A stretch of 35,250 nt of DNA. It comes from a virus. The DNA lies in the IMG/VR virus record IMGVR_UViG_3300010885_068627, positions 1-35,250 of that record; one strand, 5' to 3'. The translations under genes and the position numbers were made by a program. Positions 1 through 35,250 of the stretch are shown one piece after another. Below the pieces are notes generated by a model. It was not told the DNA's origin and did not search any database. It saw nothing but the letters and a program-made list of their open reading frames with translations. The first letter of the stretch is position 1; each line of letters begins with the position of its first letter.

Positions 1-644
1 CCGCTAGCAAGCTTAGGTGCATTTTGTATTATTAGAGATTTTAACTTAGTATTATTTGTTAAGATAAGGGTAGTAAGGGATGAGTTATTATTAAGAGCCT
101 GAAAATTTGTTGACGATAAATTAAAACCTAGAGACGCGTAAATTATGTTTAATCTGTTATCAAGAGCGCGATGAGTAAATGTATCGGATTGATTGCTAAA
201 GTTGACATACTGTAAATTAGTATACAAATGCATATTATTGCATATATCACTGAGCACTAAAGTTGTAGCAAGACTCTTAACTAACTGAGGATCGACTCTC
301 GTAAATGTCGATTGGGTAACAGTATTGGAACCAGTAAAATTAATACCTGAATACCAATTGAATTGAGTAGTTGTAGGTGTTACATAAAGAAACCGGTAAC
401 CCAATTCCCAAGCGTTGTCTCCATTACCACCAGGATTTTCACCACTAGGATTCTCACCGCCGTGATTCTCTAAAGCCAGCCGGGCCTCATAAAGTAGTCT
501 ATGCTCTTCTTCGCTAGAAGCTACAGCATCAAACATTAACCGCTGCTTAGCACCTTTAGCATTAGTTGGTGGATCCGGAGGGAAATACATTGTTAACCCA
601 GGGTCACTCAAACCATCTAGATATTGATCAAACCAATCACTCAT
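1..644 (-). CDS. Leucine-rich-repeat-like phage protein, C-terminus beyond window edge
   Basis: An open reading frame of 214 codons starts with ATG at 644 and runs off the left edge without a stop. The protein begins MSDWFDQYLDG. Around residues 60-75 it has a Gly/Asn/Glu-rich linker with the repeated pattern GGENP/SGENP/GGNG. The last visible 40 residues resemble leucine-rich repeats, with LTTLILTNN followed by LKSLIIQN. The rest of the repeat array would lie outside the window. On the minus strand a TAAATAA box (656-662) lies 11 nt before the ATG and fits the late class used by virion genes here. I infer a virion or adhesin protein with a surface-binding repeat domain. The LRR call rests on about two repeats, so it is moderate. 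Confidence 0.7.
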   Translation of the reverse strand, partial: MSDWFDQYLDGLSDPGLTMYFPPDPPTNAKGAKQRLMFDAVASSEEEHRLLYEARLALENHGGENPSGENPGGNGDNAWELGYRFLYVTPTTTQFNWYSGINFTGSNTVTQSTFTRVDPQLVKSLATTLVLSDICNNMHLYTNLQYVNFSNQSDTFTHRALDNRLNIIYASLGFNLSSTNFQALNNNSSLTTLILTNNTKLKSLIIQNAPKLAS

Positions 645-651
645 ATTATTC

Positions 652-679
652 TTGATTATTTACTATTTTAATTTATAAT
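652..679 (+). promoter_or_regulatory. Host-type promoter of thyX
   Basis: A -35-like TTGATT (652-657), a 16-bp spacer and a consensus -10 TATAAT (674-679). The -10 ends six bases before the thyX ATG at 686, so initiation at the usual distance would fall on or beside the start codon. No Shine-Dalgarno sequence is present. The -35 box also overlaps the late-type box of the divergent gene. Confidence 0.7.
656..662 (-). promoter_or_regulatory. Late-type box upstream of LRR-like gene
   Basis: On the minus strand the sequence is GTAAATAATC, a relaxed version of the T4-late TATAAATA. It lies 11 nt before the ATG at 644 and shares bases with the -35 of the divergent thyX promoter. Confidence 0.35.
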
Positions 680-685
680 AACCAC

Positions 686-1384
686 ATGAATAATGCTGTA
701 GAACTCCTAGGATTTTATGGATCAGATCAAATACATGCTTGTTCGGCATGGACCTCAACAAGCAGAGATCTAAATAATGATAAGATTGAACGCATTCCTA
801 AATTGCTTAAGATGCTGGCGGACGCTGGTCATCATACACCCTTTGAAAAGTCTTCTATTCATTTTCTTGTCAATTGCGATATTGCTTCCCATATACATAT
901 TATTAAGCATCGTGTTGGCGTGTCTGTTAATGGCGAGTCTGCAAGGTATAAGGAACTCAAGGAAGATAAGTACTATCTGCCAGAAGACTGGGCTGGAATC
1001 ATGACGTCAAAACCAGAAGCGTGGAAAGCATTTAATCATGATTATGCCGGAAATGAATTTCCATTTATTTCAGAAAAGTGGCTCGATAAGCTTAAGCAGT
1101 ATACCGCACAGGGCAATACTCTTTATCATCAATGCGTTAAAGACCTCGAGCCAGCTCTGGGCCGTAAACGCGCCAAAGAGTCCGCTCGATTCTTCAAGAC
1201 TTATAATTCCCAGATTCAGGCCGATGTAATGTTCAACTGGCGATCCTTTGCTCACTTCTTGCATCTGCGTAATAAGCCTGATGCGCAATTAGAGATTCGA
1301 GAGATTGCTGCTGAGATGCTACGCTTAGTAAAAGAGATTCCAGGTAATCCGTTTGAACATACTATTTCAGCATTTAATCTATGA
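686..1384 (+). CDS. thyX: FAD-dependent thymidylate synthase ThyX
   Basis: Makes dTMP from dUMP using methylenetetrahydrofolate and FAD, supplying thymine for an AT-rich genome. The 232-aa length suits the family. The ThyX signature lies at residues 74-88, with H75, R76, S80, E84, S85, R87 and Y88. It is a variant: Lys74 replaces the first Arg of the RHR motif, and eight rather than seven residues precede the key Ser. The C-terminal HFLHLRN segment and the following QLEIREIA helix are typical of the family. The ATG at 686 directly follows a consensus -10 box and has no ribosome binding site. The gene overlaps the next by an ATGA junction, so the two are probably co-translated. With dCMP deaminase and ribonucleotide reductase in the same window, it completes a dNTP supply set. 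Confidence 0.93.
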   Translation: MNNAVELLGFYGSDQIHACSAWTSTSRDLNNDKIERIPKLLKMLADAGHHTPFEKSSIHFLVNCDIASHIHIIKHRVGVSVNGESARYKELKEDKYYLPEDWAGIMTSKPEAWKAFNHDYAGNEFPFISEKWLDKLKQYTAQGNTLYHQCVKDLEPALGRKRAKESARFFKTYNSQIQADVMFNWRSFAHFLHLRNKPDAQLEIREIAAEMLRLVKEIPGNPFEHTISAFNL

Positions 1385-1599
1385 ATACAAAACTATTAGC
1401 TTCAGTGCACAGACTTCGCAAGTACAATGAATGGCGTAGAGGTGGAGAGTTTGAACTCGGGTCTTCACCTACTCAAATAGGTAAAGATCTTGATGCTGTT
1501 TTAAACTGGTGTCTAAAAAATTCTAGTACAACAGGATCAATTTATAATCGCCACAATAGTAAAGCAGCTGATGACGGAGTGTGTTATGAAGAACAGTAA
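1381..1599 (+). CDS. Hypothetical phage protein (72 aa)
   Basis: A small soluble protein starting in the ATGA overlap at the end of thyX, hence translationally coupled to it. The N-terminal half contains LRKYNEWRRGG, followed by a proline-containing segment and an IGKDLDAVLNW helix. I recognise the general pattern of a small conserved phage protein but not a function. No membrane segment, signal peptide or metal-binding motif is visible. Its 3' end overlaps the next gene by 14 nt. Reality as a gene is supported by the tight coupling and the continuous operon. Confidence 0.7.
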   Translation: MNTKLLASVHRLRKYNEWRRGGEFELGSSPTQIGKDLDAVLNWCLKNSSTTGSIYNRHNSKAADDGVCYEEQ

Positions 1600-1822
1600 A
1601 ACATTCTGGTTTCATTACAACAAACCTGCATCTCGTGCCACTGGGTCACCCAAATTGACTGTGCACTTCAATAAACGGTGTCACATTGTGGATCACATCA
1701 TGTGTCAAGTACACGTGCACAGTCATCACCAAAAGCAACAACCGCATTGTGTAATGAAAGGCCAATGCACACAGTTGCAATTGGTGAACAACCATGGTAT
1801 TGTAATGGGAGTAATAACATAA
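1586..1822 (+). CDS. Hypothetical phage protein, His/Cys-rich (78 aa)
   Basis: The frame opens earlier (an ATG at 1571), but the ATG at 1586 is preferred because a good ribosome binding site GGAG (1576-1579) lies six bases upstream, inside the previous gene. The protein begins MKNSKTFWFHYNKPAS and continues with a predicted beta-rich core containing KLTVHFN, CHIVDHIMCQVHVH and a QPHCVMKGQ segment. Several His and Cys residues could bind metal, but no known spacing is recognised. Small proteins opening with a FHYNKPAS-type stretch occur in many phages without known role. It ends before a short gap that holds a possible promoter for the next gene. Confidence 0.7.
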   Translation: MKNSKTFWFHYNKPASRATGSPKLTVHFNKRCHIVDHIMCQVHVHSHHQKQQPHCVMKGQCTQLQLVNNHGIVMGVIT

Positions 1823-1835
1823 ATTAGAATATGCC

Positions 1836-1864
1836 GTGAAATAATAACAAAGAACGGATAATAT
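1836..1864 (+). promoter_or_regulatory. Possible host-type promoter of the 1870 gene
   Basis: GTGAAA (1836-1841), a 17-bp spacer and TAATAT (1859-1864), ending five bases before the ATG at 1870. The geometry matches the stronger promoters in this window, but both boxes are imperfect. Confidence 0.35.
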
Positions 1865-1869
1865 ATTTT

Positions 1870-2055
1870 ATGGATGCCTTTAAAACAATAAAAAAACAAT
1901 TTGATATGTATAGTAACCCAACAGCAGGCAAAGGAGATAAACCTCGTACAGTTTATAATAAGAAATGGCGGGATAGTCATGATGATATTGATTGGGGTTC
2001 TTCTAAAAAGGATAAAAAACCCAAGAAGAAACAATCTAAGTCTAATGATACCTAA
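1870..2055 (+). CDS. Small Lys-rich hypothetical protein (61 aa)
   Basis: A short, highly charged protein: MDAFKTIKKQFDMYSNP, then a GKGDKPRTVYNKKW segment, ending in a lysine-rich tail with DKKPKKKQSK. The basic tail could bind nucleic acid, but this is inference from charge only. The ATG at 1870 sits just after a TAATAT box with no Shine-Dalgarno sequence. The last 11 bases overlap the next gene, suggesting coupled translation. No known family is recognised, and disorder in the C-terminal third is likely from composition. Confidence 0.65.
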   Translation: MDAFKTIKKQFDMYSNPTAGKGDKPRTVYNKKWRDSHDDIDWGSSKKDKKPKKKQSKSNDT

Positions 2056-2242
2056 GACTTCCTGCATATTCTCAGTGTGTGATTGCTACAGTCATGCGCT
2101 CTATACAGAATATGAAGAGGAAGATCAAACATTCTGCATATCTATTTTTAATAGAGGATTGCACGGATGCCTTCTTAGCTTTAATGAAAGAATTCGATGG
2201 TGCTATCATGTTTTAGTAAAAGAACACAACAAATCATCTTAA
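2045..2242 (+). CDS. Hypothetical phage protein with Cys/Trp-rich core (65 aa)
   Basis: The ATG at 2045 lies within the end of the preceding gene in another frame, giving an 11-nt overlap. The protein begins MIPKTSCIFSVCDCYSH, has an acidic YEEEDQ stretch, then FCISIFNRG and a terminal RIRWCYHVLVKEHN segment. Small proteins ending in an aromatic/basic 'RWCY-x-VL' helix are common among T4-like and other phages without known function. A longer same-frame opening begins at 1901, but that part simply shadows the previous gene. Five cysteines lie in 65 residues, without a recognisable metal-binding spacing. Confidence 0.65.
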   Translation: MIPKTSCIFSVCDCYSHALYTEYEEEDQTFCISIFNRGLHGCLLSFNERIRWCYHVLVKEHNKSS

Positions 2243-2250
2243 TCTATTCC

Positions 2251-2257
2251 TAAATAA
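2251..2257 (+). promoter_or_regulatory. Late-type box before the 457-aa gene
   Basis: TAAATAA following CC, 11 nt before the ATG at 2269. Box and spacing match the one before the minus-strand gene at 644. No convincing -35 is present. It is a relaxed T4-late-like motif. Confidence 0.35.
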
Positions 2258-2268
2258 TTCATATTTAT

Positions 2269-3642
2269 ATGAATGGCCCTTTAGATAAAATCAAAACAGA
2301 TATAGCCCAAGCTACAAAGGATGGTCATGCTTCTAGTGTTATTAAAATAGTTAAGGCCTCCTATCCAGGGATGGACTTTACTGAATTTGGTAAGCCCGAT
2401 AAAATACCAGCAATAATAGACAGAGAATTAGGACACCTAGCAAATAAAGCTGTCATGGCTAAAGCTCAGGCTCCCCGGGCGGGGGTTTCTAAGATAGTGC
2501 ATGGTATTTTAATTGGCGCTATTGGAACTACGGTTTCTGAAATTCACGGCGTTATTTATAGCCCTTCTGATAAGTTAATCTATTCGGCTCCTCCTGATAA
2601 TATTTTTCTAGAAGAATCTGTTACAGAGGGAGAGTCGTTTATTACAATAATAGAACATCTTATTACATTAGGATATAATATAGAAGCTTCAGATATAATC
2701 ACTAGTAGCATAACGGGCAGAATAGAATGTTTACTGGTGCCAGGGTCTACAACCAAATATAAGATTTATATCAATTTATTAGAAATAGAAAATGATACAG
2801 TTCCTAAGAAATATTTCTTTTTGGGAACCCAAATACAGAGTGGTATTTATACCCTAGACATTTTATCCTTATTGCTTAAAATTGGCATCTCTACTCCTAA
2901 AAATACAGCCTGGACAAATATTTTACAAAGCCTTCCTGCGCAAATAGCTATAACTCCATTAATTCGTCTAGAAGATTTTTTACAAAAATTTGAATTGACA
3001 GACATAGCTGATTGTGGTAAAATTTTAAAATTTTATGCTTATGATATGGCTATTAATAATTTTACAGGGGTTGCTGTAAATAGCATTACAACGGCTAGCA
3101 ATTTATTTACATCTGTAGATGAATTGCGACAGGCTTATGGGCATAAAAAAGAAAAAGCAGAAGAAATATTAGCTAAACAAGAAGCTGAGCGGGTTAATTT
3201 TGAAGCTTACAAAACAAAATTTGTCAGTTTCTTATGTAATGCTGGATATACGATAGTAAGTGCTCGTAATGGACATTTTGTTTTTTATGATAATCCCGTT
3301 TATAACACCATAATAGATTCTGTTTTAAATCCAGCTTTACACATAAAATCTACGGATAACAAAAGAGTTTCTTTTTATCAGCATAAAATACATCTAGGAT
3401 ATATGGCTTTGCCTCCATTTTTTATAGATGTAGATAACATGGTTTTATTACCAGCAGACAGTTACACCAACTATTTAAATGTTTCACAGGGACTAGGTAA
3501 AATGGGATCTCCAGAATCCGCTGTAAATATACGAGGCCAAAATGAATGGGCAAGCTTTGAAGGAGCCATAGAAACTATAGCTCAAACTAAAGGACTCTCC
3601 CCCTCAGATATATCTTTGCTTTTAAACCTTGCATTAAAATAG
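2269..3642 (+). CDS. Unknown protein with central coiled coil (457 aa)
   Basis: I do not recognise this protein. It starts MNGPLDKIKTDIAQATKDG and is helical at first. Residues 70-90 contain a Gly/Ile-rich KIVHGILIGAIGTTV stretch, too short and polar to call a membrane helix with confidence. From about 285 to 320 there is a strongly charged coiled-coil candidate (KKEKAEEILAKQEAERVNFE). The C-terminal third is mixed alpha/beta and ends in a helical DISLLLNLALK. The upstream box is of the late class, so a virion or morphogenesis role is possible, but nothing in the sequence proves it. The gene stands alone between two small-gene clusters, with a separate promoter for its downstream neighbour. 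Confidence 0.85.
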   Translation: MNGPLDKIKTDIAQATKDGHASSVIKIVKASYPGMDFTEFGKPDKIPAIIDRELGHLANKAVMAKAQAPRAGVSKIVHGILIGAIGTTVSEIHGVIYSPSDKLIYSAPPDNIFLEESVTEGESFITIIEHLITLGYNIEASDIITSSITGRIECLLVPGSTTKYKIYINLLEIENDTVPKKYFFLGTQIQSGIYTLDILSLLLKIGISTPKNTAWTNILQSLPAQIAITPLIRLEDFLQKFELTDIADCGKILKFYAYDMAINNFTGVAVNSITTASNLFTSVDELRQAYGHKKEKAEEILAKQEAERVNFEAYKTKFVSFLCNAGYTIVSARNGHFVFYDNPVYNTIIDSVLNPALHIKSTDNKRVSFYQHKIHLGYMALPPFFIDVDNMVLLPADSYTNYLNVSQGLGKMGSPESAVNIRGQNEWASFEGAIETIAQTKGLSPSDISLLLNLALK

Positions 3643-3657
3643 ATTATAGAATATTCT
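3629..3657 (+). promoter_or_regulatory. Host-type promoter of the Cys-rich gene
   Basis: TTGCAT (3629-3634), a 17-bp spacer and TATTCT (3652-3657), ending eight bases before the ATG at 3666. The -35 lies inside the end of the preceding coding region. Confidence 0.45.
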
Positions 3658-3665
3658 AATCTAGA

Positions 3666-3908
3666 ATGAAAAAAACAAAGCGTTTAGAAAAAAATATTCC
3701 CGCTACAGCTCCTGTAATTGTTAATTTAAACGCCACAGAGTTAGAAAAATTTAAAGCTTGGGTAGAAGAATTTACAGGTGGTCCAAATAAATGTCAGGTT
3801 CCTTATGGTGGGGTTTGTATTCGACCCGATATTATTTTACATCAAAACTGTTGTAATGCTTGTGAATATCACCAGTTCTGTCTTTGTCGATCCTGTAAGA
3901 TTAGTTAA
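3666..3908 (+). CDS. Small Cys-rich, probable zinc-binding protein (80 aa)
   Basis: The N-terminal 40 residues are charged and helical (ATELEKFKAWVEEF). The second half carries eight cysteines at positions 43, 51, 62, 63, 66, 72, 74 and 77, with a His at 59 and another at 69. The NCCNACEYHQFCLCRSC pattern is what a structural zinc or Fe-S site looks like, but I cannot assign a family. The last eight bases overlap the end of the convergent o-spanin gene, so no terminator space exists. It has its own host-type promoter with a very short leader. A small regulatory or host-takeover protein is a guess only. Confidence 0.65.
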   Translation: MKKTKRLEKNIPATAPVIVNLNATELEKFKAWVEEFTGGPNKCQVPYGGVCIRPDIILHQNCCNACEYHQFCLCRSCKIS

Positions 3909-4239
3909 ACAAAGATTTAAACCACCTGTTAGTATTAGAGTTTATTGTATTGGTTGTATATGTAAAGTTGGTTGTTTCTATACTATGAATAGTATATCTT
4001 AACTTCTCAATGTAAGCAGTTATGTCAGATAGGTTTCTAGAAAGATTTTCATAGTTTTTACTATCTAATCCAAAAATAGCATTAGTACCATTAAGGGATA
4101 CTACTTGCCAAGTCACCGGTTTTAAAACTACTTTAGATGGTAGGTTTGGCATAACTGGTTGCAATCTTACTGTATGTGTAATAACAGTACTACATCCGGT
4201 TAAAATTAAACATAAAAAAGATATATAATAAAATTTCAT
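3901..4239 (-). CDS. Outer-membrane lipoprotein spanin subunit (o-spanin, Rz1-like)
   Basis: Lysis protein thought to pair with the upstream i-spanin and fuse inner and outer membranes at the end of infection. The N-terminus (MKFYYISFLCLILTGC) is a lipoprotein signal peptide with lipobox LTGC and lipidated Cys16. The mature 97 residues contain a proline-bearing segment (QPVMPNLPSK), a middle region and an amphipathic ENLSRNLSDITAYIEKLRYTI helix, ending in a Thr/Asn-rich tail. It is longer than classic Rz1 and not nested in the i-spanin gene; the two are adjacent, joined by the stop-start junction TAATATG. The requirement for an outer membrane indicates a Gram-negative host. The assignment is by architecture and neighbours rather than sequence identity. 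Confidence 0.72.
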   Translation of the reverse strand: MKFYYISFLCLILTGCSTVITHTVRLQPVMPNLPSKVVLKPVTWQVVSLNGTNAIFGLDSKNYENLSRNLSDITAYIEKLRYTIHSIETTNFTYTTNTINSNTNRWFKSLFN

Positions 4240-4240
4240 A

Positions 4241-4615
4241 TTAAAATTTAAAATTAGGGTCTGTTAGGTTTTGTATTTTTAATAAAGCTGTAGCACTTGC
4301 TGTATTAATCTTTTTTTGTATTAAGCTATTTTTTTTAATGGCTAGGTTATTTAAATCATGCCTGTCATTAAAGACTTCAACTGATTTACGAGTTACAGTA
4401 TCTATGCGCTCAGTTTGCTCTTGTATGTATTTTAATCGATTTACTGTTTCAGACATATTATCAGCCATAGTTTTTATGGTAGATTCCTGTACAGCTATCT
4501 GCACTTTTGTTGTTCCTAACTCTTGATTTAATCTAGCGGATATCTTATACTGCCAACAAGCTGCTCCACCTAGTAAAAAGACTAAGGCTGCAGCGCCACT
4601 TAATAAATACATCAT
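4241..4615 (-). CDS. Inner-membrane spanin subunit (i-spanin, Rz-like)
   Basis: The 124-aa protein has a single N-terminal membrane helix (about residues 3-22, LLSGAAALVFLLGGAACW). A long periplasmic, coiled-coil-like region follows (residues 30-100) with many Gln, Glu and Asn residues, then a short tail ending NFKF. This is the class II topology of an Rz-type i-spanin, in which the coiled coil spans the periplasm to contact the lipoprotein partner encoded next. Start is the first of two tandem ATGs (4615 or 4612). Its start codon overlaps in antisense a possible start (4614) of the divergent endolysin, through the palindrome CATG. Confidence comes from the pairing with the lipoprotein and the endolysin. 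Confidence 0.72.
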   Translation of the reverse strand: MMYLLSGAAALVFLLGGAACWQYKISARLNQELGTTKVQIAVQESTIKTMADNMSETVNRLKYIQEQTERIDTVTRKSVEVFNDRHDLNNLAIKKNSLIQKKINTASATALLKIQNLTDPNFKF

Positions 4616-4646
4616 GAAAATATTTACTCTTATAAAGGGATTAGTA

Positions 4647-4653
4647 ATAAATA
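4647..4653 (+). promoter_or_regulatory. Late-type box before the endolysin
   Basis: ATAAATA within AATAAATATAAATATG, five bases before the ATG at 4659. Spacing and the following T match the virion-gene late boxes and support 4659 as the start. Confidence 0.45.
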
Positions 4654-4658
4654 TAAAT

Positions 4659-5198
4659 ATGACACGATTTCAAGTGAAATATACCGAAGCGTTAGCTTCG
4701 GAAGGTATAATCTCCAAAACCATAGGGACTTTGGGATTAGCTGGTGCTTTAGCAATGGGTACACCCTATAGTGCTGATGCCAGTCAAAAAAAAGCAACAG
4801 GGCATCATATAGTTCAACACACCATTAAACCTCTTCCAATGGAATTAATTAGGGCTATAAATCAAGTAGAAGCTAGTGGCCGTAAAATTAATGTACCAGA
4901 TGGAGATCATGGCGCTGCCAAGGGCCCAATGCAAATACATAAGCCATATTGGTTGGATGCTGTAGAATATGATCCATCATTAAAGAAAATGGGTGAGGTA
5001 ACTGCTACATGGGATTCGGTTAAAAATTATGATTATGCTGTGAAGGTTGTTAATGCGTATATGAATCGATACATGAAGAGTAAAATTGGTTCTTCTATAT
5101 CTGATACTGATGTAGATGCTATAGTTCGGAAACATAATGGCGGTGGAGACCCAAATTACGTATCAAAAATACATAAAGCCTTAAATACCCAGAAATAA
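4659..5198 (+). CDS. Endolysin, lysozyme/SLT-like fold
   Basis: Degrades peptidoglycan at lysis. Residues 17-40 form a weakly hydrophobic segment (IGTLGLAGALAMG, then YSADA) that may be a signal or release-type signal-anchor sequence. The catalytic domain begins near residue 62: AINQVEASG supplies the expected catalytic Glu, and GAAKGPMQIH matches the G-P-x-QI motif of lytic transglycosylase and goose-type folds. An AVKVVNAYMNRY helix and a RKHNGGGDP loop follow, typical of phage lysozyme-like hydrolases. A same-frame ATG at 4614 would add 15 residues; 4659 is preferred because a late-type box lies just before it. A GC-rich hairpin is encoded at 4684-4701. The spanin genes diverge from it, so all envelope-attack functions except a holin are visible. 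Confidence 0.82.
   Translation: MTRFQVKYTEALASEGIISKTIGTLGLAGALAMGTPYSADASQKKATGHHIVQHTIKPLPMELIRAINQVEASGRKINVPDGDHGAAKGPMQIHKPYWLDAVEYDPSLKKMGEVTATWDSVKNYDYAVKVVNAYMNRYMKSKIGSSISDTDVDAIVRKHNGGGDPNYVSKIHKALNTQK
4684..4701 (+). repeat. GC-rich perfect hairpin in the 5' end of the endolysin gene
   Basis: A seven-base stem CCGAAGC pairs with GCTTCGG across the loop GTTA, 25 nt into the coding sequence. No T-run follows, so it is not an intrinsic terminator. It stands out against AT-rich surroundings and could affect ribosome loading. Confidence 0.6.
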
Positions 5199-5201
5199 AT
5201 A
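5195..5201 (+). promoter_or_regulatory. Possible late-type box before the Dps-like gene
   Basis: ATAAATA only three bases before the ATG at 5205. The motif is good but the spacing is shorter than in the other cases, so it may be coincidental in AT-rich DNA. Confidence 0.3.
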
Positions 5202-5204
5202 TAT

Positions 5205-5570
5205 ATGACTATCATTTCTCCATTAATACGCATGCAACAACAACTGCGTATATTTCATTGGCAAACTAGAAGTTATGCTCAACATAAAGCATTCGGCAAA
5301 GCCTATGAAAGTTTAGATGATCATATTGATGATTTTGTAGAAGTCTTCATGGGAAAATATGGTAGACCCATAGCTCACATAAATTTTAGTGTAGATTTAG
5401 ATAATATTGCAGACGTAGATATTACGGCAATAATAGATGACTATATTAAATTCCTTAGTTCTGATTTTGTAGCTGAATTAAATCCAGAAGCTGATACAGA
5501 CCTACTGAATATACGAGATGATATGTTGGGTGTATTGAATAGACTTAAATATCTCTTGACCCTCAAATAA
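5205..5570 (+). CDS. Dps/ferritin-like protein (DUF5856-like)
   Basis: Probably a short helical-bundle protein of the ferritin-like type. Residues 10-50 follow the Dps ferroxidase arrangement: a helix with LRIFHWQTRSY (His18, Trp19), a second conserved His27 in AQHKAFG, and an acidic helix LDDHIDDFVEVF supplying Asp/Glu ligands, then MGKYGR. I recall this as the phage family DUF5856, whose members begin in the same way. The C-terminal half is acidic (DLDNIADVDITAIIDDY; ELNPEADTDLL). True Dps proteins are longer (150-180 aa), so at 121 aa oligomerisation and iron storage are unproven. Located right after the endolysin and probably expressed late. The gene overlaps its convergent neighbour by eight bases. 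Confidence 0.65.
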   Translation: MTIISPLIRMQQQLRIFHWQTRSYAQHKAFGKAYESLDDHIDDFVEVFMGKYGRPIAHINFSVDLDNIADVDITAIIDDYIKFLSSDFVAELNPEADTDLLNIRDDMLGVLNRLKYLLTLK

Positions 5571-6009
5571 CCTTAAACAGCTTACTTAAAATGTAAATGT
5601 TATCATGGGATTGAGCTATTGCAGGGGCATCTGTTCCATAATCCCCATAAGGATCACTCTCTGAGTGGGTATCCTCTGGTAATATGGCTATATTGCGACC
5701 TTTGTCTAGAATAAGCCTTAGTAGTTGATTGGTAATATAACTATCTTTAGATCTATTAACAAAATCCTGAATTTGTTCTAAAGATACCTTTTTTGCTAAA
5801 ATTGAAAAGGGGTCTCCATAGGAGCCAAAAACCAAATGGGGGATATAGCTATTGGCTATGGTGGCACAATCTTTAATTACCGCGGCAGCAGCTGGCAAAA
5901 TGATTGTAACGCCATTACTAGGATTTTCCATAGCTTTTTTACTAGGACCATAAAGCTTGGCTTCTTTGATAGTGCCGTTTTCAATGATGACTTCTTCGAG
6001 GGTAGACAT
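5563..6009 (-). CDS. Hypothetical protein overlapping the dCMP deaminase gene (148 aa)
   Basis: Begins MSTLEEVIIENGTIKEAK and contains an Ala/Ile-rich stretch (ILPAAAAVIKDCATIAN), then mixed alpha/beta sequence and an acidic SESDPYGDYGTD segment near the C-terminus. I do not recognise a family. It starts 133 nt before the deaminase gene ends, in another frame. There is no upstream ATG in frame: the frame opens after a TAA immediately upstream of 6060. So either the two proteins truly overlap, or the deaminase reading has lost its ordinary stop. The amino-acid composition of this frame looks protein-like throughout, whereas the deaminase tail in the overlap does not. Confidence 0.7.
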   Translation of the reverse strand: MSTLEEVIIENGTIKEAKLYGPSKKAMENPSNGVTIILPAAAAVIKDCATIANSYIPHLVFGSYGDPFSILAKKVSLEQIQDFVNRSKDSYITNQLLRLILDKGRNIAILPEDTHSESDPYGDYGTDAPAIAQSHDNIYILSKLFKVI

Positions 6010-6419
6010 AGTTGTATAAGATTGATATGGAATTTTTCGGCTATTAAAATAGTTAACTCTTTATTGTAATTAGGTAAAATTTCACTATAGTAAACCCGTT
6101 TTATTTTCTTTTGAGCAATTAATTTTATACAATGCTCACAAGGTAAATGGGTTACAGCTAAGATTTCAATTTCACCCGGTTTGGCAAAGTTTAGAACATT
6201 CTCTTCAGCATGCAAAACATAAGGGCGGCGTTCATCTCGATCTGACCAATTGATATTAGTCCCGGAAGGTGCACCATTATAACCCAAAATTAAACTCTTA
6301 TCATATTTGATACCCACAGCTCCTACTTGCACCCAAGGATCTTCGCTTCGATATTCAGCAATGTGATAGGCTAGTTTAATAGCAGTTTCCGGCCAATTTA
6401 AACGGTGTCTTCCATTCAT
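5877..6419 (-). CDS. dCMP deaminase
   Basis: Converts dCMP to dUMP, the substrate of ThyX. Zinc-site motifs are intact: H70-A-E72 in VLHAEENVL and P93-C94-x-x-C97 in LPCEHC. The N-terminal SEDPWVQVGAVGI and YNGAPSGTN segments are characteristic of the deoxycytidylate deaminase family. Most of the fold ends near residue 135 (KFHINLIQL). The last ~45 residues are Lys/Leu-rich and lie wholly over the next gene in a different frame, so they are probably not part of the conserved enzyme. The start ATG overlaps the stop of the upstream nuclease gene (ATGA), implying coupled translation. Allosteric residues of the T4 enzyme cannot be judged here. Confidence 0.9.
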   Translation of the reverse strand: MNGRHRLNWPETAIKLAYHIAEYRSEDPWVQVGAVGIKYDKSLILGYNGAPSGTNINWSDRDERRPYVLHAEENVLNFAKPGEIEILAVTHLPCEHCIKLIAQKKIKRVYYSEILPNYNKELTILIAEKFHINLIQLCLPSKKSSLKTALSKKPSFMVLVKKLWKILVMALQSFCQLLPR

Positions 6420-7090
6420 AGTGATTTTAAAATATTTTTAATGTCGCTCAACAAATAAGGCACTGGATAAGCGGTAAATGTTTTAGCGTCTCGATCCCAA
6501 TAAAAAATCTTTAAACTTCTAACTTTACGACCTGTCATGATATGATAGTTATAAGCATAGAGAGACAATTGTAAACAATAATTACTATATTCACAATCTG
6601 GTAAATGAGAAACAGGACCTAATAGAAATTTTTCATATTTGGAAAAGAAGTTAAACTTCTTATTAGTTTTGAAATCATATACATCAAAATAGGAACCTTG
6701 AGGATAGATAATATCGGCGGTTCCGGCTATCTTGTATTCGTGGTTATAAACACAATGCTCAAATAAAGCACCAGACTTTGTGGAGTAATCTCCAATTTCT
6801 TGGTAAGCTGTTATAACATCTTTATTTTCATCTTCATAAAATCCCGTCTTGGCATATTCTTCAATAACATGATGAATGTTGGTGCCGTATACCTGAGATT
6901 GTTTATTGTTGGCTTTCCATTCATCTAAAATGGTTTGTTGTGAAACCCCTTTGCGGTCTGCAACAATACGAGAAAATTTATCAGCATCAAATTCTGGTTT
7001 AAACCTTCCCAGGATTGTGGTAACGCTAGTATAGGCGTCTCCAGTATAAGAATTAGTATAGGCGTGTTTTGTTGAATCGAATATAATCAT
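6416..7090 (-). CDS. PD-(D/E)XK nuclease (RecB/Cas4-like exonuclease)
   Basis: A 224-aa protein with the ordered motifs of the RecB-type nuclease superfamily: YGTNIHHVIEEYA (the G-x-x-x-H-x-x-x-E motif), YKIAGTADII (first acidic ligand), FDVYDFKTNKK (D-x-K catalytic core) and YCLQLSLYAY (Q-x-x-x-Y motif). Phage members act on DNA ends during replication, recombination or host DNA breakdown; which applies here cannot be told. The frame extends to a TTG at 7099, but the ATG at 7090 is the natural start because a TATAAT box occupies 7099-7104 on this strand. It has its own promoter, so it is separated from the tail-fibre block upstream and forms an operon with dCMP deaminase. Confidence 0.85.
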   Translation of the reverse strand: MIIFDSTKHAYTNSYTGDAYTSVTTILGRFKPEFDADKFSRIVADRKGVSQQTILDEWKANNKQSQVYGTNIHHVIEEYAKTGFYEDENKDVITAYQEIGDYSTKSGALFEHCVYNHEYKIAGTADIIYPQGSYFDVYDFKTNKKFNFFSKYEKFLLGPVSHLPDCEYSNYCLQLSLYAYNYHIMTGRKVRSLKIFYWDRDAKTFTAYPVPYLLSDIKNILKSL

Positions 7091-7098
7091 CCAATCCA

Positions 7099-7127
7099 AT
7101 TATACCTTATGGTATTTTTAAAAGCAA
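7099..7127 (-). promoter_or_regulatory. Host-type promoter of the nuclease-dCMP deaminase operon
   Basis: On the minus strand TTGCTT (7127-7122), a 17-bp spacer and TATAAT (7104-7099), ending eight bases before the ATG at 7090. It lies over the last codons of the upstream fibre gene. Confidence 0.55.
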
Positions 7128-8681
7128 GGTGTTTTTTAAATTTAAGTGTATATTAGTTTCTTTAACAGATCCAACATACAATTTATAGGTATCTCCGAAA
7201 TTTGTATCTAGATCTGAAAACGATGGAGTAATAGTATGAGACTTACCAGATATAGTATATTTATGACAAAGCGGAACGTCTGCGTTTGCATAGGTTCGCT
7301 GTGTGACAAATATCTTCCCTATGTCCTTATAAAGCACATCTGATTGCCAATCATGATCTGTATCGTCTATGGTATATTGAATCTGTGGATTGGTTTGATT
7401 GCTTATCTGTATCAATCTCTGTAAAATGCTTATTGTATTTTTCTTGAAAACATATGATGTTTTTTTATCATTAGCATTACCAGAGGTAAAAATAAATCCA
7501 TCAAGCGTGGTTGTACCTATGGTATCTAAAACCTGCGGTGCAGTTGCATCTAGATTTAAAAATTGCAAGAAATCTTTCACCGTTGTATGATCTAAGGTCA
7601 ATGTAACATCTGTATATACACTATATATGTTTGACTTGGTTGCATCTGTGCCAAGAGTATTTTTTTGAAAAAATAAACCAAATTCATCATCAGCATCACC
7701 ATCATCTTCTCGATCTGTACAGGATATTAAAACATCTATATCAGCATCCAGCATAGCATATGTACTGCTACTTAACCCTTTAGAATTTGTAGCAGCAGCA
7801 ACAGGAGCCCCCTTAGTGCGTATGATAGAATTAGCATTTAAATCTCCGAGATAAATCGTATTAGAAGTGTAAAGAATTAGTCGCCCTTTACTTGTATAAC
7901 ATAAAGGAGTTTTGTAATTCGAGGAAACATTGTAAAAGGATAATAATGTGTTAGGGAGATAATTAACCGCTCCTTTAAAATCTGAAAATCTTATTGGAGA
8001 TCCAGCAGATGGTATATCAAAGTCTTGGTGGCGATATTCAGAAATCCTAACGGGGTTGGGGCTAACAGATAATGATGAAACCTGTGTTGTATATGCTGTA
8101 CAAGTAAAATCAGCCCAATAATATCCAGTACCAGCTGTATAGGGGCCAGCGCCAATAAAGAAATCCAGTACTTCTCCACCGGTTAAAGAAAAATATTGTA
8201 AGTTAAATGTGCTGGTCTGTCTGCGGGTATGCTTGCCGCCAGCAGGTTCATATACATTGGCTACTGGATAACAACGTGGAATCCCAGCGGAATTGCTATC
8301 ACCATTAATGCGCATCCACAAAGAAACCATATGATCTAGATAACCACCAATACGTACTGTTATATCTGAGTTAACATCTACAGTCTGACCAACCGTCCAT
8401 TTCCATCCTGAGTAAGAAGATAATGGTGTTACTGGATAGGCATTACTATAATCCTTTCCTGGCTTATATGTATTACTAATTGGGGTGGAGTTTCCTTTGT
8501 TGTCTACAACATTGTTTACATGTTTAACTGTTTGAAATACTATAGAATGAGTATTTCCTGCATTGGTGTAACTTAAATAAGGAATCGAGACAGATGTTAC
8601 GGGTATAGAAGATGTATGGTATCCAGATAGCGTTGCTATCTTAGACATCTGTACTGTAGATACTGATAATACATCGGCCAT
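7107..8681 (-). CDS. Tail-fibre-block structural protein, unknown fold (524 aa)
   Basis: A Ser/Thr/Tyr/Asn-rich, beta-rich protein typical of phage appendages, with no recognised domain. The N-terminal 200 residues look like a compact beta domain (WTVGQTVDVNSDITVRIGGY, then DFFIGAGPYTAGTGYYW). Residues ~300-330 include a very acidic loop (TDREDDGDADDEF) that could bind cations. The end runs into strand-rich sequence finishing LLLKIP. It is the last gene of the minus-strand block and starts one base after the stop of the S74 fibre gene (TAA-A-ATG). Position suggests a fibre tip, receptor-binding or fibre-associated protein. That is inference from neighbours only. Confidence 0.8.
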   Translation of the reverse strand: MADVLSVSTVQMSKIATLSGYHTSSIPVTSVSIPYLSYTNAGNTHSIVFQTVKHVNNVVDNKGNSTPISNTYKPGKDYSNAYPVTPLSSYSGWKWTVGQTVDVNSDITVRIGGYLDHMVSLWMRINGDSNSAGIPRCYPVANVYEPAGGKHTRRQTSTFNLQYFSLTGGEVLDFFIGAGPYTAGTGYYWADFTCTAYTTQVSSLSVSPNPVRISEYRHQDFDIPSAGSPIRFSDFKGAVNYLPNTLLSFYNVSSNYKTPLCYTSKGRLILYTSNTIYLGDLNANSIIRTKGAPVAAATNSKGLSSSTYAMLDADIDVLISCTDREDDGDADDEFGLFFQKNTLGTDATKSNIYSVYTDVTLTLDHTTVKDFLQFLNLDATAPQVLDTIGTTTLDGFIFTSGNANDKKTSYVFKKNTISILQRLIQISNQTNPQIQYTIDDTDHDWQSDVLYKDIGKIFVTQRTYANADVPLCHKYTISGKSHTITPSFSDLDTNFGDTYKLYVGSVKETNIHLNLKNTLLLKIP

Positions 8682-8682
8682 T

Positions 8683-10095
8683 TTATTTAGAAGATTTTAA
8701 TTCTCTTATGGCTTCTATGATAAGCGGGATAATCTTATCATACTGAACGCCTTTATAACCATCATGACGACGTCCAACTGCAGAAGGTAGAACCTCTTCT
8801 ACATCTTGAGCCAATACACCCACATCGTGTCCACTATAAATACTTTTGCTATTCCAATCAAATTCAACACCCTTGAGGGACATTAACTTATCCAAAGCAT
8901 TAGTAATGGGATTAATGTTTTGCTTCAAGGCCATATCTGAAGAAAAGAATCCGATAATATCACCAGTAGCACTTATGTCTCCATATACTGTTACATTACC
9001 ACCACTTACGGTTAAGTTACCTAATTGAAGTGTAGATCCACTTATAGCAGTTGAATATGTTGGGTAATAGGATGCTGCGGATTTTGTGTGAATACCTACA
9101 AAAGGCCTGGTATCAATATACAGGCTATCATGCCCATTACTGTTAACGTCTACTTGCACAGCTACCGGCGCACCAGTATATGTAATAACTAAAGCTGTGA
9201 GAGCGGGTTGGGTAGAAGTATCTATACGTATAGATGTGACGGATAATGTCATTGCTGAATTATAAATGAGATTATCAATAACTGCACCACCTTGTACCAC
9301 TAGACCATTACGGAATATACCACATCCACCTGAAAAATCAAAACCTGGATAACCACTAACACTTATAATAGCTGCAGAACCGGCAGCGGTTGGAGAATGA
9401 GCTATTAATTTTAAAGAAGAGGCTATGTTAAAATATGTATAACCATAATTACCAGCAGAGTTATTGAAATTTATACTAGTGCCAGTACTGTTAGCAGATA
9501 AAACAATTTGATTATTAGTTCCATTTATATATGCCGAGCCGTTGGTAATTAATTTAGCATTAGATCCATAAGAACTAGACCATGGATCCGTCGTAACATT
9601 ACCAATGAAAAGTCTGTCATTATTGGCTTGATCTATAGATAGGTAATTAGAGTCGAATTGTATTGACCCATAAGCATTTTGCAAATTACGAAGAGTGCCA
9701 CTATCTGTATAAGCTAAATTTAACCCATAACCAGCTAGGCTATTAGATACGCGGGTTCCATTAGCAGTATATTGCAGATTATATAAGGACGGTGAAATAT
9801 TAGCCCAGGCTCCATCTGCGGACAGGGCAAATAAACAATTAGTATTGCTGTCAAATACCATATCACCAACCTGAGCTATATCATTAGCATAATTCCTATT
9901 ACCTAAAACACCCAAAAACTTATTACCTGCTACAACACCAGTGCCTACTTGGCTATCTACGCCAATATATAGTCGTTGTGTGTCAATGGTGTATGCTAAT
10001 TCTCCTATAGCTAGGGTGGCTAGTCTGCGGTCATCTTCTGAGCCACGACGAACAATTAGCCGCAATATTGTATTGTTATTGATTTCTATAGCCAT
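8683..10095 (-). CDS. Tail fibre with C-terminal Peptidase_S74 intramolecular chaperone
   Basis: Residues 10-50 carry a fibre N-terminal module (IVRRGSEDDRR, GELAYTIDTQRLYIGVD) shared with two other proteins in this window. The middle 300 residues are a repetitive Asn/Ser/Gly-rich beta shaft. The last ~95 residues are a Peptidase_S74 chaperone domain: FSSDMALKQNI with the self-cleavage Ser-Asp, ALDKLMSLKGVEFDW, DVGVLAQDVEEVLP and YDKIIPLIIEAIRELK. In this family the chaperone trimerises the fibre and then cuts itself off. Coupled to the preceding short module gene by TAATATG. Probably contributes to host recognition. Confidence 0.9.
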   Translation of the reverse strand: MAIEINNNTILRLIVRRGSEDDRRLATLAIGELAYTIDTQRLYIGVDSQVGTGVVAGNKFLGVLGNRNYANDIAQVGDMVFDSNTNCLFALSADGAWANISPSLYNLQYTANGTRVSNSLAGYGLNLAYTDSGTLRNLQNAYGSIQFDSNYLSIDQANNDRLFIGNVTTDPWSSSYGSNAKLITNGSAYINGTNNQIVLSANSTGTSINFNNSAGNYGYTYFNIASSLKLIAHSPTAAGSAAIISVSGYPGFDFSGGCGIFRNGLVVQGGAVIDNLIYNSAMTLSVTSIRIDTSTQPALTALVITYTGAPVAVQVDVNSNGHDSLYIDTRPFVGIHTKSAASYYPTYSTAISGSTLQLGNLTVSGGNVTVYGDISATGDIIGFFSSDMALKQNINPITNALDKLMSLKGVEFDWNSKSIYSGHDVGVLAQDVEEVLPSAVGRRHDGYKGVQYDKIIPLIIEAIRELKSSK

Positions 10096-10096
10096 A

Positions 10097-10417
10097 TTAT
10101 GATTGACTTATTTGTAAATAGTTGGCGGACAAGGTTGGGTTAGTTCCGGTTAAAGCATATAAAGAACCAGTACTGCGCACAAACAAAAGATCACTGAGCT
10201 GAATATAACCTAAGGTAGTGGTATCAGAGGTCCAATTCGCCACTGTAAAGAATTTAGACGCTACAGGCCAACCACCTGCACTGGCACCGTCTCCAACAAA
10301 CAAGCGTGTAAATCCAATATCTGTTGTGTACCCTAGTTCACCTTCTGCTAAAAAAGTCAATTTACGGTCTGCATCTGACCCCTTACGCACCAAAAATTTA
10401 ACAATATTCTGTGACAT
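10097..10417 (-). CDS. Short stand-alone fibre N-terminal module protein (106 aa)
   Basis: Nearly the whole protein is the module seen at the start of the two S74 fibres: FLVRKGSDADRKL, AEGELGYTTD, RLFVGDGASAGG. After about residue 60 only a short beta segment and an LQISQS tail follow, with no shaft and no chaperone. It could be a small connector or cap to which fibres attach, or a truncated fibre whose distal part was replaced. A clean T4-type late box TATAAATA lies six bases before its ATG, and the following fibre gene is coupled to it, so it heads a late operon rather than being debris. Confidence 0.8.
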   Translation of the reverse strand: MSQNIVKFLVRKGSDADRKLTFLAEGELGYTTDIGFTRLFVGDGASAGGWPVASKFFTVANWTSDTTTLGYIQLSDLLFVRSTGSLYALTGTNPTLSANYLQISQS

Positions 10418-10423
10418 TTTAAA

Positions 10424-10431
10424 TATTTATA
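10424..10431 (-). promoter_or_regulatory. T4-type late promoter, exact TATAAATA
   Basis: Minus-strand TATAAATA (10431-10424) followed by TTTAAA and the ATG at 10417. It is an exact match to the T4 late -10 consensus. Expected initiation is at or within a few bases of the start codon. Confidence 0.65.
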
Positions 10432-10434
10432 GCC

Positions 10435-12057
10435 TTATCCTATACTTACAGATTGATTTTCGAAAAAGCTAGATGATTGGATAATTGTATTGCTTTTATT
10501 AATCATAGTTAATTGCAAATCATATATTTTTTGCAATCCTCTATTTACTACAGCAGAGGATAGGACCTCGTTATTACCAGCAAAATGATCTAAAGTTATA
10601 GTATAAGCAGTCAAATCTAAATCATCCAATAAGAAATATAACGTTCCTACTAGCAATGGATTGCCGTTTTCATCATACTTTCCTGTAAATCGCCCCTTTA
10701 TCTTATCCTTTAATCTTAAATGGTTAAGAAGCATCTTAACTATAGCCTTGTTTATTACCCATGTTTGAGTATACTCTTCTTTGTTGACTAAGATTTCATC
10801 TTTAGTATACACTTCAAAATCAGACAGAGATAATACGCTTATAAAATTTTCTGAATCAGATGTTTGTATAATATTTGTTGCAGCTCCTACATTAGTAAAA
10901 AGATAAATGGCATCGGTGCCCGGTGATAAAACACTCGGAGCACTTTCAGCACACACTATATCATCAACACTAACCCCAAAGCGATACAAAGAATATTTTC
11001 CTACTATATTTTTGGGTTTAGATATATAGATTTTGTATATGTCCTGACTAGTGACAATATACAGGCAATTTTTAAATGATTTAGAAGCAAAAATATTTTT
11101 AAATGTTACACTGGAGGTTATTATATTGCTAACATCTACATAGGTATAACTGGTAAACCCTGGCTCAAAAATATATAATAATTTGTTAGTTGTAACCACA
11201 AATACCTTACCAGTATATTCATCAGCGTCTATATATACTGGTGCGTCGGCTCCAAAAATACCCCTGTATTGATAGACATTAAGATTAATAAAATTTTTAT
11301 CATATTCTTTAATGCTGTAATTCCCAGCATCTAATACATATAAATTTTCCTTTAAAACACAAAAAGAAGAAGGACTATTAAATTTGTATTTGTCTTGAAA
11401 GATACCAAAGCCACCAATGGTATTATCTATTTTAAGTATTTTAGGAAAGATGTCGTCTGATAGTAAACCCTTTAGATCATATCTGTAAAGATTATTGTAA
11501 TATCTATCCAGAACATACAAATAATCTCCAATAAATTTAGCATTTTTTAAATCTTGAAAAGGCAATGTGAGGTAACTATCGGCTACACTGGAGCTCAATA
11601 TCACACTAAAGCTAGAATCATCTTCTGCCATAGAAGCTATGACTAAAGATGTATCTGTAATAGCTGCCATTAAAAACCCATTATATAATTCACTGTATGT
11701 TATACTGAAGGATTTTACATTATCCAAATCTGGTAGACCAGCTTGGTAAAACGGACTCGTATTGTTTAAATTTAATAATGCAGAATTATACCAAGAAGCT
11801 GCTGTATTGGTTCCTGACACGGCATATATACCACTTAAGGCAGCTGGCACTGCATTAGATGCCATTTTAGTTAAACCATATAAATATAGAAAATTATCAT
11901 ATAATTTACTTAAAGAATCATTTATAATACGATATGTGCTGAGATCATTGCCTTCTATTTTTATACTCTCAAAGGCATAAGGCAGCTGAAACGATTCATT
12001 AAAAAATCGATCATGCAATAAATTAGCATTTTTAAATATTGTTTCTATTTTTTGCAT
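10435..12057 (-). CDS. Virion protein with beta-propeller-like repeats (540 aa)
   Basis: The first ~90 residues are helical (IFKNANLLHDRFF, LSKLYDNFLYLYGLTKM). The central 300 residues contain repeated strand units resembling NHL/YVTN-type beta-propeller blades: AKFIGDYLYVLDRYYNNLYRY, CVLKENLYVLDAGNYSIKEY, GKVFVVTTNKLLYIFEPG and CLYIVTSQDIYKIY. The C-terminal ~130 residues are mixed alpha/beta and end QSSSFFENQSVSIG. Such propellers often bind sugars or act as scaffolds in tail appendages. It is joined to the upstream giant gene by a TAATATG junction, so the two are probably made together. The exact position on the virion is unknown. Confidence 0.82.
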   Translation of the reverse strand: MQKIETIFKNANLLHDRFFNESFQLPYAFESIKIEGNDLSTYRIINDSLSKLYDNFLYLYGLTKMASNAVPAALSGIYAVSGTNTAASWYNSALLNLNNTSPFYQAGLPDLDNVKSFSITYSELYNGFLMAAITDTSLVIASMAEDDSSFSVILSSSVADSYLTLPFQDLKNAKFIGDYLYVLDRYYNNLYRYDLKGLLSDDIFPKILKIDNTIGGFGIFQDKYKFNSPSSFCVLKENLYVLDAGNYSIKEYDKNFINLNVYQYRGIFGADAPVYIDADEYTGKVFVVTTNKLLYIFEPGFTSYTYVDVSNIITSSVTFKNIFASKSFKNCLYIVTSQDIYKIYISKPKNIVGKYSLYRFGVSVDDIVCAESAPSVLSPGTDAIYLFTNVGAATNIIQTSDSENFISVLSLSDFEVYTKDEILVNKEEYTQTWVINKAIVKMLLNHLRLKDKIKGRFTGKYDENGNPLLVGTLYFLLDDLDLTAYTITLDHFAGNNEVLSSAVVNRGLQKIYDLQLTMINKSNTIIQSSSFFENQSVSIG

Positions 12058-12058
12058 A

Positions 12059-15000
12059 TTAATTGATCCACTTTATATCTTTAAGCTCCGCATTATAAGG
12101 TAATTTAGATTGTATTTGTTGTTTTATTGTAGCTTCTAGTGCTGCCTTTAAATCATTTGATATATTGCCTAAATTTATTAACTTCATATTAAAAGCTGAA
12201 GATTTTTTAATGGGAACATCTTGTTTGAAAACCCGCTCTATTTCTTCTACGTACCCTCTTTTACCACCTGGAATATTATAATTTATTTCTGGTATTGTAG
12301 TATTGCGTGTTGAGAATAATCTAATATCAAAATCATTCAAAGCAATTTGATAAATACTAAAGTTTTTAATCTTGCATCCTACCGTATAGAATTGAGGCGT
12401 CTTTAAATACTGAGGCAGTGTTGAACTATTAAAAAATGATGTAGCTCCTAAAATTAAAGGCCGCTGAAAGGTGTTGCTCAATATATACTCACCTGGATTC
12501 ATCAAGACTTCATCCTTTTTTAACCCATCTATAAATAAAGATATAGAACCTTTGGCGCCATCTATCCTTGCAGTTATATTATGATACCCCGGTCCTAATA
12601 AATCTAATCCATAAGATAAATTAAAATCTGTATTTGTTGAATTAATTACATTAGTCAGGGATGCCTTTACATTTATGGTATTAGGGTAATAAGTAGAAAG
12701 AGCCTCTCTTCTTACAAAATCATCTCCAGTAACATTCTGGTTCATAAGAGGATCACCAAATACTGCTTGTGTGTCAAATTTATTCAAAAACTCACCCGCA
12801 GTTGTATAGCGAAGTGTAGTTATTTTTTTATCAGATAATGGATCATATCGATGTGTTGTTATTGCTGCATAATATAATTCACCAGTAGGTATAAATTCAT
12901 TACCGAAATTTATATAGTAGGAGTCTTTCGTTGCATTATCTATATTAAAGTTGTTTATCGGTTGACGATCAGATGTATATACATATACCTTTGTATCCTG
13001 CAATATCCAGAAATTGTTATTTTTGTCTATATTGAAGGACTTAATAGGAATGGTGGCTGTAAAGAATGGATAGTCTACCAGGTCTGTTAAATTCCATTTG
13101 CGTATTTCATAACTGTTACTCAAATAGTAAATAGAATTATCACTCAAAATAGCATCAAAACTACTGAGTCCGTAGAAATTATTATTAACATGGACAATTG
13201 AATTAATAGAATTTACATCTATATTATTGAGTGCATTTAATTGGGTGCTATTTGAAACATCAGTAAATGAACTATCACTAAAATTATAATATATAACTTG
13301 GCGCTGTAGTGCTTTAGCACCTACAAATGTAGCACCACTCAAATCATAAAAGCTAGTGATTATGGAATCAAAGGACAATCCAGATGTAGCTGCATCAATC
13401 GTTGTATTATCTATATTATTTCTTATAATATCTCCATTTTTAAATAATACGTAATAATCATTTAAATTATCTAACCGCCATATAGCATTAATTTCTTCTT
13501 GAAATGCTATAGTATGCAAGAGTCTACCAGTAGAATTATATATGTATAGATTATACCCAGCAAAATAATATATAAAGGGTGTAATATATCTATCCACAAA
13601 AATACCAAACCCGTCAGTAAGATAATTACCTACAATTTGATTTGCAAAATGTGAAGACCATGAATTGGCATTTAAATCAAAAGAAATAGTAAATTGATTT
13701 GTATTCTTTACCGCATTTAAATTATCGCAAACCGAATATTGTTGACCATCAAATGCGAATTCATTTATTTCTGTAAGAATTTCTGAAGTGGTAGTATTAT
13801 TAATATAATAATTTGTTAAACCACTTTGTATTGTGTTCGGTATTAATGTTTTGAGATAATTTTCTATATCTGTAGAACCTAAATGATGATATGCATAATA
13901 TACACCAGGTTCTAAATATAAATCACTAGGTTTATCAAAAACTGCTGCTAGAGGAGCTTGCAATTCTAGATTATCAAAATTAGAAATATAGCTAGTATTA
14001 TTAGTTGCTGTCAGGGCTCCAGAGAAAGATAAAATACTGGGATTATAATATCGATCCATCCACACTGGTTTTGTAGTGGGGTCTAAAGAAGCAGATAACC
14101 AAGCACATAAAAAAGTCCCATTAGCTTCATCCGTAGCATTACCAAACGGTGTATAATTTCCGTAAATGGCTCTCTTTTTAAATATTTTATCAGCTTTGAC
14201 TGGATGATCAGCACCTAGAGCACCAATTTGAGTAAGAGATGTATCATTTATGTTTAACTGTACATAGGGGTATAGGTTATAAGGAACGTGAAAGTATGTT
14301 ACCTTATCTGGTTTTAAATTTAATAAATGGGTATATCCATCATATCCTAAAGATATGGTGTCATTGCCTAGCGTTTGGTTAGTGCCTGAGAATATTTTGT
14401 TATATTGTCTATAATCAAATTGATCGGTAACAAAGTAATCCACCTTATCAACATTATTATTCTGAGGTGTTAATTCATTTTTTAATGTTAAGATATTCAC
14501 TGGCATTTCAGAACCAGTAATTTTATAAAATTCTGTATGCAACAAATAGTTATTTTGAATATCTGTGCGTGACGATTCATCAGATGTGTTTAAATCGCTA
14601 TTTAAAGTATCTTTAGTGTAAACAGCCTCATGTTCTTGTAAAGCATAAGAAGATGAAGGTAAGGTATGGGGACGCATACGCATTATGCCATTACCGCTAA
14701 AAGGAAAATATGGGCCTAAGGGTGGTTGACGCAAAGCACATTTATATGTTGCTGTCGTATATGTAATAAAGTATGGAAAATCTAAAAGCTTTTTATATAA
14801 AATTAATAGATCATTAGCATCATCATAAAAATAATAAAAGGTTTGAGGATCGTCAATACCCTGAGATGATAACCCGAGGTCTACACATAAAATTAAATTA
14901 AATGAGTAATCTACTGTAAGATACCTAACAAGGCTGTTGTGTTCGTGGCTTATTTTGCATGTTAATTCATCAAGGAATACAATATCAAAAAAATGGCGAT

Positions 15001-15382
15001 TAGATAATGACCCGGTAACTTGTTCTATGGTTAAATTAGCCGAAGCAGATTCTAAACCAACGGAATCATCAGCAGACCAATAAAGAGTATCTTTGTTAGT
15101 TGAATTTGTTGATCTGAATCCAAAAAATGTAGAAAAAGATTCTGGTATTGGTTGCAGTCTGTCTATAGTAAAAAAATCACTTAATTTTTTGCGTTTAGAT
15201 AGAAATAGCTGTGTAAAATTATTTGTCTTTACATCTATTATACCAGACAATGCGGTTGAAAAATTTAAATTAAATTGTTCATCTGTATAAAAATCCCAAT
15301 TCTGTAAAGTGGCTGCAGTATCCATTGGATAAGCTGGAGCTACTTTGATATTCTGGTCTGTTGTGAAGGGGTTAAGCTGCAT
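12059..15382 (-). CDS. Giant adhesin-like virion protein, propeller and LamG-like regions (1107 aa)
   Basis: The largest protein in the window. Aromatic and Asn-rich throughout, typical of exposed phage fibres. Around residues 660-860 blade-like repeats recur (DNSIYYLSNSYEIRKWNL, NNFWILQDTKVYVYTSD), similar to those in the next gene. Residues ~920-1020 look like a laminin-G/concanavalin jelly roll (GPGYHNITARIDGAKGSISLFIDGLKKDE, then RPLILGATSFF and an IKNFSIYQIALND strand). A helical tail ends LKDIKWIN. The frame extends to a TTG at 15391 directly after the previous stop, but the ATG at 15382 is the likelier start. A carbohydrate-binding appendage is the best inference. Confidence 0.85.
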   Translation of the reverse strand: MQLNPFTTDQNIKVAPAYPMDTAATLQNWDFYTDEQFNLNFSTALSGIIDVKTNNFTQLFLSKRKKLSDFFTIDRLQPIPESFSTFFGFRSTNSTNKDTLYWSADDSVGLESASANLTIEQVTGSLSNRHFFDIVFLDELTCKISHEHNSLVRYLTVDYSFNLILCVDLGLSSQGIDDPQTFYYFYDDANDLLILYKKLLDFPYFITYTTATYKCALRQPPLGPYFPFSGNGIMRMRPHTLPSSSYALQEHEAVYTKDTLNSDLNTSDESSRTDIQNNYLLHTEFYKITGSEMPVNILTLKNELTPQNNNVDKVDYFVTDQFDYRQYNKIFSGTNQTLGNDTISLGYDGYTHLLNLKPDKVTYFHVPYNLYPYVQLNINDTSLTQIGALGADHPVKADKIFKKRAIYGNYTPFGNATDEANGTFLCAWLSASLDPTTKPVWMDRYYNPSILSFSGALTATNNTSYISNFDNLELQAPLAAVFDKPSDLYLEPGVYYAYHHLGSTDIENYLKTLIPNTIQSGLTNYYINNTTTSEILTEINEFAFDGQQYSVCDNLNAVKNTNQFTISFDLNANSWSSHFANQIVGNYLTDGFGIFVDRYITPFIYYFAGYNLYIYNSTGRLLHTIAFQEEINAIWRLDNLNDYYVLFKNGDIIRNNIDNTTIDAATSGLSFDSIITSFYDLSGATFVGAKALQRQVIYYNFSDSSFTDVSNSTQLNALNNIDVNSINSIVHVNNNFYGLSSFDAILSDNSIYYLSNSYEIRKWNLTDLVDYPFFTATIPIKSFNIDKNNNFWILQDTKVYVYTSDRQPINNFNIDNATKDSYYINFGNEFIPTGELYYAAITTHRYDPLSDKKITTLRYTTAGEFLNKFDTQAVFGDPLMNQNVTGDDFVRREALSTYYPNTINVKASLTNVINSTNTDFNLSYGLDLLGPGYHNITARIDGAKGSISLFIDGLKKDEVLMNPGEYILSNTFQRPLILGATSFFNSSTLPQYLKTPQFYTVGCKIKNFSIYQIALNDFDIRLFSTRNTTIPEINYNIPGGKRGYVEEIERVFKQDVPIKKSSAFNMKLINLGNISNDLKAALEATIKQQIQSKLPYNAELKDIKWIN

Positions 15383-15391
15383 TTTATACAA

Positions 15392-16345
15392 TTATTTAGA
15401 GTCTATAGTTATGTTACCCGTTATTGAGTCCCTACTTTCTACAGCTAATATTGACAATACTCCACCACTAATTGAGGGTGTTTGATTCATTCCTACTAAG
15501 TGGACCCCATCAATATCATAGATAGAGTTGGGGTGTATAGTAAGAACAAAATCATAAAACAAGCGGGTCATATCACCATATAGTCCTGTAATTGAAGGAT
15601 AATATGTTATTGGTTGAGAAGATGCTCTATATGTGAATGATACATTTTGGTAAATTGGAGATCCAAACTGATTACCTATTAGAACACCATCAAAACTATT
15701 ATCATTGGTTTGAGCTAGGATAGGCCGGTTTATGGTTATAACATCTTCACCATTGCCTGGGTTGTATATTATTTTTAAAACATCATGGTATGTTATGCTT
15801 ATAGCCGAGGGGCAAAATATAACCATAGTATCCCCCTTTAGGCCATCACCATTGTTTATGTTTATAAATTGGGTTTGATCTATTACCTGATAGCCCCAAG
15901 GAAATATATAACCGCCACAAACATAGGCTACCGAAGTGTCCGGTGCAGATGACAAAATTGCTGTCGGAGAAGGTGCTATACCACTGCTTACAACCCAAGT
16001 GTTGGTTAAACTATAGAAATTTACAAAAGGTGTTGTGTACTGGACAACATTATAAGGGTCTAATATAGCCCAGTTAGATCCAGAAAGACTAACGGTATAT
16101 CCATTGCTTGGAGTTACCTGATAAAATTGATGATTATCACTAAAATAATACACACCATTTGAATCACTAGTACCGGCACCATTTATAATTAAACTAATAA
16201 AGGAACCATCATCAACGTATGAACCATAATCAAAATAGGGTGATAATATACCTGACACGGGTGTTACAAAAAACCAATGATCCACTACGCTAGGTAAACT
16301 AGGACCTAGGCTTTCGCTGGTTAATGTTACAAAAAATGTCTTCAT
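15392..16345 (-). CDS. Virion-associated beta-rich protein (317 aa)
   Basis: First gene of the giant-adhesin operon. It opens MKTFFVTLTSESLGP and is beta-rich with many Tyr, Ser, Gly and Pro residues and no helix-rich region. Short repeated themes such as GSGYV/GDG turns and YYPSITG occur, but no family is recognised. Not a signal peptide: the N-terminus lacks a charged-hydrophobic-cleavage pattern. A late-type ATAAATA box sits seven bases before the start, and the downstream gene follows after nine bases. Likely a tail appendage or attachment protein made together with the 1107-aa adhesin. Confidence 0.8.
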   Translation of the reverse strand: MKTFFVTLTSESLGPSLPSVVDHWFFVTPVSGILSPYFDYGSYVDDGSFISLIINGAGTSDSNGVYYFSDNHQFYQVTPSNGYTVSLSGSNWAILDPYNVVQYTTPFVNFYSLTNTWVVSSGIAPSPTAILSSAPDTSVAYVCGGYIFPWGYQVIDQTQFININNGDGLKGDTMVIFCPSAISITYHDVLKIIYNPGNGEDVITINRPILAQTNDNSFDGVLIGNQFGSPIYQNVSFTYRASSQPITYYPSITGLYGDMTRLFYDFVLTIHPNSIYDIDGVHLVGMNQTPSISGGVLSILAVESRDSITGNITIDSK

Positions 16346-16352
16346 CTTTTAA

Positions 16353-16359
16353 TATTTAT
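16353..16359 (-). promoter_or_regulatory. Late-type promoter of the adhesin operon
   Basis: Minus-strand CATAAATATT with the core ATAAATA at 16359-16353, seven bases before the ATG at 16345. Same extended motif as before the second S74 fibre (26205-26211). Confidence 0.6.
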
Positions 16360-16383
16360 GCTATAAGATCTTATAGCAGGGGC

Positions 16384-17004
16384 CTATTTTACCCATGTTT
16401 GTTCATTATAATGTATACCTTGAGCAAGGGGAAATTGTAATGTTTTATAATTAAATGCTTTTGATAGAATTTGAATTCTGTATTTTTCCTTATTAAGCAA
16501 GTGATATTTGGTTAACATATAAGGGCCTGTCTTGTAAAAGGTGGGGTTTAGTTCATTATCCTTAAACTTATTAGAAAGGATATTGAATATAAAGCCATTC
16601 TTCATGGATTGACAAATATTATAAAAAAAGAGACACTTTTTTGTACCTGCTAAAAAGAAGGGGTCCAATATAGGTTCTTCATCATAACACTCCCCAGCAG
16701 TTAGAACCACATCCACATTGTTTATTATTAAAGGACTGAATAGCTCGACATCTAAATCCAAATAAAAGCCGCCAAAGTGATAGATATAAAGATATCTAAT
16801 AAAGTCAACCTTTTGTATATTTGATAGGGTGTTATAAAACTCACAAAATTCAGGGTAGTGTTCTTTTAAAAATGCACCATTATCATCATCTGTCCAGAAC
16901 ATATACGTATAAGAAGGGTACACCCTTTTAATACTATCTATTTTTAATTGCTGGTTGTGGTCAACAGATGCTTTTTTCCAAGTCTGATGTATAATAGCAT
17001 CCAT
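16384..17004 (-). CDS. Glycosyltransferase, GT32/OCH1-like with DXD motif
   Basis: Transfers a sugar from a nucleotide sugar, probably in phage-directed glycan synthesis. The N-terminus IIHQTWKKASV and the SYTYMFWTDDDN segment match the Gly_transf_sug family. The IQKVDFIRYLYIYHFGGFYLDLDVE segment contains the metal/nucleotide-binding DLD motif. About 206 aa, a normal single-domain length. FLAGTKK and a HYNEQTWVK ending follow the family layout. It begins the glycan island, divergent from the radical SAM gene with 42 bp between starts, and has its own host-type promoter. It lies just upstream of the adhesin operon on the same strand, with 38 bases between. Confidence 0.82.
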   Translation of the reverse strand: MDAIIHQTWKKASVDHNQQLKIDSIKRVYPSYTYMFWTDDDNGAFLKEHYPEFCEFYNTLSNIQKVDFIRYLYIYHFGGFYLDLDVELFSPLIINNVDVVLTAGECYDEEPILDPFFLAGTKKCLFFYNICQSMKNGFIFNILSNKFKDNELNPTFYKTGPYMLTKYHLLNKEKYRIQILSKAFNYKTLQFPLAQGIHYNEQTWVK

Positions 17005-17009
17005 AATTA

Positions 17010-17037
17010 TATATAGATAGAATTATTAAAATTTCAA
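17010..17037 (-). promoter_or_regulatory. Host-type promoter of the GT32-like gene
   Basis: Minus-strand TTGAAA (17037-17032), a 16-bp spacer and TATATA (17015-17010), five bases before the ATG at 17004. An alternative -10, TATAAT, overlaps closer to the start. Confidence 0.5.
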
Positions 17038-17046
17038 TATCTTACC

Positions 17047-17793
17047 ATGTCACAAGAAAAAGTATACATTGATAGAATAAAATATGATATTATAGATCAT
17101 TGCAATTTAAGCTGTAGGCACTGTAGTCATTTTAGCCCCTTTAGAGCTAAACGAGAGGTTGATTTAGAACACATTAAAACTGACCTAACACAAATTAATG
17201 ATAGAATTATAATGGATGAGTTTCACATATTTGGTGGTGAACCTCTATTACACAGTAATATCATTGGCGTGCTAAGAGCAGCTCGGGAAATATTAGGTGA
17301 CAAGGTAAGGATTCATTTATTAACAAATGGGGTAAAGTTACCCAGCATGAAGGATTCTTTTTTTATAGCTGTTAAACATTTGAATATAATAATTGAATTT
17401 ACGCAATATCCTATTGGTCTGAATTTTAAAAAGATAGAAAAGAATATAGAATTAAGAGGGCTGGCACACATCATTCGAATTACAAATACATTTTATAATT
17501 TTATAGACCCTAAAGGTGAGCAAGATGGTGCTGAATCTTTTCGTGTATGTAAGGCCTATTGCTCCAATACCTATTTTGAAAACAATCGTCTTTATACCTG
17601 TTCCTACGCAAAGAGTGTCCTCTTTGTTAATAAGCAATTTAATCATAATATAGAACATGACTTTATTTCTATAGATGAATCTTCGGAAAATATTACACGA
17701 TATCTAAACCAAGCCTGCCCGACATGTCGATTCTGCAAGGTTAATAAACAGCCCGAACCGTGGACTCAAATAAAACCGCATGAAAAGGTTTAA
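17047..17793 (+). CDS. Radical SAM enzyme with C-terminal cysteine cluster
   Basis: The radical SAM 4Fe-4S motif C19-x3-C23-x2-C26 lies in DHCNLSCRHCSHFSPF, and GGEP (63-66) is the SAM-binding motif. The C-terminal third holds further cysteines: CKAYCSN, LYTCSYA and ACPTCRFCKVNKQ near residues 165-240. These look like a reduced SPASM-type auxiliary cluster region. Radical SAM proteins with a CSHFSP signature commonly sit in polysaccharide gene clusters, and the neighbours here are glycosyltransferases. That points to a sugar or glycan modification (epimerisation, dehydration or similar), although the substrate is unknown. It is not a QueE: the context and C-terminus differ. It overlaps the next glycosyltransferase by 14 nt, so the two are co-translated. 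Confidence 0.85.
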   Translation: MSQEKVYIDRIKYDIIDHCNLSCRHCSHFSPFRAKREVDLEHIKTDLTQINDRIIMDEFHIFGGEPLLHSNIIGVLRAAREILGDKVRIHLLTNGVKLPSMKDSFFIAVKHLNIIIEFTQYPIGLNFKKIEKNIELRGLAHIIRITNTFYNFIDPKGEQDGAESFRVCKAYCSNTYFENNRLYTCSYAKSVLFVNKQFNHNIEHDFISIDESSENITRYLNQACPTCRFCKVNKQPEPWTQIKPHEKV

Positions 17794-18589
17794 TTTTTCA
17801 GTAGCCATATTAGCTTATAAAGAATATGATACAGTATATGGATTATTAAACTATATTAAAGAGGCTGGGTTAGTATTTAATAATATTTTTATCTGTGCTG
17901 ATAAAATACCCTTATCAGAAGGGTTAGGTGAAGTAACAAAGGCTTATCAATATAAAGAATTAGTATCTAGCCAAAATATACAATTCATTAATAGAAAAAA
18001 ACATGGAGGTGTAATAGGTACAGTGGATTATTTAGATATGGCTCCTATTACTGAAAAGGAACATTTAGTAGTTATAGAAGATGATTTATTTGCTACTGTG
18101 GGGTTTTTTAATCAATGTGAACATTTTTTTGCCAATATACGATCAAATAAAATCCCTATATTTGTAGGATACAGCCAAGTATCTTTAACTGAATCATATT
18201 TTAAAACATACAGCCTTATGCATATGTGGGGGTTTGCTATGCAGGTTAATGATTTGCGGAAGGTTATAGACTATCATAATAGAGTAAGAAAATATACCAC
18301 AGATGAAAAACAAAAAATAATTAATGATGTAAAAGAATATGTGTATCCTTGTAAAGTATTTGAAAAGTATAAAGAAGATCTCTTGGGTAAAGTATCTGAA
18401 TTATTTCTAAAGGATTCCGATGAATCTGTGGATGTATATTTTATGTTTTATTTTTTGCAGAATCGATTGCAAATTGCAAAACCAACCAAATCTCATATTC
18501 GGTCCTTTAAGCCTAATCTATATAATGAACCCTCAGAAAATCCTATAGAGGCTGATATAAAGGCAAATATAACCAACTTTACCGTCTAA
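17780..18589 (+). CDS. Glycosyltransferase, GT-A fold (GT2/GT13-like)
   Basis: Starts inside the end of the radical SAM gene. The N-terminus FNFSVAILAYKEYDTVYGLLNYI is a typical first strand and helix of a GT-A enzyme. HLVVIEDDLFAT near residues 93-104 carries the acidic metal-binding EDD motif, as in GT2/GT13-type transferases, and a MWGFAMQVNDLR segment may line the acceptor site. 269 aa without membrane helices, so a soluble cytoplasmic enzyme acting on a nucleotide sugar. It probably acts with the preceding radical SAM enzyme on the same glycan. Donor and acceptor are not deducible. A 190-bp non-coding or poorly coding gap follows. Confidence 0.8.
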   Translation: MKRFNFSVAILAYKEYDTVYGLLNYIKEAGLVFNNIFICADKIPLSEGLGEVTKAYQYKELVSSQNIQFINRKKHGGVIGTVDYLDMAPITEKEHLVVIEDDLFATVGFFNQCEHFFANIRSNKIPIFVGYSQVSLTESYFKTYSLMHMWGFAMQVNDLRKVIDYHNRVRKYTTDEKQKIINDVKEYVYPCKVFEKYKEDLLGKVSELFLKDSDESVDVYFMFYFLQNRLQIAKPTKSHIRSFKPNLYNEPSENPIEADIKANITNFTV

Positions 18590-18608
18590 GCCTAGTAAGT
18601 AATCACAC

Positions 18609-18737
18609 ATGTATCGCAATTCAAGATTTCTGCAGGTTAAGCCAAAGAATAAAGTCAACAAACCTTACGCGTCTTTATCGTCTGTTTACGAGAAGGTGGT
18701 AACGGTGGCTGTAGTTCACAATGTTCTATATTTTTAG
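18609..18737 (+). CDS. Possible 42-aa ORF in the intergenic gap
   Basis: ATG to TAG, encoding MYRNSRFLQVKPKNKVNKPY followed by a valine-rich end. It sits in the only gap of notable size inside the glycan island and has more G/C and rarer codons than its neighbours. There is no clear ribosome binding site or promoter, and a start-less frame overlaps on the other strand. Either may be an accident of composition. Confidence 0.2.
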   Translation: MYRNSRFLQVKPKNKVNKPYASLSSVYEKVVTVAVVHNVLYF

Positions 18738-18768
18738 ACAATATAGCTATAACTAATGCTACAATCTT
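18655..18768 (-). pseudogene. Start-less 37-codon frame, possible remnant of a small membrane protein
   Basis: Reading from just after a TAA at 18769-18771, the frame encodes KIVALVIAILSKNIEHC, then a proline-rich, basic tail (LQPPLPPSRKQ, KTRKVC) ending at TGA. The hydrophobic start and Pro/Lys/Arg tail look like a small phage membrane protein, but no ATG, GTG or TTG start is available at the front (AAG ATT GTA). It would need an ATT start or be a decayed gene. Low confidence. Confidence 0.25.
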
Positions 18769-18781
18769 TTAATTTAGGTTA

Positions 18782-19426
18782 TTAACAAAACCATTTTTGT
18801 TCTAATGGTGAAAAGATGTGTGTTGAAGCTTTTTCAATATTGCGGTGAATAGAAACACCCATGCCTATACATGTTTTGGATGCTATAGATGTTTGGCTTC
18901 TAATTGTAGATCTTAATCCTAAAGATACTTCTTCTCCAATATTGCAGCCACCCCCTATAATAGATCCAGCACCAATATAAGAATGCTTACCAATGATGGT
19001 ATCATGAGCTATTAAAACGCCTTCACCAATATAACAATTGTCGCTGATGATAATATCTGGATGGCAAGCAGCAAGAGCTCCAATAAACACGTTCTCTCCA
19101 ATATTTTTGCGGTCTGTGTATAATATCGCTGATCGATGTATAAAGGTCAGAAAGTCATATTTAAGGGATTTAAATTGTTCATAAACCCTTTTGCGAGATT
19201 GACATTTATGTTTTGGTCCCATGGGAGAAAACAATTCATAATCATTTGGAGGGCAGTTATTCACAAAATCACTAAATTTATAGATAGGTTTATCCAAAAA
19301 CGTGGATGATGTGTGGTACTCATCATCCACACAAAATCCATGAACATCAATCCCCTCTTGAGATACCATGTTGTATATGGCTTTGATATTGCTACCATTT
19401 CCAAAAAATATTAATTTTTTTGACAT
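18782..19426 (-). CDS. NeuD-like sugar O/N-acyltransferase, left-handed beta-helix
   Basis: The N-terminal ~75 residues form a Rossmann-like NeuD domain (KLIFFGNGSNIKAIYNMV). From about residue 105 hexapeptide repeats begin (IGENVFIGALAACHPDI, CYIGEGVLIAHDTIIG, SYIGAGSIIGGGCNIGEEV), with a candidate catalytic His in IAHDTIIG. Such enzymes acetylate an amino sugar, which fits the nearby DegT aminotransferase. Unusually for this window the start has a good ribosome binding site (AAGGGG, five bases before ATG 19426). Its start codon overlaps the -35 box of the divergent gene. Probably works with the aminotransferase to make an N-acyl amino sugar donor. Confidence 0.85.
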   Translation of the reverse strand: MSKKLIFFGNGSNIKAIYNMVSQEGIDVHGFCVDDEYHTSSTFLDKPIYKFSDFVNNCPPNDYELFSPMGPKHKCQSRKRVYEQFKSLKYDFLTFIHRSAILYTDRKNIGENVFIGALAACHPDIIISDNCYIGEGVLIAHDTIIGKHSYIGAGSIIGGGCNIGEEVSLGLRSTIRSQTSIASKTCIGMGVSIHRNIEKASTHIFSPLEQKWFC

Positions 19427-19447
19427 ATTGCCCCTTATTTGTATATA
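19420..19447 (+). promoter_or_regulatory. Host-type promoter of the GT31-like gene
   Basis: Perfect -35 TTGACA (19420-19425), a 16-bp spacer and TATATA (19442-19447), six bases before the ATG at 19454. The -35 lies across the start codon of the divergent acyltransferase. Confidence 0.6.
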
Positions 19448-19453
19448 TTATAT

Positions 19454-20314
19454 ATGAAAACAATAATTCTATTAATTACAGTTTGCAACCAGAATAAGAA
19501 AAGAATTATAAATCAACTATTTAATTTATCAACTCAACACTCAAAAGAAGATGTGATATTTAAACCTGTATTTTTATTTGGTGCGGGAGGTGATACAAGT
19601 AATATACCTTATGATACCTTGGTAGTTGACGTTAAGGAACAATACACTAATTTGTATCTAAAATTATTTAAAGCTTATAAAATAATAAATAAAAAATATA
19701 CCTATGATTATATCTGTAAAATTGATGATGATACTAAAATAAATTTACAGAATCTAGACATTAATTTATTGGAGAATAAAGATTATATAGGTAGATTTTT
19801 TAGTGGCGTCACAGAGACATCCATAACATTAAAAATAGATTTTTGTAATTTGTATAAGGTTATAAATCTTATTCCCGATGCATTATGTCAGAATTACCAA
19901 TATGCTTCTGGAGATTGTTATTTTATTAGTAAAAAAGCAGTTGAGCACATCTTATCGAAAGAATCAATAATTCAAAACCTGGCGCATGATGTCAATGAAA
20001 TTAATGAAGATTCTATATTTGGTAAATTATTAGAATCTCCAGATATAATAAAAAGTGACATTAATTTAACAAATGAATTTTCTACAATTAATGAGTTGCA
20101 ATTAACCCAAAATTACTTTACATTTCATCCAATAAATGAAAATCTATACACTCAATTAATAGACAAGACCATCGATGAACAAATTAATATTATAAATAAT
20201 AATAAGACTTTAAATCTTTTAAAAAGAAAATTAGATATATCAGAATTAGAAAATAATCTTAAAAAGGTTGTATTTGATTTTCTTAATTCAAAAAGAACTA
20301 ATGGCTTGGGATAA
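19454..20314 (+). CDS. Glycosyltransferase, GT31 (beta-1,3-galactosyltransferase)-like
   Basis: The frame opens at a TTG (19439), but the ATG at 19454 follows a promoter and is preferred, giving 286 aa. GT31-type motifs appear in order: a DYICKIDDDTKIN metal site (DDD), YASGDCYFISKKAVEHI (the family's 'YASG-x-x-Y-x-x-S' element) and EDSIFGKLLE (the E-D-x-x-x-G catalytic motif). The C-terminal ~60 residues are Asn/Lys/Leu-rich and helical and may be an oligomerisation tail. Soluble, no membrane anchor, unlike eukaryotic relatives. It overlaps the convergent GT8-like gene by 27 nt. Donor and acceptor are unknown; galactose or a hexosamine is possible. Confidence 0.78.
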   Translation: MKTIILLITVCNQNKKRIINQLFNLSTQHSKEDVIFKPVFLFGAGGDTSNIPYDTLVVDVKEQYTNLYLKLFKAYKIINKKYTYDYICKIDDDTKINLQNLDINLLENKDYIGRFFSGVTETSITLKIDFCNLYKVINLIPDALCQNYQYASGDCYFISKKAVEHILSKESIIQNLAHDVNEINEDSIFGKLLESPDIIKSDINLTNEFSTINELQLTQNYFTFHPINENLYTQLIDKTIDEQINIINNNKTLNLLKRKLDISELENNLKKVVFDFLNSKRTNGLG

Positions 20315-20926
20315 TAACGCAAAATATGCTGTGTGGTGTGTCTTAATATATTTTTGCCTTTCAAAATCACTGCAACCAGTGTAATGAATCGCCTTAGTAC
20401 TATTATTAAAGCACTTTTGAATGCCATTTAGAGAAAAAATACAATTCCATGAAGGATTTAGTTCATGGATATCTAAAAAATTTCTTTCTTTTAATTCCTT
20501 ATTCAAAGGAAATTGTTCATATGCCGGTTCAGTTGAGGTTTTAGCCTGTAAAAATACTCTGTCCAATAAGGAACGGTATTTTTTAGGTATACCCATCAAT
20601 CCACAATTATATTTAAAATAAGGATAATTGGAAATAGGAGCCCCAGAATCTGCGACTAGGTTTATTAAATTATGATTTAAATACTTTTCAATAGAGTCAC
20701 TAAACCTCCGGGGTAATAAGTCCATATCCCAGCATAGCACAAAGTCATCCTCTATATAATCAAAACATTTTAATTTTAACCAAGAAGGATGTACATCATA
20801 TTTATTTTCATTTAAAACAAAGAAGCTAAGCTTGTGCTTAGTAAAGTAATCCATCAAGATAGATAGACTCATGTCATATATTGGTTTTTGGTCTGGTGAA
20901 GGTAGATTTACCAAAAATATTGTCAT
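20288..20926 (-). CDS. GT-A glycosyltransferase, GT8-like
   Basis: The sequence FVLCWDMDLLPRRF carries a DxD metal/nucleotide motif around residues 67-69. NCGLMGIPKKY matches the GT8 'N-x-G-x-M' acceptor element. LNPSWNCIF and KAIHYTGCSDF resemble the late 'W-N' and 'H-x-x-G' elements of GT8 enzymes. 212 aa, slightly short. The start has a late-type box (CATAAATATG), and the -35 of the divergent epimerase gene begins at its start codon. Unlike most island genes it reads on the minus strand with a late-type signal, so it may act late, perhaps on virion proteins. Donor sugar unknown. Confidence 0.65.
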   Translation of the reverse strand: MTIFLVNLPSPDQKPIYDMSLSILMDYFTKHKLSFFVLNENKYDVHPSWLKLKCFDYIEDDFVLCWDMDLLPRRFSDSIEKYLNHNLINLVADSGAPISNYPYFKYNCGLMGIPKKYRSLLDRVFLQAKTSTEPAYEQFPLNKELKERNFLDIHELNPSWNCIFSLNGIQKCFNNSTKAIHYTGCSDFERQKYIKTHHTAYFALLSQAISSF

Positions 20927-20953
20927 TGTTTTTTCATATTTATGTGTTATAAT
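20926..20953 (+). promoter_or_regulatory. Host-type promoter of the sugar-biosynthesis operon
   Basis: TTGTTT (20926-20931), a 16-bp spacer and TATAAT (20948-20953), ten bases before the ATG at 20964. The three genes that follow are overlapping or abutting and should be one transcript. Confidence 0.55.
20937..20943 (-). promoter_or_regulatory. Late-type box of the GT8-like gene
   Basis: Minus-strand CATAAATATG with ATAAATA at 20943-20937, ten bases before the ATG at 20926, inside the spacer of the opposite promoter. Confidence 0.4.
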
Positions 20954-20963
20954 TAAAAATACA

Positions 20964-21875
20964 ATGCGCGTTTTGGTTACAGGTGGAGTTGGGTTTATCG
21001 GCCATCATCTCATTAATAAGTTGAGAAGTCTGGGTCATACCTGTTTGGCATTAGATAATACAAAAGGCTGCTCTTCAACTTTATTAAAAGAACGTATAGA
21101 AGTTATAGATAGTCCACTATGTAACATAACCTTAGGATCTGATCCTTTGGAATTAAATGAATACTTCTCAATACATGCTCCTGATGCTATAATCCATTTA
21201 GCTGGGCCATCTCGACAACAACAGGTAGATCAAGATTCTTCTAATGACATAATTGCCGGAACCCTATCTTTATTGCAAATGGCTAGAAAATATAAGATAC
21301 ATCGTTTTGTTTATATTAGCAGTAGCATGGTTTACGGTAATTTCATTGGTTCAATAACCGAAGACGCTCCAACCAACCCTTTAAATACCTATGGCATCTT
21401 AAAGTTAAAAAGTGAAACAATTGTTAAACATTATTGTAAGTTATTTGGAATTACATATAATATTATTCGCCCTTGTTCTGTTTATGGTGTGAGGGATAAT
21501 TTAGATAGAGTAGTAAATAAATTTTTTACAGCAGCTTTACATAATAAGCCTCTTGTTATTAACGGTAAGAAGGAAACTTTGGACTTTACATATGTAGATG
21601 ACCTAACAGATGGAATAATTTTAGCTACTTTAGCTAAAGAACACTACAATGAAATATATAATATAAGTAGATCTCAAAGCAGATATTTGACCGATGCAGC
21701 AGATTTAATAATAAAATTAGTAGGACAGGGATCTATACTCATTAAAGATTCCGAATATACCCGTGGTGCTTTAGATATTAATAAAGCTATGACTAAATTG
21801 GGATATGTGCCAAAAATTAACATTGAAGAAGGATTTAAAAAATGCTATGGCTGGATTAAAAATACCATTGGTTAA
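20964..21875 (+). CDS. NAD-dependent sugar epimerase/dehydratase (SDR)
   Basis: Extended SDR enzyme acting on nucleotide sugars. VLVTGGVGFIGHHL (residues 3-16) is the NAD-binding G-x-x-G-x-x-G motif, HRFVYISSSMVYG supplies the catalytic Ser, and the YGILK segment supplies the catalytic Tyr and Lys (around 141-146). PCSVYG and DFTYVDDLTDGI are typical of UDP-glucose epimerase/dTDP-glucose dehydratase relatives. 303 aa, standard. An upstream in-frame extension to 20871 is rejected: the ATG at 20964 follows a consensus promoter. It overlaps the aminotransferase gene by 29 nt. It probably makes the epimerised sugar or 4-keto intermediate that the aminotransferase uses. Confidence 0.88.
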   Translation: MRVLVTGGVGFIGHHLINKLRSLGHTCLALDNTKGCSSTLLKERIEVIDSPLCNITLGSDPLELNEYFSIHAPDAIIHLAGPSRQQQVDQDSSNDIIAGTLSLLQMARKYKIHRFVYISSSMVYGNFIGSITEDAPTNPLNTYGILKLKSETIVKHYCKLFGITYNIIRPCSVYGVRDNLDRVVNKFFTAALHNKPLVINGKKETLDFTYVDDLTDGIILATLAKEHYNEIYNISRSQSRYLTDAADLIIKLVGQGSILIKDSEYTRGALDINKAMTKLGYVPKINIEEGFKKCYGWIKNTIG

Positions 21876-22929
21876 TTTAGGTCGTCAATATACCTCTTTA
21901 AAGCGGGAGATACTGGATGCTCAGGATCAAGTATTTTCTAGTGGGTTGGTCTTAGATGGTGTATATGTAAAAGAATTCGAACAAAAAATTGCTACATACT
22001 GTAAACGCAAATATGCAGTTGCTGTTAATTCGTGCACTCAAGCCTTAACATTTGCTAATATAATATCTAAATCTCGCAGAATTCTTATGCCAGCTATGAG
22101 TTTCAGAGCCACTCTAAACTCTGCATTAATGGCAGATCAAGATGTTTTTTTTGCAGATGTAGATGATCAGGGGTTAATAGATACCCAAACGCTATTACTT
22201 CCTGCAGCCTATGATTATATAGAATCCTTAATGTTCGTAGATCTTTACGGTAATATACCAGATCAGAACAATATAGATAACTTTTGTAATAAATTCAAAA
22301 ATATTAAGATTATTGAAGATGCAGCTCAAAGTTTTGGTTCTTTCTGGGATGGTAACCCCGCCGGATCTTTTGGAGACATCAGTTGCTTAAGTTTTGATCC
22401 TTTAAAAAATCTACCCAATTATGGGTCTGGCGGTATGATTTTGACAGATAATAAAGATTACTATGAAACCGCTAAAAACCTAAGAGATAACGGCAAATAT
22501 AACAATTTAACTGCAGGTACTAATAGTAAACTTAGTGAAGGCGACTGCGCTGTTCTTTTAATTAAGATGAATCATTTTAATAATTGGCAAACCCGTCGCC
22601 AAGAAATAGCATCTTTTTATAATAAAAATTTAGAATCATTTGTTTATATACCAACTATATCTAATAAAGTTACACCCAGTTGGAGCAAATACGTCATTCA
22701 GACAGATCATCAACAGACTCTATCTAACTATCTCATATCAAATGGCATAGAATGCCGAATAAACTACCCTACCCCTTTGCCATTTTTATATGCTGGTGAT
22801 AAATATGAAAATAAAGAATTTGCTGTAGCTCAAAAATTAAGTAAAAGAGTGTTAAGTTTACCCATATACCCGGAAATGACAGATGTTGAGGTTGAATACA
22901 TTGTTAATACCATAATAAAATTTTTTTAA
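21847..22929 (+). CDS. DegT/DnrJ/EryC1/StrS-family sugar aminotransferase
   Basis: PLP-dependent transamination of a keto-sugar nucleotide. 360 aa, normal. IEDAAQSFGSFWDG is the family PLP-phosphate region, SFDPLKNLPNYGSGG holds the PLP-binding Lys at about residue 186, and the LRDNGKYNNL loop and final CRINYPTPLPF segment agree with the family. The frame extends upstream into the epimerase gene (21805); the ATG at 21847, just before KIPLVNLGRQY, is the natural start. Together with the SDR upstream and the NeuD-like acyltransferase nearby it gives a keto-sugar to amino-sugar to acyl-amino-sugar route. The exact sugar is not deducible. Confidence 0.88.
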   Translation: MAGLKIPLVNLGRQYTSLKREILDAQDQVFSSGLVLDGVYVKEFEQKIATYCKRKYAVAVNSCTQALTFANIISKSRRILMPAMSFRATLNSALMADQDVFFADVDDQGLIDTQTLLLPAAYDYIESLMFVDLYGNIPDQNNIDNFCNKFKNIKIIEDAAQSFGSFWDGNPAGSFGDISCLSFDPLKNLPNYGSGGMILTDNKDYYETAKNLRDNGKYNNLTAGTNSKLSEGDCAVLLIKMNHFNNWQTRRQEIASFYNKNLESFVYIPTISNKVTPSWSKYVIQTDHQQTLSNYLISNGIECRINYPTPLPFLYAGDKYENKEFAVAQKLSKRVLSLPIYPEMTDVEVEYIVNTIIKFF

Positions 22930-22933
22930 TACT

Positions 22934-23581
22934 ATGAATATAATGATAATTGTACCTCACCCAGATGATGAAGTACTTGGGTTTGGCGGTGCAATTCAGG
23001 GGCATATTGAACAAGGAGATAGGGTTTTTGTGTATTATATAAATGCAAATAACTCAAAAAGAGAGATACAACAGTATAAAGACCTGCAATCTGTATCGAA
23101 ATATTTAAAATTTCAAAGCATTGTAAAAAATATAAAACTTAATGATACTAATTTTAAAAAGTGTATTAATTATATAGAAAATGAAATTGAAAAAATAAAA
23201 CCAGATATCCTATACACGGTGTTTTATGGAGACAACCACCAAGATCATGAGTATATTTTTAAAGCTGTAAAAATAGCAACACGCATATGGTCATCTTTTT
23301 TGGTTAAAAAAATTTATCTAGGTGAAATTTTATCATCTACTGATCAAGCACCGAAGAACTTACTTCATACATTCTGTCCTACACATTATGTGGCTTTACG
23401 TGAAGATCAAGTAATTCGCAAATCAAAAAGTATATCAATGTACAAAGATGAAGTTATGCAATGGCCTCACCCACGATCTGAAAAAGGCATTATAAATTTA
23501 GCAGAACGTCGAGGAAGTGAATGCAAATCTCTGTATGCTGAAGCGTTTGTGATTCTGAGAGATATAAAAGAACTGGCCTAA
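22934..23581 (+). CDS. PIG-L/LmbE-type N-deacetylase
   Basis: Zinc-dependent deacetylase of N-acetyl sugars. The metal-binding motif P8-H9-P10-D11-D12-E13 is at the start of the protein in IIVPHPDDEVLGFGGAI, and the second His site is in FYGDNHQDHEYIF near residue 97. MQWPHPRSEKGI near the end is typical of LmbE-type enzymes. 215 aa, usual size. Starts four bases after the aminotransferase stop, so it is part of the same operon. A deacetylase next to an acyltransferase suggests exchange of an acetyl for another acyl group, or removal of acetyl from a host sugar. Whether substrate is a nucleotide sugar or glycan is unknown. Confidence 0.88.
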   Translation: MNIMIIVPHPDDEVLGFGGAIQGHIEQGDRVFVYYINANNSKREIQQYKDLQSVSKYLKFQSIVKNIKLNDTNFKKCINYIENEIEKIKPDILYTVFYGDNHQDHEYIFKAVKIATRIWSSFLVKKIYLGEILSSTDQAPKNLLHTFCPTHYVALREDQVIRKSKSISMYKDEVMQWPHPRSEKGIINLAERRGSECKSLYAEAFVILRDIKELA

Positions 23582-23583
23582 TA

Positions 23584-24231
23584 TCAGCCTTCTATAGGGC
23601 TTGGTTTTAAAAGCAAAGGCCAAGAATCTATTAGTTCTTTGTGGGATTTAATACTATTCAATATATTTAATGATTCAGAGGGTATCTTACCTAAAACCTC
23701 TTTTATATTATTAAGCTCTGAAATTATTGAAGTATCCGTAGTGTTTTTGATTTCATTGTCGATATTGCTCACACACTCCCCACATTTATTTAAAATTAAA
23801 TTATACCAAGACTCTTTCACATCATTTATAATCTGCATGTCATTATTTTGTAATTTTAAAAATTCTTCGAAATTATTAAGATAGCTTATGTTAAACAGTT
23901 TTATCAAAGCGCTGTCTATTAAGGATAAATCTCCTGATAAAAAATTAACAAATTCTGATATATCATTTTTGTTAATTAAAAACCCTTTTATTTTTTTGAG
24001 AATCTCTGAAGCAAATTCCATTTCTAGAGGTTGCAATACACTCAAAACCTCATCCTTTATATTATAAGTGATACATTTTTCGAGTGACAAATCATTTATT
24101 TCAATCTTATCATCGACCAGTTTTATATAACCAATGTGATTATATGTCGGTTTATTACATTCCGAAATAAAGATTATTATACAAAATTTATATATAACAT
24201 TCGGATCTGGAGGGATTGGCCACCTATTCAT
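23584..24231 (-). CDS. Hypothetical helical protein (215 aa)
   Basis: No family recognised. Opens MNRWPIPPDPNVIYKFCII, with a possible short beta region to residue 60. The remainder is strongly helical and acidic (ISEFVNFLSGDLSLIDSALIKLFNI, NEIKNTTDTSIISELNNIKEVLGK) and ends WPLLLKPSPIEG. The amount of helix suggests an alpha-bundle or coiled-coil protein. It has its own promoter of the window's host-type class. It closes the island opposite the sugar operon: its stop is two bases from that of the deacetylase. A role as a phage regulator or structural accessory is possible, but nothing decides between them. Confidence 0.75.
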   Translation of the reverse strand: MNRWPIPPDPNVIYKFCIIIFISECNKPTYNHIGYIKLVDDKIEINDLSLEKCITYNIKDEVLSVLQPLEMEFASEILKKIKGFLINKNDISEFVNFLSGDLSLIDSALIKLFNISYLNNFEEFLKLQNNDMQIINDVKESWYNLILNKCGECVSNIDNEIKNTTDTSIISELNNIKEVLGKIPSESLNILNSIKSHKELIDSWPLLLKPSPIEG

Positions 24232-24238
24232 AAATTAT

Positions 24239-24266
24239 ATAATATAATTTATTTGTATAAAATCAA
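24239..24266 (-). promoter_or_regulatory. Host-type promoter of the 215-aa hypothetical gene
   Basis: Minus-strand TTGATT (24266-24261), a 16-bp spacer and TATTAT (24244-24239), seven bases before the ATG at 24231. One of the cleanest copies of the shared architecture. Confidence 0.6.
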
Positions 24267-24982
24267 CCATACCCTTGAGCGGTAGTTGACGTCCAAGTTC
24301 CGTTGTTTAAAGATACCAACCCAGGTACTCGCCTATAAACATTAGCATTTGGTGTGTCGTAAGGGCAGTTTATATTTGTGATAAGATAAAATCCAGAATT
24401 ATTATCCTTTACGGTTACTTGATATGGACCGTCATGCAAACCTGAGGCTACCGTTACTTTATATCCAGACTCAGTGTAGGGGTTGCCGTTTACGACTGTG
24501 GATGTGGCTCCGTTTACAGATATAGTATAAGAACCGATCAGTGGAGCACTATCAAAAGATGTCCAATCACTCTCAGTCCTCTGCCATGTGCTGGGATATG
24601 TAAATCCAACAACTATAGATGCATCTTTGGTTGTATGGTATCTACTTTTTGTTTCTTTATAGGCTGTTATGGTAACATATAATGTCTGTGCTCCAACCAG
24701 AGAGCTCATATGAATATCGGTATTGGATGTTCCTAAGGTAAACAATGAAGTGCCTGTAGCATATTTCTGATAATAACCTGTAACCAATTGAGATAAGGTA
24801 ATTTGATTACCATTGGTTAAAGATGAAAATGCCCTAGCAGCACTAAGTACGTTCATAGTGTTTAGAGCACTAGTAGTGTTAGGTGTTGACTTATTATCTG
24901 TAGCTAATGTTCCAACAGAGAATTGATTCGCTGGAATATTAGTAGATGAATTATTTTGAGGTATTACTAAATTATCAGGCAT
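24263..24982 (-). CDS. Virion-like beta-rich protein downstream of second fibre (239 aa)
   Basis: Ser/Thr/Asn-rich, low-charge N-terminus (MPDNLVIPQNNSSTNIPAN), then beta-sandwich-like sequence with GSYTISVNGATSTVVNGNPY and DGPYQVTVKDNNSGFY. Ends with the tripeptide GYG. No known family, but the style matches distal fibre or fibre-cap proteins. Joined to the upstream S74 fibre gene by a TAATATG junction, so expressed with it. It mirrors the arrangement in the first block, where an S74 fibre is followed by a beta-rich unknown gene. Confidence 0.75.
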   Translation of the reverse strand: MPDNLVIPQNNSSTNIPANQFSVGTLATDNKSTPNTTSALNTMNVLSAARAFSSLTNGNQITLSQLVTGYYQKYATGTSLFTLGTSNTDIHMSSLVGAQTLYVTITAYKETKSRYHTTKDASIVVGFTYPSTWQRTESDWTSFDSAPLIGSYTISVNGATSTVVNGNPYTESGYKVTVASGLHDGPYQVTVKDNNSGFYLITNINCPYDTPNANVYRRVPGLVSLNNGTWTSTTAQGYG

Positions 24983-24983
24983 A

Positions 24984-26195
24984 TTAACGCTTGGCTAATT
25001 CTTTTATTGCTTCTATTAACAGGGGAATAATTTTTTCATAATTCACAGCCTTACCATCTTCACCACCACGATCTATAACAGCTTCTGGCAACACCTTTTC
25101 AATTTCCTGGGCTATAACACCGACATCATGGCCTTTTTTATGATTACAATCCCAATCAAATCTAACACCATTTAATTGTAATACCTTATTTAATGAATGT
25201 TGAAGTGGTGTTACATTTTTCTTAAATTTGATATCTGATGTAGAATATACTACAACGTCTCCCGTAGCTTGTATGGAACCATAAACACTCAAAGCCGTGG
25301 CTAGTGTTGATGTTCCTTTAATTGTTAAACCTGCAAACGCAGGTAGAGTATTAATACCTACTTTATATGAAGTGCCTATTGTAGATATAATATTTGTGGT
25401 AGTATTATAAGCCCAAGCAAATGGCAGGTAGCTACCAAATACATTAGCTGCTGTTGTCCAAGAAGCACTTGTTGTTCTAACCGTACTAAAACTTGACTGC
25501 CAGTCATTGCTATTATACCCTACACCCGCTGGGTTACTAGCATATATAATACCATTGCTAACAATATTACCAACAACATTCAATACAGACGAAGGATTAT
25601 TGAAATTGACAGGCCCTGATATTGTCAATCCATTGTTGCCGTTAATTAAATCATCTACAACTAATTTTTTACCGACAATTGATGTATCGTATTTTAATTT
25701 AATACCATCTGACACGTTGACAGTAAAAAATGTGGGGTCTAGAGCAACCTGAGCTAATTCTAAGGCTTTCACAGCGCTTATGCCGTTTATACCGGTAGTA
25801 CGGCTTAACAGATTAAATCTAACAATTTCTGACGCAGATGGAGTAGCTGTATAGGCATTTTTGCTGCTTACATAATACATTACAGTGTTGCTATTATCAA
25901 ATAGAATATCTCCCGTGTCTATACCGTTTGAGGTGAGAGTGTTATAAACACTACTGTTATAAAAACCACCAGGACCAGACCCAAATAAATTAGAAAAAAC
26001 ACCATGATTTTTTATACCTATAGGAGCACCGCCTACCAATCCCGCTGAATCTGTACCCGTGCCAATATAAAATCTATTAGTATCTAGACAAAAGGCTGGC
26101 TCACCTGCATTAAATTTAATGCCATCGCCACCAGCTGTGCGTCGTTGAACATCTAAACCTCTGCGAAACAGTATTTTAGTAATTGTATCTGCCAT
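24984..26195 (-). CDS. Second tail fibre with Peptidase_S74 chaperone
   Basis: The N-terminal module is FRRGLDVQRR, GEPAFCLDTNRFYIGTG, a diverged form of that in the 8683-10095 and 10097-10417 genes. A beta shaft of ~230 residues follows. The C-terminal ~90 residues are the S74 chaperone: YSTSDIKFKKNV with the cleavage Ser-Asp, LNKVLQLNGVRFDW, HDVGVIAQEIEKVLPEAV and YEKIIPLLIEAIKELAKR. Shorter than its paralogue by about 70 residues, mostly in the shaft. Two fibres sharing end modules but not shafts suggests distinct receptor binding or hetero-assembly. A clean late-type promoter precedes it. Confidence 0.9.
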   Translation of the reverse strand: MADTITKILFRRGLDVQRRTAGGDGIKFNAGEPAFCLDTNRFYIGTGTDSAGLVGGAPIGIKNHGVFSNLFGSGPGGFYNSSVYNTLTSNGIDTGDILFDNSNTVMYYVSSKNAYTATPSASEIVRFNLLSRTTGINGISAVKALELAQVALDPTFFTVNVSDGIKLKYDTSIVGKKLVVDDLINGNNGLTISGPVNFNNPSSVLNVVGNIVSNGIIYASNPAGVGYNSNDWQSSFSTVRTTSASWTTAANVFGSYLPFAWAYNTTTNIISTIGTSYKVGINTLPAFAGLTIKGTSTLATALSVYGSIQATGDVVVYSTSDIKFKKNVTPLQHSLNKVLQLNGVRFDWDCNHKKGHDVGVIAQEIEKVLPEAVIDRGGEDGKAVNYEKIIPLLIEAIKELAKR

Positions 26196-26204
26196 ATCTT
26201 TTAA

Positions 26205-26211
26205 TATTTAT
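26205..26211 (-). promoter_or_regulatory. Late-type promoter of the second fibre operon
   Basis: Minus-strand CATAAATATT with ATAAATA at 26211-26205, nine bases before the ATG at 26195. The divergent promoter's -35 starts three bases away. Confidence 0.6.
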
Positions 26212-26213
26212 GC

Positions 26214-26241
26214 TTGATATATACTTATCAAATACTATAAT
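26214..26241 (+). promoter_or_regulatory. Host-type promoter of the RNR operon
   Basis: TTGATA (26214-26219), a 16-bp spacer and TATAAT (26236-26241), six bases before the ATG at 26248. A GAGG (26243-26246) lies just one base from the ATG, too close for a normal ribosome binding site. Confidence 0.65.
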
Positions 26242-26247
26242 TGAGGT

Positions 26248-26454
26248 ATGGATATAATTAAAACACAAGGGAATACAGTAAAGGTCCTGGATGCACGGAC
26301 AGGCAACCTCAAATGCAATATCCCTATACAGGGTCAATTGAGTGGGAATGCTCAGATGCAAAACGGTACTATTGTTGTTCAAATAAAGGAAAATGCATAT
26401 ACCCGTACCAAAATTTATGATGCGCGCACTGGTAATCTCAAGGCGAATTATTAA
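26248..26454 (+). CDS. Small beta-repeat hypothetical protein (68 aa)
   Basis: Contains two near-identical units: VKVLDARTGNLKCNI near residue 11-25 and TKIYDARTGNLKAN at the end, sharing DARTGNLK. Between them is an alternating hydrophobic/polar stretch (GNAQMQNGTIVVQIKEN). The pattern implies a small beta-hairpin or barrel with two-fold repeat. Many phages carry a similar small protein without known role. First gene of an operon leading into the RNR, with the next gene two bases after the stop. Confidence 0.65.
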   Translation: MDIIKTQGNTVKVLDARTGNLKCNIPIQGQLSGNAQMQNGTIVVQIKENAYTRTKIYDARTGNLKANY

Positions 26455-26456
26455 TT

Positions 26457-27029
26457 ATGAAATACCTGAATCTATCCCTTGTAGATGAGCCAGTGGAAGT
26501 AGAAGATTTTAAAATGTTGACAGAGTCTGATTATCCCTTTGTGTGTGCTGCAGTACAAATAAAGAATAGGTTTGACCAAGATAGAATTAATTTCAATAAA
26601 AAGTATCAGGCTGACAATATTTTTCATGTTATTTATGATAAAGGTAATGTAACCTGTATGTGCTTGAAGGCTTTGCCAATCAAAATTAAACCTGATTATA
26701 AAGTATTAATTAAACAATTACAAATAAATGCAGATCCAAATCCTAAGGTATATAAAAATCTATTAGCCGAATTTGACTTATCTTGTGATAATTGTTTTGC
26801 TTATTTAAGGTCAAACACATATCCTATTGATGGAAAGCATTTACAAAAAATTTCAGCAACCAAATTGAAAGAAGAAGATTTGTATTCAAAAGTATTAAAT
26901 ACAAAATCAGTACCATTTTACCAAGCCTTTAGTTATTTTTCGTTATTTATCCTTTCACACAATCCTTTCATTACAGATAAAATGAAAAAGGATTTTTGTT
27001 CAATCTCTGGCGTGTCTAACCTGGAATAA
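26457..27029 (+). CDS. Hypothetical protein upstream of RNR (190 aa)
   Basis: No family recognised. Begins MKYLNLSLVDEPVEVEDF; the first 80 residues are alpha/beta. A pair of cysteines occurs in VTCMCLKAL near residue 65, and another in LSCDNCFAYL near 115, so C-x-C and C-x-x-C could form a metal site or a redox pair, but the spacing is not diagnostic. The C-terminal part is helical with aromatic residues (YQAFSYFSLFILSHNPF). It lies two bases behind the small repeat gene and just before the RNR gene; its position suggests a nucleotide-metabolism or replication accessory, which is unverified. Confidence 0.7.
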   Translation: MKYLNLSLVDEPVEVEDFKMLTESDYPFVCAAVQIKNRFDQDRINFNKKYQADNIFHVIYDKGNVTCMCLKALPIKIKPDYKVLIKQLQINADPNPKVYKNLLAEFDLSCDNCFAYLRSNTYPIDGKHLQKISATKLKEEDLYSKVLNTKSVPFYQAFSYFSLFILSHNPFITDKMKKDFCSISGVSNLE

Positions 27030-27049
27030 TTTCGATAAGACCGTAAATA
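27022..27049 (+). promoter_or_regulatory. Possible additional promoter before the RNR gene
   Basis: TGGAAT (27022-27027), 16 bp, TAAATA (27044-27049), then ten bases to the ATG at 27060. Both boxes are imperfect. It repeats the geometry of the promoter at 20926-20953. Confidence 0.3.
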
Positions 27050-27059
27050 AAAATACAAT

Positions 27060-29189
27060 ATGAACAAGACTCAAGAAGTTAATTTTTTATCAGAAATAGC
27101 AAATTATATCTTTACCGACAAATATGCCCGTTTCAATGAATTGATGGGTCGTCGGGAAACATGGGATGAATGTGTATCACGCGTTGAAAAGATGCATTTA
27201 GATAAATTCAAAAAGAAATTATCTAAAGAAGAACTAGACGAGATCAAGGAAGCATTTAAATTTGTGCGTGAAAAGCGTGTAGTTCCTTCTATGCGTTCTA
27301 TGCAATTTGGTGGTAAAGCGGTTTTAGCACACAATCCTCGTATTTATAATTGCGCTGTTCGGCACATTGACAGCCCACGTGCCTTTGCTGAGGTGTTTTA
27401 TCTTTTGCTTTGTGGCTGTGGTGTTGGATTTGGATTGTCTAAACATTTTATCAATCGTTTGCCAGACTTGGTTGGACCAGATGATAAAAATGGAACCGTT
27501 GTTACTTATGTCGTAGAAGATAGCATTGAGGGATGGGCTGACTGTATTGAAGCACTTTTAAATTGTTATTTTCGCAATACAGCGTATTCTGGTCGTAAAA
27601 TTGTATTTGATTATAGCCGCATTCGTCCTGAAGGAGCTATTATTAAAACCGGTGGCGGTAAAGCACCTGGCTATAGGGGATTAAAAAAAGGCCTTCAAAA
27701 AATTAAAAATATTCTAGATTATATAATTGAAGAAAAGAGTCAAAATCGTCTGCATCCCGTTAATGCTTATGATATTTTAATGCATTGTGCAGATGCTGTT
27801 CTTAGTGGTGGTATTCGTCGATCAGCTACATCAGTTATTTTTGATCTAGATGATGATGAAATGATGAATTCTAAAGTAGCTTTTAAGGTTACTAAGTATG
27901 CTCATTTCTCCAAGAATGATAAGGGCAAGTATGAAGGTGTAGTATATGTTGATGGTCAATATGGTGGCATTAAAAAACACAAATATGATGTAACTATTGA
28001 TGAATGGGAGTATAACATTCTTAAAGAAAGCAGCACTATAAGCTGGATGCACATTGAACCTCAACGGGCTCGCTCTAATAATAGTGTTCTTTTACTGAGA
28101 GACTCGGTCACAGAAGAGGAATTTGTGAAGATTAATTCATTAACTCGCCAGTGGGGTGAACCCGGATTCGTTTTTGCAGACCATAAGGATCAATTATATA
28201 ATCCGTGTTTTGAAATTGGTTTCTTGCCTGTTACAGAAGATGGTGTTTGTGGTGTTCAATTCTGTAATCTATCTTCTATCAATGGCGCAAAAATTAAGAC
28301 GCCTCTTGATTTTATTAAAGCAACCTGGGCAGCAACACTAATCGGAACGCTTCAATCTACATACACTGATTTTAAATATCTAAGCAATGCTGCTAAATCA
28401 TTAACAGAAGGAGAGGCTTTGCTTGGTGTTTCTATCACAGGCGTGATGGATAATCCAGATGTCATTCTAAAGCCTGAGATACAAGAAGAAGGTGCTAAGA
28501 TGGCTATTGAAACAAATAAACTCTGGGCGGCTAAATTAGGTATCAACCAAGCTGCTCGTATTACAACCTTAAAACCAGAAGGTACTAGCTCTTTAGTTCT
28601 AGAAAGTGCGTCGGGTATTCATCCGCATCATGCCCGTAGGTATTTTCGGCGTGTGCAAGCAAATAAAATTGATCCTGTATACAAATTCTTCAAAAAGAAT
28701 AATCCACATATGTGTGAGGAAAGTGTTTGGTCTGCTAATAAAACAGATGATGTCATTTCATTTCCTATTACAGTAGGAGATAATGCCATGGTTAAAGCAG
28801 ATCTCACAGCTATCAAACACTTGGATATGATTAAATCAACACAGCAGCATTGGGTTAATAATGGTAAGACCGAAGCTAATGTTAATCCAGTTACACATAA
28901 TGTCTCTTGTACTGTTATTGTTGATGAGAATGAATGGGATGATGTATTTAAGTATCTTTTTAAGAATAGAAATTTCTTTGGAGCTGTGGCATTACTTCCT
29001 AAGACCGGTGATAAGATGTATAAACAAGCTCCGAATGAGGCTGTGACTACAGAGGAAGATGAAAAGAAATGGGCTGATATAGTTTCTAATTATAAACCTG
29101 TAAATTATAAAACATTAGAAGAAGACGAAGATACTACTAAACTATCAGATGCCTTGGCCTGTGCTGGAGGTAAGTGTGAGATACTCTAA
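27060..29189 (+). CDS. Class II adenosylcobalamin-dependent ribonucleoside-triphosphate reductase
   Basis: Reduces ribonucleotides to deoxyribonucleotides using a B12-derived radical, so needs no oxygen or separate beta subunit. 709 aa, single-chain RtpR length. Motifs: PSMRSMQFGG and NCAVRHI with C98 as one redox Cys; Asn381, Cys383 (radical site) and Glu385 in YNPCFEIGFLP; Cys397/Cys402 as candidates for the second redox Cys; PEGTSSLVLESASGIHPHHARRYFRR for phosphate and radical-site binding. The C-terminal C701-x4-C706 (ACAGGKCEIL) is the tail pair that re-reduces the active site, in the same x4 spacing as Lactobacillus RtpR. Host or environment must supply cobalamin. It overlaps the next small gene by one base. 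Confidence 0.93.
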   Translation: MNKTQEVNFLSEIANYIFTDKYARFNELMGRRETWDECVSRVEKMHLDKFKKKLSKEELDEIKEAFKFVREKRVVPSMRSMQFGGKAVLAHNPRIYNCAVRHIDSPRAFAEVFYLLLCGCGVGFGLSKHFINRLPDLVGPDDKNGTVVTYVVEDSIEGWADCIEALLNCYFRNTAYSGRKIVFDYSRIRPEGAIIKTGGGKAPGYRGLKKGLQKIKNILDYIIEEKSQNRLHPVNAYDILMHCADAVLSGGIRRSATSVIFDLDDDEMMNSKVAFKVTKYAHFSKNDKGKYEGVVYVDGQYGGIKKHKYDVTIDEWEYNILKESSTISWMHIEPQRARSNNSVLLLRDSVTEEEFVKINSLTRQWGEPGFVFADHKDQLYNPCFEIGFLPVTEDGVCGVQFCNLSSINGAKIKTPLDFIKATWAATLIGTLQSTYTDFKYLSNAAKSLTEGEALLGVSITGVMDNPDVILKPEIQEEGAKMAIETNKLWAAKLGINQAARITTLKPEGTSSLVLESASGIHPHHARRYFRRVQANKIDPVYKFFKKNNPHMCEESVWSANKTDDVISFPITVGDNAMVKADLTAIKHLDMIKSTQQHWVNNGKTEANVNPVTHNVSCTVIVDENEWDDVFKYLFKNRNFFGAVALLPKTGDKMYKQAPNEAVTTEEDEKKWADIVSNYKPVNYKTLEEDEDTTKLSDALACAGGKCEIL

Positions 29190-29419
29190 TGATTTTATCC
29201 TATAAGTTAGAACAACTATCAGAAGATCAATTATCCTTATTGGTTCATACCTTTAAGGATATATTGACAGATGCTGATGGAAACATAATGACTTGCAGAC
29301 TCAAGGCAATTAATTTACGTACCGCTTTGCCTAAATTACATCAAATAGAAAATCAATTAACAGAAGAAGGTAAGGAAATCTTAAGAAGTTTAATTACTAT
29401 CTTGAATTTTTATCCTTAG
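29189..29419 (+). CDS. Small helical hypothetical protein downstream of RNR (76 aa)
   Basis: Its ATG shares the last base of the RNR stop codon (TAATG), so translation is likely coupled to the reductase. Largely helical: LEQLSEDQLSLLVHTFKDIL, then DADGNIMTC, and a C-terminal LHQIENQLTEEGKEILRSLITIL helix. The D-A-D-G-N loop between helices resembles a calcium-binding turn, but a full EF-hand is not present. No family is recognised. A small partner of RNR or a replication accessory is only a guess from position. Confidence 0.65.
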   Translation: MILSYKLEQLSEDQLSLLVHTFKDILTDADGNIMTCRLKAINLRTALPKLHQIENQLTEEGKEILRSLITILNFYP

Positions 29420-29429
29420 ATGTTATTAT
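29402..29429 (+). promoter_or_regulatory. Host-type promoter of the 29435 gene
   Basis: TTGAAT (29402-29407), a 16-bp spacer, an extended -10 TG-T-TATTAT (29421-29429), and the ATG five bases later at 29435. The -35 lies inside the preceding coding region. Confidence 0.5.
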
Positions 29430-29434
29430 AGGTT

Positions 29435-29893
29435 ATGCAAGTATATACCCTAACACAGGAACAAATAGAATTAGCCAAATCTCAAGCTATTAAAATAAAA
29501 AATTCCAAAATATATACAAGTTATTGGAATGAGAATAGCATTACTTTGGGTCTTTATGGTGAGATTGCTTATGGATTAAAAATCGGTAAAGATATTAACA
29601 CAGAAATTTGGACCGATAAAGGAGATAGTGGTGTAGATTTTGATGATAATGCAGATGTAAAAACCATTTCATATAATGGTCCAGACCCAGAGCTTAAATT
29701 GGGTAAGCTTCCTACAAAACCCACTAATAAAAAATTAGTATTGGCTCAATGTGAACAAAAAGACAATAATGTAAAGGTCTCATTAATAGGTGAAATTACT
29801 ATGGAACATTTTGTTCGCAAAGCAGTAAAAAGACATTATGGTGAAAAGTCCTGGTATGCTGTAGGACCTGCAGATTTAGATGTTCTCTATTAA
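29435..29893 (+). CDS. PD-(D/E)XK-like nuclease-fold protein (152 aa)
   Basis: The sequence LYGEIAYGLKIG, then DKGDSGVDFDDNADVKTISY, fits a restriction-endonuclease-like core: a Glu in the first helix, G-D-x-G-V-D-F as the acidic strand and D-V-K-T as the D-x-K catalytic strand. The second half (KLVLAQCEQKDNNVKVSLIGEITMEHF) continues strand-helix packing typical of the fold and ends WYAVGPADLDVLY. The fold has many uses: DNA degradation, recombination or restriction; none is decided here. Similar small proteins with the GDSGVDF...DVKT pattern occur in other phages. It ends one base before the convergent baseplate hub gene. Confidence 0.65.
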   Translation: MQVYTLTQEQIELAKSQAIKIKNSKIYTSYWNENSITLGLYGEIAYGLKIGKDINTEIWTDKGDSGVDFDDNADVKTISYNGPDPELKLGKLPTKPTNKKLVLAQCEQKDNNVKVSLIGEITMEHFVRKAVKRHYGEKSWYAVGPADLDVLY

Positions 29894-29894
29894 C

Positions 29895-32384
29895 TTACTT
29901 AGATCCGTTACTTATAGGAGAAGCTGGGGCTCTTTCTAGTTGGTTGTTAATCTGCGCCTGTTGTCTTAATTCATCATTACTGGTAGTTAAGGTTAATGGG
30001 ATATTTTTAAATGTATGACTGTGTGGTGCCATAGTAATACAATCATCATCCGAGCCAGTGCCATATGTTTTAATAGGCATCATTAATGAAGAGAACCCAC
30101 CATATCCTGCATAAGAACCTTGAATACATGGCATGCCATTACCGAATACAGGCCAGACACCAGCACTATCACCAGCTGTTATTACACAGGTTCCAATTAT
30201 CACTCCCGGCATGGTAATGCCGATTATACCTGGCATTACTGGTATGCCTTCTGGAGTTTCTGTAAACATTAATGGTACGGAATAACCCAAACAACCACCC
30301 ATTCCAGTAATATCTTTAACCGGAGCACCAAAAACTACGGTTCTGTCGGTTATCTGTATCTCACCCGGAGCTGTTATATGATTAACGGATAATTCACCCT
30401 CTACGTGCATACCACCACCAACAATTACGTTCTTATTAACCCCAAGAGAACTATCTATCAATACCTGTTTTTTGTTACGTTGACGTATGGTTACTACATC
30501 AGCAATCAAACTTAAGCGATGACCACCATCTATATTAACCTCATTCTGACTGGCTATATTGACTTGTGCACCAGCTATGTTGGTTATAGAACCAGAAATA
30601 TTAACCGGACCAAAGGATTTTAAAAGTAATCCACCAGAACCAACCTGAACTGTATACTTATTGCAAACATTAAGTGTATAATTACCACCAGGAAAATCAT
30701 CTAATTGAACGTATTCCACTAATGGAGTAGGCGTCATATTAGCAAAAACACCTTGAGAATGTATAACTAATTCAGAATTATAAATTTTGCCTACAGGATC
30801 TACTCGTATAGAACCAAAATCATTCATAACAGTACCTATAGTTTCAAATTTATGTTTGGTTATATCTATAATTTGAGATCCCCCCAAACCCATTTGTCTC
30901 TCTGCATCTGAAAAATTGGTTATATTAGATTTGAGATATGCTTTAATGTTGTTCTTTAAATTTTCAGTAACCCAGTGACCATTCATTGAGCTGGGTGAAA
31001 TGCCTGTTCCGTTACAGCAAGGACATGTCTCACCGAAAACAACACCCAGGCCACCATAAGTACCAAACAAGGCAGGATCTTGCATAACAGGCATAGATAT
31101 GCCTCCATCAAAAAATGTACCATCACCCATCTGTAACGTTGTGTATGTAATTTCAGATGTTCCAGTATGTCCATTCAACTTCCAGTAATAAGACGTAGTT
31201 CCTTTACAAACTGGACAAGCAGCAAAAGAACCGCCTCTAGATTGCAATGGAGAGGTGAATTTTAAATTAGCTGCACCATATTTATTCGTTCTTTTTATTT
31301 CAAATAATTGTTTTAGGTTAGCTACTTGAGTATATAATTGCTTCCATTTTGCGTGAGGCTCAGATTTGAGATTGCCTATTTTTAAATAGTGATTACCTTC
31401 AACAATATTATCATGATCTAATTGTACAAAGGTATTGCGATCTCCTCGTATGGTTTCAAATTGATCTCCTAATACTAATTTTTGATCATTATTTGTAGCT
31501 AATTCTATATTTACTAAATTAGAAAATTCTTTAAAAGAACCTGAAAAATGTGTGAATTTAAGCGTTTCTCGATTATCTGTATTGACTATTTGTATAGAAC
31601 CACCCTTTTGATTAATCACAAATTTGTTGCGATAGGTTTCCACGTCTAGATTGCTTTGACTGTTTCCAGATAATCCTATATTTTCAAAACTGCCCGGATA
31701 ATCAATACCCTTATTATTAGAAGCTTTATATATACCTTGCCAATCCTCAGAACCGAAGGATGTAGCAAAGTAAACAGGTTTCATTGGATCCCCAGCATTA
31801 AAAAAAACCCAAACATGAGAACCAACACTTGGAACTGAAAAGGATCCTTTGGCTTTATTACTGAAAGTTTCTGGGATATAACTGTAGCTATGTTTATTAA
31901 CATTATTGATGGCTGCGCTTAGGGGTGTAACAAAGGCATCATGCAATCTATAAAAATCTATATCATACTTATTGCCTAATTTTTCACCAATGGCGTCTAG
32001 ATTTTGAGAATACTTGGTTAAGATAGCTGGATTGATCTCCATGCTAGACGTTGAAGATACAAAAGTAGAAAATTTATTAGTGTCACTAATTGAACCCACC
32101 TTTTTATTTTGGTTATATCTAGCAGAAGTGTTTTCACCGACTAAAGGGGCTGCGCATTCAGACCAAGGCAATATATTTTTTAAATCATCTATAATATCTG
32201 ATAGATCACTTTGGATATTGACACCAATAAAGTTGAAGCGTTTGTCTTTTTTAACCTCATTCCATTTTTTGTAAACAGTAGCAGATATGTGAGGTACAAA
32301 TACTTTAATTCTCCCGCGCTGCTCGGGATCATTATTTTGCACCACTATACCTAGATAATTTCCTGGATAAGATTTATACGCCAT
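29895..32384 (-). CDS. Baseplate hub/spike protein, gp5/VgrG-like, with zinc-knuckle insertion
   Basis: Central spike of a contractile tail. Residues 8-33 (GNYLGIVVQNNDPEQRGRI, then VFVPHI) are the start of the gp5/VgrG OB-fold domain, and SVPSVGSHVWVFFNAGDP near 185-205 is the conserved OB-fold core. Residues ~389-456 hold two cysteine knuckles, CPVCKGT and CPCCNGTG, like DnaJ-type zinc sites. The region beyond 540 is strand-rich (VNISGSITNIAGAQVNIAS), as expected for a beta-helical needle. The C-terminal third is Gly-rich and has APHSHTF. No lysozyme domain of the T4 gp5 type is seen, so puncture may need another enzyme. The ATG at 32384 is preceded by a late-type box. Confidence 0.85.
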   Translation of the reverse strand: MAYKSYPGNYLGIVVQNNDPEQRGRIKVFVPHISATVYKKWNEVKKDKRFNFIGVNIQSDLSDIIDDLKNILPWSECAAPLVGENTSARYNQNKKVGSISDTNKFSTFVSSTSSMEINPAILTKYSQNLDAIGEKLGNKYDIDFYRLHDAFVTPLSAAINNVNKHSYSYIPETFSNKAKGSFSVPSVGSHVWVFFNAGDPMKPVYFATSFGSEDWQGIYKASNNKGIDYPGSFENIGLSGNSQSNLDVETYRNKFVINQKGGSIQIVNTDNRETLKFTHFSGSFKEFSNLVNIELATNNDQKLVLGDQFETIRGDRNTFVQLDHDNIVEGNHYLKIGNLKSEPHAKWKQLYTQVANLKQLFEIKRTNKYGAANLKFTSPLQSRGGSFAACPVCKGTTSYYWKLNGHTGTSEITYTTLQMGDGTFFDGGISMPVMQDPALFGTYGGLGVVFGETCPCCNGTGISPSSMNGHWVTENLKNNIKAYLKSNITNFSDAERQMGLGGSQIIDITKHKFETIGTVMNDFGSIRVDPVGKIYNSELVIHSQGVFANMTPTPLVEYVQLDDFPGGNYTLNVCNKYTVQVGSGGLLLKSFGPVNISGSITNIAGAQVNIASQNEVNIDGGHRLSLIADVVTIRQRNKKQVLIDSSLGVNKNVIVGGGMHVEGELSVNHITAPGEIQITDRTVVFGAPVKDITGMGGCLGYSVPLMFTETPEGIPVMPGIIGITMPGVIIGTCVITAGDSAGVWPVFGNGMPCIQGSYAGYGGFSSLMMPIKTYGTGSDDDCITMAPHSHTFKNIPLTLTTSNDELRQQAQINNQLERAPASPISNGSK

Positions 32385-32391
32385 AATAAAC

Positions 32392-32419
32392 TTGATTTAT
32401 TAGTATTTAATCATAGTAT
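32392..32419 (+). promoter_or_regulatory. Host-type promoter of the TGT/DpdA-like gene
   Basis: TTGATT (32392-32397), a 16-bp spacer and TAGTAT (32414-32419), six bases before the ATG at 32426. Its -35 is the same DNA as the late-type box on the other strand. Confidence 0.55.
32394..32400 (-). promoter_or_regulatory. Late-type box of the baseplate hub gene
   Basis: Minus-strand ATAAATC (32400-32394), nine bases before the ATG at 32384. A one-base variant of ATAAATA, overlapping the opposite promoter's -35. Confidence 0.35.
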
Positions 32420-32425
32420 ATACAT

Positions 32426-33250
32426 ATGCCAATTCAAAATAACATCTTAGTATCCCATGAATCACCACTCTGCCTTTTAAGTGAATCCCGTCAATACAAT
32501 GACTTTGACTATGCATTAGTGCATCTTTTTGATGAACACCCTGAATATCTGCAATTTTTTAAAGATTCAATAAATGTATATAACCGAGATGTTCTATTAG
32601 ATAATAGCTTATTTGAATTAGGCAAAGCATTTGATAGTCGCCTTTATATGAAGCGCGCAGAAGAATTGAAGCCTACAATGTTAATTGTGCCTGATGTATT
32701 TCAAGACTGCGCGGGTACCATTCAGAGCTATAAAGACTTTATTAATGAATATCGAACAGGGTTAATGGACATTAATACAATTAAAATTGGTGCTGTACAT
32801 GGTCGTACTTGGCAGGAAATGTTAGATTGTTATAAATTCATGGCTCATAATGCAGACCTTATTGCAATTAGTTTTGATTTTGAATATTATCAGGCTACAG
32901 GTGAGGGATACACACGACCACAAAAGGCTATCACCGGTCGCCAAAGATTTATTTCACAATTAATTGAATGTGGTGCTTGGGCATGGAATAAACCACATCA
33001 TTTGCTTGGATGTAGCTTGCCGCAAGAATTTAGTTATTATAGACACAACAATATCTACAGCATTCGTAGTGTAGATACATCAAATCCCATTGTGCATGGT
33101 ATGTTTAATATCAAATATCAGGGTTCTTTTGGGTTGAAGGATAAGTGCAATACTAAATTAGCAGACCTAATGTCGGCATCAGTAGATATTGATCAAAAAG
33201 ACATCATAAAGTATAATGTCTCTCAATTTCAGAAGATATTGAACGGTTAG
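32426..33250 (+). CDS. TGT/DpdA-like TIM-barrel protein (putative deazaguanine transglycosylase)
   Basis: The order of motifs fits the tRNA-guanine transglycosylase superfamily: LLDNSLFELGKAFD (first strand with catalytic-type Asp), LIVPDVFQD, IGAVHGRTWQEMLDCY (compare VQGG...L of TGT), LIAISFDFEYYQ, HHLLGCSLPQEF (compare 'L-M-G-V-G-x-P') and SIRSVDTSNPIVHG, whose Asp could be the nucleophile. In phages, DpdA-type relatives insert deazaguanines into DNA. No preQ0 biosynthesis gene is visible, so the base would come from host or from genes outside the window. The 274-aa length is shorter than bacterial TGT and lacks its zinc Cys/His site. Alternatives: an unrelated TIM-barrel enzyme. Motif recognition is from memory. 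Confidence 0.6.
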   Translation: MPIQNNILVSHESPLCLLSESRQYNDFDYALVHLFDEHPEYLQFFKDSINVYNRDVLLDNSLFELGKAFDSRLYMKRAEELKPTMLIVPDVFQDCAGTIQSYKDFINEYRTGLMDINTIKIGAVHGRTWQEMLDCYKFMAHNADLIAISFDFEYYQATGEGYTRPQKAITGRQRFISQLIECGAWAWNKPHHLLGCSLPQEFSYYRHNNIYSIRSVDTSNPIVHGMFNIKYQGSFGLKDKCNTKLADLMSASVDIDQKDIIKYNVSQFQKILNG

Positions 33251-33549
33251 GTTCTGCCTAATATATGCATTGCATAGTATTGGGCGCGACAATAAAGCAC
33301 TGCAGAGGCACCAACACCATTAGCACTTAAATCAGAACCAGAAGTAATGCCTCTGAATATGAAGGAGGACGAAGGTGCAAGAACATAACTATTATCTGAT
33401 CCGGCATACCCATTATCAAAAACCAACACAGGCACTGGTGAAGAATTATAAATAGTAACCTCTGTGCATTCTATAGCAGATAATTTTGTTACCCCCGTTC
33501 CTACGGTTAGGTTAAAGCTCCGACATTGGTTGGTATTTGTGAATGCCAT
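33247..33549 (-). CDS. Small virion-like beta protein (100 aa)
   Basis: Beta-rich protein: FNLTVGTGVTKLSAIECTEV, IYNSSPVPVLVFDNG, NSYVLAPSSSFIFRGITSGS, VLYCRAQYYAMHILGRT. I recall comparable small proteins near structural genes of T4-like marine phages, where they seem to be virion decorations, but the role is not established. A late-type ATAAATATT box lies before the ATG. The stop overlaps the end of the convergent TGT-like gene by four bases. It is the only late-class gene in the right-hand plus-strand nucleotide cluster. Confidence 0.65.
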   Translation of the reverse strand: MAFTNTNQCRSFNLTVGTGVTKLSAIECTEVTIYNSSPVPVLVFDNGYAGSDNSYVLAPSSSFIFRGITSGSDLSANGVGASAVLYCRAQYYAMHILGRT

Positions 33550-33555
33550 TTCTAA

Positions 33556-33562
33556 TATTTAT
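33556..33562 (-). promoter_or_regulatory. Late-type promoter of the 100-aa virion-like gene
   Basis: Minus-strand ATAAATATT with core ATAAATA at 33562-33556, six bases before the ATG at 33549. Matches the boxes before the fibres. Confidence 0.55.
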
Positions 33563-33571
33563 CTTAATCTC

Positions 33572-33599
33572 GTGATTTTTTTATAACATAATCTATTAT
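33572..33599 (+). promoter_or_regulatory. Host-type promoter of the Nmad1-like gene
   Basis: GTGATT (33572-33577), a 16-bp spacer and TATTAT (33594-33599), six bases before the ATG at 33606. Divergent from the late-class gene with 56 bp between starts. Confidence 0.5.
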
Positions 33600-33605
33600 A
33601 GATGT

Positions 33606-33959
33606 ATGATTACTGCAGAAAATTGCATAGAATTTGTTGAAAAGACATATCCTAAAACTTGTGAAGCCTTTAAAGAAATACAACAACAGGATTACGAACT
33701 CTTTTGCAAAAAGCAATTTGATTACGGCCCTGGTAATATCTCCTTAGGATCTAATTTAGAGAACCCAGAGGATGTGCGAGCTTCTTTGTGTGGCATCACC
33801 TTCCGCGTTAGTGACAAGGTACAACGGCTTATAAACATGATAGTAAAGAAATCCAAGATAGAGGATGCTGCTAACGAACCCGTAATGGATTCTTTTCAAG
33901 ATTTAAGTAATTTTGGTATTATCGCCCGCATAGTTAAAAATGGTAAGTGGTGTAAATAG
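33606..33959 (+). CDS. Nmad1/DUF1599-like nucleotide-modification-associated protein
   Basis: A 117-aa helical protein with the family's characteristic order: KQFDYGPGNISLGS, CGITFRVSDKVQRLINMI and DSFQDLSNFGIIARIV followed by a terminal Trp. The D-K-x-x-R-L and D-S-F-x-D-L elements are the conserved ones I recall from DUF1599 (nucleotide-modification-associated domain 1). Comparative genomics has linked the domain to phages with modified bases, but its biochemical activity is unknown. Here it sits between a TGT/DpdA-like protein and a GMP reductase, which suits that theme. It has its own promoter with no leader sequence. Confidence 0.72.
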   Translation: MITAENCIEFVEKTYPKTCEAFKEIQQQDYELFCKKQFDYGPGNISLGSNLENPEDVRASLCGITFRVSDKVQRLINMIVKKSKIEDAANEPVMDSFQDLSNFGIIARIVKNGKWCK

Positions 33960-33964
33960 AAATT

Positions 33965-35032
33965 GTGATATATGAACCTCTAAGTAAGGAATTTCTTTTA
34001 AATAGAGGATATTGTTGTTATAATAATTGTAAAAATTGCCCCTATAAAAATATGGCTAAAATCTTAGAAACAAAAAGCATCTATTATAACGATGTTAATT
34101 TAATTGCTCAGCCTTCTGCGGTTAATACAAGAAGTGAGATTCCAAAGGAATTGAGTAGAATTATAGTCTCACCAATGGAAGCAGTAGTAGGAGAAACCTT
34201 TGCAAAAGAAGCAGATAGACTTGGTCTTACAATCTGCTTACATAGATTCTGTGACGTCGAGAAACAAATAGAGATTTATAAACAATTAAACAATAAAGAA
34301 AACGTATTTGTCAGCGTAGGTGCAAATGATATTCAGCGAGTAAAACGGTTAGCTATGGACGGTATATCTAATTTTCTTGTAGATATAGCTAATGGGTATT
34401 TGCCTAACCTAAAAGCAGTTATGTTTGATATTAGAGAGAATGCTAATGTTAAAAAGATAATGGTAGGTAACGTAATGACTAAGGATGGTTACTGGAATGC
34501 TCTTACTCTTAATAATGATACTTTTGTTAGAGTGGGTATTGCTGGAGGTAGTGCTTGCTCTACATCTGATGCAACCGGTTATAATAGAGGTCAGATTACT
34601 GAGATAATGGAAGTAAAGGAAACTAGAGATAAGATGACTGAGAATGGCTATAGTAATTATATCATAGCTGATGGAGGAGTTAAAAACGGCAACTACGCAG
34701 CTAAAGCATTCGGTGCTGGTGCAGACTATGTCATGATGGGTGGTTACTTTGCTAGAGCTCTAGAAGCTGAGACTCATATTATTGGTGATGGTACATACTG
34801 GGGTGGCGCTAGCACTAAACAACAAGAGCGTTATGGCGGTATTAAGAAGCATAGCGAAGGTAAGGTATATAAAGTAGAAGATAAATTACAACCTCTATCT
34901 AAGCTAGTAGATGATTTATGGGGAGGATTGAGTAGCGCTGTAAGTTATAGTGGTTATAAGACTTTATCTGAATTCGTAGGTAATGGTGTATTCGAGATAA
35001 AAGAAAACAGCTTACCACCTTCAAATAGATAA
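33965..35032 (+). CDS. GMP reductase (IMPDH/GuaC family) with fused N-terminal Cys module
   Basis: Reduces GMP to IMP with NADPH, redirecting guanine nucleotides. The catalytic Cys loop is GIAGGSACSTSDATGYN (Cys about residue 198). SVGANDIQRV, MVGNVMTKDGYW and ADGGVKNG, GADYVMMGG are the barrel and phosphate-binding motifs. Residues 30 on (MAKILETKSIYYNDVNL) are where a normal reductase starts, at 34052. Before it, 29 codons without a stop encode FLLNRGYCCYNNCKNCPYKN, a CC-x4-C-x2-C module I recognise as DUF5522-like, so a fusion is likely. The longest frame has only a GTG start (33965). The fusion also fits a lost boundary between two genes. The codon choice is unusual for the window: arginine is mostly AGA here, CGT/CGC in the RNR gene. 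Confidence 0.82.
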   Translation: MIYEPLSKEFLLNRGYCCYNNCKNCPYKNMAKILETKSIYYNDVNLIAQPSAVNTRSEIPKELSRIIVSPMEAVVGETFAKEADRLGLTICLHRFCDVEKQIEIYKQLNNKENVFVSVGANDIQRVKRLAMDGISNFLVDIANGYLPNLKAVMFDIRENANVKKIMVGNVMTKDGYWNALTLNNDTFVRVGIAGGSACSTSDATGYNRGQITEIMEVKETRDKMTENGYSNYIIADGGVKNGNYAAKAFGAGADYVMMGGYFARALEAETHIIGDGTYWGGASTKQQERYGGIKKHSEGKVYKVEDKLQPLSKLVDDLWGGLSSAVSYSGYKTLSEFVGNGVFEIKENSLPPSNR

Positions 35033-35033
35033 C

Positions 35034-35039
35034 TATATT
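35034..35039 (+). promoter_or_regulatory. Possible -10 box before the last gene
   Basis: TATATT, five bases before the ATG at 35045, with a weak -35 TTACCA (35012-35017) sixteen bases upstream. Geometry matches the other host-type promoters, sequence is weak. Confidence 0.3.
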
Positions 35040-35044
35040 ATTGT

Positions 35045-35250
35045 ATGGGAATGTTCGACTACTTAACTTGTAAATATCCTCTACCTCTTCCTTTAGATCT
35101 AAGAGAAGCTAAAGATGTAGATTTTAATAAGCTCACCTATCAGACTAAAGATCTAGAATGTGTAATGGTTGCTTATGAGATTAGAGAAGATGGTATACTT
35201 TATATTCGCCGCTGTGAACTAGAGCATGTACCAGGAAACCCTAAAGCAAA
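35045..35250 (+). CDS. Hypothetical phage protein, truncated by window edge
   Basis: ATG followed by 68 open codons to the right edge. It begins MGMFDYLTCKYPLPLPLDLR, followed by FNKLTYQTKDLECVMVAYEI, then REDGILYIRRCEL. Short phage proteins starting MGMFDY with a YPLP element are common and of unknown function. No stop in the window, so length and end are unknown. Confidence 0.7.
   Translation, partial: MGMFDYLTCKYPLPLPLDLREAKDVDFNKLTYQTKDLECVMVAYEIREDGILYIRRCELEHVPGNPKA

Follow-up and report, generated by a model that had tools for sequence, protein, structure and literature searches.

Translation without Shine–Dalgarno (SD) sequences is already known in some bacterial phyla, as is leaderless translation, and mycobacterial hosts with leaderless transcripts also use SD. 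A large share of mycobacterial mRNAs start right at the start codon (PMC3898074, PMC4633059). With Deinococcus radiodurans, a −10 motif found just before the start codon serves as the promoter, giving rise to leaderless or very short-leader mRNAs for almost a third of open reading frames (PMC12340547).

The DNA considered here, which I refer to as ‘the window’, consists of positions 1 to 35,250 of IMG/VR record IMGVR_UViG_3300010885_068627, a 34% G+C fragment of an environmental T4-type phage. It resembles Deinococcus-Thermus (PMC12340547) in having −10 boxes which adjoin start codons. There, however, it is cellular genes that are involved, with the −10 working without a −35, whereas the window displays a full TTG/TATAAT pair, has no SD genes, and includes a late promoter class as well. 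With mycobacteria the likeness is one of transcription from the start codon, which has been mapped for cellular genes in the one case but is predicted in the other, i.e., for a whole phage fragment that lacks SD and is known from sequence alone.

Promoters adjoining start codons in the window

Here the term near promoter describes a TTG box, a spacer of 15–18 bp, and a TAnnnT box ending 4–10 nt upstream of an ATG, with gene starts in the window set by longest-ATG rules. An earlier note had listed eleven segments of roughly this layout, and these definitions are drawn in part from that list. All eleven are present (Table 1), with −10 boxes ending 5–10 nt before an ATG, and an independent search at all window starts regained ten of them, missing 17037-17010 but adding one near site, upstream of 6419(−). 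Most match well as promoters. Two or three, by contrast, are weak, these being 17037-17010 (TATATA, which is not TAnnnT), 33572-33599 (with GTGATT as its −35), and 3629-3657 (both boxes). The promoters have TTGACA-like and TATAAT-like hexamers 16–18 bp apart that are enriched upstream of genes, as expected of canonical sigma-70 promoters, and some 6 nt separate their −10 boxes from the start codon (mode 6 nt, range 4–10), as expected of leaderless genes. Calling them ‘host-type’, as the note did, goes by likeness to the consensus.

Table 1. Putative promoters of the window and the start codons that they precede
Feature	Position	Strand	Context
TTGATT-16-TATAAT, sigma-70-type	652..679	+	6 nt before ATG 686 (thyX)
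TTGCAT-17-TATTCT, promoter-like, weak	3629..3657	+	8 nt before ATG 3666; overlaps end of gene 2269-3642
TTGCTT-17-TATAAT, sigma-70-type	7099..7127	-	8 nt before ATG 7090 (exonuclease family phrog_298); overlaps end of gene 7107-8681(-)
TTGAAA-16-TATATA, weak promoter-like	17010..17037	-	5 nt before ATG 17004 (glycosyltransferase-like); outside TAnnnT definition
TTGACA with TATATA/TATATT -10, sigma-70-type	19420..19447	+	4-6 nt before ATG 19454; overlaps start of divergent gene 18782-19426(-)
TTGTTT-16-TATAAT, sigma-70-type	20926..20953	+	10 nt before ATG 20964 (nucleotide-sugar epimerase)
TTGATT-16-TATTAT, sigma-70-type	24239..24266	-	7 nt before ATG 24231
TTGATA-16-TATAAT, sigma-70-type	26214..26241	+	6 nt before ATG 26248 (first gene of run toward class II RNR)
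TTGAAT-16-TATTAT, sigma-70-type	29402..29429	+	5 nt before ATG 29435; overlaps end of gene 29189-29419
TTGATT-16-TAGTAT, sigma-70-type	32392..32419	+	6 nt before ATG 32426 (DpdA-like gene); geometry kept in L082 and L083, sequence diverged
GTGATT-16-TATTAT, sigma-70-type	33572..33599	+	6 nt before ATG 33606
T4-type late box TATAAATA	10424..10431	-	6 nt before ATG 10417
T4-type late box CATAAATA	16353..16360	-	7 nt before ATG 16345
T4-type late box CATAAATA	20937..20944	-	10 nt before ATG 20926; overlaps + strand promoter 20926-20953
T4-type late box CATAAATA	26205..26212	-	9 nt before ATG 26195; adjoins + strand promoter 26214-26241
T4-type late box GATAAATA	33556..33563	-	6 nt before ATG 33549; divergent from promoter 33572-33599
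T4-type late box AATAAATA	4602..4609	+	4 nt before ATG 4614

Sequence this AT-rich might be expected to supply TTGnnn and TAnnnT commonly, such that the listed copies could be chance arrangements that were selected. Indeed, the loose arrangement occurs at 64 non-start ATGs of the window, and there are the weak copies just described. Those 64, however, are found among 1323 non-start ATGs, versus 11 of 40 ATG starts (Fisher p=4e-6), and with a strict −10 box the counts are 9 of 40 starts versus 15 of 1323 other ATGs (p=6e-9). The shuffled-sequence control that the note had called for likewise places the arrangement above chance, with a stricter two-box score reached at 7 of 41 starts versus 0.0–0.3 expected from dinucleotide shuffles of upstream regions. 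Together with related phages (below), these controls refute chance, to which I assign next to no likelihood. Many starts nevertheless are without a recognisable near promoter.

SD core tetramers precede none of the 41 window starts (2.5 expected). The note's observation that the listed genes lack SD thus is correct, but is not special to those genes, as every gene of the window is alike in this regard, including operon-internal and late ones. Nor does its suggestion stand in full that such a system would be unusual for a phage of a Gram-negative host, since a Gram-negative host is not established and equivalent translation is known elsewhere.

Late promoters and phage T4

The layout had been tied to host-type promoters, for which it does hold, but T4-type late promoters obey it too. 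Late boxes (NATAAATA) end 4–10 nt upstream of 6 of 40 window starts but at just one of the 1323 other ATGs (p=3e-9), with five of the six found on the minus strand, home of most tail or structural-type genes. A gene for a late sigma factor (gp55) was not identified within the 35 kb fragment. Two relatives, L082 and L083, encode a gp23-type capsid protein, which is a matter of T4 kinship and nothing more.

Phage T4 (TATAAATA) and the window both have NATAAATA upstream of structural genes. In T4, though, most late boxes are separated from the start by 24–28 nt that include an SD, versus 4–10 nt and no SD here. The contrast isolates a single variable, that is, an approximately 20-nt SD leader which is absent behind otherwise similar late promoters. 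In the T4-like Pelagibacter phage HTVC008M, seven NATAAATA boxes are followed by ATG at a gap of exactly 5 nt, near as in the window. This phage differs, though, in possessing SD cores before 20 of 43 other genes, where the window has none, and in having no sigma-70-type promoters close to ATG (0 vs 0.3 expected).

Related phages and predicted leaderless mRNAs

For comparison, 93 related IMG/VR loci were sorted by SD use alone. SD-less phages (72 loci, 1236 genes) have 93 near-ATG promoters versus 7.5 expected, whereas SD-rich phages (241 genes) have 2 versus 2.1 expected. Unbiased support, i.e., free of box definitions taken from the note, comes from k-mers in these phages, with TTGACA peaking 28–31 nt and TATAAT/TATTAT/TGTAAT peaking 5–8 nt before ATG. 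The spacing of 16, sometimes 17, bp that had been described applies to the window, where 16 bp predominates, but in related phages the two are equally common (60 and 65 of 136, respectively). DpdA-like orthologues in L082 and L083 retain TTGATT/TTGATA-17-TATACT/TATAAT-6-ATG while differing in spacer sequence. Only 5 of 57 thyX orthologues have a near promoter, however; individual genes thus do not keep precisely the same promoter across relatives. Loci with near promoters fall into several gene-unrelated phage groups, making a shared host property likely, and the layout thus looks like an adaptation to a host type rather than one phage's oddity. No relatives emerged when viral contigs were searched with the baseplate gene.

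The best reading of this geometry, from which I infer mRNA 5′ ends, is of leaderless or near-leaderless mRNA. Canonical sigma-70 promoters (TTGAnn, 16–17 bp, TATAAT) would be read by host RNA polymerase and late promoters presumably by a gp55-like late sigma factor. With transcription usually starting some 6–7 bases past the −10 box, mRNAs of both classes would have their first base at the A of AUG or as many as ~4 nt ahead of it. As sigma-70 start sites vary by a few bases, a leader of 1–4 nt is just as likely as none at all. The first gene of an operon would then be translated from a 5′ AUG without SD pairing, and downstream genes, also without SD, via stop–start coupling. The layout may reflect adaptation to a host in which ribosomes rely little on SD. 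With an SD leader not needed, selection along with compaction could have settled the start of transcription at the AUG. That both promoter classes serve such a host via leaderless or 0–4-nt-leader mRNAs I consider probable.

Compaction by itself might instead have sufficed. An SD-independent host would tolerate any short non-SD leader, and intergenic gaps of about 40 bp would push promoters close, such that leaders are ordinary, short, and without special leaderless role. Divergent gaps in the window indeed are 27–56 bp, several promoters overlap coding ends, SD is missing from all genes rather than just from promoter-proximal ones, and SD-blind Flavobacteria have a median leader of 24 nt with only 5.5% of mRNAs leaderless (PMC9723704). 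Gaps between −10 box and ATG, however, form a sharp peak at 5–8 nt (6 nt, 47 cases; 5 nt, 24; 8 nt, 24; 7 nt, 23; 9 nt, 12; 4 nt, 6) rather than a broad spread over 5–30 nt, with near-background counts below 4 nt and a low tail beyond 9 nt. So narrow a peak is hard to square with short leaders being merely tolerated, its sharp lower bound is expected if the AUG must lie inside the transcript, and late boxes, though they belong to another class, have come to a comparable gap. Compaction alone thus seems unlikely.

If mRNAs are leaderless or nearly so, then both promoter classes ending 5–9 nt before AUG, in combination with a lack of SD, would be a signature predicting host translation initiation, one useful for host assignment of uncultured phages. 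One could then also test directly if a complete lytic programme can be run on leaderless initiation.

Candidate hosts

A Bacteroidota host would explain SD-lessness, with the boxes then a variant of that phylum's TTG/TAnnTTTG promoter. Ribosomes of Bacteroidia are described as failing at SD recognition (PMC9976891); the DpdA-like gene has a relative in Flavobacterium phage immuto, and thyX has relatives in contigs of a Flavobacterium MAG. Against this, the Bacteroidota sigma-A −7 box, TAnnTTTG, is not enriched in the window, occurring upstream of 1 of 41 genes (2.6 expected) versus 31 of 76 in a Flavobacterium MAG chromosome. The thyX-bearing contigs of that MAG (L106, L107) are without the near layout, and none of 248 Bacteroidota genomes has a marked excess of near-ATG sigma-70 patterns. 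Bacteroidota hosts therefore fit poorly, and this origin is highly improbable.

For a Verrucomicrobiota-type host there is no more than a lead. When 59 Verrucomicrobiota genomes were scanned for the pattern, matches far outnumbered those of a reversed-pattern control, but the result was dropped as that control was misleading. The high-scoring genomes, by gene-based tests, are SD users with promoters distant from ATG, and in four SD-using genomes a shifted-gap control nearly matched the pattern (74 vs 62). In nine SD-poor Verrucomicrobiota genomes the near-ATG pattern is mildly in excess (31 vs 15), and by my own count 10 of ~41 promoters are near ones in SD-poor genomes versus 0 of ~22 in SD users, which as a host clue is suggestive only. 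A mixed MAG bin, G007, gave mixed signals.

It is conceivable, though I hold it only tentatively, that a fully leaderless programme, spanning early and late expression, arose by convergence in several large environmental phage lineages with unrelated genes. The cause would lie in their hosts, perhaps SD-poor Verrucomicrobiota or relatives, in which translation would start mainly at 5′-terminal AUGs, and the T4-type lineage would have lost the ~20-nt SD leader of T4's late promoter.

A further host clue comes from two loci with near promoters, L092 and L090, which encode prepilins, a gene type of which the window itself has none. The L092 prepilin matches 14 of 39 Verrucomicrobiota versus 0 of 41 Bacteroidota genomes, and several of the prepilin-matching Verrucomicrobiota genomes that were checked use SD.

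Promoter placement in the window

All eleven promoter segments listed by the earlier note are present at the positions given, each described there as a TTGATT-like box, 16 or 17 bp, and a TATAAT-like box ending 5-10 nt before ATG. With every window ATG tested against a loose definition (TTG-type box, 15-18 bp, TAnnnT, then 4-10 nt to ATG), the arrangement is seen at 11/40 gene starts versus 64/1323 other ATGs (p=4e-6), and with a strict -10 box at 9/40 versus 15/1323 (p=6e-9). Shuffling of upstream regions gives 0.0-0.3 sites by two-box score versus 7 observed. The layout thus is indeed enriched above chance, though three of the eleven copies deviate from it (see table).

Shine-Dalgarno (SD) cores precede none of 41 window starts versus 2.5 expected. 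That is, SD sequences are missing, as claimed, from the genes behind these promoters, but their absence is not special to those genes, with operon-internal genes lacking SD as well.

A second promoter class, absent from the earlier note, is the T4 late box, NATAAATA, which ends 4-10 nt before ATG at 6/40 starts versus 1/1323 other ATGs (p=3e-9). Five of the six are minus-strand starts, four of which possess the extended ATAAATATT. In T4, by contrast, the late box mostly lies 24-28 nt ahead of the start, with SD between, while in Pelagibacter phage HTVC008M seven such boxes have a gap of exactly 5 nt to ATG. That cultured phage (L115, 1-50000), despite its 5-nt gaps, has SD cores ahead of 20/43 genes. 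Within the window, divergent gaps of 37-56 bp hold sigma-70-type and late-type promoters back to back.

Placement among related phages

Via thyX, DpdA-like, ribonucleotide reductase and GuaB-like genes, 104 related IMG/VR loci were collected, among which model-free positional k-mers place TTGACA 28-31 nt, and TATAAT-like boxes 5-8 nt, before ATG. Ninety-three loci were classed solely by SD content. The 72 SD-less loci (1236 distinct gene starts) display 93 near-ATG promoters versus 7.5 expected, and the 8 SD-rich loci 2 versus 2.1, with promoters of the latter lying instead farther from ATG (36 versus 12.8). Near gaps are of 6 nt (47), 5 (24), 8 (24), 7 (23), 9 (12) and 4 (6). Loci displaying the layout constitute several groups with few genes in common; as unrelated phages thus converge on it, a host property is the likely cause of the layout.

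Predicted message 5' ends and possible host

Box placement, SD absence and the correlation across phages are what the sequences show. As sigma-70 initiation usually occurs 6-7 bases past the -10 box, gaps of 5-9 nt would have the mRNA begin on the AUG itself or 1-4 nt upstream of it, with translation presumably beginning on a 5'-terminal AUG without SD, and with the polymerase for each promoter class being putative as well. The sharp lower bound on gaps fits a need for the AUG to be included in the transcript, and their sharp upper limit speaks against leaders being of just any length. That two different promoter classes are similarly placed suggests that selection has acted on where the mRNA begins, not on either polymerase.

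Deinococcus-Thermus is already known to have promoters with the -10 box set directly against the ORF (PMC12340547), and mycobacteria commonly have mRNAs that lack a leader (PMC3898074, PMC4633059). Leaderless messages make up only 5.5% of the mRNAs of SD-blind flavobacteria (PMC9723704), so SD-blindness by itself does not impose the layout. In the mostly open-access literature searched, titles and abstracts describe no phage with systematic leaderless early and late promoters.

A Bacteroidota host is disfavoured, since the TAnnTTTG enrichment of a Flavobacterium chromosome (31/76) is not shared by the window (1/41) and near-ATG sigma-70 sites show no marked excess across 248 Bacteroidota genomes. 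A Verrucomicrobiota-type host is no more than a lead: two phages with the layout, and with genes common to the window, have prepilin genes of a type that Verrucomicrobiota also carry, and SD-poor genomes exist in that phylum. Those SD-poor genomes checked show only an approximately twofold near-ATG excess, and SD-using Verrucomicrobiota none by a gene-based test. Separately, in the Manatee Spring podovirus (L118, MW202828) TAnnTTTG lies upstream of 13/51 genes versus 2.0 expected, and SD is almost absent; together these point to a Bacteroidota host for that phage.

Gene content and kinship

The window (an IMG/VR virus record of 35,250 bases, 34% G+C, no tRNA genes) encodes thyX, dCMP deaminase, class II ribonucleotide reductase and an exonuclease-family gene, all of nucleotide metabolism, along with DpdA-like, GuaB-like, baseplate/tail and sugar-modification genes, the latter cluster probably serving surface-sugar modification. 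Two related loci (L082, L083), syntenic with the window across baseplate and DpdA-like genes, encode a capsid protein of the T4 gp23 type, ~33% identical to the gp23 of cyanophages, and the window phage therefore most probably belongs, as a distant member, to the T4-type viruses.

Features of the window by position
Feature	Position	Strand	Remarks
Promoter copy	3629-3657		both boxes poor
dCMP deaminase ORF (5877-6419) and next ORF (5563-6009)	5563-6419	-	share 133 bases, different frames
Sugar cluster	16384-23581		glycosyltransferase-like, radical SAM, hexapeptide transferase, epimerase, DegT aminotransferase, PIG-L deacetylase
Promoter copy	17037-17010		no match to TAnnnT definition
Back-to-back promoters	20926/20964
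Back-to-back promoters	26195/26248
DpdA-like protein, 274 aa	32426-33250	+	40-46% identity to Campylobacter phage (CP220 group) genes
Back-to-back promoters	33549/33606
Promoter copy	33572-33599		GTGATT as -35
GuaB/GMP-reductase-like protein	33965-35032	+	GTG start; N-terminal DUF5522 match, apparent fusion

Flavobacterium phage immuto's DNA guanine transglycosylase (DpdA) is likewise 40-46% identical to the DpdA-like product, whose gene suggests 7-deazaguanine DNA modification, and no queuosine-pathway genes were recognised within the window fragment. Counterparts of the overlapping dCMP deaminase ORF pair, in a related locus (L086), overlap by only ~25 bases.
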